From positions 1-64,000 of the forward strand of contig JABYQS010000150.1 in assembly GCA_022592435.1 (NCBI GenBank): 64,000 nucleotides of DNA, in the 5' to 3' direction. Every line of letters starts with the position of its first letter. Position 1 is the first letter of the stretch. This document shows, piece after piece, positions 1-64,000 of the stretch. The position numbers and the translations under genes are program-made. Source of the DNA: Cerioporus squamosus (lineage: Eukaryota; Basidiomycota; Agaricomycetes; Polyporales; Polyporaceae). The notes under the pieces were generated by a model, which had not been told where the DNA came from, did not search any database, and saw nothing but the letters and a program-made list of their open reading frames with translations.

Positions 1-978
1 ACGCTCGGCGCATAGAACTCGGCAGCTTCCGCGGGGTTCCATTGTGAAAGCTCCGACCTGATGTAGATTGTCCTGACGGGTCCAACGGAGTGGCCGTGGA
101 GGATCGCTCTGGCGTCGCAGAACCTCTTGAATGCGGTGACCCCTGCGACCCTGGAGGGAATACCCCTGGGGGTGCTTCGGTAGTTTTTGAAGGTAGAAAG
201 GGAGGAAGGTATCTCGGAGATCCTGCAACAGGACACGACGGAGACGGGGCAGGGAGCCCGAGAGATCCTGCGCCTGGCTTGCTGCATTCGGTATAGATCT
301 CTGCCAGATGTTACGAATGATGAGGCTCTCGAGATTGGGACAGCGGCCTAGCAGCTCGATGATGCTGCCGTGCTTAACTGCGACGTCTTCGAGAGCAAGG
401 TGGGTGAGCATTGGAAACTCACATTGCGGGAGGGCCACAACGACGCGCAAGTAGAGGCGACGAAGACGTGAGCTCGAATTTTCGGTAAATGGGGGGAAAT
501 GAGTGAGAACGGTATCTTCCGTGACGTCGTAGAACGAGAAGGAGTCTAGGTGCGGGTATGCGCGGTCAAACACGGGATCCCACGGATGGTCAACACGCTT
601 GGATGTGAGGAAGATTTGGAGCTCGCGGACTCGCGCAGCGACCTCTGGCCTGAGTGATTTCGTGTGCGTCCAAGTCGCATCATTCTCCTCGCACGAGGAC
701 AGCGACAGGTCTAGGTTCAAGGACCGTGAACGGCTGCGAGCGAGCGCGTCCTGGACGAGACCACGCGCTTTAGGTTCGACACGGTCGCCTATCTTCAGAG
801 ATTGCCACAGAGCGGAGTGCGAGATCGTAATGTCGCGGAGACGGCGACATGTTTGGGATATAGGAAGGAGCATGGCGGTATTCACCATCGAGCTGAGCCA
901 GACATCTCTGTCCTCCGGTTCGGGAACGTATTCCAGGATTCGGTGCAAGACCTCGATCGGAAGATGGAGCATTGACAT
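1..978 (-). CDS. F-box protein, C-terminus cut by window edge
   Basis: Reading the minus strand from the ATG at 978 gives one long open frame with no stop before base 1. It starts MSMLHLPIEVLHRILEYVPE, the classic basidiomycete F-box start (LPxEVLxxIL), and continues into a region of weak leucine-rich segments (for example LTHLALEDV and CPNLESLII). Known of the family: such proteins recruit substrates to SCF ubiquitin ligases through Skp1. The substrate cannot be inferred. The frame stays open upstream of the ATG without a nearby Met, so a spliced 5' exon is possible. A second, different F-box gene lies at 6796-8505 on the other strand. No intron is needed in the visible part. Confidence 0.8.
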   Translation of the reverse strand, partial: MSMLHLPIEVLHRILEYVPEPEDRDVWLSSMVNTAMLLPISQTCRRLRDITISHSALWQSLKIGDRVEPKARGLVQDALARSRSRSLNLDLSLSSCEENDATWTHTKSLRPEVAARVRELQIFLTSKRVDHPWDPVFDRAYPHLDSFSFYDVTEDTVLTHFPPFTENSSSRLRRLYLRVVVALPQCEFPMLTHLALEDVAVKHGSIIELLGRCPNLESLIIRNIWQRSIPNAASQAQDLSGSLPRLRRVLLQDLRDTFLPFYLQKLPKHPQGYSLQGRRGHRIQEVLRRQSDPPRPLRWTRQDNLHQVGAFTMEPRGSCRVLCAER

Positions 979-1294
979 GGCCTCTCCTCGAATGATGCCC
1001 AAGTTAATATCGTTCCTTCTACTCGGGATCAGGGTAACGCACTCACATCTGTCGAAGTATATGGTAGAGACTAGGAGGGTAGTTACAACCGCAGTTAGCC
1101 AGTTACTGTAACTTGAATCAAAACAAGTAAGGTTAAGTAATGTGAGCGTCCATGTCACGTGCGCTCCTCCTCGAGACGCGTTGACCGCGGCGGGCGGAGG
1201 CGCGACGACCTTGTTTTCTCCCGCCACTCGCCTCCTGCTTCATGCCCCATCGTCTGTAACCGTTCATTAACTTCGCCGACAGCAATTAGACAAG
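979..1294. promoter_or_regulatory. Divergent intergenic region, F-box / NIC96
   Basis: This 316-bp region lies between the start codons of the leftward F-box gene and the rightward NIC96 gene, so it should hold both promoters. I see no clear TATA box; a CACGTG-type E-box core occurs near 1156. Nothing else stands out. Confidence 0.4.
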
Positions 1295-4200
1295 ATGTCC
1301 GCAGACCTCTCTGCGCTCTTGAACGCGTCGAAGGCGCTCACCTCCCACTTGTCTCGCCCTGACCTACCCTCTGTCAATCTCTCGCTCGACCAGATTGAAG
1401 CGCAGTCGAGGAGACTAGTCTCGAGGCAACCCGGAACGTCTGCAGATACAAGTCGCGCGTGAGTGAACTTCCGTCAGCCTACAAGGGACGACAAAGTACA
1501 GACACACATCACGCCTTCAGGAACTACCTACTCGCGCAGGCGCATGTTGACGCGCCTGCGCTTGCGAACTCCATCGCGCATCTCAACACACAGACCACGT
1601 TCTCGCCACTACAGGCGCTCCAGGATACCGATGTCGCGGGCTACCTTCGTCATGCGCACGAACAGAACCTCATCTCCACCATTGAGGAGGGTCGGCGAGA
1701 GACGCAGGAGGAGTTCTACCGGGTGTTGGAGGATCGTGGTCGGAGGGATTGGGAAGCACGCAAGAAGCGGGTGTTTGAGCAGCTGGGAGCACGTGTCGGG
1801 GGAGAGAACAGAGCGGTCACGGAGCTCAAGAAGAGGACGCATGGAAGAACCTGTTGTCTGTGAGTGTATTCGGTCTACTGCTGGGGCGTAGAAGACATGG
1901 TGGGCATGGCCCCAAGAAGCGGCGTCAAGAGATCAGAAAGACTGACTGACAGGTGCCTGTCTCGCCCTAGAATATCCCTCACTTCGGCTGCGGGATAGGG
2001 TACATATGCACGTACTTCATCTTGACATCCAGAACGGCCGCTCAGGATATGTGACCTTTCAGTCCGCGCGTGATGGGACTGAAAGGTAACAGATCCTACA
2101 GTTTCCACATCCACGGCCTCTGAGACAAGGTCACTAGGTCCGACTTAACTCTATTGACGAAGAGAGTGTTGGCAATAGTCTGCTCGGCAACCGAGGATGC
2201 ACGCAGGATGACAGGATGACCAGGAATGTCAGAACCAGTCGAGGAGGACCTGACGATCTCTTGCCGCCTGCCTTGGGGCGCTGCCCGCTGTCGGAGTTGC
2301 CCTGGGCACACCACATACTCACAATCAATGCCAATTACTAGGCAAGCGTCGGACCTAGTCCGAGCCTTCAAATGCAGAGCAAGATGATGGCGTACGACCG
2401 TGTTGTCTCAGAGCTCAATACAGCAAGACTGCGCGGCACGTCCTTCCCCATCGTCCACTCCCTCATCCAAGCCTCCCTATCTGCGAACCCAGATGTGAGT
2501 CTCGGAATTGCTATGCTGTCCGGTGAGATAGGCTCATATGTCTGCTTGTCATCAGCCCCGTTCTGTCCAGATCACGCACAACTTCCATGTTCTCGCCAAA
2601 ATCACTGGTGAACCGCCTTCTCTGCCTCCAATAGCACATGCCGGCGCACATATCCTCAATGCACCGCTCATTGAGCGCAAGTTCGCCCGTGCGTATCTAA
2701 GTGACCCGGAGTCGAGAGAAGCGGTCGAGCTACGGAGGCAAATCGCGAAGGGCGCACGTGAATCTCTGGAGGAGCAATACTGGAACGTCATCGAACGGAC
2801 GTTGCAGGCCCGGCCCACAGAGGCCCGTCTTGGGGGCGACCCCAGTGTGTCGAACAAGATCCGCGCCTATGTGCTAGTCAGGCATTACCGGAGTGGCGAA
2901 TGGGAGGACCGGATTGAGGTGCGTGTTGCTGTGAGATGCCACAACAATCAGTCTAACGCGACTCGCAGCTTGTGGCGGGCCAACCGCTGTGGGCGAAACT
3001 GTTCTATCTCGTTCGGACTGGGCATGCACAGGAGGCATTGGAGGAGGCGATGCGGTACCAGCAAGCTATCGAGCACCGTGAATCGAGCTTCCTTAGCCAC
3101 TTGCGGGCTTGGGTCGAGTCACCAGATAGGCGGTGCGTGGCATACCCTCAGTTCGCGAGGTGTAGATCGACGCTGACAATCCCGCAGGCTACCAAAACCT
3201 CACCGGGACCAGCTGCACGCCGCATACAATGCACATATGCTCCACTCCTCAACAGCGGATCCGTTCAAACTCGCGTTGTACAAGCTTATGGGCAAAATCG
3301 ATCCCACCCGGAGGAGCGTTGCACAGGTGACAGTGACGACAGAAGATTGGCTGTGGTTCCAGCTTTCGATGGTCAGAATTCTCACAATAATGGCAGAAAA
3401 AACCAGTTGACCGTTTGGACAGGTGGATGAGGAGGAGCTCGGTGGTTTGCGGGGCTTGGCAGAGGTGCTACTCAACTATGGTGAACGGCACTTCGATGGC
3501 GTGCCCGGGCAGAAGGGTGCCAAGAGGGGCGTCTGGGCCGGCGTGCTTCTTATGTGCGGGCAGTTCGAGCGGGTAAGTTGTACTTCCTCTAGGTGTGAAC
3601 CGTATACTGAACTCTACTCCAGGCTGTAGCGGCACTCTGGGACCACCACGAGACGGAAGTTGAGGCAGTGCACCTTGCGATCGCACTTGCATACCATGGA
3701 CTTCTGCGGGTCCCCTCGCGAGCTGAGACATCTGACGTCACGCCTCGTAGGTCATAGTTTGCCTCGAAGGGTAATCTGGCTAACATCTCTTCTCAGTGAC
3801 GCTTTCTGCTGTGTCGCCCCCTGCTCTCAGCCTGTCAACCCTCATCTGGCGCTACGTCCGCCAGTTTGTCCGGATGGATGCTCGTGAAGCACTCCAGTAT
3901 GTATACTGTGTGTGTCTGAGTGCAGACCAACCTGGCGGTGTCGGGAAGGAGCAGGTCGAGAACGCCTGGGAGCTCGTTCGCCGCATCATCGTCCTCGCCA
4001 ACACCGGCGCCGCATGGGAAGAGCTCGTCGGTGGCTTCCGTCCAGACGGAACACGATTCGTGCGTAACATCTTCCTCCTCATATTGCTTCGTAACCGCCA
4101 CTCATTACTCCTTCCCTACTTTCTACTTTCAGAGTGGGGTCATTGAGCAGAGCGCGTCTCTACTCAAGCTTGAGGACGCCCGCGAATACAACGAGCAGAT

Positions 4201-4956
4201 CCTCATTCGCGCCGCGAAATCGTCCGAAGAGGCAGACCGCATCCCCGAGGCGATCAAGTTGTACAACCTCGCTGGGGACTACGCGACGGTCATTGGGGTG
4301 CTCGCGCAGGCGTTGGGGAACACCATCGCGCAGCCGAGCGTCGACGAGAAGGCACGCACGATCGAGCGCACCGCGGCAGACATCCTCCGCCACTACGAGC
4401 GCACGAACCGCGCGGTGGGCAAGGAGCGCGATGCGGTTATCAGGCTGCTCCGCGTGCGCGAGGCGATGGACGCAAAAGACGCGGGGAGAGTCGAGACTGC
4501 TCTGGAGGTGCGTGTCCTTGTGTGTGTCTTGTGTGGTATAGGCGAGTCGCTGAGCGGCGTCCGTTTGTGTTGGCTCGCAATGCAGCTCATGGAATCGACG
4601 GACCTCATCCCGATGGATGGGGATGTGGCGAAGATCACGAAACGGGCGGAGGAGTTCCGCGAGCTCCCGGATGCTCTGCAGCGCAACCTGCAGACGTTCC
4701 TCACGCTCACCATGGACATCCTCGCCGCTGTGCACCAGAAGACGAAGGCGTCGTCGTTGCCCGATGCCGCGCGCCAGATGGTACGTCCCTCTCGTCTGTA
4801 GTCGACCTTGTAAATACTGATGATGTGCCGCAGACTCTCGCGTCGCTGCGCAAAAAATCGAGGTCGCTCATCATTTTTGCGGGCAACCTCAAGTACAGGA
4901 TGTCGCCCGATGTGTATTCGTATCTCGCACGGCTCGACGTGGAGATTGCTCTGTAA
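1295..4956 (+). CDS. NIC96: Nucleoporin NIC96/Nup93, multi-exon
   Basis: Linker nucleoporin of the nuclear pore inner ring. The start ATG at 1295 begins MSADLSALLNASKALTSHLS. After the first intron (GT near 1460, AG near 1521) comes the family hallmark: a coiled segment with DTDVAGYLRHAHEQNLISTIEE followed by an RDWEARKKRVFEQLG stretch, which matches the Nup93 N-terminal pattern. Later exons carry the alpha-solenoid: SKMMAYDRVVSELN (2378 on), LVAGQPLWAKLFYLVRTGH (about 2970), an EEADRIPEAIKLYNLAGDY block (about 4220) and the end YLARLDVEIAL before TAA at 4954-4956. Introns are about 50-80 bp except one of roughly 500 bp near 1861-2377. The frame around 1800-1860 is uncertain: two frames look coding there, so the exact exon end needs transcript data. 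The gene converges on SMN1. Confidence 0.9.
2055..2086. repeat. Perfect 11-bp inverted repeat in the long NIC96 intron
   Basis: CCTTTCAGTCC at 2055-2065 is exactly complementary to GGACTGAAAGG at 2076-2086, with a 10-nt loop. It lies inside the unusually long intron of NIC96. It could be a structural element, or a remnant of a small inserted element. Confidence 0.7.
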
Positions 4957-5290
4957 TTGCTACGACTACGATGCTCTGTACCACGATATTCATGACTTTG
5001 TTACCTTTCTTGGCCAATTGGCATCCGCATTTCTGAATGCAAGGACACCATGTTTATGGTCGATGGCAAGAGACGATACGCACCCGACCAGTATCTCACT
5101 GCATGTACGCTGAGGAACAATGGGCCACTTACCGTCCATGGTCATACGGACGAGTAGATGGAGGCCTTGCTTTCGGTGGACGGCCGCATTTATTCGACGC
5201 ATCCACAGGAAGTGTAAGCATGGATGGTCGTCTCCGTTCAAGGAACAAGCACCTACAGGAGGTAGAAGCACATTTTGCCGCACCAGCCAA
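4957..5290. other. Convergent intergenic region NIC96/SMN1
   Basis: This 334-bp region between two 3' ends should hold the terminators and 3' UTRs of both genes. I see no gene or repeat in it. Confidence 0.4.
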
Positions 5291-6387
5291 TCACCGCTGC
5301 GCCGGCAGCATCTCCTCGTCCTCGTCCTCTTCGACGCCTCCTTCCTCCTGCTGAGTGTCGTCACCGGTCACTTGTGCGCTAACCTGCTGAGCGGACTCAT
5401 TCCTGCGGGACTATGGGTCATGTTAGGTCATGTAGAGCTGTGGACAAATATGGAACGGACGTACGTGGTAGACTGCAGTCCAGTACCCGCTCCAGTACAT
5501 CGCGGTCATTGCGCGCGAGAAGGCCTCATCCTGGCTTACCATCGCCATCTCACTGCCCGTACCCGTACCAGACATCCCATCCATGGTCGGAACGGTCAAG
5601 AGCGGGCCAGCAGCCGCTGCGAGCGAGGGATCGTGCGACGGAACAAACGTGTCGAAGTTGAGCGGGGCAGAGTCTGCCCCGAGTCCTGCGGTAGGGTCAG
5701 CAGCAGCTCCGTGAGTGCTGGTGCCGTTCATGATGGTTGCGGCGGACGCAGAGGGCGCGGTGGCCTTTTGTTTCGACTTGGAGGTCGTGGCGGGCGGGAC
5801 GTTGTACCAACTGCTTGAATAATGGTATGAGCACACGCGACGGGTTGAGTAGTGATGGACACCAGACACTTACAGCGGCGACTTCTTCACTGGCTCATTC
5901 TTCCAACTCTTGTCTGGGCCATGATAGGCCTGTAGGTGGCAGGGTAAAGTCAGGACTCGATGAGCAGTCACCAGTGTAGTCGGGGCTAGACACGTACCTC
6001 GTACTCTGCCGCTGCACTGTTCCACGCATCGATCAGGGCAGAATCGTCCCATATCTCGTCATGCGAGAGTTCCCTGCTTTCTTCCTCCTCCTGTTCCTCT
6101 TCGTAGTATTCCTCATCTCCGCCTGCTGCCGCAACGTCCATGCCTGTCCTGCTGGTCGTAGAAGACGCCGGCACCGGCGCGTCGTCGTAGTTCATGGGAG
6201 GTGCTTGGTTTCCCGGGTCGTCCCAATGCTGCTGCTGTTGCCTGGAGCCGCCCTGTCTCTGATTCGGGGTCGTCTTCCTCTTCTTCGCTGGAGGTTGCGC
6301 TGAAGAGGGATTTGTCTGGGGTCTCGATGGGGATGCCGGTGGTTGAGGAGTCGTTATATCATCGTAGGAGATTATTTGCCGCATCAT
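5291..6387 (-). CDS. SMN1: Survival motor neuron (SMN) homolog
   Basis: Core subunit of the SMN complex, which loads Sm proteins onto spliceosomal snRNAs. Two diagnostic elements are visible. Near the N-terminal third, DEIWDDSALIDAWNSAAAEY matches the Gemin2-binding helix of SMN (human: IWDDTALIKAY type). At the C-terminus, AMTAMYWSGYWTAVYH is a YG-box oligomerisation helix (repeated aromatic/Gly pattern). No Tudor domain is evident between them, as in fission yeast Smn1. The start is one of two adjacent ATGs at 6387/6384 (MMRQIISYDDI). There are at least three small introns. Splicing the last one with a CATAG acceptor gives an acidic tail ending EEMLPAQR before the stop at 5291. The gene converges with NIC96 and diverges from the F-box gene at 6796. 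Confidence 0.85.
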
Positions 6388-6795
6388 TTGAGATGTAGTC
6401 TCAGGAGAAGGACGGAGGCAGAACTTGAAAGCTTGACACGGTAGCGTTGCGGTAGCGCAAGCTTTACAACCGCAAGCGCCTAGTCTCAAAGTAATGCACG
6501 TTAACCTTCTAAGTACCTGTACTATAGTAAGTACGTATTCGTTGCGGGAACTCCCGAACCGTCTTAACACAGGCCCACCAGCACGTACTTGCATCAGCAG
6601 CTGGTCCCGGCGTATCTCACCGCGAAATATGGATACAAGCTCGAAGGCGGACACGCCGTGTATTGAGGACATCACGAGAACCACCCTCTCACAACTCCAG
6701 CGGGAGGCCCCCAGCATGTCGTGCGTGAAAGTCCATACACTGTTGCCACCTGGAGAAATCTATGCTCACTGAAGTGATAACAGAGACGATAGGGT
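6388..6795. promoter_or_regulatory. Divergent intergenic region SMN1 / F-box
   Basis: 408 bp between two divergent start codons. It contains short open frames but nothing recognisable as a gene, and no clear core promoter motif. Confidence 0.35.
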
Positions 6796-8505
6796 ATGCT
6801 TGTCGGAACAGCATCATTGTTCCTATTGACCAACTCGGATCGTTTTCAGATCGAGAGGTGTCTCGAGATGTTACTGAAGACTGTCTCGGATCTCCGCGAG
6901 ATAGCGAATTCACGGGCACCATTCTGCGCACTCCCTGTCGAGATCCTGGACCATATCATGGAAGCTATCACGAATCCACTGGAGCAGTCCAAGGAGCTCG
7001 CCGATTTCCGGCCTTTCTGGAAGAGTGCGGCCAGGGACAACACCATGCTCGTCCCTATAACGCGCACTTGCCGGTACCTGCGAACGGTGGCCTTGTCCAA
7101 TCCTCTCCTGTGGTCGACTATGATCACCCAGTCAAGTTTTGCCTTCATCTCACAAGTACGTCGGTCCGACGGTGTCCCACTGGCGGTCGTGGTGACACCG
7201 TCGAAGGAGTTCACGAACATCCTTGACGCGTTCTACCCCTCGCATGCTCATCACATTCGGGAACTTCACTTCACGGACATAGGACACAGGCATATCAATT
7301 ACGTGCAATCCCTCATGAAGTTCAGTGCTCCGGGTTTGATGTCCTACGCCGTCTGCGGTAGAACGGGTAACTTACGCAAGTGGCCGACGCACTCCTTACC
7401 ACTATCCTCCACTTCCACTGCGGCACTTCGAGACCTCTACATCAGCGGCGTTCCTTTGCTCCCTTCATCACCCCTTCCCCAATTGACCCATGTTGCCCTT
7501 TGCGATATCGAAATGCGGGACCTACATATCGCTATCGCGAACCTCTTAGCCTGCTGCCCGAGTCTCGAGTCCTTGGTCCTGAGTGAACTTGACGATGGAT
7601 CTGTTCCGGAGCCGCAACCTCTCCGAATCCCTATGGAAAGGCTCCGTCGCCTCACCATACACGAACTGACGGAGGCAGCTGTGCGATTTTATCTCGCCTT
7701 ACTCCCTATAACTTCGTCACAGTCAGCAACACAACTTCTTGGAAATGGTCCTTCTGCGTCTGTTGTATCCCGTTGGCTGTCTGATAGAGCCTCTCAACCA
7801 GAATCGACGCTCGCATTCACGCACATGTTGCCCCGGTGGTCTTCAGATTGGCACTACGTGGCATTGACCGTGACAAGCCCAGACCAGGTCGTGCATGTAC
7901 TTGAGGAGAAGACGGTAATATCGAACGGTCACGACCTCTGGAACTGGTGCGCTCAGATTGTAACACACTCCACGGCTCTCCTTGGCGTTCGCGAGGTCTG
8001 GGTAACGAATGTGAGCCGAATGCGCGATGACAAGTTCGCTACGCTGCAATCCACCATCGCATCCCTTCCAGCGCTGGAGACGCTCGTCCTAAAAGACAAC
8101 AGACATGCCGGTCATACTACTCTGAGCTCTCCCGACCTCTCGATGTGCCCCAGCGCACTTGATCCGTCGTTCCATTCCGACCGTCTCAAGACCCTGCGCG
8201 TCATCTATGGCCTGTCCCCGGAGTCCTCCTCGACACACTCCTATGTCCTATACGCCTTATCGTTGGCGGACATGTTCGCTCAACTTCGGACGGGAGCATA
8301 CGACTACTTCGAGCATCTCGTCGTGCAGCTCGTGCGGCAACTCGTGATCAACGAGGCGGATCTATCGGAGCTGCGGGAGCACTTCACAACGGTGCAAGTG
8401 CAGTACGTCGATGGCCTACCCGACTTGCCGCTCCCAGCGTTCTGTAACGAGTCAAGGGCGGGACCGTACGGGAGTCGAGCTCAGTGGGTTGGGGCACTTT
8501 GGTGA
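6796..8505 (+). CDS. F-box domain protein, single exon
   Basis: An uninterrupted frame of 569 codons. The F-box core is near residues 40-90: FCALPVEILDHIMEAI, then a typical Agaricomycete insert (DFRPFWKSAARDNTMLVPITRTCRYLRTVAL, paraphrased as the WxxxxxxxxxLxxISxxCRxLR pattern) and NPLLWSTM. The rest is a degenerate leucine-rich region (LPQLTHVALCDIEM, CPSLESLVLSEL). An in-frame TAG sits 6 bases before the ATG at 6796, so the start is either here or the internal ATG at 6868. Role by family: substrate adaptor of an SCF E3 ligase; target unknown. The gene is convergent with SRP68. It differs clearly in sequence from the F-box protein at 1-978 but belongs to the same large, expanded basidiomycete class. 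Confidence 0.85.
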   Translation: MLVGTASLFLLTNSDRFQIERCLEMLLKTVSDLREIANSRAPFCALPVEILDHIMEAITNPLEQSKELADFRPFWKSAARDNTMLVPITRTCRYLRTVALSNPLLWSTMITQSSFAFISQVRRSDGVPLAVVVTPSKEFTNILDAFYPSHAHHIRELHFTDIGHRHINYVQSLMKFSAPGLMSYAVCGRTGNLRKWPTHSLPLSSTSTAALRDLYISGVPLLPSSPLPQLTHVALCDIEMRDLHIAIANLLACCPSLESLVLSELDDGSVPEPQPLRIPMERLRRLTIHELTEAAVRFYLALLPITSSQSATQLLGNGPSASVVSRWLSDRASQPESTLAFTHMLPRWSSDWHYVALTVTSPDQVVHVLEEKTVISNGHDLWNWCAQIVTHSTALLGVREVWVTNVSRMRDDKFATLQSTIASLPALETLVLKDNRHAGHTTLSSPDLSMCPSALDPSFHSDRLKTLRVIYGLSPESSSTHSYVLYALSLADMFAQLRTGAYDYFEHLVVQLVRQLVINEADLSELREHFTTVQVQYVDGLPDLPLPAFCNESRAGPYGSRAQWVGALW

Positions 8506-8680
8506 ATAATCTGACAGGTACGCAACCCAGGCAACTAGGCCGGGCGACTCATCCTGCCCAGAGACAAATTCTAATGCCATAATGCCAGCCGTGACCATAG
8601 CGATACAACATGTTGGGTGGTGTATACAAGCGTACTTCCACACGGCTCCTGACTATTGCACCGTTCCTCGATAGGCCATT

Positions 8681-10813
8681 TCAACTCCTTCCCCACCAAC
8701 CGCCAAGCAGACTGCTCAATCCACCACGAGCTTGCGTGCTCGGTTCGGGCGTGGCGGCCCGCTCAATCTCCTCCACCTTCGCTCTGGACGCCTGGGTCTT
8801 CTTCTCCGCCGCCTGAGGAGCGGGCGCAGTTACAGGAGCAGCCTTCGTCTTCTCCGGGGCCTTCCCAGCACGTTCTTGGAGACGGTCCATGTCCACGTTG
8901 ATGTAGTTCAACGCGATATCGAAGAAGAGCGGCTTTTTGTGGGTCTTGCTGCTCTCGGCATCGAGAGAGCCGCCATTGTACGCGAACCAGTCGTTCTTAA
9001 AAGACGTGCTGTCGAGCGTGAGTTCCTCTTCGAGCTTGTCGAGGTCGGCGAGGGTGAGCGGGTAGAATGCGGGTTCGCCGTCGTTGATGGTGTCCGTTTC
9101 GATCGTTGGTGCGAGCATGGAGCGACATTCGCGCAGGTGGATGGACGCGTGCTGGGCTAAGGAGAGCGACTCGGCGTACTTCTTCAGAGGAGCGTAGCAC
9201 CATGCGAGGTAGTAGCATCGGCGCGCCTTGGTGAACGAGAGGCGAGCGTCGACTGCTGCGGCAAGGTCGGGACTCTCATCGACGATCGCGAGCGAGCGCA
9301 TCTGCTCAAGCGACTGGAGGACGGAGTCGAGTAGCTTGACTATCGCAGGGTACAACCGTGCGTCCACTTGCATCTTCCGCGAGGACGCGTGGGCCTTCTG
9401 TGCGGCGTGCAACTGGTGGAGCAGTGCAGATGTCAGGAGAAGGTCGCGCTGCACGCGTCGGGAGAGGAGCTGATAGACAATGTAGGCATGCAGGAATTGG
9501 ATGTCTCGCGTGCCAGCAGCAGCGGTTGCGCCGCTCAGCTGAAGAAGGCATAAGTGATGACCTGCCGTGGTGATTCATGATAACACACCTTCTGCCCTTC
9601 TGCCAGCTTCCGTGCGACGTCTTCTGCCTCGCTCAGCGCGAGTAGAATAGCATCGTATGAGGCAACACCGCGTTTCGACCTCGCTCCCTTGCCCGCCTTC
9701 TTGCCCTTCTCCAACTTGTTGTGGTCGTCCTCTCCATGCTTCTCCGCACCAACTAGACGCTCCTCTGCCTCTTGGACCTTAAGCAAGACGTCCACCAATT
9801 CAGGGTTGCGCACGGGCACAGGCTCATCCTCCCACAGTAATTCCTTCAGCTTACCCTTATCCTGACCAGCAGCGCTGCTCTCTTGCTTCAATCGCGCGAG
9901 GATTGCGTCGCAGTCTTGCACAAGCGCGCTCCGATGTTTGGGCGCGACGTCCGCAACGACCGCGTCGATATCGTACGCCTCGGCCCTGCGGAGCTCGTGC
10001 GCGCAGTGGCGGATCTCGGGACCGATCTCGTCCGCGAACGCGACCGCGAGTGCTTGTGCGCGGCTCGTCGTCGCCGCATCTGCGAGCGCATCGAGGAGGT
10101 TACGGGCAACGCTGAGCTGCACGAGCGCGTCGTCGAACTCGTATCGCTGGTGGAGGAAGCGGCCGTTCAGGATGAGGGTGTATGTGGTCACTTGCGTGAG
10201 GTCTTCAGCGGACAGGCGCGACTGGGCGTAGAGAGTCTGGCAGTGCGAGAGAAGCTGCGTTGCCCAATGGATGGCACGGCGCATTCGGCGCGTCGCGTGC
10301 TTGCGGTGGGACGAAGACTGCTTCTCAGCAGCGTCAGCAGCATTGCCGTTCAATGTCTTCGCGGTGGATGAGAGCTTTAGAGACTCCTGGTGCATCTCTT
10401 GGGAATGCGCCCATGCTCGCTCCGCCTCGAACAGGAGAAGTTGAAGGCTATGTCCATCAGGGGCTTTGTCTCGTAAATTGAGTGGACTTTTACTCACTGT
10501 CCCTCCTTCACGGTGCCAAGGTTGATGGGAGGTAACTTCTTGAATTCGCGGCCCCTTCCGTATGTCATCTTGAGCGACGAGCGCAGACGGTGCGTCCGGT
10601 TATAGCAGTGTTTCCTGCTCGGTCTAAGAGCCTAGAAGTCGATAAATCATAGAAGAGCGAACCTGTAGCGTTCATAGTCGTTGTATCGCAGTCCATACGC
10701 GTTCCGCTGCTCGTTTGCGATCAGGAGCGCTGGCCAGAAGTCAGTCCTGCTTGCATCCTGCGATCCTTCTACGCCGGCATACCCTGGAAGTGCAACTGCG
10801 GTTTCCCAGACAT
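8681..10813 (-). CDS. SRP68: Signal recognition particle subunit SRP68
   Basis: SRP68 binds 7S RNA together with SRP72 in the cytosolic particle that targets nascent secretory proteins to the ER. I choose the ATG at 10813 because MSGKPQLHFQ splices over a 53-bp intron onto ALLIANEQRNAYGLRYNDYERYR, which matches the conserved SRP68 start (HGLRHGDYxRYRxYC). The next exon gives HRLRSSLKMTYGRGREFKKL. The main exon (about 10460-9570) contains the tetratricopeptide-like body (YEFDDALVQLSVARNLLDAL, DEIGPEIRHCAHELRRAEAY), and the last exon ends SLLGGWWGRS at 8681. The C-terminal region is basic and Ala/Pro-rich, the usual SRP72-interacting end. The gene shares a 185-bp divergent promoter with GET3, another ER-targeting factor, which fits a common role but may be chance. 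Confidence 0.9.
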
Positions 10814-10998
10814 GTCTCAAGAGGACGGCGACCAGAACGTGCGAGATCTAGGTAGAATGTGCTAGTACGAGCGCGATGGTAGGAGGCAAAGCGGGGTACG
10901 CGGCTATCAGCCACTACAAGAGCTTGTACACCGACCTCCACGACCAGTACTACCTCCGTTCGCCTCACGACTTTCGCATAACTCTCCCGGGACGCGCC
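10814..10998. promoter_or_regulatory. Short divergent promoter SRP68 / GET3
   Basis: Only 185 bp separate the two start codons, so both ER-targeting genes likely share a bidirectional promoter. An in-frame ATG for GET3 exists at 10876, which would shorten the region further. Confidence 0.5.
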
Positions 10999-12396
10999 AT
11001 GGCCGAAGAACTGCTCGAGCCCACGCTCCAGAACATCCTCGACCAGAAGTCGCTGAAATGGATCTTCTGCGGCACGTCTCTCAGCCACATACTTGTGCGT
11101 GCGTTCACTGATATCGGGTCTAATTCTGGTGTGCAGGTGGAAAGGGAGGTGTTGGTGAGTCCTAAAAGATACAGGGACGTAGAGAGAATAGCTCATGGGG
11201 AGACACATGTCAGGAAAGACCACGACTTCATGTTCCCTCGCCATTCAGTTGGCGAGCTGCCGTGAATCAGTGCTGTTGATCGTGAGTACTCCCCTCGCCT
11301 CCAACGAGTTGCAGGATATGAACCCCATTCCAAGTCTACGGATCCCGCACACAATCTGTCAGACGCGTTTGGCCAGAAGTTCTCGAAAGAGGCGACCAAG
11401 GTCAATGGGTTTGACAACCTCTTCGCCATGGAGATCGACCCTACAAGTGCCATCCAAGAGATGGTGGAGCAGTGTACGCGACTGACAACTCTGGTGCCGT
11501 CGGACACAGTGCTCACGGCCTTCCAGCGGACTCCAATGGCATGATGGGCAGCATGATGCAGGATCTCGCGTTCGCAATTCCTGGTGTGGACGAAGCCATG
11601 AGCTTTGCCGAGATCATGAAGTACGTGGTGCTGCCAGTCAGTCCAGCCAACCTCCCATCCTGAAGCAGCCCCATCCTCTAGGCACGTGAAGTCCATGGAA
11701 TACTCAGTGATCGTCTTCGACACGGCACCGACAGGGCACACGCTACGCTTCCTCTCCTTCCCGACTGTGCTCGAGAAGGCGCTGGGCAAGCTCAGCGCAC
11801 TGAGCGGGCGGATCGGGCCCATGATAAGCCAGATGACCAGCTTGATGGGTGGCCAGGCTGACGCGCCCGAAGACATGTTCGCAAAGCTCGAGTCCATGCG
11901 TGCTATCATCACCGAGGTGAACACGCAGTTCAAGGATCCAGTACGTCAGCCCCGGCAATGTTGTACCCTCGGCCTTAGTGTCTGACAAATTTGTTCATTC
12001 TACAGGAGAAGACCACGTTTGTTTGCGTCTGCATCTCCGAGTTCCTGTCTCTGTACGAGACGGAGCGGTTAGTGCAAGAACTGACGCAGTACGAGATCGA
12101 CACACACAACATCGTGGTCAACCAGCTACTGTTCCCCAAGAAGAGTGCGTTCGAGGCCTGTCTTTCTCTGTCGTCGCCTCGAGCTGACCTGATCACTCTG
12201 CGCACCAGGCTCGAACTGCGAACACTGTCAGGTACGACACAAGATGCAACAGAAGTACCTGAAGGAGGCGCACGAGCTCTACGACGAGTTCTTCCACATC
12301 GTGCAGCTCCCTCTCCTCACCGAGGAAGTTCGGGGTCCGGAGAAGCTCAAGGAGTTCAGCAAGATGCTCGTTACGCCCTATGTTCCTCCCGAGTAG
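10999..12396 (+). CDS. GET3: GET3/ArsA-family ATPase for tail-anchored proteins
   Basis: Cytosolic homodimeric ATPase that delivers tail-anchored membrane proteins to the ER Get1/Get2 receptor. From ATG 10999: [23 protein letters not shown], then the deviant P-loop [20 protein letters not shown], switch [17 protein letters not shown], the region [18 protein letters not shown], switch [18 protein letters not shown], and the zinc-binding CxxC in [17 protein letters not shown], ending TPYVPPE at TAG 12394-12396. All expected motifs are present. The gene has about seven small introns. Two flank an 18-nt micro-exon (11137-11154) that encodes part of the P-loop, and the first of these needs a GC-AG donor at 11072. 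An upstream in-frame ATG at 10876 would add about 41 unconserved residues; I prefer 10999. Confidence 0.93.
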
Positions 12397-12909
12397 AATA
12401 CATATACGACATGGTGGGCTAGTGTTAATATCTGAGTGGACGTTGGATCTTGGATCTCTTCACATGAACTCGAGGCTGTGGCTACACCCGCGGGACCAAG
12501 GATACGGACAGACAGCGCGAACCAGCGCAGACAATGTACCCTGGTGTACCCATACATGTACGCCAATGTTCGTCAACCAACGATATGTTTCCTGTACCGG
12601 CATTTACGAGCACTGCGCAGCTGCATTGCTTCGCTACCCACACGATGTAGCGTTGAGACTGGTATTCATAAGCGGTCCTGAACATACGTGCCCTTTTATC
12701 TTGCATAATTCAATTTTACAAGGAGACTGCCCGCACAGTCCCCACAGAAGGCAAGTACATACGTGACGATAGGATAGCAACGCCCAACAGCCTCACGGGT
12801 GCTGTGCTCCGAGGGCTTCCCACCATCATCATCGCTGCAACAGTAGTACGGAGCATAGCAGTCATAGTGCATAGGAGCCCAAGCCCAACCAAAGAGGTGT
12901 AGTACGCGC
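12397..12909. other. Convergent intergenic region GET3/RPS17
   Basis: 513 bp between two 3' ends. Short open frames on both strands look non-coding. I see no repeat, RNA gene or clear terminator signal. Confidence 0.35.
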
Positions 12910-13619
12910 TCACGAGCGGCCAGCACCAGGGACGTTGCGGCGTTCCCTCCGGGGTCCCCGGGTGACCTCCTGCGCTGCGGGAGCGACGACGGAGTGGGGG
13001 ATGGAGTCGAAGTTGAGGGAGTGCAGGAGATCCTGTAGATACACGCAGTGAGCCTCGGCCTCGCCAACTGACACAAGGTCGGAAGAGAGGTGCTGACCTT
13101 GGTGTCGGGGTCGATCTCCAGGGGGTTGACAGTGATGTCGAGAGCGGAGACCTCGGGGACGTAGTTGTCCTTGCGCTCGCGCTCCTCCTCCTGGAGCTTG
13201 AAGGAGATACCACGGACGGGGCCGCGCTGAATACGCTTCATCAAGTGGGTCGTGAAGCCAGCGATCTTGTTGCGGAGACGCTTCGAGGGGACGACAGCCT
13301 GTCCAGAACCAGGTGAGCTACGACACATACTTGTGTTCCGCGAAGGTACGCACGACTTCATCGATGATACGCTTGTTCGTGTGGAAATCGAGAGTGAGGC
13401 GGGGGTAGCTGTAGCACTGATATCAGCTTCCAGCTCTTCCTGCGGTCTTGTGTCGCCAGTCCCCCTGTAGAAGCCCCGGCGTATACAGATACTCACTACT
13501 TCTCGATGAGGACACGGGAGGCCCTTTTGGTAGTCTTGGTGCGTACGCGTCCCTTTAAACGAGCAACTGGCCGTCAGTCCCATCGCTCATCGCAGTGACA
13601 TAGAGCCTTTGCTGACCAT
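12910..13619 (-). CDS. RPS17: 40S ribosomal protein eS17
   Basis: Small-subunit ribosomal protein. The first coding exon is the ATG alone (13617-13619); a 64-bp intron (13553-13616) follows directly, then [18 protein letters not shown]. The next exons give the highly conserved block [20 protein letters not shown], then [20 protein letters not shown] and [10 protein letters not shown]. The final exon reads [20 protein letters not shown] and ends in a short basic tail (NVPGAGRS) at 12910. Splicing DEV onto AVVPSKRL with GTGCGT...ACAG gives the expected family alignment. An intron directly after the initiator ATG is also known in budding yeast RPS17 genes, so this position may be ancient. The gene is divergent from RPS22 and likely co-regulated with it. 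Confidence 0.93.
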
Positions 13620-14049
13620 GGCGGCTGTTGAGGATGTCGAGGAGGGGCTTGAGCTTGATGTGGACGGCGGCGAGCAACACACAGACAGAATTGGAGAAAC
13701 CGAGGCGGCAGACGCCGAGTGGCTGAGCCAGAACTATACAGCTGCTTCAGCCACCGGCGCGCTCAGGGAAATGTGAGACTTAGCGCCAGCAGGCAGGTCT
13801 TCCCCTTCGTCGCCGCCGTCGCTCTCGCCGCCTCCTCAAGCCCGTCTTCAAGGTGAATGATGCATTCTGGTTGTGTGATGTGTTGCAGCAGACAGCGCTT
13901 GACGATCTTCCATCCACCGTCGCAAACCGGGATCTAGCTCGTCTTGACTCGCGCTTTCTGTAGCACGACACTCGGACGAGCGCATTCAAGTTTACTTACC
14001 GGCACTTGTACCTTCCTAGTCTCCCCCCGGCCTACCTCGCTTGCCCACC
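13620..14049. promoter_or_regulatory. Shared promoter of two ribosomal protein genes
   Basis: 430 bp between the start codons of RPS17 (-) and RPS22 (+), a head-to-head pair of 40S subunit genes that is expected to be co-expressed. A pyrimidine-rich run at about 14008-14048 lies directly before the RPS22 ATG, as is common in highly expressed fungal genes. A 53-codon ATG frame (13618-13779, +) overlaps the RPS17 start in antisense within a CCATGG palindrome; I do not call it a gene. Confidence 0.5.
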
Positions 14050-14842
14050 ATGGTCCGCGTCTCCGTCCTCAACGACTGCCTGGTGAGTAACACGTCTTTG
14101 CTTGTGGAGGATGTGCTCATCTCGCGTGCAGAACAACATTGTCAACGCCGAGCGTCGCGGCAAGCGCCAGGTCCTTGTGCGCCCTTCGTCGAAGGTCATC
14201 GTCAAGTTCCTCAGTGTCATGCAGCGTCATGGTATGTTCCATCTTCCATTATCCCTTCACCCACAAGCTCCTTTGCCCTTCAACCTCGCGCACATCGTAC
14301 CGTTTCTAAACTCGGAGTGATAACTACGATCGACGAGGTTTCGCCTCCACCCGCCCCTCGTTTTAACGCTCCGAAAAATCAACCTTTCTCTCAAAACCAA
14401 TACAGTACCTTTCTTCTGATTCCACAGATTGGTACTCACTGTAGAGGATACATCCTATTCGTCACATCCTCCCTATTGGCTAGTCCTCTGATCGTGCACA
14501 TGGCGCTAACGACCAATGCTCTACAGGTTACATTGGCGAGTTTGAGATCGTCGACGACCATCGCTCAGGCAAGATCGTCATCCAGCTGAACGGTCGCTTG
14601 AACAAGACTGGCGTTATCTCGCCAAGATACAACGTCCAGGTCAACCAGATTGAGGCTTGGGTCAACTTGCTCCTCCCCGCTCGTGGCTTCGGTATCATCA
14701 TCCTCGTACGTCTCCTTGATCCTGTGATGTGTCCGGAGACAACGATTGACGCCTCTCACAGACGACCTCGTCTGGTATCCTCGACCACGAGGAGGCGCGT
14801 CGCAAGAACGTCGGTGGCAAGCTCTTGGGCTATGTTTACTAG
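14050..14842 (+). CDS. RPS22: 40S ribosomal protein uS8 (S15a/S22)
   Basis: Small-subunit ribosomal protein. From ATG 14050: [11 protein letters not shown], then [20 protein letters not shown] and [13 protein letters not shown], then after a long intron [38 protein letters not shown] and [12 protein letters not shown]. The last exon is [26 protein letters not shown], with TAG at 14840-14842. Every conserved uS8 block is intact and the length is normal at about 130 residues. There are three introns; the second (about 14233-14525, some 290 bp) is several times longer than the others and could host an intronic RNA, although I could not identify one with confidence. Confidence 0.95.
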
Positions 14843-16288
14843 ATGTAACCATGTATCTTCTATGCTTTGTGTAGGTCGTACACATCATCAAAAATGAGCA
14901 GGCCGGCTGGGGCCATCATGCATGACACGCATACCCGTCCTCTGCCTGTCGCGAAGTGCGAATGTCACTGTATCGCGCAGCCGCATGAGAATTCCTGGCT
15001 GGTGGTGACTGCCAGAGTGTCTTCGATGATGGCTCTTGATGACCATCTGGGGTATGGGGTGCGTTGTGTTCGACATAGTGCGTGAACGAAGAAGCATGCA
15101 CACCGCCAAACCTATAAACCTGCCTTTTATGGGATACTTCTATAAGCGCTATATAGGCGGAGTTCAGGTTGTACGTTGTCGGGATCAATACAGGTTCGTT
15201 CCTCTCTCATCGATTTTGTTGCTCATACCGACTACAAGACTCTTCATCGCTTTGTCGACATGTTCTTTGTCGTACACTCCGGTCAAGACCTTCGAGAAGT
15301 CAACTAGTCACTAGTCATCCTCCAACAACTTAGCTCCGAGTGTCGATAACACTTGCCACGTAAGTAAGACGACGCCGCCTATGCTCGCCAGTGGCAGCCG
15401 CTTGTCCCTAAGTCAAACTAATGCTTATCTGAATCGGAGATTACCTCTTCTCCGGTTACCCGAACGCATCTCGTATGTGGCGGGCGGGCGGATGCCACAA
15501 ATGCCACATCATCGCAAGAATCAAGCGAAGTCCTTCAGTACATCTTACGATGGCTGTCCGCCGTGAGAACGGTCAAGATTGCATACGGATAACCTGTTGA
15601 GGATGAAAGCCATCCGGCGGAGACCAAGCCACTTATTTTCCGTGTCGGGCAGCTGGGGCGCTGGCCACAATAGCTTGATCGCCATGGTTTCGGTAAGCAT
15701 GCCCCGGAACTCGAGGCTATTGTGTCCGAGGCATTACTGCAACAGCGTTGTCCTGCCACTTCTTTTATGGAGAGGGTCAGCCATACACCGCAGGTATAAC
15801 TACGGGCGAGAAGCTGCCCCGGCCGTCTAACATTCCCGGAGCGACCGTGAACGGCGAGGCTCTCTTCTCACACCGAGGTGAGTGTGTACTATCTCCGCCG
15901 TGGCCAGAGAGTGGCAAGGTAGCTCACCATTACGTAGAAACAGCACGATCAGGAGGAGCAAGCCTTGTGATCGCGATCGTTGCTCTTCCCAACTCCCCGC
16001 TCGGACGACTCGGCGCTTAGCATTCCCATCTTAGCCACCAACGGCCACGTTGCCTGGAGAGCGTACGCAGTCGCGCCCGCCCTTCGAAGATCATCCTCTG
16101 CTTATCCCACGTGAGTTCCTCCGATCTTCTACGGAGCTGCGAGGATCTGAAACGAACTTGATTTGCGTACAGCGACCACCTCGTGCCCCTAGCGCTGCCC
16201 CTCATTGCGAGGGTATTTGCAACATAGACTCCCATCCCGCCCTGCGGACACTGTTCCGCAGAGTTCGGACATACTGCAGAAGTCTTCC
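14843..16288. other. Gene-poor interval of about 1.4 kb
   Basis: I see no recognisable gene. Around 15750-16020 (+) there is a frame with YGEGQPYTAGITTGEKLPRP that reads somewhat like protein but has no proper start and matches no family I know; it may be a decayed gene. Several overlapping frames on both strands are probably chance. Confidence 0.3.
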
Positions 16289-16982
16289 ATGATGGATCGA
16301 GCGCGCACGAACGCATGTGACCAGGAGGAAGGACGTTCTCCTTTGTCCAGCGTGGAGATCGACAATGTCCCTGCCGGTCTCCCACGACACTCCTCAACAC
16401 AACGTTTATCCCTGGAGAAGAACAGCTGGCATAGCATGGAGGCGTTCCAGTCAAGCAACCGGCGATTCCTGGAGAGTACGTCTTCGTTCGAGGGTGAGAC
16501 GCGGCTGGCTGTGCCACTAACGCTCGGTGAATGTATAGAATCGGCACAGCAAGCCGAGTCGTCTTCGAGTTCGGCGGCTCAGCGCGGCAGGTCACGTCGT
16601 TCTCAGAGGATGCGCTACGTACGTCGCTCGCACTATATGGTCAGTCCGCGTGCGTGTACTGTCCTAGCCGCATTGAGGGGCTGACGGGTGTGCAGGAAGG
16701 CGACCGGGTGATTGCTTGCGTATGTGATCAGCGGCTGGGATCATGGCGACATGGCGTGGTCGCCAACTTGGAGAGACATCCACCGCGGAATGAGGTAGGT
16801 CGACGATATCGAGCCTTTCGTTGTGGACGCTCACCGAGATTTTTATGTAGGGTCGCGGTCAACTGTCCTACCCGGTTTTGTACCGGTCTGGTGCCCGAAC
16901 AGTCATGGGTTACTTCAACCCAATACTGTGTGAAATGCTGTATGATACCCTACGCAACAACACGGATCACGATATACCGTAG
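16289..16982 (+). CDS. Small protein with SH3/Tudor-like core (family copy A)
   Basis: The function is not recognised. The frame starts at tandem ATGs 16289/16292 (MMDRARTNACDQEEGR), then splices through GT-AG introns near 16477-16538, 16639-16695 and 16795-16850. The C-terminal half reads EGDRVIACVCDQRLGSWRHG, VVANLERHPPRNE, GRGQLSYPVLYRSGARTVMG, YFNPILCEML, ending at TAG 16982. The pattern GDxV-x-CV...LxSWxHGxVANLxxxPP...GxGQxxYPVxY...GYF is shared, including intron positions, with the gene at 58846-59681. The core of short beta-strand-like segments led by a GDxV motif suggests an SH3/Tudor-type barrel (inference). The N-terminal third is low in conservation and its start is uncertain. Confidence 0.6.
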
Positions 16983-17626
16983 GAGCTATCGTATTTCCAG
17001 ATATTATGTGGCTACATCGCACTTGTACTATCACACCGCCATACCCTACTCGCCATATTCCTTCTGCTTATTTCCTGCGTGTCCCCTGCATGTTCTGCGC
17101 CTGCGTCTGCGTTTTGCTTAACCTTTGTGGTGCGTACAATCCTCGCTCGTCGTCCGGGCAGACTGATGATCTGTGTTTCCAGGACCGCGTGGCCTTGCTC
17201 TCCATGGTGCTCAAGCCAGGCCGTTCTCAATCGCCATTATCATGCGCGTGTGTTTGTCCTCGCGCATGCGCGTGCAATCTGGGGTCCTTTTCGCCGTCAC
17301 AAGTCACGGGTAGGTTCGTTTTGTGTCCCCGCTAGCCGAAATGGATATAATCCGGTGCGCGCCTACTCCTTCCTCATCCGCACCTACCACAACCACCAAC
17401 CACTTCCCACAACCACCCTCTTCTTCTCACCCTTCTTTGGCCGCTTGGCCCCTGTATACCATAATTCCTTTCACCCTTTACCCGCTTTAGCCTCAAGGCT
17501 TTGATCGGTAAGGTGGTTTGCGCTCTTCCTTCTTGGTGGTTACGCTCACGCTGCCGCCTTGACGCGCAGATCGTATACATTCCCATTCCATCCTACTCTA
17601 TACCCCTTTCAACGTCGTCTACAACA
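16983..17626. promoter_or_regulatory. Intergenic region with pyrimidine-rich upstream tract
   Basis: 644 bp before the next small gene. The last 250 bp are rich in C/T runs (about 17360-17620), typical of a fungal promoter and 5' leader. No gene seen. Confidence 0.35.
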
Positions 17627-18168
17627 ATGGTCCGAGCTATGGCTAGGAAGACGCGGCCAACTCCTACAACGGCCCCAATCGACACCCCTGCCCAGGCCGC
17701 CAAACTGCGGGCGGAATCCAGCCGAAGGAAGAAGGCCCTTGCGGCAGTGAAAGAGAACCTTGCACCTATCACCGAAATCACCCCCTTCGTGCCAGTTCGT
17801 CTTACTACGTCGCCTTATGCCCTATACATTTGACTTACCGCTTGGCGTTCAAACTTTGCAGTTCCACCCTGGAGACAGGGTCAAGGTTCGAGTTCCAGAG
17901 GGTGACAAGACGTTATGGGCAGAAGGATTTGTAACGAGCTTTATGAACCACTCGATGATGCTGAAGGTCGACCACACTGAGGTGCGTATCTGTACGCGCG
18001 CCGCGCGCGTCCGTGGTTGCGGTCGTGCTGATGTCGTGCCAGACCGACCCAAGGAAGGCGATTCTTGTCCCCGTACAATTCCGGGCTCCCGGAAAAGCTC
18101 GGATCTGGAAGCGTTTTAGGATGTGCGATATCCGACTCGTGGAGAGGAAGAAGCAGAAGACCGTGTAG
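17627..18168 (+). CDS. Small basic protein with SH3/Tudor-like core
   Basis: The function is not recognised. ATG 17627 begins MVRAMARKTRPTPTTAPIDT, followed by a basic, probably disordered segment (KLRAESSRRKKALAAVKENL). After a 64-bp intron comes FHPGDRVKVRVPEGDKTLWA, EGFVTSFMNHSMMLKVDHTE, then after another intron TDPRKAILVPVQFRAPGKAR, IWKRFRMCDIRLVERKKQKT and stop at 18168. GDRVKVRVPEGDKTLWAEGFV looks like a Tudor/SH3-type barrel strand pair and resembles the GDxV motif of the neighbour at 16289-16982. Total about 140 residues. The conserved intron boundaries and continuous frame support a real gene. Nuclear or chromatin localisation is only a guess from the basic segments. Confidence 0.65.
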
Positions 18169-19641
18169 GATGGATGAGAGCACGGAGCCCGAGTGGCACT
18201 CTGGCTGGGGAGAGGGGAGGGGGGAGGAGCAGACTGCTGCCGTTGTATCGTTATATCGTCTTTTATACTGTTGGCCTACTGTACACTACCATCTCATCAT
18301 CCGATTCGCTCATCCACTGACAATGGAGAGCCGCAAAGCTATGAGCGGGACTATTTCCCGGCACACCACCAAAGCCCCGAGGTCAATGCACGGCCCGGAG
18401 CATCTTCAATGACTGCCCAGGTCTGTAATGCAGAACCGGAATCATGCAAGAGCTAAGAAATGAAGGAAGCTATGCGCGTGTCCATGGTCCGGCGACCATA
18501 CGGCTTTGAGGTGGGGGATTATGAAACGAAACCACCCTCAATGTGGCTGTCAATGCGCCGCAGGACGAGGTGGTATATAATATTCAGAGGACTGAGCTGC
18601 GTTCCTCCTATCGCATCACCACCGGATAACATCGACTTCGCTTTCGGAGCCATGTGAAACCCAAAAGTCAAGATGTTCACCGCCGCAGAGGAGGCGAAGG
18701 CCAACCACGGCCGAACCAATGGCAACACCGAGTCAGAAATGTACTGGACTGCACCCACCTCGCCGATTGACGGCGTGCTGGTTGCGCAAGACGACCGGTT
18801 GAGTGTTAAGCTAGCTCAATCTCTTGAGGTCCGTGGACTGATTGATTCCATGTGGAGATTCCTCTAACGCAGCCAACTAGGCACACAAACCTGCCAACGA
18901 CTGCAGCGAAACTGAGCCTGAACAAGGGAGATAACGTCAAGGCAACGAGATGAGTGGTTACGTTGCATATACGGCTATAGGTCGGTGGAAGGCCTCTCAG
19001 GAGTTGACTGTGCCCTCCAGTTGTCTGAGTAATTATCTAGCTATGAAAAGCGTTCGAACCACCCCGGTCCCGTTGCCGGATTGCGTCGCGCCGAATTCGT
19101 CGAAACGTTCAGTATATGATCGGCCGACTTGGGAAGGTGTCTGCACAGCTTTCGAATCCTCGGCGCGCTTTGGTTCAGTAGTTCCAACTTCTAAGAGAGC
19201 AACCTAGGATTGCAGTGGGTGCCTAGCCCAGGGAATCTTGTGTCGGTGGCCCTTGGTCCGTAACAGACTAGACCTTAGTCCCACGTCTGTGATTCGGCAT
19301 TCGCAGAACGATTGCTAACCACCTTGCTCAGTTCGCATCAGTCGGCTCCGAAGCTGCCAGTTTAGCAAGCGATCCGAATGGCAAGACTCACGGCAATGCA
19401 CGAGTCAGTGTGCAAGGAGCTCGCCCGCATCGGTAAACGAGTCGGAGCCCCTCCGGGCGAGGACGAGTGTGGCGGCATTTGGCATGAAGATTACACGACA
19501 CTAGTAGGTACAGAGATATTACTACAAAAACACATCACAGCCAGTACTAGCGAGAAGTCCAGACAGCGAACCATGCACGACAGCATCCAATCCTCACGAA
19601 GTTGCAAGCCCCAAATGACACACAAGACCGCGTACTGGGAC
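18169..19641. other. Gene-poor interval before the STH1 3' end
   Basis: About 1.47 kb without a recognisable gene. Short ATG frames (for example 18673-18867, +) show no family resemblance and no intron-supported extension. It holds the 3' UTR of STH1 at its right end. Confidence 0.3.
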
Positions 19642-22600
19642 CTAGTCCGCGTCGCTCTGCGTCATGTACTCGTCGTCGCTGATGACCTGCCTGCGGCTGC
19701 TCTTGCTGCGTGGCGCCGGGCGGTCGTCCTCCTCCATTGGAGTCAGCGCAGAATCGTACCCGCCCGAAGAGCCGCCTGCTCCCCCGGTACTCGAGGGCGC
19801 CCCAGGGAGGTCGCTGCCGACGATGAGTTTGGCGAACGCGGCGTTGAACGCCTTCTCCATCTCCTCGGCATCGACGTACACCCACGAGCCCTCCTGGTTG
19901 TACGTGCGCGCGTTGTTGAACATGAGGCGCATGTCTTCCCGGAAGTCGAGCACATTCTTGTAGTAGTGCGAGCTGATGCGCTTGCGAATCGTCGACAACG
20001 CGATCGGGTGCTGGATGAGCTGGTAGTAATCGGGGTACTCCTGTACGAAACGTGAGCTGTGAAACAATGGAAGAAGTTGGACGAGACGAACCCGTCGGTC
20101 TGGAAGCTCCCGGAAGAGGTCACTGCGCTTCCGCCCTGTCTCATCCTCGAGGTTCAGTACGGCCTTGTGGACGTCGTTCAGGGCCTTCTTCATCTTCTCC
20201 TTGAGCGGCGGCGGGAGCTCCTGCTTCGTCTTGCGACGTTTCTAGAGAGGATACCTTCAGTACTGAGTAGTCGTAGCACAACCGGAGACTACTCACCGTA
20301 TCACGGTCGTCATCATCATCGTCAATGATCGAGGGCGTCATGGATGTCGACTTGCCGCCTCCGCGTTTGCGCTTGCCACTCACCACTGGCATAGGGTCGA
20401 AGTCTGGCATCTTCGCCTTGCCCTTCTTGCCCTTGCGGCCGCGAGGCGTCTCAACCTCAGGTGCAGGTGACCCGACAGATTCAATATCCCTCAGCATCTT
20501 ACTCTGCGCACGGCGCTCCTTCTTCTCCAGAGCGCGAGCGGAAAGCTCTTGGATGTCTTCACCCTCTTCCAGAGCCTTCGAACGTGGTCTCAGCCGCGCT
20601 CTCCACGACAAAACAGAGGGACGACTCACCAATGCCCACTGATCATCGCTGAGGCCGTCGTTGTAGTTGACAACGGTACGCCGACGCTGTCCGCGGCCCT
20701 CCACCTCTTCGATGGCGTCGGGCTCCGCGAAAGGCTCGTCCGAGCGGTAGCATTCGGGGAGCTCCTCCAGCTGCATAAGCGGCGGAGGCGGCTTGCCGCG
20801 GTTCCCGGCGCGGCGCCAGTTCTCGGCAGCCTCGCGCTCGCGTTGAAGGTCGATCTCGTGGAAGATGACGGTCTCCTCGTCAGACCGCGCGATGATCTCG
20901 TTAATTTCGTCGTCGTTCATGTCGCCGGCCTCCTCGTTCTCCTCCTCCTGGTCGGCCTCGAGAATGGAACGCAGGAACTCCTCCTGCTCCTCCTGCGTCG
21001 ACTTGTTGTCGAACCGACCAGCTTGGATGACCTTGTCGTCAATGTCGAGCTTGTATCGCGCACGCGCGAACATCGCCTCTTCGACACTCTTCTCGGTGAT
21101 GAAGCGCAGGATACGAACGACCTTGGTCTGACCGATACGATGCGCACGATCCTGTGCCTGAAGATCCGCGTGCGGGTTCCAATCGCTGTCGAAGCTGCAG
21201 AGCACATAAGTTAGGATGTCACGATCAAGCATAAAGCGACCAGCGAACTCACATGATGACGGTGTCGGCGGTCTGCAAGTTGAGACCGAGACCACCAGCA
21301 CGGGTCGAAAGAATGAAGACCTTGTACTCAGAGTTCGGTGCGTTGAAGAGCTGGACGTGACCTGCACGATCCTCGGTCTTCGTACCACCATCGAGGCGGA
21401 GGTACTTCCAGCCCATCATCTTGAGGAAGTCCTCCATGATGTCCATAACCTTGGTCATCTGGAAGAAGATAAGGACCTGTCGTGGAGCGAGCGTGAGCGT
21501 CAGTCACAAGGTGAGAAACAGGCGACGCTTACTCTGTGACCGGTAGCGAAGAACTTGGGGAGAATACGATGGAGAAGCTCGATCTTGCCCGAGCTTCGGA
21601 TGAGCTTGTCGTCGATCATGGAGGTCGGGTTGACCCTGTCCTCGACGCTCTCGAACAAGAAAGGGTGCTGGCAGATCTTCCGGAGCTGCATGAGCTCGTT
21701 GCTCAGACCCTTGACACCGCCAGGTTTGCTGTGATCGGATGATTAGCATGCCGCGAACGACGCGGACAGGAGACAGGAAACAAGCATACCCCTTCGAGTC
21801 CTTCCCGTCCGCGATCATCTTGTACTTCTTCATCTGCTTGTACAGCTGCGACTGGAGCGCGCTCATGCGGACCTTGATGACCTTCTCGACCTTATCCGGC
21901 AGCTCCGACTCGACGTCCTTCTTCAGACGGCGGAGCAGGAACGGCCGGAGCACCTTATGCAGGCGCCGGATGATGAGCAGCGCCTCTTCTTCGTTCAGCT
22001 CGATCTTGTCGCCCGTGCCCGAGTTCGCGAACGGTGTATTGAACCACTCGTCGAACGACTTGACCGAGTTGAACACCTTCGGCAACGCGAAGTTGAGCAG
22101 CGCCCACAATTCGGGCAGGTTGTTCTGCAGCGGCGTTCCCGTCAGGATGAGACGGTAGCGGGAGTGATAGTACTGCGTGAGCGTCTGTGCAAGTTTACTC
22201 TGCGTGTTCTTCATACGATGCCCTCATCTGTGGATGACATATGTGTATGAGTACAATTGGGCTGGGCTCACACGACCAGGACGTACCGATGATCATGTAG
22301 ATCCACTTGATCCTGCTCAGGTGAATACGGTCCTTGATGATGTACTCGTACGTCGTGAGAACGACCTGGAAGTTGTTCGTGCGGAGATCCGTCTGCAGCA
22401 CCTTGCGCTGCGTCGGGTTGCCCTTGTACGAGATCATCTTCACGCTAGGCGCCCACTTCGCAAACTCGCCAGACCAGTTCGTCATCGTCGACAGCGGGAC
22501 GATGACGAGGTATGGGCCGCGCTGCTTCTTGGTCTCGATGAGGAACGTAATGAGCGAGATGGTTTGGATAGTCTTTCCGAGACCCTGTGGACAAGCGCGT

Positions 22601-25600
22601 CAGCACACAAGACCGTCACAGAACGGGGTCCGAGCTACATACCATCTCGTCGGCGAGGATACCGTTCAGCTTGTTGTTGTACAAGCTGACCATCCACTGC
22701 AGACCCTTCAGCTGGTAGTCCTTGAGCGTACCGCCGACCAAGATTGACGGCTGGTGCGTGATCTTCTCCTTGATCCGGTGGGCGACAGCGTAGTAGTCGA
22801 GCTTGCCCTTCTCCTCCTCCATGCTGAACGCCTTCGCGCCGAACGTCTCCTCGCTCACCGGGCCCTCCTCCTGCATCATGTCGAACATCGACGAGTCGTG
22901 GCCATCCGCACGCTGCTGCTCGACGACCGCCTGAGCGAGCGAGTCGAGGTACGCGTCCGTCTGCTTCAGGAGGTGCGTGATGCGCGTGTCCTTCGCCGTG
23001 TCGATGAGCTTCATGTACGCCTCCTCGTCGTCGTTCTTGAGCGCCTTGAGACGCTCCTTCGCGAGCCGCTCGATGCGCTTCTGCTCCTCTTTCTCCGTAT
23101 GTGCGTGGAACGAAAGGACGGCCTTTCCGAGGCGCGAGATGCGGTCCTGCGCTGACCGACCGAGGGCGATGATCTCCCGGCCGTGGTTGCAGATGACGCC
23201 GAGCTGCTCGATGTGCTTCTGCTTCGCCCGACGCTCGCGGTCTGCCCGCTGCTTGCGCTCCGCCGCCTCCGTCGCACGGATGTCCCGGAGTTGCACCTTC
23301 CGTGTCCTCCTGAAGTCGGTCCGGTTGAGAGGGAGCAGCGACCCGTGCATGAGACGCTCCGCGATCGACGCACGCATCGCCCGCTGCTTGTCAATGACCC
23401 GCAGCGACTTGAGCTCGATGAGGGCACGGAGCTTGCCGTGCGTGCTCGCAGGTGGGTGCATGAGCTCCAGTGAAGCCTCCGTCGCGTTCTCCTTGTCCTT
23501 GTCGCTGTCGTCGACGAGCATGTTCTCCAGCCCGCCGTCGCCCATCATCGCTGGCATGATCTCCAGCTCACGCATGCGCTGGTCGATGCGGGCGTCGATG
23601 TAAGCGTTCCGCTCCTCGAGCACCTGATGTGGGTCGAGGCCGACGGGCATGATCGACGGAATAATGAGCCGCTGCATTCGTGTTGCCCACACAGCGGGGT
23701 TCACGCTGGGATCGCGCTTCAGATGTGAGAAGGGATGAAGGTACGCGTTGTACGGGTAGATGCCCGAGTCGACGTTGTCCTCCAGGAAGGGTCCCTTCGG
23801 CACCTTGTCGGCGTCGATGGGCATGTCGACGATCTCCTCCTCCTTTACTGTCTCCGGCGCCGGCGTCGCCTCTGCCGTCGAGTGCTCGACACCATTGACT
23901 GGTGTCCCATTCGTGCTCTTGTGGATCTTGACGGCGCTGTCGATGACCCGCCCGTTGACGTCCGGGCCGTGAAGAAGAGTCTGCAGGTCGGGCACCGCCT
24001 GGTTTGGCACGCGTATCGCCTGCTGGATAGTGTCAGGAACGGGCAGACCCCGAGAAATGAGCTTGAAGGCGTGAATCTGTGCACGGAGAGCATTGATCTG
24101 GTCGGAGGTGAAGGATACGGGGGTGTTCGGCGCAGGTGGATATGGCTGGTTGGGTACGGGGCCGGACGTCAGAGCGCTGCCGTTCGCTGTTGGTACACCG
24201 TTCGCCACGGGTGGCATGGAGGCCTGGCCATTGAGCCCTTGATGTGAGTGGTCCACAGCGGCTTGCTCCTCTGGGTAAAGATATGTCAGCATCAAATCGT
24301 CCAGTGTCATGAGACAAGCGCATGATGCGAGGAAGATGGCGAACGCAAGCCAGTATGAACTTGTTGAATGAAAAAGCGATGAAACGGAGTAAGAGGTGTG
24401 AGATACATTGAAGAGAAGGCGACGGACAACTTCGTCAGGGCAAAGGAACCCTCATGACCAACGAACGGGGCGGTTTTCTTGACCCCAGCAGTATAGACGG
24501 CCAAACACGGGTCAGGGTCGGGGCGAAGATTGTGGAAGTAGAGGTTTCCACCCAACCCGACTTCCTCCTTTATCTGCCAGTTCCAGCCGTGATGCATGCG
24601 CTCTGAAGATGTGACCGCCAAGGGCGGTCCATCAAGCTCAAATCGTGATTCAGCTGCATCGAAGTCTGAACCCGTCCTCCCCTCCACTGTGCCCGACCTC
24701 ATGCAGACACCCTGGGGTAGTGTGTGCGACCAACGCCACTTGCGAGAAACAATTCAACAGCGTCATCGTGCACTATGCACGCGCCTCAACATGCAGGATA
24801 TGACGATCAAAAGGTGTTTGTGGAACACGGAGAGGGCAGGACCGAGCCGCGACACCTCTACGAGCTAGAGCATGCCTACAGCCGATACGCCGCGGTGAGG
24901 TCCGCGAGGAGCAATGCGCCGAACGCCATGTCGCTCCGCTCATTTGCATTGGGACGTATAGAAGGGGGAGTGGTCGATAGGTGAACAGCGATGTCCACAG
25001 TCGACAGACTTCCACTTCCACCAGCGTAGTACTCCACCAGCTGTGGCCCGTGTGACACAGTCGCCTCCTCGAAAGAACTCCCGACGTCCGGACAAATCAT
25101 GACAAGCACGATACAAGCACACCGGTCCAGAGTCTTCAGCCGCATCTAGAGGACGCGCATGCCAACATAACAGTCATGGTCTAGATCCGAGATGGAGAGC
25201 AATATGCGCGAAGTCGAAGACTACCGGCGGGCCAGCTTGTGACTGAATATATAGTCTCCGACCTCATGTGCACCTATAAGGTGCCTCGAAGGGGTCCGAG
25301 CTGGCTTCGTGAAGCGCAAGCATGGAACTTATATATGGTTTGGGTAGGGGAAGGCTGAAGCGATACGTGCAGTCGCCACGCTAGATGTGGTCGCCAGATA
25401 GTTTGGCGTGCGTTTCTGATGCCGCCAAAAGGTGTGCTGCCTCCCGAAAAGCTGAAGACCGTACAATGTAGCGGCAAGGGGGTAAGTACGGCGTGCAGCA
25501 CGTATCGCCCCCCGAGCATGCACGACGTGTATCCCAACCATACGACGCAGCCACGGAGATAGGGGAGTATTCTGGAGGATAATGTGGGAGAAAAAGAAGG

Positions 25601-25961
25601 GCACGACGCGAAGGAACGAAGAGGAACGCATGAAGGAAGGGTACGAGGACTTACTTTGCTGCCGCTGGAACTCTGTTATGATCCTGTAGATCTTCGCGAG
25701 CTCCTCCGAAGTCTGGGGTGTGGCGCCGCTAGCTCGAAGCATGTTCGCGCGCTGCGGATGTGGGGGAGGAGGTTAGCATGGGCACGATGGGATGTTGTGA
25801 GGCCCGGAATGGCAGAGAACCGGTTCACGTACCTGGACGAGCTGCTGCATGCGCGCGCGGACGTCGACGCTGCTCATGTTCGGGTGTTGTTGTGCGGGCG
25901 CATTGGCGTATTGCGGGTGGGGGAGAGACTGGGGATTGGGGGCAATGTTGGGGGCGGCCAT
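19642..25961 (-). CDS. STH1: SNF2/STH1 chromatin-remodelling ATPase, full length
   Basis: Catalytic subunit of a SWI/SNF- or RSC-type nucleosome remodeller. Exon 1 (25833-25961) starts [20 protein letters not shown]; exon 2 (25655-25751) holds [20 protein letters not shown]; a 1384-bp intron follows; exon 3 (22643-24270) has the QLQ motif ([20 protein letters not shown]) and a basic HSA helix ([20 protein letters not shown]). Then come the DEXH ATPase ([29 protein letters not shown] split by an intron, [20 protein letters not shown]), the C-lobe ([30 protein letters not shown]), a SnAC-like segment and a C-terminal bromodomain ([40 protein letters not shown]), ending at 19642. Its 5' half (22762 on) is the first member of the tandem array described separately. 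STH1 versus SNF2 assignment is not settled by sequence alone. Confidence 0.93.
24271..25654 (-). other. 1384-bp intron 2 of STH1
   Basis: The donor is GTAAGT directly after RQQ (exon 2 ends at 25655) and the acceptor is TTTACCCAG before GGAGCAAGCC. Phases match (1 nt + 2 nt giving Lys), so the splice is internally consistent. It is over 20 times longer than the usual 50-65 bp introns here. The same intron is present in all four copies. It contains an 89-codon ATG frame (24876-25145) and an unspliced in-frame ATG at 24310, just before exon 3, which could serve as an alternative start ([16 protein letters not shown]). Confidence 0.7.
24876..25145 (-). CDS. Intron-nested 89-codon ORF, hypothetical
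   Basis: An ATG frame inside STH1 intron 2, same strand, reading [20 protein letters not shown] then [20 protein letters not shown]. The first 20 residues resemble a short signal or membrane segment. It stays 89 codons long in all four copies (also 34392-34661, 43932-44201, 53352-53621) with only a few substitutions near the C-terminus. No homolog is known to me. Conservation may simply reflect recent duplication, so the gene call is weak. Confidence 0.2.
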   Translation of the reverse strand: MRLKTLDRCACIVLVMICPDVGSSFEEATVSHGPQLVEYYAGGSGSLSTVDIAVHLSTTPPSIRPNANERSDMAFGALLLADLTAAYRL

Positions 25962-26194
25962 TGCGGGGACGATGGCGGCGACGCGAGGAGTACCGCGTCG
26001 CGCAGATCTCGTGAGTAGACTGCAGGAGTCGCGGCCAGAATCGACGCCCAAAACCACTCGTCCTCCCGCACAGCCATGCGCTGACAAAGCCCCCAAGCTC
26101 GCACAAACAACGACGTCACGTGGCTGGACGCGTCGCGGTTTGTGGCGCGCGGCGACGCGTCTGCGCTCGTTTCACGCCTCTCGCAGTGTCATCG
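25962..26194. promoter_or_regulatory. Upstream region of intact STH1, with E-box and MCB-like sites
   Basis: CACGTG lies at 26117-26122 and ACGCGT at 26128-26133, 150-170 bp upstream of the STH1 ATG. The same pair, six bases apart, occurs in the STH1/KU80 spacer at 54601-54606 and 54613-54618. ACGCGT is the MluI cell-cycle box core bound by MBF-type factors in other fungi, and CACGTG is a bHLH site; binding here is inferred. The sequence is near-identical to copy 4 up to 26075, then diverges but stays alignable for about 75 bp. Confidence 0.5.
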
Positions 26195-29100
26195 ATGGCT
26201 TCTGCGACTCGCCGCCAGCACGGCCTGCCCGCACAAAGTCTGCTACACAGGTCTGTTCACGACGTCGGCTCCCGCTCTCCCTCTCGCTTCTGCCCGTTGT
26301 CCTCCTCTCTCTCCGAGTCTCCCTTCCTGCTTTCTCCCTTGCGCTCACCACGGCAGGAGCCTTCTACTGCGCGCCAAGCCGCACCCGTTGGCCTGTTGCC
26401 GCGAGTGCCCCGCCGCCCCGTCCGCTACGCATACAAGCAGTGCCTGCACCGTGTGCACGCCTCTCTGCGGTCCCCTGCCCTCTGCCCCATACGCGCCTTG
26501 CTCTCTGCCACAACAGCTCGGGCGTCGACATGAACAGAGCATTGATTATCTCCCAGCTGCGACCTCGCGTCGTGTACCGTGCGTCCCGGTACAGCAGACT
26601 GCAGCGCGACCCATGGTCGCTGGATGCAGGTACGTCCCGTCGCCTGGGAGCAAGCGCACGATAAGCTGTCAGGTTAGTAATCCATTGTATGTACAGGTAC
26701 GTGCACGAACGCCAGCGCTGCCTGAATGGTCCTCACATTCCGCCTCGCTCCCTCGCGTTCCACCCTCCCGCCCTCAATAGCACCCTCCTCACGCTCGTCT
26801 GCACTGAGCAAATGCCCCCACTAGCTACAATGCGACCCTATGCGACCACAACCAACCGTCCGCGCTATTGGCCACGCGGTGTGTCAAGGCCATCAGCAAC
26901 TCGAGGTACGCAGTACATGCATATGGAGACAGACTCACCGTGTCGACCTGCGCATGATACCAGCATGGACTACGGCTTGCGCCGTATAGGTGAATGTCCC
27001 TCGGTAGCCTCGGCGAGCGAGCTCAGAGCATCGCCGGCCGTTCTGCGGGCACAGGTATGTCACGACGTCACGACGGGCGAGGACTCACCTCTGCGGCGAG
27101 AGCTGAGACTCGGAGCATGCGGAGCGACGACGCTTGACGCGGTAGGCGAGCCGAGGTGGGGACGGAGGGTGAAGGTGGGCGAGTGTGCGACTGGCGGGCT
27201 CACCTTCTTCGTTATAGCGTCTTCTTCAAGCTTGGATCACGCACGCGCGTGCTCGGATCCCGGAATCTTGAAGTTGCACGGTGCGTTCCAGCACCTGTTG
27301 CGACGACAGGCACGCTCGTCCCTGCATTGCGCACCCCAGGACCGCAGCCTGGGTCCACGGCTGTGCCCTGGTCGCCGAGACCGTGGCGAGGGATCGGACA
27401 GCTCGAGACTCGTTGTGGTAGGTCCGTCCGCGTACCGGCTGAGGCGGGCGCCGCGCATCGAGTTAACCATGCGAAGGCCGAACATGCCGCGCATGGAGTG
27501 TCGTCGCTTCGTAGTAAGTACTTACGTCCCTCCAGACGGGCCGAATGCAATTCGTTCTTGTGCGTCCCGTTGCCGCTGCCCGACCTCCGTGCTCCAACAG
27601 AGCTTGTCTGCTGTCGTGCAGAGAGCAGCGTGAGCGGCCGCTCCGCGCACCAGTACCACCCTGCCGGCCACACGCATACGGGATGTATCATGCGCAACGT
27701 TCAGATCTTCGCAAGCCTGCGACGGCCTGCATGCGCTAGGAAGTGCACCGATGTTCGAGCAGCCGTCCAGAGTCCGTGTGTGGCTCCGTTCGCTGCATCG
27801 AGATGCCGCCGTATGGAAGCTGCACACTGGGCTGCTCGGCCGAGGAGTGCTGCCGATCGACGCGTACAAGAACTACGACCGGTGACAGGAATCATGTCGG
27901 TCGGAGGCGAAGAGGCCCCCCACAGCAGGGGGGGGCATCATCTGTGCATGTGTGCCCTCTTGTTCTTGCTCAGGTCACGCGCGGTGGAAGAGACCTTGAA
28001 CATTCGAGCTGCGACGCGCTGCAGTGTGAGAAACTTGAGATACATCGCGAAGCAGCGGGTTTGCTCGAGAGACAGGATAGCGGGAAGAGATGCTCGGTAG
28101 TTTACAGTAGTGCAAGTAAGCGACCCGACTCGGAGTGCTAGGGAAGACTGCGTCGGCACTGTCCCTGTCAACCAGCGACGCGTCCGCTCGTCGCGCTAGC
28201 GAGGTACCACTCCGCTCTTCTGCCACCACTGGCGGACGAGGTCGCTTCCTATCGCAAAAACACGTCAGCCAACGTACATGGGATAAGATCAGCAGGCCAT
28301 ACCATGCGTCCGATTGATCAACTGCGGGTCGAGTTCGTTGCAAAACGACTCGGATTACAGGCCGTTTGGTCGGTTCAAGCTGTGATTAAGTGCGTCTTCG
28401 CCACGAGCACGATGAAAACTCTCGCGGGAGGCCAGCCTAGCTGCCTACTGCCATACTCCTGGACACGAATGCATGCGAGCTGCGTGGACGGTGATGGCAG
28501 CTCCGTCACCGCGGGCATCTACTCAAGCAAGTGAGCTTCCATATCGCATCGCGTAAGGAGACGGACCACGACTCGGACCGTGACGTACCTCACCCGTCAA
28601 TCTCGTGTGGCGACAGACTGTCCGGGTGTTCGGCAGACAGCCAGAGGAATGTCGGGATGTATGGCGAGCGAAGACGCACCTCCGCGGAGCGAACTTCGCT
28701 CTCGCGAAGCCTGAATGACCGCAAAGCCCGTCGGACGTTCTCCACGTTGTGCATACTGCGAGTCTGCGACCGTGAGCCCGCCATGCTGATGGTTACTTGC
28801 TGCTTGGACCCACGACGCGACCTGGGCAGAAGGAATCCGGCCCCGTAGTCCAGAGTTGCGCAGCCGTGTAGTATGCGAGACACGACTGGGAGTGTACCTC
28901 GCATTTGGATTGATATCATGAATCGGGGTCGGAAGTCGCACGATCTTCGCGAGGACAACGGCTCGCTGTTTGCGGCTTTCGAGTGGACTTGACATCGCGG
29001 CCTTCGGCGCAGGCTAAGCCATGCGCATGCAAAAGGTCAGCAAGCTCGAAGCAACTCAGCAACTTGCAGACACTGCGCCAACCTGAGGTCCTGAACAGAG

Positions 29101-31920
29101 TGTTATTGTCTTGAGTTCTGCGAACATACGTCCCAGTGATCCGATGCTTCCTGCGTCCAATTGTCCTACATAGATATCACGAATTGTTTAGCTTAGATCT
29201 CTGGTTAACCACGAGCGGGTACCTTCACATGGCCAGAATACTGTTGCCAGGTGTGAACCGAAGAATTGCGGGGCTTCGCGGCGAGTACGCACACCCTTTG
29301 TGATGTACGTCCTGACCATGATTCGAGCCGAATGGCCTGCAGAATCCAACAGCGCTCACGGAATCAAAAGCACGAGTCTGTACGGGAATGCTACGGGGTA
29401 CCCGGCCGATGCTGCCGGTGCCATGTGCATGAAGGAAGTCAGCGAGCTCAACTAGACCGGAGGACGCGCTAACGTGAACAGGACTTTCTCCTGAGCTTGA
29501 TGCTTCTGCCATGATATTATGAGTTCGCGCTGCTTGCTTGCAGGTCGTCACTGAGGAAAGCGAACCCTCAGCAGTGTATAAAGGAAGGATATTGACTCGC
29601 GTGCGCACCCGATGTTAGTCTTGGCCGGAACGTCCCCATGCGGCAGTCAAGGTGTCGCAGAACTTGATTTCGCAGCCGGTACGGTGGACCACCAGACATG
29701 CTTGTATGATTTGTTGCCGAGCTGAGAGAAGCGATCTTCTCGCAAGTACCAAATTGCGACCATCCCGATTCCCGAGTTGGCAGTCTCCGTGTCTTCGTCC
29801 CTTCGAACCCAGTGCATGCCGCACGATTGCCCTCTGCTCGTTCTGACCGTGCTCTCCCAGGTCGGTTGCATCTAGCGGATCCTCTGGTTCGGGTGGTCCC
29901 TGCAAGACGTCTGGTACATGAGTGGTGGAAAGTTAGCACAATGGTACGCCGAGAGCATACCTGATGAGAATTGCTTCGTTGCGTATTTGACCCGAAGGAC
30001 ATGTACATAGAGTTAGTGTCTGGTGCCTGTGATTGGTCAAGAGGTGGGTAAGCGATGTTGCGCGTAGTACGTACTGGACCTCAAGGCTGTTTCGGGAACG
30101 GAGGGTCGTCACTTGGAGCGCACACCGTGACGCTCTCAGCTCGGCTGTCGCCTTCTCCTTCAAGTTGCCCGGCCGTCGCTCTCGCAAGCCACTGGCAGCT
30201 GCTCCTGGCCATGTCCCTTCCTCGAGCCATCGCGTCTGTGTGGCCTGTATGACGGTCGCCGTAGCCGCCAGAACGAGCGCGTACCAAGGTGAGAACCGTC
30301 CCGGAATGCAGCATTGGAAATACGCCAGAAATGAGCAGACTCGGAATGCGTTCCTGGTACGAAAGATCAGTCCGCACGAAGCGATGTTGCGCGTAGAGAC
30401 CGTAGGAACCTCCTACAGCGTGTGCGCTCCCAGCCTCCCAGCACTAGCACGGCAATAGCCTCCCGACACTTGCTCTGGTCTTGTTCTATCTCCCTGGCAG
30501 TCGCACCCAGCGGTCGGACGTCCAATCCCTCAAACTGCTTTCATGTGACGAGGCTCGTCTGCGGCTTGGAGGCATGGGATGTGTCAACCGCGGGAGCTGA
30601 GTATGGACGAGTGCATACTTGCAAGAGTATCGACCTGAGCCATGCGGGTAGGCTGCTGAAACGAGGAAGAGCGCACTTCCATGGTTGGTACGCGAGCTTG
30701 AGATGAATTTTCCGCAGTCTGGCTTAGTTGCAATAGAAGCAAGTGACGTTGCGCCCACAGACCTGTCAATGGTTCGGGATGGCCTGACCACTCGAAGTCT
30801 TCCATTCGAGTTTATCCTCTGGACCTCACGAGACAATCGCTCCCACACTCCCTTCACTTTGCTCTCCCATCTAGTCGCTACCCCGCTAGCGCAACTGCTT
30901 CCATCCTCGCTGTCGTCTCTCTCGACGATCTGCTGCTATCAAGGCTCTTTGCCCCGTCGCGACCGTCCCACGAGCCAGCAGATCCCGGAGAAGGAGGCGG
31001 TAAGGCAAGAGATGTCTCCGTCGTGGAGACCGCGCTGGCCGTCGGAGCTACATAGCCCAGTGAGTACACGACCAAGTCGACGCGCTGCGCGCATACGTAC
31101 CTCCGGCCGCCGGAGACCTCTGGGTTGGACAGAGGCGCCGCAGTGGTGCTGCCGAGAGGGTTTCCAGGTCTCGGTTTGCATTGTCTTTCGGCCGCGTCAC
31201 GGAAAACTGGTCCCTGTCGCATTGTGTGATTATGGCAAACCTTTCCCTGGTTTCTCGTAACAAGCGGGGGCCACGAGCTGCTGGAACTTGAGGGGCTAGG
31301 ACGGTCGGGCTCGGGGGATCCGTAGACTTGCCGTTTGTATTACTTAGCTCGTCTTCGCCGCGGTCATGGTCGTCGGGCCGAGTCGAGATTGCTGACGTGC
31401 TGTGCAACTCAAGCGCGAACGTACTACACTTCCCCGTTTTGGCTTCGTACTCGGAGCGTTCCTGGTGCGTCGAACCCGAGCTTGATGCAGGCGAGAAGGG
31501 TCGGAAGCGATGTGAATCATATTCATGTCCGCACGCGTACTACTACAGGCGCGGGGTATCCCGCGAGCTAGACAGCGGCTACGTGTGGCTAACGACAGCT
31601 TCCGAAGTCGAGAATGCACCGTGCCAGGCGGTTCGAAGCCGAGTCCGAAGGACCACGGCGAACTCGCGCAGCCCACAGCCCACAGCCCTCGACAATCCCC
31701 ACCTACCGTCGTCCTGTCCCGGCGTGGTGGCGCAGACCGTCTGGACGCAGGAGGCCAAAGAACAGCTCGACCTACTCAAGTCCACGTGAAGTGGCGAGAG
31801 CGGAAGCCCGTCGTGCGCAGACGAGCCCGTCCGCGCTGTACAACACCACAAGAAAGACGCACCTTCTCGAATGAACCTCGCGCCCCGCCCCCTGCGACCA
31901 ACCCCAGGAAACCCACCCCC
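26195..31920. other. Spacer of unit 1, no recognised gene
   Basis: About 5.7 kb carrying many overlapping frames on both strands, none of a known family. Possible exons: ATG at 26195 (+) reading MASATRRQHGLPAQSLLHR to a GTCTGT donor, continuing in frame after CACGGCAG (about 26356) for some 90 codons; and a 127-codon frame at 29225-29608 (-). No transposase, reverse transcriptase, LTR or terminal inverted repeat is visible. The 18-mer AAGCGATGTTGCGCGTAG occurs twice (about 30051 and 30381). A G8 homopolymer near 27930 grows to G12 and G11 in units 2 and 3. The stretch 28.9-30.7 kb is almost identical in all three spacers. Confidence 0.5.
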
Positions 31921-34900
31921 AGAACACCCGCCTACAGAACACCCACCTGCAGAACACCCACCTGCAGAACACCCGCCTACAGAACACCCGCCTACAGAAC
32001 ACCCGCCTACAGAACACCCGCCTACAGAACACCCACCTGCAGAACACCCACCTGCAGAACACCCGCCTACAGAACACCCGCCTACAGAACACCCGCCTAC
32101 AGAACACCCGCCTACAGAACACCCACCTGCAGGAAACACTCTAAGGTCGAGAATCCTGCTCTGGACGGAAGTATTCGCCTGCCCAGAGCGGACGTCTGCG
32201 AGCCCGCGCCCGACCCGACGCATCCTGCGAACAGTCCGATGGACCACGCACCTCTCAGCCGACGCATGCCGCCGGTTCTTCTCCTTGATCCGGTGGGCGA
32301 CAGCGTAGTAGTCGAGCTTGCCCTTCTCCTCCTCCATGCTGAACGCCTTCGCGCCGAACGTCTCCTCGCTCACCGGGCCCTCCTCCTGCATCATGTCGAA
32401 CATCGACGAGTCGTGGCCATCCGCACGCTGCTGCTCGACGACCGCCTGCGCGAGCGAGTCGAGGTACGCGTCCGTCTGCTTCAGGAGGTGCGTGATGCGC
32501 GTGTCCTTCGCCGTGTCGATGAGCTTCATGTACGCCTCCTCGTCGTCGTTCTTGAGCGCCTTGAGACGCTCCTTCGCGAGCCGCTCGATGCGCTTCTGCT
32601 CCTCTTTCTCCGTATGTGCGTGGAACGAAAGGACGGCCTTTCCGAGGCGCGAGATGCGGTCCTGCGCCGACCGACCCAGGGCGATGATCTCCCGGCCGTG
32701 GTTGCAGATGACGCCGAGCTGCTCGATGTGCTTCTGCTTCGCCCGACGCTCGCGGTCTGCCCGCTGCTTACGCTCCGCCGCCTCCGTCGCACGGATGTCC
32801 CGGAGCTGCACCTTCCGTGTCCTCCTGAAGTCGGTCCGGTTGAGAGGGAGCAGCGACCCGTGCATGAGACGCTCCGCGATCGACGCACGCATCGCCCGCT
32901 GCTTGTCAATGACCCGCAGCGACTTGAGCTCGATGAGGGCACGGAGCTTGCCGTGGGTGCTCGCAGGAGGGTGCATGAGCTCCAGCGAAGCCTCCGTCGC
33001 GTTCTCCTTGTCCTTGTCGCTGTCGTCAACGAGCATGTTCTCGAGACCACCGTCGCCCATCATCGCCGGCATGGTCTCCAGCTCACGCATGCGCTGGTCG
33101 ATGCGGGCGTCAATGTACGCGTTCCGCTCCTCGAGCACCTGGTGTGGGTCGAGGCCGACGGGCATTATCGACGGGATGATCAGCCGCTGCATTCGTGTTG
33201 CCCACACAGCGGGGTTTACGCTGGGGTCGCGCTTGAGATGTGAGAAAGGGTGGAGGTACGCGTTGTACGGGTAGATTCCCGAGTCGACGTTGTCCTCCAG
33301 GAAGGGTCCCTTCGGCACCTTGTCGGCGTCGATGGGCATGTCGACGATCTCCTCCTCCTTTACTGTCTCCGGCGCCGGTGTGGCCTCTGCCGTCGAGTGC
33401 TCGACACCATTGACCGGTGTCCCATTCGTGCTCTTGTGAATCTTGACGGCGCTGTCGATGACCCGCCCGTTGACGTCGGGACCGTGAAGAAGAGTCTGCA
33501 GGTCGGGCACCGCCTGATTTGGCACGCGTATCGCCTGCTGGATAGTGTCAGGGACGGGGAGACCCCGAGAGATGAGCTTGAAGGCGTGAATCTGTGCACG
33601 GAGAGCATTGATCTGGTCGGAGGTGAAGGATACGGGGGTGTTCGGCGCAGGTGGATATGGCTGATTGGGTACGGGGCCGGACGTCAGAGCGCTACCGTTC
33701 GCTGTTGGTACACCGTTCGCCACGGGTGGCATGGAGGCCTGGCCATTGAGCCCTTGATGTGAGTGGTCCACAGCGGCTTGCTCCTCTGGGTAAAGATATG
33801 TCAGCATCAAATCGTCCAGTGTCATGAGACAAGCGCATGATGCGAGGAAGATGGCGAACGCAAGCCAGTATGAACTTGTTGAATGGAAAAGCGATGAAAC
33901 GGAGTAAGAGGTGTGAGATACATTGAAGAGAAGGCGACGGACAACTTCGTCAGGGCAAAGGAACCCTCATGACCAACGAACGGGGCGGTTTTCCTTGACC
34001 CCAGCAGTATAGACGGCCAAACACGGGTCAGGGTCGGGACGAAGATTGTGGAAGTAGAGGTTTCCACCCAACCCGACTTCCTACTTTATCTGCCAGTTCC
34101 AGCCGTGATGCATGCGCCCTGAAGATGTGACCGCCAAGGGCGGTCCATCAAGCTCAAATCGTGATTCAGCTGCATCGAAGTCTGAACCCGTCCTCCCCTC
34201 CAATGTGCCCGACCTCATGCAGACACCCTGGGGTAGTGTGTGCGGCCAACGCCACTTGCGAGAAACAATTCAACAGCGTCATCGTGCACTATGCACGCGC
34301 CTCAACATGCAGGATATGAAGATCAAAAGGTGTTTGTGGAACACGGAGAGGGCAGGACCGAGCCGCGACACCTCTACGAGCTAGAGGATGCCTACAGCCG
34401 ATACGCCGCGATGAGGTCCGTGAGGAGCAATGCGCCGAACGCCATGTCGCTCCGCTCATTTGCATTGGGACGTATAGAAGGGGGAGTGGTCGATAGGTGA
34501 ACAGCGATGTCCACAGTCGACAGACTTCCACTTCCACCAGCGTAGTACTCCACCAGCTGTGGCCCGTGTGACACAGTCGCCTCCTCGAAAGAACTCCCGA
34601 CGTCCGGACAAATCATGACAAGCACGATACAAGCACACCGGTCCAGAGTCTTCAGCCGCATCTAGAGGACGCGCATGCCAACATAACAGTCATGGTCTAG
34701 ATCCGAGATGGAGAACAATATGCGCGAAGTCGAAGACTACCGGCGGGCCAGCTTGTGACTGAATGTAGTCTCCGACCTCATGTGCACCTATAAGGTGCCT
34801 CGAAGGGGTCCGAGCTGGCTTCGTGAAGCGCAAGCATGGAACATATATATGGTTTGGGTAGGGGAAGGATGAAGCGATACGTGCAGTCGCCACGCTAGAT

Positions 34901-35474
34901 GTGGTCGCCAGATAGTTTAGCGTGCGTTTCTGATGCCGCCAAAAGGTGTGCTGCCTCCCGAAAAGCTGAAGACCGTACAATGTAGCGGCAAGGGGGTAAG
35001 TACGGCGTGCAGCACGTATCGCCCCCCGAGCGTGCACGACGTGTATCCCAACCATACGACGCAGCCACGGAGATAGGGGAGTATTCTGGAGGATAATGTG
35101 GGAGAAAAAGAAGGGCACGACGCGAAGGAACGAAGAGGAACGCATGAAGGAAGGGTACGAGGACTCACTTTGCTGCCGCTGGAACTCTGTTATGATCCTG
35201 TAGATCTTCGCGAGCTCCTCCGAAGTCTGGGGTGTGGCGCCGCTAGCTCGAAGCATATTCGCGCGCTGCGGATGTGGGGGAGGAGGTTAGCATGGGCACG
35301 ATGGGATGTTGTGAGCCCCGGAGTGGCAGAGACCGGTTCACGTACCTGGACAAGCTGCTGCATGCGCGCGCGGACGTCGACGCTGTTCATGTTCGGGTGT
35401 TGTTGTGCGGGCGCATTGGCGTATTGTGGGTGGGGGAGAGACTGGGGATTGGGGGCAATGTTGGGGGCGGCCAT
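31579..35474 (-). pseudogene. Truncated STH1 copy 2, chimeric 3' end
   Basis: Exon 1 (ATG at 35474), exon 2, the long intron and exon 3 match the intact gene closely. Protein changes are few (for example Ser to Asn in exon 1, Ile to Thr in [10 protein letters not shown]), while many DNA differences sit at third codon positions. Homology stops at 32277 after HRIKEK, upstream of the whole ATPase. The frame continues through the spacer end (NRRHASAERCVVHRTVRRMR) and the minisatellite, read as 14 pentapeptides of [10 protein letters not shown] type, to a stop at 31579. The predicted chimera is about 800 residues with QLQ and HSA regions and no ATPase or bromodomain. Splice sites look usable and it has its own promoter copy. 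Whether it is expressed or inert is unknown. Confidence 0.8.
31921..32130. repeat. 15-bp minisatellite, 14 units (unit 1/2 junction)
   Basis: Two variants of one 15-mer: P = AGAACACCCGCCTAC and B = AGAACACCCACCTGC. The order is P BB PPPP BB PPPP B, so a higher-order six-mer (BBPPPP) is repeated twice. It lies 146 bp before the truncated STH1 copy. Because the period is 15, the reading frame is kept; the minus strand reads Val/Ala-Gly-Gly-Cys-Ser repeats. Confidence 0.97.
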
Positions 35475-38400
35475 TGCGGGGACGATGGCGGCGACGCGAG
35501 GAGTACCGCGTCGCGCAGATCTCGTGAGTAGACTGCAGGAGTCGCGGCCAGAATCGACGCCCAGAACCACTCGTCCTCCCGCACAGCCATGCGCTGACAA
35601 AGCCCCCAAGCTCGCACAAACAACGACGTCACGTGGCTGGACGCGTCGCGGTTTGTGGCGCGCGGCGACGCGTCTGCGCTCGTTTCACGCCTCTCGCAGT
35701 GTCATCGATGGCTTCTGCGACTCGCCGCCAGCACGGCCTGCCCGCACAAAGTCTGCTACACAGGTCTGTTCACGACGTCGGCTCCCGCTCTCCCTCTCGC
35801 TTCTGCCCGTTGTCCTCCTCTCTCCGAGTCTCCCTTCCTGCTTTCTCCCTTGCGCTCACCACGGCAGGAGCCTTCTACTGCGCGCCAAGCCGCACCCGTT
35901 GGCCTGTTGCCGCGAGTGCCCCGCCGCCCCGTCCGCTACGCATACAAGCAGTGCCTGCACCGTGTGCACGCCTCTCTGCGGTCCCCTGCCCTCTGCCCGA
36001 TACGCGCCTTGCTCTCTGCCACAACAGCTCGGGCGTCGACATGAACAGAGCATTGATCATCTCCCAGCTGCGACCTCGCGTCGTGTACCGTGCGTCCCGG
36101 TACAGCAGACTGCAGCGCGACCCATGGTCGCTGGATGCAGGTACGTCCCGTCGCCTGGGAGCAAGCGCACGATAAGCTGTCAGGTTAGTAATCCATTGTA
36201 TGCACAGGTACGTGCACGAACGCCAGCGCTGCCTGAATGGCAGCCTCATCACATTCCGCCTCGCTCCCTCGCGTTCCACCCTCCCGCCCTCAATAGCACC
36301 CTCCTCACGCTCGTCTGCACTGAGCAAATGCCCCCACTAGCTACAATGCGACCCTATGCGACCACAACCAACCGTCCGCGCTATTGGCCACGCGGTGTGT
36401 CAAGGCCATCAGCAACTCGAGGTACGCAGTACATGCATATGGAGACCAGACTCACCGTGTCGACCTGCGCAGGATACCAGCATGGACTACGGCTTGCGCC
36501 GTATAGGTAAATGTCCCTCGGTAGCCTCGGCGAGCGAGCTCAGAGCATCGCCGGCCGTTCTGCGGGCACAGGTATGTCACGACGTCAGGACGTCACGACG
36601 GGCGAGGACTCACCTCTGCAGCGAGAGCTGAGACTCGGAGCATGCGGAGCGACGACGCTTGACGCGGTAGGCGAGCCGAGGTGGGGACGGAGGGTGAAGG
36701 TGGGCGAGTGTGCGACTGGCGGGCTCACCTTCTTCGTTATAGCGTCTTCTTCAAGCTTGGATCACGCACGCGCGTGCTCGGATCCCGGAATCTTGAAGTT
36801 GCACGGTGCGTTCCAGCACCTGTTGCGACGACAGGCACGCTCGTCCCTGCATTGCGCACCCCAGGACCGCAGCCTGGGTCCACGGCTGTGCCCTGGTCGC
36901 CGAGACCGTGGCGAGGGATCGGACAGCTCGAGACTCGTTGTGGTAGGTCCGTCCGCGTACCAGCTGAGGCGGGCGCCGTGCATCGAGTTAACCATGCGAA
37001 GGCCGAACATGCCGCGCATAGAGTGTCGTCGCTTCGTAGTAAGTACTTACGTCCCTCCAGACGGGCCGAATGCAATTCGTTTCTTGTGCGTCCCGTTGCC
37101 GCTGCCCGACCTCCGTGCTCCAACAGAGCTTGTCTGCCGTCGTGCAGAGAGCAGCGTGAGCGGCCGCTCCGCGCACCAGTACCACCCTGCCGGCCACACG
37201 CGTACGGGATGTATCGTACGCAATGTTCAGATCTTCGCAAGCCTGCGACGGCCTGCATGCGCTAGGAAGTGCACCGATGTTCGAGCAGCCGTCCAGAGTC
37301 CATGTGTGGCTCCGTTCGCTGCATCGAGATGCCGCCGTATGGAAGCTGCACACTGGGCTGCTCGGCCGAGGAGTGCTGCCGATCGACGCGTACAAGAACT
37401 ACGACCGGTGACAGGAATCATGTCGGTCGGAGGCGAAGAGGCCCCCCACAGCAGGGGGGGGGGGGTATCATCTGTACATGTGTGCCCTCTTGTTCTTGCT
37501 CAGGTCACGCGCGGTGGAAGAGACCTTGAACATTCGAGCTGCGACGCGCTGCAGTGTGAGCAGCTTGAGATACATCGCGAAGCAGTGGGTTTGCTCGAGA
37601 GACAGGATAGCGGGAAGAGATGCTCGATAGTGTACAGTAGTGCGAGTAAGCGACCCGACTCGGAGTGCTAGGGAAGACTGCGTCGGCACTGTCCCTGTCA
37701 ACCAGCGACGCGTCCGCGAGTCGTCGCGCTAGCGAGGTACCACTCCGCTGTTCTGCCACCACTGGCGGACGAGGTCGCTTCCTATTGCAAAAGCAAGTCA
37801 GCCAACGTACAGGGGATAAGATCAGTAGGCCATACCATGCGTCCGATTGATCAACTGCGGGTCGAGTTCGTTGCAAAACGACTCGGATTACAGGCCGTTC
37901 GGTCGGTTCAAGCTGTGATTAAGTGCGTCTTCGCCACGAGCACGATGAAAACTCTCGCGGGAGGCCAGCCTAGCTGCCTACTGCCATACTCCTGGACACG
38001 AATGCATGCGAGCTGCGTGGACGGTGATGGCAGCTCCGTCACCGCGGGCATCTACTCAAGCAAGTGAGCTTCCATATCGCATCGCGTAAGGAGACGGACC
38101 ACGACTCGGACCGTGACGTACCTCACCCGTCAATCTCGTGTGGCGACAGACCAGTGTCCGGGTGTTCGGCAGACAACCAGAGGAATGTCGGGATGTATGG
38201 CGAGCGAAGACGCACCTCCGCGGAGCGAACTTCGCTCTCGCAAAGCCTGAATGACCGCAAAGCCCGTCGGACGTTCTCCACGTTGTGCATACTGCGAGTC
38301 TGCGACCGTGAGCCCGCCATGCTGATGGTTACTTGCTGCTTGGACCCACGACGCGACCTGGGCAGAAGGAATCCGGCCCCGTAGTCCAGAGTTGCGCAGC

Positions 38401-41400
38401 CGTGTAGTATGCGAGACACGACTGGGAGTGTACCTCGCATTTGGATTGATATCATGAATCGGGGTCGGAAGTCGCACGATCTTCGCGAGGACAACGGCTC
38501 GCTGTTTGCGGCTTTCGAGTGGACTTGACATCGCGGCCTTCGGCGCAGGCTAAGCCATGCGCATGCAAAGGTCAGCAAGCTCGAAGCAACTCAGCAACTT
38601 GCAGACACTGCGCCAACCTGAGGTCCTGAACAGAGTGTTATTGTCTTGAGTTCTGCGAACATACGTCCCAGTGATCCGATGCTTCCTGCGTCCAATTGTC
38701 CTACATAGATATCACGAATTGTTTAGCTTAGATCTCTGGTTAACCACGAGCGGGTACCTTCACATGGCCAGAATACTGTTGCCAGGTGTGAACCGAAGAA
38801 TTGCGGGGCTTCGCGGCGAGTACGCACACCCTTTGTGATGTACGTCCTGACCATGATTCGAGCCGAATGGCCTGCAGAATCCAACAGCGCTCACGGAATC
38901 AAAAGCACGAGTCTGTACGGGAATGCTACGGGGTACCCGGCCGATGCTGCCGGTGCCATGTGCATGAAGGAAGTCAGCGAGCTCAACTAGACCGGAGGAC
39001 GCGCTAACGTGAACAGGACTTTCTCCTGAGCTTGATGCTTCTGCCATGATATTATGAGTTCGCGCTGCTTGCTTGCAGGTCGTCACTGAGGAAAGCGAAC
39101 CCTCAGCAGTGTATAAAGGAAGGATATTGACTCGCGTGCGCACCCGATGTTAGTCTTGGCCGGAACGTCCCCATGCGGCAGTCAAGGTGTCGCAGAACTT
39201 GATTTCGCAGCCGGTACGGTGGACCACCAGACATGCTTGTATGATTTGTTGCCGAGCTGAGAGAAGCGATCTTCTCGCAAGTACCAAATTGCGACCATCC
39301 CGATTCCCGAGTTGGCAGTCTCCGTGTCTTCGTCCCTTCGAACCCAGTGCATGCCGCACGATTGCCCTCTGCTCGTTCTGACCGTGCTCTCCCAGGTCGG
39401 TTGCATCTAGCGGATCCTCTGGTTCGGGTGGTCCCTGCAAGACGTCTGGTACATGAGTGGTGGAAAGTTAGCACAATGGTACGCCGAGAGCATACCTGAT
39501 GAGAATTGCTTCGTTGCGTATTTGACCCGAAGGACATGTACATAGAGTTAGTGTCTGGTGCCTGTGATTGGTCAAGAGGTGGGTAAGCGATGTTGCGCGT
39601 AGTACGTACTGGACCTCAAGGCTGTTTCGGGAACGGAGGGTCGTCACTTGGAGCGCACACCGTGACGCTCTCAGCTCGGCTGTCGCCTTCTCCTTCAAGT
39701 TGCCCGGCCGTCGCTCTCGCAAGCCACTGGCAGCTGCTCCTGGCCATGTCCCTTCCTCGAGCCATCGCGTCTGTGTGGCCTGTATGACGGTCGCCGTAGC
39801 CGCCAGAACGAGCGCGTACCAAGGTGAGAACCGTCCCGGAATGCAGCATTGGAAATACGCCAGAAATGAGCAGACTCGGAATGCGTTCCTGGTACGAAAG
39901 ATCAGTCCGCACGAAGCGATGTTGCGCGTAGAGACCGTAGGAACCTCCTACAGCGTGTGCGCTCCCAGCCTCCCAGCACTAGCACGGCAATAGCCTCCCG
40001 ACACTTGCTCTGGTCTTGTTCTATCTCCCTGGCAGTCGCACCCAGCGGTCGGACGTCCAATCCCTCAAACTGCTTTCATGTGACGAGGCTCGTCTGCGGC
40101 TTGGAGGCATGGGATGTGTCAACCGCGGGAGCTGAGTATGGACGAGTGCATACTTGCAAGAGTATCGACCTGAGCCATGCGGGTAGGCTGCTGAAACGAG
40201 GAAGAGCGCACTTCCATGGTTGGTACGCGAGCTTGAGATGAATTTTTCCGCAGTCTGGCTTAGTTGCAATAGAAGCAAGTGACGTTGCGCCCACAGACCT
40301 GTCAAATGGTTCGGGATGGCCTGACCACTCGAAGTCTTCCATTCGAGTTTATCCTCTGGACCTCACGAGACAATCGCTCCCACACTCCCTTCACTTTGCT
40401 CTCCCATCTAGTCGCTACCCCGCTAGCGCAACTGCTTCCATCCTCGCTGTCGTCTCTCTCGACGATCTTGCTGCTATCAAGGCTCTTTGCCCCGTCGCGA
40501 CCGTCCCACGAGCCAGCAGATCCCGGAGAAGGAGGCGGTAAGGCAAGAGATGGTCTCCGTCGTGGAGACCGCGCTGGCCGTCGGAGCTACATAGCCCAGT
40601 GAGTACACGACCAAGTCGACGCGCTGCGCGCATACGTACCTCCGGCCGCCGGGAGACCTCTGGGTTGGACAGAGGCGCCGCAGTGGTGCTGCCGAAGAGG
40701 GTTTCCAGGTCTCGGTTTGCATTGTCTTTCGGCCGCGTCACGGAAAACTGGTCCCTGTCGCATTGTGTGATTATGGCAAACCTTTCCCTGGTTTCTCGTA
40801 ACAAGCGGGGGCCACGAGCTGCTGGAACTTGAGGGGCTAGGACGGGTCGGGCTCGGGGGATCCGTAGACTTGCCGTTTGTATTACTTAGCTCGTCTTCGC
40901 CGCGGTCATGGTCGTCGTGGCCGAGTCGAGATTGCTGACGTGCTGTGCAACTCAAGCGCGAACGTACTACACTTCCCCGTTTTGGCTTCGTACTCGGAGC
41001 GTTCCTGGTGCGTCGAACCCGAGCTTGATGCAGGCGAGAAGGGTCGGAAGCGATGTGAATCATATTCATGTCCGCACGCGTACTACTACAGGCGCGGGGT
41101 TATCCCGCGAGCTAGACAGCGGCTACGTGTGGCTAACGACAGCTTCCGAAGTCGAGAATGCACCGTGCCAGGCGGTTCGAAGCCGAGTCCGAAGACCACG
41201 GCGAACTCGCGCAGCCCACAGCCCACAGCCCTCGACAATCCCACCTACCGTCGTCCTGTCCCGGCGTGGTGGCGCAGACCGTCTGGACGCAGGAGGCCAA
41301 AGAACAGCTCGACCTACCTCAAGTCCACGTGAAGTGGCGAGAGCGGAAGCCCGTCGTGCGCAGACGAGCCCGTCCGCGCTGTACAACACCACAAGAAAGA

Positions 41401-41461
41401 CGCACCTTCTCGAATGAACCTCGCGCCCGCCCCCTGCGACCAACCCCAGGAAACCCACCCC
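35475..41461. other. Promoter copy and spacer of unit 2, no recognised gene
   Basis: It carries the CACGTG site at 35630-35635 and the same frames as spacer 1. Compared with spacer 1 it has small indels and substitutions in the left 2.9 kb (for example a 9-bp difference near 36240 and a duplicated ACGTCAGG segment near 36584). It is almost identical to spacer 1 between about 38.5 and 40.2 kb and differs mainly by single-base indels at 40.2-41.4 kb. Around 40587-41069 (-) there is a 160-codon frame rich in Ser/Pro (GKSTDPPSPTRPSPSSSSSS) that is broken in unit 1 and intact in units 2 and 3; its status is unclear. Confidence 0.45.
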
Positions 41462-44400
41462 AGAACACCCGCCTACAGAACACCCACCTGCAGAACACCC
41501 ACCTGCAGAACACCCGCCTACAGAACACCCGCCTACAGAACACCCGCCTACAGAACACCCGCCTACAGAACACCCACCTGCAGAACACCCACCTGCAGAA
41601 CACCCGCCTACAGAACACCCGCCTACAGAACACCCGCCTACAGAACACCCGCCTACAGAACACCCACCTGCAGGAAACACTCTAAGGTCGAGAATCCTGC
41701 TCTGGACGGAAGTATTCGCCTGCCCAGAGCGGACGTCTGCGAGCCCGCGCCCGACCCGACGCATCCTGCGAACAGTCCGATGGACCACGCACCTCTCAGC
41801 CGACGCATGCCGCCGGTTCTTCTCCTTGATCCGGTGGGCGACAGCGTAGTAGTCGAGCTTGCCCTTCTCCTCCTCCATGCTGAACGCCTTCGCGCCGAAC
41901 GTCTCCTCGCTCACCGGGCCCTCCTCCTGCATCATGTCGAACATCGACGAGTCGTGGCCATCCGCACGCTGCTGCTCGACGACCGCCTGAGCGAGCGAGT
42001 CGAGGTACGCGTCCGTCTGCTTCAGGAGGTGCGTGATGCGCGTGTCCTTCGCCGTGTCGATGAGCTTCATGTACGCCTCCTCGTCGTCGTTCTTGAGCGC
42101 CTTGAGACGCTCCTTCGCGAGCCGCTCGATGCGCTTCTGCTCCTCTTTCTCCGTATGTGCGTGGAACGAAAGGACGGCCTTTCCGAGGCGCGAGATGCGG
42201 TCCTGCGCCGACCGACCCAGGGCGATGATCTCCCGGCCGTGGTTGCAGATGACGCCGAGCTGCTCGATGTGCTTCTGCTTCGCCCGACGCTCGCGGTCTG
42301 CCCGCTGCTTACGCTCCGCCGCCTCCGTCGCACGGATGTCCCGGAGCTGCACCTTCCGTGTCCTCCTGAAGTCGGTCCGGTTGAGAGGGAGCAGCGACCC
42401 GTGCATGAGACGCTCCGCGATCGACGCACGCATCGCCCGCTGCTTGTCAATGACCCGCAGCGACTTGAGCTCGATGAGGGCACGGAGCTTGCCGTGGGTG
42501 CTCGCAGGAGGGTGCATGAGCTCCAGCGAAGCCTCCGTCGCGTTCTCCTTGTCCTTGTCGCTGTCGTCAACGAGCATGTTCTCGAGACCACCGTCGCCCA
42601 TCATCGCCGGCATGGTCTCCAGCTCACGCATGCGCTGGTCGATGCGGGCGTCAATGTACGCGTTCCGCTCCTCGAGCACCTGGTGTGGGTCGAGGCCGAC
42701 GGGCATTATCGACGGGATGATCAGCCGCTGCATTCGTGTTGCCCACACAGCGGGGTTCACGCTGGGATCGCGCTTCAGATGTGAGAAGGGATGAAGGTAC
42801 GCGTTGTACGGGTAGATGCCCGAGTCGACGTTGTCCTCCAGGAAGGGTCCCTTCGGCACCTTGTCGGCGTCGATGGGCATGTCGACGATCTCCTCCTCCT
42901 TCACTGTCTCCGGCGCCGGTGTGGCCTCTGCCGTCGAGTGCTCGACACCATTGACTGGTGTCCCATTCGTGCTCTTGTGGATCTTGACGGCGCTGTCGAT
43001 GACCCGCCCGTTGACGTCGGGGCCGTGGAGAAGAGTCTGCAGGTCGGGCACCGCCTGGTTTGGCACGCGTATCGCCTGCTGGATAGTGTCAGGAACGGGC
43101 AGACCCCGAGAAATGAGCTTGAAGGCGTGAATCTGTGCACGGAGAGCATTGATCTGGTCGGAGGTGAAGGATACGGGGGTGTTCGGCGCAGGTGGATATG
43201 GCTGGTTGGGTACGGGGCCGGACGTCAGAGCGCTGCCGTTCGCTGTTGGTACACCGTTCGCCACGGGTGGCATGGAGGCCTGGCCATTGAGCCCTTGATG
43301 TGAGTGGTCCACAGCGGCTTGCTCCTCTGGGTAAAGATATGTCAGCATCAAATCGTCCAGTGTCATGAGACCAAGCGCATGATGCGAGGAAGATGGCGAA
43401 CGCAAGCCAGTATGAACTTGTTGAATGAAAAAGCGATGAAACGGAGTAAGAGGTGTGAGATACATTGAAGAGAAGGCGACGGACAACTTCGTCAGGGCAA
43501 AGGAACCCTCATGACCAACGAACGGGGCGGTTTTCTTGACCCAGCAGTATAGACGGCCAAACACGGGTCAGGGTCGGGGCGAAGATTGTGGAAGTAGAGG
43601 TTTCCACCCAACCCGACTTCCTCCTTTATCTGCCAGTTCCAGCCGTGATGCATGCGCTCTGAAGATGTGACCGCCAAGGCGGTCCATCAAGCTCGAATCG
43701 TGATTCAGCTGCATCGAAGTCTGAACCCGTCCTCCCCTCCAATGTGCCCGACCTCATGCAGACACACCTGGGGTAGTGTGTGCGGCCAACGCCACTTGCG
43801 AGAAACAACTAGACAGCGTCATCGTGCACTATGCACACGCCTCAACATGTAGTATATGACGATCAAAAGGTGTTTGTGGAACACGGAGAGGGCAGGACCG
43901 AGCCGCGACACCTCTACGAGCTAGAGGATGCCTACGGCCGATACACCGTGGTGAGGTCCGTGAGGAGCAATGCGCCGAACACCATGTCGCTCCGCTCATT
44001 TGCATTGGGACGTATAGAAGGGGGAGTGGCCGATAGGTGAACAGCGATGTCCACAGTCGACAGACTTCCACTTCCACCAGCGTAGTACTCCACCAGCTGT
44101 GGCCCGTGTGACACAGTCGCCTCCTCGAAAGAACTCCCGACGTCCGGACAAATCATGACAAGCACGATACAAGCACACCGGTCCAGAGTCTTCAGCCGCA
44201 TCTAGAGGACGCGCATGCCAACATAACAGTCATGGTCTAGATCCGAGATGGGGAGCAATATGCGCGAAGTCGAAGACTACCGGGCCAGCTTGTGACTGAA
44301 TATATAGTCTCCGACCTCATGTGCACCTATAAGGTGCCTCGAGGGGGTCCGAGCTGGCTTCGTGAAGCGCAAGCATGGAACATATATATGGTTTGGGTAG

Positions 44401-45006
44401 GGGAAGGATGAAGCGATACGTGCAGTCGCCACGCTAGATGTGGTCGCCAGATAGTTTAGCGTGCGTTTCTGATGCCGCCAAAAGGTGTGCTGCCTCCCGA
44501 AAAGCTGAAGACCGTACAATGTAGCGGCAAGGGGGTAAGTACGGCGTGCAGCACGTATCGCCCCCCGAGCATGCACGACGTGTATCCCAACCATACGACG
44601 CAGCCACGGGATAGGGGAGTATTCTGGAGGATGATGTGGGAGAAAAAGAAGGGCACGACGCGAAGGAACGAGAGAGGAACGCATGAAGGAAGGGTACGAG
44701 GACTTACTGCTGCCGCTGGAACTCTGTTATGATCCTGTAGATCTTCGCGAGCTCCGAAGTCTGGGGTGTGTGGCGCCGCTAGCTCGAGCATGTTCGCGCG
44801 CTGCGTGGGAGGGAAGGAGGTAGCCATGGGCACGATGGGATGTTGTGAGGCCCGGAATGGCAGAGACCGGTTCACGTACCTGGACAGCTGCTGCATGCGC
44901 GCGCGGACGTCGACGCTGTTCATGTTCGGGTGTTGTTGTGCGGGCGCATTGGCGTATTGTGGGTGGGGAGAGACTGGGGATTGGGGGCAATGTTGGGGGC
45001 GGCCAT
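41123..45006 (-). pseudogene. Truncated STH1 copy 3, with disrupted 5' exons
   Basis: Exon 3 is open from about 43330 to the junction at 41818 and runs on through the minisatellite to 41123, as in copy 2. Exons 1 and 2, however, carry several small indels relative to the other copies (single-base losses near 44885 and 44967, changes near 44755, 44770 and 44788), so [14 protein letters not shown] shifts frame after residue 14. The exon 3 sequence is a mosaic: copy-2-like below about 42723 and copy-1/4-like above about 42758. Either decay or consensus error could explain the indels. Without the 5' exons only the internal ATG before exon 3 could give a product. Confidence 0.8.
41462..41671. repeat. 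15-bp minisatellite, 14 units (unit 2/3 junction)
   Basis: Same two 15-mer variants and exactly the same order (P BB PPPP BB PPPP B) as the array at 31921-32130, followed by the same GGAAACACTCTAAGG flank. Confidence 0.97.
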
Positions 45007-48000
45007 TGCGGGGACGATGGCGGCGACGCGAGGAGTACCGCGTCGCGCAGATCTCGTGAGTAGACTGCAGGAGTCGCGGCCAGAATCGACGCCCAGAACC
45101 ACTCGTCCTCCCGCACAGCCATGCGCTGACAAAGCCCCCAAGCTCGCACAAACAACGACGTCACGTGGCTGGACGCGTCGCGGTTTGTGGCGCGCGGCGA
45201 CGCGTCTGCGCTCGTTTCACGCCTCTCGCAGTGTCATCGATGGCTTCTGCGACTCGCCGCCAGCACGGCCTGCCCGCACAAAGTCTGCTACACAGGTCTG
45301 TTCACGACGTCGGCTCCCGCTCTCCCTCTCGCTTCTGCCCGTTGTCCTCCTCTCTCCGAGTCTCCCTTCCTGCTTTCTCCCTTGCGCTCACCACGGCAGG
45401 AGCCTTCTACTGCGCGCCAAGCCGCACCCGTTGGCCTGTTGCCGCGAGTGCCCCGCCGCCCGTCCGCTACGCATACAAGCAGTGCCTGCACCGTGTGCAC
45501 GCCTCTCTGCGGTCCCCTGCCCTCTGCCCGATACGCGCCTTGCTCTCTGCCACAACAGCTCGGGCGTCGACATGAACAGAGCATTGATCATCTCCCAGCT
45601 GCGACCTCGCGTCGTGTACCGTGCGTCCCGGTACAGCAGACTGCAGCGCGACCCATGGTCGCTGGATGCAGGTACGTCCCGTCGCCTGGGAGCAAGCGCA
45701 CGATAAGCTGTCAGGTTAGTAATCCATTGTATGCACAGGTACGTGCACGAACGCCAGCGCTGCCTGAATGGCAGCCTCATCACATTCCGCCTCGCTCCCT
45801 CGCGTTCCACCCTCCCGCCCTCAATAGCACCCTCCTCACGCTCGTCTGCACTGAGCAAATGCCCCCACTAGCTACAATGCGACCCTATGCGACCACAACC
45901 AACCGTCCGCGCTATTGGCCACGCGGTGTGTCAAGGCCATCAGCAACTCGAGGTACGCAGTACATGCATATGGAGACCAGACTCACCGTGTCGACCTGCG
46001 CAGGATACCAGCATGGACTACGGCTTGCGCCGTATAGGTAAATGTCCCTCGGTAGCCTCGGCGAGCGAGCTCAGAGCATCGCCGGCCGTTCTGCGGGCAC
46101 AGGTATGTCACGACGTCAGGACGTCACGACGGGCGAGGACTCACCTCTGCAGCGAGAGCTGAGACTCGGAGCATGCGGAGCGACGACGCTTGACGCGGTA
46201 GGCGAGCCGAGGTGGGGACGGAGGGTGAAGGTGGGCGAGTGTGCGACTGGCGGGCTCACCTTCTTCGTTATAGCGTCTTCTTCAAGCTTGGATCACGCAC
46301 GCGCGTGCTCGGATCCCGGAATCTTGAAGTTGCACGGTGCGTTCCAGCACCTGTTGCGACGACAGGCACGCTCGTCCCTGCATTGCGCACCCCAGGACCG
46401 CAGCCTGGGTCCACGGCTGTGCCCTGGTCGCCGAGACCGTGGCGAGGGATCGGACAGCTCGAGACTCGTTGTGGTAGGTCCGTCCGCGTACCAGCTGAGG
46501 CGGGCGCCGTGCATCGAGTTAACCATGCGAAGGCCGAACATGCCGCGCATAGAGTGTCGTCGCTTCGTAGTAAGTACTTACGTCCCTCCAGACGGGCCGA
46601 ATGCAATTCGTTTCTTGTGCGTCCCGTTGCCGCTGCCCGACCTCCGTGCTCCAACAGAGCTTGTCTGCCGTCGTGCAGAGAGCAGCGTGAGCGGCCGCTC
46701 CGCGCACCAGTACCACCCTGCCGGCCACACGCGTACGGGATGTATCGTACGCAATGTTCAGATCTTCGCAAGCCTGCGACGGCCTGCATGCGCTAGGAAG
46801 TGCACCGATGTTCGAGCAGCCGTCCAGAGTCCATGTGTGGCTCCGTTCGCTGCATCGAGATGCCGCCGTATGGAAGCTGCACACTGGGCTGCTCGGCCGA
46901 GGAGTGCTGCCGATCGACGCGTACAAGAACTACGACCGGTGACAGGAATCATGTCGGTCGGAGGCGAAGAGGCCCCCCACAGCAGGGGGGGGGGGTATCA
47001 TCTGTACATGTGTGCCCTCTTGTTCTTGCTCAGGTCACGCGCGGTGGAAGAGACCTTGAACATTCGAGCTGCGACGCGCTGCAGTGTGAGCAGCTTGAGA
47101 TACATCGCGAAGCAGTGGGTTTGCTCGAGAGACAGGATAGCGGGAAGAGATGCTCGATAGTGTACAGTAGTGCGAGTAAGCGACCCGACTCGGAGTGCTA
47201 GGGAAGACTGCGTCGGCACTGTCCCTGTCAACCAGCGACGCGTCCGCGAGTCGTCGCGCTAGCGAGGTACCACTCCGCTGTTCTGCCACCACTGGCGGAC
47301 GAGGTCGCTTCCTATTGCAAAAGCAAGTCAGCCAACGTACAGGGGATAAGATCAGTAGGCCATACCATGCGTCCGATTGATCAACTGCGGGTCGAGTTCG
47401 TTGCAAAACGACTCGGATTACAGGCCGTTCGGTCGGTTCAAGCTGTGATTAAGTGCGTCTTCGCCACGAGCACGATGAAAACTCTCGCGGGAGGCCAGCC
47501 TAGCTGCCTACTGCCATACTCCTGGACACGAATGCATGCGAGCTGCGTGGACGGTGATGGCAGCTCCGTCACCGCGGGCATCTACTCAAGCAAGTGAGCT
47601 TCCATATCGCATCGCGTAAGGAGACGGACCACGACTCGGACCGTGACGTACCTCACCCGTCAATCTCGTGTGGCGACAGACCAGTGTCCGGGTGTTCGGC
47701 AGACAACCAGAGGAATGTCGGGATGTATGGCGAGCGAAGACGCACCTCCGCGGAGCGAACTTCGCTCTCGCAAAGCCTGAATGACCGCAAAGCCCGTCGG
47801 ACGTTCTCCACGTTGTGCATACTGCGAGTCTGCGACCGTGAGCCCGCCATGCTGATGGTTACTTGCTGCTTGGACCCACGACGCGACCTGGGCAGAAGGA
47901 ATCCGGCCCCGTAGTCCAGAGTTGCGCAGCCGTGTAGTATGCGAGACACGACTGGGAGTGTACCTCGCATTTGGATTGATATCATGAATCGGGGTCGGAA

Positions 48001-51000
48001 GTCGCACGATCTTCGCGAGGACAACGGCTCGCTGTTTGCGGCTTTCGAGTGGACTTGACATCGCGGCCTTCGGCGCAGGCTAAGCCATGCGCATGCAAAA
48101 GGTCAGCAAGCTCGAAGCAACTCAGCAACTTGCAGACACTGCGCCAACCTGAGGTCCTGAACAGAGTGTTATTGTCTTGAGTTCTGCGAACATACGTCCC
48201 AGTGATCCGATGCTTCCTGCGTCCAATTGTCCTACATAGATATCACGAATTGTTTAGCTTAGATCTCTGGTTAACCACGAGCGGGTACCTTCACATGGCC
48301 AGAATACTGTTGCCAGGTGTGAACCGAAGAATTGCGGGGCTTCGCGGCGAGTACGCACACCCTTTGTGATGTACGTCCTGACCATGATTCGAGCCGAATG
48401 GCCTGCAGAATCCAACAGCGCTCACGGAATCAAAAGCACGAGTCTGTACGGGAATGCTACGGGGTACCCGGCCGATGCTGCCGGTGCCATGTGCATGAAG
48501 GAAGTCAGCGAGCTCAACTAGACCGGAGGACGCGCTAACGTGAACAGGACTTTCTCCTGAGCTTGATGCTTCTGCCATGATATTATGAGTTCGCGCTGCT
48601 TGCTTGCAGGTCGTCACTGAGGAAAGCGAACCCTCAGCAGTGTATAAAGGAAGGATATTGACTCGCGTGCGCACCCGATGTTAGTCTTGGCCGGAACGTC
48701 CCCATGCGGCAGTCAAGGTGTCGCAGAACTTGATTTCGCAGCCGGTACGGTGGACCACCAGACATGCTTGTATGATTTGTTGCCGAGCTGAGAGAAGCGA
48801 TCTTCTCGCAAGTACCAAATTGCGACCATCCCGATTCCCGAGTTGGCAGTCTCCGTGTCTTCGTCCCTTCGAACCCAGTGCATGCCGCACGATTGCCCTC
48901 TGCTCGTTCTGACCGTGCTCTCCCAGGTCGGTTGCATCTAGCGGATCCTCTGGTTCGGGTGGTCCCTGCAAGACGTCTGGTACATGAGTGGTGGAAAGTT
49001 AGCACAATGGTACGCCGAGAGCATACCTGATGAGAATTGCTTCGTTGCGTATTTGACCCGAAGGACATGTACATAGAGTTAGTGTCTGGTGCCTGTGATT
49101 GGTCAAGAGGTGGGTAAGCGATGTTGCGCGTAGTACGTACTGGACCTCAAGGCTGTTTCGGGAACGGAGGGTCGTCACTTGGAGCGCACACCGTGACGCT
49201 CTCAGCTTGGCTGTCGCCTTCTCCTTCAAGTTGCCCGGCCGTCGCTCTCGCAAGCCACTGGCAGCTGCTCCTGGCCATGTCCCTTCCTCGAGCCATCGCG
49301 TCTGTGTGGCCTGTATGACGGTCGCCGTAGCCGCCAGAACGAGCGCGTACCAAGGTGAGAACCGTCCCGGAATGCAGCGATTGGAAATACGCCAGAAATG
49401 AGCAGACTCGGAATGCGTTCCTGGTACAAAAGATCAGTCCGCACGAAGCGATGTTGCGCGTAGAGACCGTAGGAACCTCCTACAGCGTGTGCGCTCCCAG
49501 CCTCCCAGCACTAGCACGGCAATAGCCTCCCGACACTTGCTCTGGTCTTGTTCTATCTCCCTGGCAGTCGCACCCAGCGGTCGGACGTCCAATCCCTCAA
49601 ACTGCTTTCATGTGACGAGGCTCGTCTGCGGCTTGGAGGCATGGGATGTGTCAACCGCGGGAGCTGAGTATGGACGAGTGCATACTTGCAAGAGTATCGA
49701 CCTGAGCCATGCGGGTAGGCTGCCGAAACGAGGAAGAGCGCACTTCCATGGTTGGTACGCGAGCTTGAGATGAATATCCGCAGTCTGGCTTAGTCGCAAT
49801 ACTTAGAAGCAAGTAATGTTGCGCCCACAGACCTGTCAAATGGTTCGGGATGGCCTGACCACTCGAAGTCTTCCATTCGAGTTTATCCTCTGGACTTCAC
49901 GAGACAATCGCTCCCACACTCCCTTCACTTTGCTCCCCCATCTAGTCGCTACCCCTGCTAGCGCAACTGCTTCCATCCTCGCTGTCCTCTCTCTCGACGA
50001 TCTTGCTGCTATCAAGGCTCTTCAGTGCCCCGTCGCGACCGTCCCACGAGCCAGCAGATCCCGGAGAAGGAGGCGGTAAGGCAAGAGATGGTCTCCGTCG
50101 TGGAGACCGCACTGGCCGTCGGAGCTACATAGCCCAGTGAGTATACGACCAAGTCGACGCGCTGCGCGCATACGTACCTCCGGCCGCCGGGAGACCACTG
50201 GGTTGGACAGAGGCGCCGCAGTGGTGCTGCCGAAGAGGGTTTCCAGGTCTCGGTTTGCATTGTCTTTCGGCCGCGTCACGGAAAACTGGTCCCTGTCGCG
50301 TTGTGTGATTATGGCAAACCTTTCCCTGGTTTCTCGTAACAAGCGGGGGCCACGAGCTGCTGGAACTTGAGGGGCTAGGACGGGTCGGGCTCGGGGGATC
50401 CGTAGACTTGCCGTTTGTATTACTTAGCTCGTCTTCGCCGCGGTCATGGTCGTCGTGGCCGAGTCGAGATCGCTGACGTGCTGTGCAACTCAAGCGCGAA
50501 CGTACTACACTTCCCCGTTTTGGCTTCGTACTCGGAGCGTTCCTGGTGCGTCGAACCCGAGCTTGATGCAGGCGAGAAGGGTCGGAAGCGATGTGAATCA
50601 TATTCATGTCCGCACGCGTACTACTACAGGCGCGGGGTTATCCCGCGAGCTAGACAGCGGCTACGTGTGGCTAACGACAGCTTCCGAAGTCGAGAATGCA
50701 CCGTGCCAGGCGGTTCGAAGCCGAGTCCGAAGACCACGGCGAACTCGCGCAGCCCACAGCCCACAGCCCTCGACAATCCCACCTACCGTCGTCCTGTCCC
50801 GGCGTGGTGGCGCAGACCGTCTGGACGCAGGAGGCCAAAGAACAGCTCGACCTACCTCAAGTCCACGTGAAGTGGCGAGAGCGGAAGCCCGTCGTGCGCA
50901 GACGAGCCCGTCCGCGCTGTACAACACCACAAGAAAGACGCACCTTCTCGAATGAACCTCGCGCCCGCCCCCTGCGACCAACCCCAGGAAACCCACCCCC
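45007..51000. other. Promoter copy and spacer of unit 3, no recognised gene
   Basis: Near-identical to spacer 2. Small unit-specific differences occur at 49207 (C to T), 49380, 49428 and in the stretch 49775-50100. The CACGTG site is at 45162-45167. No gene recognised. Confidence 0.45.
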
Positions 51001-54000
51001 AGAACACCCGCCTACAGAACACCCACCTGCAGAACACCCGCCTACAGAACACCCGCCTACAGAACACCCACCTGCAGAACACCCACCTGCAGAAAACACT
51101 CTAAGGTCGAGAATCCTGCTCTGGACGGAAGTATTCGCCTGCCCAGAGCGGACGTCTGCGAGCCCGCGCCCGACCCGACGCATCCTGCGAACAGTCCGAT
51201 GGACCACGCACCTCGCAGCCGACGCATGCCGCCGGTTCTTCTCCTTGATCCGGTGGGCGACAGCGTAGTAGTCGAGCTTGCCCTTCTCCTCCTCCATGCT
51301 GAACGCCTTCGCGCCGAACGTCTCCTCGCTCACCGGGCCCTCCTCCTGCATCATGTCGAACATCGACGAGTCGTGGCCATCCGCACGCTGCTGCTCGACG
51401 ACCGCCTGAGCGAGCGAGTCGAGGTACGCATCCGTCTGCTTCAGGAGGTGCGTGATGCGCGTGTCCTTCGCCGTGTCGATGAGCTTCATGTACGCCTCCT
51501 CGTCGTCGTTCTTGAGCGCCTTGAGACGCTCCTTCGCGAGCCGCTCGATGCGCTTCTGCTCCTCTTTCTCCGTATGTGCGTGGAACGAAAGGACGGCCTT
51601 TCCGAGGCGCGAGATGCGGTCCTGCGCTGACCGACCGAGGGCGATGATCTCCCGGCCGTGGTTGCAGATGACGCCGAGCTGCTCGATGTGCTTCTGCTTC
51701 GCCCGTCGCTCGCGGTCTGCCCGCTGCTTACGCTCCGCCGCCTCCGTCGCACGGATGTCCCGGAGCTGCACCTTCCGTGTCCTCCTGAAGTCGGTCCGGT
51801 TGAGAGGGAGCAGCGACCCGTGCATGAGACGCTCCGCGATCGACGCACGCATCGCCCGCTGCTTGTCAATGACCCGCAGCGACTTGAGCTCGATGAGGGC
51901 ACGGAGCTTGCCGTGCGTGCTCGCAGGAGGGTGCATGAGCTCCAGTGAAGCCTCCGTCGCGTTCTCCTTGTCCTTGTCGCTGTCGTCGACAAGCATGTTC
52001 TCCAGCCCGCCGTCGCCCATCATCGCCGGCATGGTCTCCAGCTCACGCATGCGCTGGTCGATGCGGGCGTCGATGTAAGCGTTCCGCTCCTCGAGCACCT
52101 GATGTGGGTCGAGGCCGACGGGCATGATCGACGGAATAATGAGCCGCTGCATTCGTGTTGCCCAAACAGCGGGGTTCACGCTGGGATCGCGCTTCAGATG
52201 TGAGAAGGGATGAAGGTACGCGTTGTACGGGTAGATGCCCGAGTCGACGTTGTCCTCCAGGAAGGGTCCCTTCGGCACCTTGTCGGCGTCGATGGGCATG
52301 TCGACGATCTCCTCCTCCTTTACTGTCTCCGGCGCCGGCGTCGCCTCTGCCGTCGAGTGCTCGACACCATTGACTGGTGTCCCATTCGTGCTCTTGTGGA
52401 TCTTGACGGAGCTGTCGATGACCCGCCCGTTGACGTCGGGGCCGTGAAGAAGAGTCTGCAGGTCGGGCACCGCCTGGTTTGGCACGCGTATCGCCTGCTG
52501 GATAGTGTCAGGGACGGGCAGACCCCGAGAAATGAGCTTGAAGGCGTGAATCTGTGCACGGAGAGCATTGATCTGGTCGGAGGTGAAGGATACGGGGGTG
52601 TTCGGCGCAGGTGGATATGGCTGGTTGGGTACGGGGCCGGACGTCAGAGCGCTGCCGTTCGCTGTTGGTACACCGTTCGCCACGGGTGGCATGGAGGCCT
52701 GGCCATTGAGCCCTTGATGTGAGTGGTCCACAGCGGCTTGCTCCTCTGGGTAAAGATATGTCAGCATCAAATCGTCCAGTGTCATGAGACAAGCGCATGA
52801 TGCGAGGAAGATGGCGAACGCAAGCCAGTATGAACTTGTTGAATGAAAAAGCGATGAAACGGAGTAAGAGGTGTGAGATACATTGAAGAGAAGGCGACGG
52901 ACAACTTCGTCAGGGCAAAGGAACCCTCATGACCAACGAACGGGGCGGTTTTCCTTGACCCCAGCAGTATAGACGGCCAAACACGGGTCAGGGTCGGGAC
53001 GAAGATTGTGGAAGTAGAGGTTTCCACCCAACCCGACTTCCTACTTTATCTGCCAGTTCCAGCCGTGATGCATGCGCCCTGAAGATGTGACCGCCAAGGG
53101 CGGTCCATCAAGCTCAATTCGTGATTCGGCTGCATCGAAGTCTGAACCCGTCCTCCCCTCCAATGTGCCCGACCTCATGCAGACACCCTGGGGTAGTGTG
53201 TGCGGCCAACGCCACTTGCGAGAAACAATTCAACAGCGTCATCGTGCACTATGCACGCGCCTCAACATGCAGGATATGAGGATCAAAAGGTGTTTATGGA
53301 ACACGGAGAGGGCAGGACCGAGCCGCGACACCTCTACGAGCTAGAGGATGCTTACAGCCGATACGCCGCGGTGAGGTCCGTGAGGAGCAATGCGCCGAAC
53401 GCCATGTCGCTCCGCTCATTTGCATTGGGACGTATAGAAGGGGGAGTGGTCGATAGGTGAACAGCGATGTCCACAGTCGACAGACTTCCACTTCCACCAG
53501 CGTAGTACTCCACCAGCTGTGGCCCGTGTGACACAGTCGCCTCCTCGAAAGAACTCCCGACGTCCGGACAAATCATGACAAGCACAATACAAGCACACCG
53601 GTCCAGAGTCTTCAGCCGCATCTAGAGGACGCGCATGCCAACATAACAGTCATGGTCTAGATCCGAGATGGGGAGCAATATGCGCGAAGTCGAAGACTAC
53701 CGGGCCAGCTTGTGACTGAATATATAGTCTCCGACCTCATGTGCACCTATAAGGTGCCTCGAAGGGGTCCGAGCTGGCTTCGTGAAGCGCAAGCATGGAA
53801 CTTATATATGGTTTGGGTAGGGGAAGGCTGAAGCGATACGTGCAGTCGCCACGCTAGATGTGGTCGCCAGATAGTTAAGCGTGCGTTTCTGATGCCGCCA
53901 AAAGGTGTGCTGCCTCCCGAAAAGCTGAAGACCGTACAATGTAGCAGCAAGGGGGCATGTACGGCGTGCAGCACGTATCGCCCCCCGAGCATGCACGACG

Positions 54001-54442
54001 TGTATCCCAACCATACGACGCAGCCACGGAGATAGGGGAGTATTCTGAAGGAGGATGTGGGAGAAAAAGAAGGGCACGACGCGAAAGGAAGAGGAGGGGT
54101 GCATGAAGGAAGAGTACGAAGAAACGAGGACTCACTTTGCTGCCGCTGGAACTCTGTTATGATCCTGTAGATCTTCGCGAGCTCCTCCGAAGTCTGGGGT
54201 GTGGCGCCGCTAGCTCGAAGCATATTCGCGCGCTGCGGATGTGGGGAAGGAGGTGAGCATGGGCACGATGGGATGTTGTGAGGCCCGGAATGGCAGAGAA
54301 CCGGTTCACGTACCTGGACGAGCTGCTGCATGCGCGCGCGGACGTCGACGCTGTTCATATTCGGGTGTTGTTGTGCGGGCGCATTGGCGTATTGTGGGTG
54401 GGGGAGAGACTGGGGATTGGGGGCAATGTTGGGGGCGGCCAT
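50857..54442 (-). pseudogene. Truncated STH1 copy 4, adjacent to KU80
   Basis: Exon 1 (ATG at 54442), exon 2 and exon 3 are intact and are closest to the full-length gene in sequence. Homology ends at 51237. The frame continues in the same phase through NRRHASAARC and six Gly-Gly-Cys-Ser-Val/Ala pentapeptides to a stop at 50857, giving a predicted product of about 700 residues with QLQ and HSA regions only. It is driven by what looks like the original STH1/KU80 divergent promoter, so it is the copy most likely to be transcribed. It lacks the ATPase, SnAC and bromodomain parts. Confidence 0.8.
51001..51090. repeat. 15-bp minisatellite, 6 units (unit 3/4 junction)
   Basis: Order P B PP BB of the same two 15-mers, against 14 units at the other two junctions. 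Contraction by eight units keeps the frame of the chimeric STH1 tail. The 3' flank has GAAAACAC instead of GGAAACAC. Confidence 0.97.
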
Positions 54443-54556
54443 TGCGGGGACGATGGCGGCGACGCGAGGAGTACCGCGTCGCGCAGATCTCGTGAGTAGA
54501 CTGCAGGAGTCGCGGCCAAAATCGACGCCCAAAACAACTCGTCCTCCCGCACAGCC
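51237..54556. repeat. Tandem unit 4, partial (3.3 kb)
   Basis: Contains only the STH1 5' part and the first 114 bp of promoter. Near-identity with units 1-3 ends at 54556 (equivalent to 26075 in unit 1). The next 80 bp are alignable but diverged, and then the KU80 promoter and gene follow instead of the spacer. Confidence 0.93.
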
Positions 54557-54852
54557 TTCTGCTGACAAACCACTTCAAGCTCCGACAAACAAATATAAGT
54601 CACGTGGCTTCGACGCGTCGCGGTGGCGCGCGTCGGGAGCGCGACTTGGACGCGACTCACCTCGTCCTCGTCTCACGCTTCTTCTACCCCAACCACCACC
54701 ACTGACACTGAGCTGTAACCGTTCTAAGTACAGTCTGCGTTGCGCGACTTTTGCTGCTGCAGTGACTCCGCAAACCACCTAGTCCTTAAGCTTCCTCTAA
54801 ACCTTCTTCTGAGCCTAGACTTCCGCTCGGACAGCAAGCTTAGGGTTGCAAC
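54443..54852. promoter_or_regulatory. Divergent promoter STH1 copy 4 / KU80
   Basis: 410 bp between start codons. It contains CACGTG at 54601-54606 and ACGCGT (MCB core) at 54613-54618, matching the pair upstream of intact STH1. A shared bidirectional promoter is the likely ancestral arrangement. Confidence 0.55.
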
Positions 54853-57800
54853 ATGCCAGCGGAACGTGCAGGAGTAAGTGCAGTTCATTCTGTGATACGC
54901 CTCTTAGTTGACGTTCTACGAGTATACGGTGACGATGTTCCTCGTAGACACGTCTCCGTCCATGGGCAAGACGCGAGAAGTCGAGATTCCAGGGACGAAT
55001 GGCGGGGAGCCCGAAACGATTGAGATGACCAACCTCGAGTGGTCCTTGCAGTACGTGATGCTAAAGATTCAAGAAATGGTATGTAGTGCTACTCAGCTAT
55101 GTGGCTGCAAGTACTGAACGTGCAGGCAGATCTTCAACGGTAGGAAGACCGACAAATGCGGTGTTATCGTCTTCGGCAGTGAAGGTACGCTTGTTCCCAT
55201 CTGCGCCATTCTCTGTGTGTCGTCGGACGTTGTCCCCCATGTGCGCAATTCGCAGCGGAGGAGCACAAAAGTGGTCCTGCCCTACTGCTCCTAGCTGTGC
55301 TCATGCGGTGGACAGGTTAGAGTGGTTGCCTGCTGATGGCTGCATGGGCAGACGAGTTGCGTTGCCAGACGTTCGCCTTCGGAATACACCCAGAGTTCTC
55401 CACTGGGTTATCCGTTAGCCCTTCTGCTTCGAAAACCTTATGTCTTCGGCATTGGGAATAGGTCGAGCGATCTCCTACCCAGCCGCGCCGGTGATGCAGC
55501 CGCACCATACCAACACCGCTCTTCATGAGTCTGGTGTGGTGCGTCTTCGCCACCTATGTACCTGAGTCTGGACCACGTCGGCAAATCACATTGGCTGCGG
55601 CGGAGTGCAATATGTGATGCAGCCTTGCATACCAGGCCAAGCGTTCATATTCCTTCGTAGTTTCTCGAGAAGGGGTCAGAGAAGATGCTCGCCGTCCGCA
55701 TGTCTCCAGCACTTGAGCACCCACCGCGCTCCCTTAGTGGGATTCCAAAGACACAACTTATCGCCTTGCCGTGTATACTCTCGTGGCTTTGAAGCGCATG
55801 AGCGGACTCTTGCGTGCGGCTTCTTGCCTTGCCAACAAACTTGCTCCTAGTGTACGATACAAGGGAGCCATATACTGACATCGTGTTAGTAACGAAAAAT
55901 ATCATCAACAAGGAACACGGCGGATATGAGAACGTCTGCGAGTACATCCCAATAGCTCAACCCAATGCAGGCACGCTCGCCAAGCTCTCCGCGCTGGAGC
56001 CCTCGACAGTCTCCGGTGAACGTGAGCATCATAGTTACTGTCGTATTTTGTTGCGCTGACTGTCATACTCAGCAATTGATGCTCTCATTGTGGGCATCGA
56101 GACGCAAGACAGATTCCTAGGGAACAAGAAGACTTGGACACGGAAGATCGTCTTGCTCACCGATGGTGAGAACCCCATGGAAGTCGAGGCATGGGAGGAC
56201 ACCGCGAAGAAGATGAACGACCTCGGCGTCAGCTTGGCAATTGTGTGAGCTCCCTTATACGTCTGCTCGTATGGACTATCCAACTGACAGCAGACAGCGG
56301 TGTCGATTTCGATGACGAGGAGTTGCCCTTCCACGAGGAGAACAAGAGCGAAGTCAAGGTATCGCCGTGTCTCGTCGTCCGCCAGGCAGCATCTCATGAG
56401 ACATCCTGCAGAGAGAGAACGAAGCCTTCTACCGCACGTTCGTCTCGAAACTCGACAACGGACTTGTCGGCAACTGCGACTTCGCCCTCCAAGAGATCTC
56501 TCGTCCGGACGTCCGCCAGGTCAAGTCCACGATGATGCCGACGATCCTCCGCCTCGGCGACACGCAAACACGCGAGGAAGAGGCCATCGAGCTGGTCGTG
56601 AGAACGAGCAAGTGCACCGCCCTCGCCCGGCCAAAGGGATGGAAGCGGTTTGGGCGCCGCAAGCTCACGGCAGAGGAAGAAGCGGCAAAGATGGACGTGG
56701 ACGAGGACAAGGCGACGTTCGCACAGCTGCACATGCGTACCGAGTTCTACATCGACAAAGACGTGAACAAGGAAGATGGTGCAGACGACGACGGCACCGA
56801 CGACGAGGACGAGCGCGAGCGTGCCCGGGACGAGGCCGCGAAGCACCTTGTCAAAGTCGAGAAGGAAGACCTGGTGCGCGGGTACAAGTACGGCGCGTCC
56901 TTCGCCCCAGCACCCGACGGCGGCTTCCCCAAACTCGAGACGCGCAAGGGTATGGACATCTGCGGATTCTTCAGCCGCAAAAACTTCAGGAGGGAGCTCT
57001 CCATGGGCGAGGTGTACTATGTCTGGGCGGACCCGGCGAACCCGATGTCGCAGGTCGCGCTGTCGAGCATTGTGCAGGCGATGTACGAGAAGGGCGTGAT
57101 GGCCATCGCGAGGTGGGTTAGTAGGGACGGTATGGACCCGAAGATGGGCGTTCTGTACCCTTCGGTGTTTGACGAAGTCGATTGTTTCCTGTGGGTTCAG
57201 GTGAGCTCGTCATTGGCCTTTGCGTGTTTTTAGACTGCTGACATTACTCAGATGCCGTTCGCGGAGGACGTCCGCAACTTCCCATTCGCATCTCTCGAGA
57301 CATTGGTCAACAAGAAGGGTGAGATCGTCACTGAGCATCCATACCTCCCGACGAAGGAACAGATGGAAGCCATGGAGGACTTCGTCGATGCCATGGACCT
57401 CTCGGACGCGGGCGAGAAAGATGAGGAAGGGTAAGCAGTCGTACTGAGTGCCTCGGCAGCCATCTGACCCCAGTTGTCGCAGTAATCGTCAGCCGTGGTT
57501 CGACACCCGCCTGTCCTACAATCCTGCCATCCATCGCACGAAACAGGCTCAATTCCATGCGGCAGTGGTCCGGGATCTCAATACTCATCCTGTGCCACCG
57601 CCACATCCCGAACTCCTCAAGTACTTCGAGCCTCCACGACGTGTCCTCAAGCGTGCCCGCGAAGCCATCGAGGAATGCAAGAAGGCATTTAATGTCCGCG
57701 AAGGTACGTCTGCCCGTTCGCCTCCCGTCCCCTCTGTTCGCTCAACCTCTCGCCGTAAAGTGCCCAAGAGAGTCGTGCGTGTCCGCAAAGACGAGCACGT

Positions 57801-58664
57801 CCGTGCGCGGGATGAGGACGAAGACATGCTGCTGCTCGACCAGAAGCGCCCCGGGCCCTCCCAGTCGCAGCGCCTGACGCAGAGCAAGTCCTTCGCGCAG
57901 ACGCAGCAGGGCCCCACTCGGTCTCAGACGCAGAAGAAGGTCGGGAACGACAGCGACAGCAGCGAGACGGAGCCGGAGGACGATGAGGACCTCCTGTTGA
58001 ACGCTGCGCCCAAGCGCGACCGTGCGCCCCCGCTGCCGACTCCTGCACGCTCGATGTCCCCCGCCGATCGTGATCCTGCTGTCGACCGGATGCGCGCCCC
58101 GGGGAGGATCGTTGGGGCATCATTCCCGTTGGAGGACTTCCGGAAGAATATCTCGCGCGGGGATGTGGTGACGAAGGCGGTTGAGGATCTGGCGTTTGTT
58201 ATCAAGGATGTGATCTCGAAGCCGTTCTCGTCGAGGAGGTTTGACGAGATGTTGGAGTGCATGCATGAGCTGAGGAAGGTCGCGCTGCAGGTCAGTTCCC
58301 TTTGCTGTCATGCTTGTTATCTATCGCTGACGCTGACGACGATTCTGCAGGAGGATGAGATCGACGCATGGAACACGTACGTGCGCTGCTCATTGTGGAT
58401 TTCGCTGAGATGCTGAAGCATTTTGACAGGTTCATCCGAGAGTTGCGCGATACTTGCCTGGACGAGAAACCTGGCAACAAGGCCTTTTGGGACAAGGTCC
58501 GCGGCGTTGGCAGGCCACTGAGCTTCATCTCCGAGTCCGAAGCGTCTGAGCAGGGCGGAAAGTCTGACATTTCTGAGGCCGAAGCGCAGGAGGTGCGTTC
58601 CTCCTCAATGACAGTACAATTACTATCTGAATCTCAACGGTCTTTCAGTTTATACAGGGGTAGA
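54853..58664 (+). CDS. KU80: Ku80 DNA end-binding subunit
   Basis: Large Ku subunit; with Ku70 it binds double-strand ends for non-homologous end joining and protects telomeres. MPAERAG splices to LTFYEYTVTMFLVDTSPSMG, a vWA-like N-terminal domain, followed by MIFNGRKTDKCGVIVFGSE, HGGYENVCEYIPIAQPNAGT, KTWTRKIVLLTDGENPMEVE and VSLAIVGVDFDDEE. The beta-barrel core includes KGMDICGFFSRKNFRRELSM, YYVWADPANPMSQVALSSIV and MPFAEDVRNFPFASLETLV. The C-terminal arm (LSYNPAIHRTKQAQFHAAVV) and a Ku80 C-terminal helical domain (FRKNISRGDVVTKAVEDLAF, FIRELRDTCLDEKPGNKAFW) follow, with an acidic/Ser-rich linker between. It ends EFIQG at 58664. One intron (55185-55889, 705 bp) is far longer than the others. 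In wild fungi this gene controls the NHEJ/homologous recombination balance, which is of interest next to a tandem array. Confidence 0.93.
55185..55889 (+). other. 705-bp intron of KU80
   Basis: GTACGC donor after GVIVFGSE and GTGTTAG acceptor before TKNIINKEHGG, in consistent phase (G + TA giving Val). All other KU80 introns are about 45-65 bp. I see no coding segment in it that fits Ku80. An imperfect inverted repeat, CGCACCATACC / GGTGTGGTGCG, occurs near 55500-55542. It may be an insertion or host an intronic RNA. Confidence 0.6.
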
Positions 58665-58845
58665 GTTGGTCGCATCGCATACGCGGTCTCTTGCAGGTCG
58701 TTGCTTTCTTGTCGCATGTACTAACATACAGTAACGGGTCATACATAGTCTCCATACTCATAAGTAGGTATAAGTGGCGGTGTGGACTTCCCTAATCGAA
58801 ATCGTAGATATCCAAGTTCGCCCTCGTGGACAGAACTGCGTCGTA

Positions 58846-59681
58846 CTAGTACAAGATCGCTCCTTGGGACGACTTGAAGTAACCAAGGGCGCGAGGGTTC
58901 TTCTGGTAGATCACTGGGTAGGCATATTGGCCATCGCCCTGTCGATGCGACAGGCCGGTAAGCACGACATGGTGATGGTAGCGGCACGCGAGAAAGATGC
59001 ACACCGTGGAGATGGGTGGCATATCATGCAGATTCGCCACAAAGCCGTGCTTCCATGAGGAGAGTCCGTCTTTTCGAACGCATACAAAAACTTGATCTCC
59101 GATCTGCAGGTGGACGTCAAAGTAAGTATCCTGCATTGAGAGGTGGCTCGAGCAACTTATCCAAAGTTCGTCCTCACCTTGAATCTGAGCCGCCACACGT
59201 ATCGCTGGATCACCCTAGGCTGCGCTCCTTTCTTTTGCCCATATTTATCAGCGTCGGGTTGTCGAATAAGCAGTTGAATCTGTGTCTCTGCGACATGCTT
59301 CCGGGGTTCGGGGGTGTCTATTGGGGCGTTCGCATCTACGATGACATGACATTGTTCTCTTCCCCGTCCTCGGCAAGCCCTCCAAGGTTGGGTATCCTGA
59401 GGACAATCAACCGCGTTGGTCGGTATCGATGCCAGGGGTGGACGACCTTCAAGTTCACCCCCTGCCCGCGGCACGGATTGTTGAATATCAACCATCTCCC
59501 AATAATGAGAGCCTGACAAATTAGCGTCGGTAGTTGGTAGGCCGTGAGGTTTAACAGTGCGGATGCAAGGCGGTGGTGAGGTGGCGGACTGGGGGACTGC
59601 GTCTACGGAGGCCAAATCTTTGTAAGGGTAGACTGGCCTTGTGGCTGCGGCTATGTCCTCGGAGAGTGCAGGGTAGTTCAT
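58846..59681 (-). CDS. Small protein with SH3/Tudor-like core (family copy B)
   Basis: The function is not recognised. ATG 59681 starts MNYPALSEDIAAATRPVYPY and leads into a Pro/Ala-rich N-terminal region of about 165 residues. After introns come IGDQVFVCVRKDGLSSWKHG, FVANLHDMPPIST, then GDGQYAYPVIYQKNPRALGY, FKSSQGAILY and stop at 58846. The C-terminal core aligns with the product of 16289-16982 over its whole length, with introns at the same two places (before GDxV and before GxGQ). The two genes are 42 kb apart and in opposite orientation, so this is a dispersed family and not part of the tandem array. Confidence 0.65.
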
Positions 59682-59981
59682 GGTCGGAAGTAAGAGTTCT
59701 CTGCACGCTTGCCAGCTTACATACCGCCCCCGAGGTAATGCCTTAAAGCTTGTTTATCATGTAATGGTCAATGGAATGCAACAACCCTAGGCACTAAAGA
59801 TGTATACGCTGCTTGGTAAGGCATCCGACACGTACTAACAGGCTTACGGCACAGAAACATCGCAACAGTGGCGAGGTAGAAGCATTTTAAATTAATAAAA
59901 CAAACAACGAAGCACAAATCACCGTGCAACGCAGAGAATCAAGGGAGAGATAAGTCCGATCGAATAAACAAAGTCCTATCA
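59682..59981. other. Short intergenic region
   Basis: 300 bp between two leftward genes, presumably holding the terminator of one and the promoter of the other. An A/T-rich patch (59888-59915) is the only notable feature. Confidence 0.3.
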
Positions 59982-60564
59982 TCACCATCGCCTCTCCGTA
60001 CGATGCAGTCGACTACTGTGGATATACTTCACAACCCGCGGCGACACCTTTGTCAGCACGGGGTAGAGACATCCGTCTTCCGCCTGCAAGTACGGTGGTC
60101 AGCTCGGTCCGCAAACAACACAAGACGATTGCTTACCATATGCCGGGGGAATACCTTCAGGTCAGCGATAGTAAGCTCCTGGCACGACTTCGGATCCGAC
60201 TCAGCCGTTACTCGCACACATTCTCCTGACTGTAAGGCCGATATCAGCATTGCATCGAAGCGGAAGGATTTGTGACGGTGGTTACCTCGAACTGAGGCCA
60301 TCGCTCAGCGACATGTTCCCTATCTGCACTGGTTGGTTCACAAGAGGCGCTCGAGGTGGTTGGATGAATCGAGGGTGTGGCGTCAGGAAACTCTTCCTGT
60401 AGGGTCATCTCGGCTATACATGACAACAGGGCAAGGCGCGAATTTGGCTGGTTCGACGCCGCCAACGATGCGAGTTTCCTCGCGAAGGGCTCGGTGAATG
60501 CGAGGTCATACAACGACCTTGTTCCGCTGTTGTTGCCAGTGGCGTGTGGGCCCGGGGACGACAT
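59982..60564 (-). CDS. Small hypothetical protein, possible distant family member
   Basis: ATG 60564 begins MSSPGPHATGNNSGTRSLYD, followed by a helical-looking stretch (EPFARKLASLAASNQPNSRL). After a 56-bp intron comes SGECVRVTAESDPKSCQELT, IADLKVFPRHM, and after a GTAAGC...TTGCAG intron AEDGCLYPVLTKVSPRVVKY, IHSSRLHRTERRW with stop at 59982. The last exon (DGxxYPVxxxxxPRxxxYxxSS) and the GExVxV segment resemble family copies A and B, with an intron at the matching place, so it may be a diverged paralog lying next to copy B. Identity is low and I would not insist on homology. Function unknown. Confidence 0.5.
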
Positions 60565-61404
60565 CGATGGTAGAATCGGTTTCGTAGAGATGGTTATGAG
60601 ATGGATGTTCAACACGGAGTACGGATCGCCGCAATCGTAGGCGATGTCGTCGATGGTTAGAGGTGAAGAAAGGGACGATGACAAAGATGGATGAGGGACG
60701 CTGTTGAGGAGTAACGAGGGAGGAATATGCAGATCCGAGGTCCGGGCGGTTCGGGTAGACGCCACCGAGGAGTGTCAAGAGGATTGCGAGGAGGAAGCAA
60801 CAAGGTTGGTGGTTGCCTTTATGTGCGCCGAAAGAGAAAGGCGCCGCGGAGCACAGGTGCACCTGTCTATTGTGGCGAATCACGTGCCCTTCCGCAACAA
60901 CAACGCGCTTACCAGAAAGGAAGAATCTGGCACTTGCCACGACGGAGGGAACCTCTGTCTGCTTTGATTGTGCTTTGATCGCAAAGCGCAGTATGGTGGG
61001 GAGAAGCTGGGAGGTGGGCATGCACGGGTGGCACCGGAAACAATGCGTTGGGGGCGTGGTTGTCGGCCACTGCATCGTGGCCTCTGCCCAAGCATCGTTC
61101 AATGGCCCGATCTAAACCTTACAGTGGCAGACAGGTGGCCGAGAACAAAGCAAATGGTAGACAGTTCTGCGGAACCATGATGCGTGAGATACCAGTCATG
61201 GGGTACGAGGGATGTTGGTGCCACTCACCCTCACCTGCTCTTGATTTACGGCCGAAGTGGCTGGAGGTTGTCGGAACGGGCGACGATCGATGATTGAGTG
61301 CACAGATAGCAATGCTTCCAAACCTTTCGTGATACAACAAGATGTACACAGAGACACTCTTACACGACTGCGCATAGGGTCTGGATACCTGACAATGACG
61401 CATC
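60565..61404. other. Intergenic region before the GCN20 3' end
   Basis: 840 bp with several overlapping frames of 60-198 codons on both strands, none with conserved motifs or splice support. It includes the promoter of the small gene at its left end and the GCN20 3' UTR at its right. Confidence 0.3.
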
Positions 61405-64000
61405 TCACGGCTTCGCCTTGATGTTGCTGACGATGAGGCTCTGCAAAGATCCTGTCAGTACTGATACATGCACACAACAGTGAGGACTGTACCTTGTACG
61501 CCTGGACGTCTCCCCTGAATTTGGACACAGTGCCGTCTGCGCACACCCAGAGCTACCCATGCAGAGTCAGGAGCGAGTCTAATTATCTAGGAAGCCAGGG
61601 AGCCACATACCTCCTTTGCGACGGAAGTGATAAATCGCTCGTCGTGAGAGATGAGGATGACACCACCGTTCCATTTACTGATCGCGGTCATGAGCGCATC
61701 GAGGCCCTATGTAGTTGTCAGCATATCAATGCAAGGCTACATGCATTGCGTCTTTCGGCATACCTCCATATCCAGGTGGTTAGTAGGCTAAGGAATATCA
61801 ACAGTGTCAACTCCCAACTCTGATACGACATGACAAAAATCACAAACCTCATCAAGGAGCAAGACGTGGGGTCGTTGTAGCGAGAGCACCGCGAACGCGA
61901 CACGCGATTTCTGACCTCCGGACAGCGTCCCGATCATCTGCAAACTGCGAGACGGCGTCAGCAATCATCCGCGACATGGAACTTGTTATCCGCCAACCCA
62001 GTCATGCCGGTGATCTGGAAGTTGCCCAGATGCTGACGGTATTCTTGTTCAGTCTTGCCGGGGAACTTGTGCGCCAGGAACTGGACGGGCGACATAGTAG
62101 GGATCAGGTTGTCTACGTGGTGCTGTGCGAAGTAGCCTCTGCGAAGCGTGTCAGTCGTAATTTCCGTCTGTCGCATGGTCCGTAGACGTATACGTACATC
62201 CTCAAGCGGCCGTTCTGGTTGACATGTCCGCTGAGCGGCTTGAGCTCTCCCGTGAGCAGTTTGATTCTGCAGAAAGTTACAGGGCGACGATCGGAATACA
62301 AGAACAAGAGGTGCTCACAGCGTTGATTTGCCAGCGCCGTTGGGCCCAATGACAGCCATACGCGAATCGAGACCAACATCGATATTGACGTTCTTGAGCA
62401 GGATCTTGTCCGGAGTGTAACCGAACGAAACCTCGTTGAGCTGCAACACTGGCGGCGAGATCTTCTCCGTCTCGGGAAGGCGGAAGGTCTCTGTGTCCTC
62501 TTCCTCCGGTGGTGTGAGTTCCGGTAGCTGCAACATAACGCGGATTAGTGTTGGGCCATGCGCGGAGGAACATATATGCTCAACCTTCTCGAGGATTTTG
62601 ATCTTTGACTGGGCCTGTGCAGCGCGATTGGCGTTGTACCGCCACCGGTCGATGAACGCCTGCAGATGCTTCCTGTATTCCATCTGGGTGTCGTACTCCT
62701 TCCGAAGGTTGCGGTCTCGCTCTGATTTCGTAGAATAGAACTGGGTGAAGTTGCTGCAAAAAGTCCAATGTCAGTATCAAGCGGTCGTAAGTGCCTGCGA
62801 CGAACTACATACCCTTTGTAGTAGTCGAGACGGCCAGAGTGCATGTGCACAATGTCAGTGGCAACAGCATCGCTGGAACAACAGTCAGACTGGTTCAACG
62901 AATACTCAACATAAACCTACAGGAAGGCTCGATCGTGGGATCTAAACGATGTATCAGTGGATGCGTAGACAGAGACAACGCCAAGAACTCACACAACGAG
63001 CAATGTACCGGGCCAGGTTTGAAGGTAGTCTTCCAACCATGCGAGAGCGTTCAAGTCGACTGTGGACATATTGAAGCGCCATCATACGCCAGTGTTTGCG
63101 CAAGGACTCACTGTGATTGGAAGGCTCATCAAGCAAGAGAAGGGCAGGCTTGACGAACAGTGCTCTCGCTAGGGCGAGACGCATGCGCCAACCACCACTG
63201 AACGACTTCGTCGGTCGCTTCTGGTCTTCTTCGGTGAATCCAAGACCCGCAAGCAGCGCGGCAGCGCGTGCAGGTCCGCTCTCGGCTTCCATGTCAGCTA
63301 GACGGGCATGCACATCCGCCAAACGCGTTTGCGCTTCGTCACGAGCGTCCTCGAACCGCTTGTCGTCGCCCTCGCCCTCGAGCTCGGCCAACTTCGCATT
63401 CAGCGATGCCTCCTCCCGCAGCAGCGTGTCTCGCCACACATCGGCCTTCAATACTGAGTCGAGCGCGAGCGTGTCGTCTCCGACAATCTGGTATGCATGT
63501 CAGGAAACGAGATGCGCGGAAGGCTGGGGAGCTTACCTCCTGCTCGACGAAGAGGATAGTGATATGTGGCGGGATGGGAACCTCACGCAGAGCGATATGA
63601 CGGAGAAGCGTAGATTTACCAACACCGTTCCGACCGATGAGACCGTACCGACGGCCATACGCAAGGGTTAGCGATGCGCCGGACAGGATGCGGTTGGAGC
63701 CGAAGTTAACGTCGATGTTCGTGAGGTGGATGTCCTTGGACTTGTTCTTCGACGCCGCGGCAGCGTCCAGAGGGTTGATCTTCATGAACATCTCCTCGTA
63801 TGACTGCTGCTTCTTGTGCTGGTCCAGTAGCTTCGAACCCTCGTAGAGGACGCTGCGCTTCTCGCGCTTCTCGATCTTGGCCTGCATAGCGCCGCGTATG
63901 TATGCCATTCGTGTGCAGGAACAGATAAAATAGTTGACGTACCCTCAGCTTGGCCTCCTGTTTCTCGAGCTTCTTGACATCGACGCGAGATGCTCTGACA
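61405..64000 (-). CDS. GCN20: GCN20-type ABC-F ATPase, N-terminus cut by window edge
   Basis: Cytosolic twin-ABC protein without membrane domains. With Gcn1 it promotes activation of the Gcn2 kinase on stalled ribosomes. Visible in order: the linker KINPLDAAAASKNKSKDIHL, first Walker A GRNGVGKSTLLRHIALREVP, ILFVEQE, ADVWRDTLLREEASLNAKLA (a close match to the yeast Gcn20 ADVWRKQLL segment), signature SFSGGWRMRLALARALFVKP with Walker B LLLLDEPSNH, the inter-domain helices (MEYRKHLQAFIDRWRYNANR), second Walker A GPNGAGKSTL, and the end LISHDERFITSVAKE, ADGTVSKFRGDVQAYKSLIV, SNIKAKP at 61405. At least eight small introns. The N-terminal domain lies beyond base 64000. Confidence 0.9.

Follow-up and report, generated by a model that had tools for sequence, protein, structure and literature searches.

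A candidate tandem array of ATPase-less STH1 copies between full-length STH1 and KU80 in Cerioporus squamosus

Results

Organization of the STH1-KU80 locus

We analysed positions 1-64,000 (forward strand) of contig JABYQS010000150.1 from the Cerioporus squamosus assembly GCA_022592435.1, referred to as the window in the following. It harbours a gene for a full-length STH1/SNF2 remodeller, repeats of a part of this gene and a gene for KU80, with these features:

19645..25961, minus strand: full-length STH1/SNF2 remodeller (PDB sequence matches, exon model)
22762..26154, minus strand: block A, copy 1, within the full-length gene (self-comparison)
24271..25654, minus strand: STH1 intron 2, 1384 bp in copy 1, found in all four copies
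26155..32276, strand not applicable: block B, copy 1, 6.1 kb (nine open frames tested, codon-usage scan)
31582..33825, minus strand: 748-aa open frame running from STH1 exon 3 (QLQ, HSA) across the junction into B and the minisatellite
31898..32132: minisatellite of B copy 1 towards the end of the block, 15-bp repeat, about 15 copies
32277..35667, minus strand: block A, copy 2, truncated STH1, ATG at 35474, exons 1-3 open in frame
32956..33694, minus strand: diverged tract in copy 2 (corresponding to 23441-24179 of copy 1)
35668..41817: block B, copy 2, by its substitution pattern a recombinant of the outer B copies
41461..41673: minisatellite of B copy 2, about 14 copies
41818..45199, minus strand: block A, copy 3, truncated STH1, ATG at 45006
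45200..51236: block B, copy 3
50978..51094: minisatellite of B copy 3, about 7 copies
51237..54635, minus strand: block A, copy 4, truncated STH1, ATG at 54442
54853..58720, plus strand: KU80 gene (ATG and N-terminus by eye, core matching KU80/XRCC5, Ku_PK_bind domain; 3' end approximate, from open frames)

Self-comparison of the window bore out an earlier sequence-only reading that had described about 9.5 kb repeated head to tail. The repeats start at 22762, 32277, 41818 and 51237, with start-to-start steps of 9515, 9541 and 9419 bp, and are 96.5-98.6% identical in the long pairwise alignments; this length and identity exclude a chance origin. The last copy ends at 54635 and not at 54556, as had been proposed. 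Each unit is composed of two blocks, namely A (the STH1 part, ~3.4 kb) and B (~6.1 kb, in which no gene is recognisable). Roughly two thirds of the unit lie outside STH1, which corrects the earlier description of a unit made up only of the 5' half of the gene and its promoter. As assembled, there are four copies of block A and three of block B, the last repeat being A alone, and the order is STH1 3' half-A1-B-A2-B-A3-B-A4-KU80. Since A1 belongs to full-length STH1, there are three truncated copies and not four, and the statement that every unit duplicates STH1 does not hold for the first one, which is part of the gene itself.

On the minus strand, block A spans ~193 bp of promoter and STH1 codons 1-578. 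It ends 40 residues ahead of ATPase motif I and matches QLQ in all four copies and HSA in copy 2, in line with the earlier claim that the partial gene is cut just before the ATPase domain. The promoter, which was thought to be duplicated along with it, is shared for the first ~193 bp above the ATG and not beyond. The junction TCTTCTCC is identical at 32277, 41818 and 51237, with one substitution in copy 4 within the 45 bp preceding it, and the promoter word GTCACGTGG is retained in all four copies. No extra copy of the part of A used as query (24400-25400) was found elsewhere in the assembly.

According to the exon model, full-length STH1 starts with exon 1 (25961-25833), exon 2 (25751-25655) and a long exon 3 from 24270, an order that matches the Trametes cingulata protein P0008. 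The exons for ATPase and bromodomain reach ~19645, with the bromodomain end judged by eye. Among the best 120 of 626 matches, the nearest named proteins are those of Dichomitus squalens and Trametes cingulata (77%), and database proteins reach up to 90%. Intron 2 contains no repeats of 12 bp or longer.

At the other end of the array, the adjacency of KU80 was confirmed by the core match to KU80/XRCC5 and the Ku_PK_bind domain. KU80 and STH1 copy 4 are arranged head-to-head (ATGs at 54853 and 54442), and this short spacing is retained by A4 only. A4 keeps a short native-looking promoter, and full-length STH1 now faces block B. The neighbourhood of KU80 itself looks like ordinary gene order rather than a functional clue. 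The last 113 aligned bases of A4 on the KU80 side are 13-14% different from the other three copies, an indication that the duplication happened some time ago. A hidden relationship of B to the KU80 side was rejected, as their comparison yielded nothing beyond the shared 155-bp edge and one chance-level match (E 0.5).

Block B and the copy number of the array

Outside the minisatellite, whose length is unequal among the three B copies, we counted 49 substitution sites in B. Copy 2 is identical to copy 3 at 33 of these (26488-28706) and to copy 1 at the other 16 (30142-32255), no site is private to copy 2, and the switch lies between about 38242 and 39677. Such a combination of a left part from the right-hand B and a right part from the left-hand B is the gain product expected of one unequal crossover; an assembler loop would lead to the same arrangement.

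The assembly contains no further copy of B (26140-31900 searched), and its source was not found. Pfam searches of nine open frames gave no match below E 0.01 (a few at E 0.017-0.07 were far under the cut-offs) and no replication or mobility domain. A small codon-usage scan in 500-bp steps, trained on six segments of the window, detected no coding signal in B. There were no Rfam matches in the window, no tRNA was found and inverted repeats in B have at most 20 nt. A transposon or virus origin of B was rejected based on the lack of other B copies, of a transposase or Pfam match in the nine frames and of long inverted repeats. A 9.5-kb circle (A plus B) that integrated at STH1 by a single crossover in more than one copy would yield the order A-B-A-B-A-B-A and would fit an assembly without another home of B. 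However, no contig carrying B on its own turned up either, and together with the missing replication or mobility domain this makes a circle extremely improbable; it would be a variant of the initial duplication proposed below and is inseparable from it here.

A somewhat unlikely alternative is that the copy number reflects the assembly: the nuclei of a dikaryon would each have fewer units (e.g. A-B-A), and the haplotypes would have been chained with a switch where B is identical, so that a truncated copy may be real, but not three. Indeed, the middle-B switch sits in a stretch (28706-30142) that has no substitutions. Moreover, all seven contig pairs compared (eight stretches) were allele-like, with 0.3-2.7% substitutions in aligned parts; since the pairs were chosen for equal or similar matches, seven of seven is not a rate. 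As the source strain is heterozygous, the copy number of the array may be inflated. A second allele of the locus was not found on another contig. Eleven 1-bp gaps are restricted to B copy 1, nine of them where this copy otherwise equals copy 2, and the frame of full-length STH1 is broken near 22222; both resemble base-calling errors. False duplications arising from divergent haplotypes are described as well documented (PMC9516828). With the heterotype duplications described there, the locus shares the heterozygous source and overall copy differences at about allele level, but differs in its crossover-product order, the absence of gaps (N) in the window and one tract beyond the measured allele divergence. 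The order of the parts, which equals what a real crossover would give as its gain product, and the gap-free window also speak against an assembly effect. Furthermore, A2 and A3 differ by 58 substitutions and are not one sequence used twice; a single looped sequence would be insufficient, and the assembly would have to contain chimeric switches at two different points.

The allele search also returned weak matches on two other contigs, C246 (74%, about 265 bp) and C798 (82%, 60 bp).

Coding capacity of the truncated copies

Copies 2 and 4 are open throughout exons 1-3, and in copy 3, as assembled, exon 3 is open and exons 1-2 are disrupted by small indels. The copy-2 frame matches the Pfam models of HSA (73 bits) and QLQ (55 bits), with no match to the SNF2 ATPase domain. 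Judged from these frames, copies 2 and 4 can encode a predicted product of 578 STH1 residues with QLQ and HSA, without ATPase and with a B-derived tail. Behind the junction, the tails vary in sequence and length; there is hence no conserved C-terminus.

The protein code of the truncated copies appears unexpectedly well preserved. Of the 47 sites at which exon 3 varies among the four copies, 45 are synonymous and 2 are nonsynonymous (binomial P about 3e-26 for a test against absence of constraint), and the exon has neither indels nor stops; intron 2 has accumulated 10 indel events. Pairwise dN/dS in exon 3 ranges from 0.00 to 0.06, values that exchange with functional alleles would yield equally. 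The synonymous difference reaches 0.11 (0.12 corrected). For comparison, the maximum in 34 allelic frames is 0.089 (uncorrected), in a set that excluded short (<700 bp) and reverse-oriented aligned pieces. Pooled, these frames have 101 synonymous and 103 nonsynonymous differences, with many of them surely not being genes. A Fisher test (P 0.028) is not leaned on, as it set 46:2, a miscount of 45:2, against 64:14 in 7 of the 34 frames picked by eye.

In the diverged tract, copy 2 differs from copy 1 by 34 synonymous and 1 nonsynonymous sites and from copy 4 by 32 and 1. The tract is confined to truncated copies 2 and 3 and has a corrected dS of 0.30. The two nonsynonymous sites of exon 3 are private to copies 1 and 4, and copies 2 and 3 have no private amino-acid change in this exon. 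A second STH1-like gene as donor of the tract was rejected, since the QLQ domain search of the assembly matched the four A copies only.

Based on these patterns, the truncated copies would either be under selection or exchange sequence with functional alleles. Purifying selection on a functional fragment with QLQ and HSA, which would regulate the remodeller or its Arp subunits or serve as their decoy, could explain the 45:2 ratio as well as the highly diverged yet amino acid-conserving tract, and is in line with the open exons 1-3 of copies 2 and 4, the good HSA and QLQ matches and the promoter word in all copies. Nevertheless, we regard this as unlikely: in the assembly, copy 3 has disrupted exons 1-2, the tails differ, and the intron adjoining the diverged tract differs by just 1-3%. 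Because of this low intron divergence, the tracts were probably moved by conversion, and the constraint on the tract may have acted while it was inside a full-length allele. A selected truncated protein is therefore less likely than an unequal-crossover array that is kept coding by exchange.

Discussion

Our tentatively favoured explanation, which falls short of an even chance, is that the STH1-KU80 locus carries a real tandem array, which arose from unequal crossover and is kept coding by exchange. In a first step, the 5' part of STH1 would have been duplicated together with the proximal promoter and a 6.1-kb spacer (block B), giving A-B-A between STH1 and KU80. Recombination between misaligned repeats would then have added further units, a process to which the middle B as recombinant of the outer two points. 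Finally, crossover and gene conversion would swap sequence between truncated copies and functional STH1 alleles, and we infer that exon 3 stays coding because of this exchange. Block A is a mosaic of shared site patterns across the copies, which fits repeated exchange. Interleaved haplotypes could produce the same mosaic, considering the heterozygous source and the error signs in small indels. Moreover, exchange has to account for synonymous differences of 0.11 (0.12 corrected) in exon 3 and 0.30 (corrected) in the tract against an allelic maximum of 0.089 (uncorrected), which counts against it.

If made, the truncated protein could compete for HSA partners, and the earlier suggestion that a surplus of it titrates Arp proteins is compatible with the preserved HSA-coding sequence. 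Going further, the array may be long-lived and selected as a dosage-variable decoy for HSA partners, with unequal crossover tuning, or in some crosses poisoning, remodelling; we consider this quite improbable. We think it more likely that the truncated copies arose as a by-product than that they were selected as a device. With the STH1/SNF2 ATPases of RSC and SWI/SNF they share QLQ, HSA and the post-HSA region, but they lack the ATPase domain and the bromodomain.

In a partial literature search (titles and abstract openings), we found no description of such an array. Head-to-tail units, a recombinant middle unit, similar interiors and a diverged edge are also seen in known arrays from unequal crossover; in contrast, the unit here is a part-gene plus a long spacer, and the array ends in a full-length essential gene. 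The Drosophila Sdic cluster is an example of partial, chimeric gene duplicates. As in duplicates of this type, a gene part is duplicated, fused to unrelated sequence and arrayed, whereas the 3' tail in our case consists in part of minisatellite sequence and lacks conservation.

If real, the array would amount to a naturally occurring dosage series for the N-terminal half of this essential remodeller, located between STH1 and its head-to-head neighbour KU80, and would part full-length STH1 from a promoter region that was presumably once shared. Whether fragments with HSA are tolerated or put to use could then be tested directly. Should the array prove to be an assembly effect, the locus would be a useful example of a dikaryon yielding a convincing array, with a middle unit that mimics a crossover product.

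Layout of the array and the truncated STH1 copies

The window covers bases 1-64000 of a 93,110-bp contig (C58) of a 54-Mb assembly in 988 contigs. Self-alignment places unit starts at 22762, 32277, 41818 and 51237, and unit-to-unit alignment divides each unit into an STH1-derived block, A, and a spacer block, B (22762-26154 and 26155-32276 in copy 1). With four copies of A and three of B, the locus reads STH1 3' half - A1 - B - A2 - B - A3 - B - A4 - KU80; each B closes with a minisatellite of 15-bp repeats, numbering about 15 in copy 1, 14 in copy 2 and 7 in copy 3.

STH1 lies on the minus strand, with closest named proteins in Dichomitus squalens and Trametes cingulata (77% identity, among the best 120 of 626 matches), and exon 3 and the exons that follow it find their matches in PDB chains of STH1/SNF2. 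The exon model of the full-length gene, which contains A1, begins as follows:

ATG 25961 to 25833, minus strand, STH1 exon 1
25751-25655, minus strand, STH1 exon 2
24271-25654, minus strand, STH1 intron 2 (1384 bp)
24270 (start), minus strand, STH1 exon 3

The T. cingulata protein P0008 has the exon 1-3 pieces in identical order. Intron 2 measures 1384 bp versus the short intron suggested by the open frame of a relative (P0002); it holds no repeats of at least 12 bp, and searches of the assembly found no further copy of its part 24400-25400.

The truncated copies retain the first 578 codons of STH1 and stop 40 residues ahead of motif I, with QLQ and HSA domains found by a domain scan of copy 2. 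The frame then stays open past the junction, adding B-derived tails of 232 (copy 2), 231 (copy 3) and 126 residues (copy 4), which differ beyond the minisatellite. As assembled, copy 3 has broken exons 1-2, where small indels and substitutions are densely clustered (45006 down to about 44700) and exon 3 is clean; the cluster reflects either decay or a low-quality patch.

Mosaic structure and origin

Excluding the minisatellite, B contains 49 substitution sites, of which copy 2 shares 33 with copy 3 (26488-28706) and 16 with copy 1 (30142-32255), so that its own pattern is limited to 1-bp indels and it has no private substitution. One unequal crossover in B of a two-unit array would yield a middle B composed exactly of B2-left and B1-right, and would make A2 and A3 alleles if it took place between homologues. 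Between these two blocks there are 58 differing sites (about 1.7%), all of them at 23702-25809 except for one at 22934, with gaps beyond these in exons 1-2. The order of parts would come out no differently if an assembler had looped through the middle of B, where the copies are identical; by itself, however, such a loop leaves two different A blocks unaccounted for. Taking unequal crossover, our best explanation, jointly with purifying selection on the truncated copies, we lean somewhat towards a real array. Both partial gene duplicates and arrays moulded by unequal crossover have precedents, and the STH1 array, if real, adds a new case; a literature search of partial coverage (titles and abstract beginnings) found no published description of such an array.

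Preserved coding sequence in exon 3

Over the 1507 bp of exon 3 compared, the four copies show no indels and no stops, and intron 2 of the same copies has 10 indel events. The 47 variable exon sites comprise 45 synonymous ones and two nonsynonymous ones with variants private to copies 1 and 4; pairwise dN/dS is 0.00-0.06. This preserved code is, in our view, most simply accounted for by exchange with functional alleles. Between copies 1 and 2, dS is 0.12 over the whole exon (uncorrected 0.11, 39/353 synonymous sites), and in the tract 23430-23700, chosen post hoc, it reaches 0.30 for copies 2/3 versus 1/4. Since this exceeds the uncorrected synonymous difference of allele-pair frames (at most 0.089 in 34 open frames of at least 170 codons, many not genes) and the adjacent intron is just 1-3% different, the tract has a separate history. 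It either diverged within truncated copies, under constraint at the protein level, or entered them by copying from a functional allele lineage in which the divergence had arisen.

Possible function

HSA domains of yeast remodellers are reported to bind Arps (Szerlong 2008, cited in PMC11377671), and the citing paper also places activator-binding domains of Swi2 and Sth1 N-terminally, near HSA. A decoy effect of truncated STH1 would therefore be plausible, if the protein is made. The titration of Arp partners by surplus HSA-bearing protein, proposed in the sequence-only reading, is a fair hypothesis and no more.

Heterozygosity and assembly quality

Profile searches of the assembly (PF00118 and PF00271) revealed contigs duplicating parts of other contigs. 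Seven contig pairs (eight stretches), picked from these match lists out of a larger number, differ by 0.3-2.7% substitutions within aligned parts, the two highest values including inverted or overlapping pieces; the source is thus heterozygous. Overall, the array copies differ at about the allelic level, and searches of the assembly found no second allele of the STH1-KU80 locus. The small contigs C572, C455, C905, C692, C624, C965 and C722, at 0.3-2.7% substitutions, look like second alleles of stretches lying on other contigs, so gene counts from the assembly (G000) may be inflated. Helicase_C hits that score equally or almost equally at several places on C18, C195 and C171 perhaps represent a helicase-bearing mobile element.

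Small-indel errors are likely in B copy 1, which has 11 1-bp gaps confined to it, in copy 3 exons 1-2 and in the full-length STH1 frame, broken by one base near 22222 (22180-22300), although the same indels could also be real. The frame break falls at a DEAH-like motif and is probably a base-calling error, because STH1 is expected to be essential.

KU80 side and left flank

KU80 was identified via its core, its C-terminal domain and, by eye, its N-terminus. Its ATG (54853) and that of STH1 copy 4 (54442) lie about 410 bp apart, head to head, which we infer to be the original arrangement; the full-length STH1 would now be fronted by B. The A4 edge facing KU80 is 13-14% diverged from the B-linked edges (113 aligned bases), an indication that the duplication happened some time ago.

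The left flank (1-13583) is an ordinary neighbourhood; seven of the nine frames scanned there have Pfam matches, to F-box/LRR, Nup93/Nic96, SRP68 and ribosomal S17e pieces.
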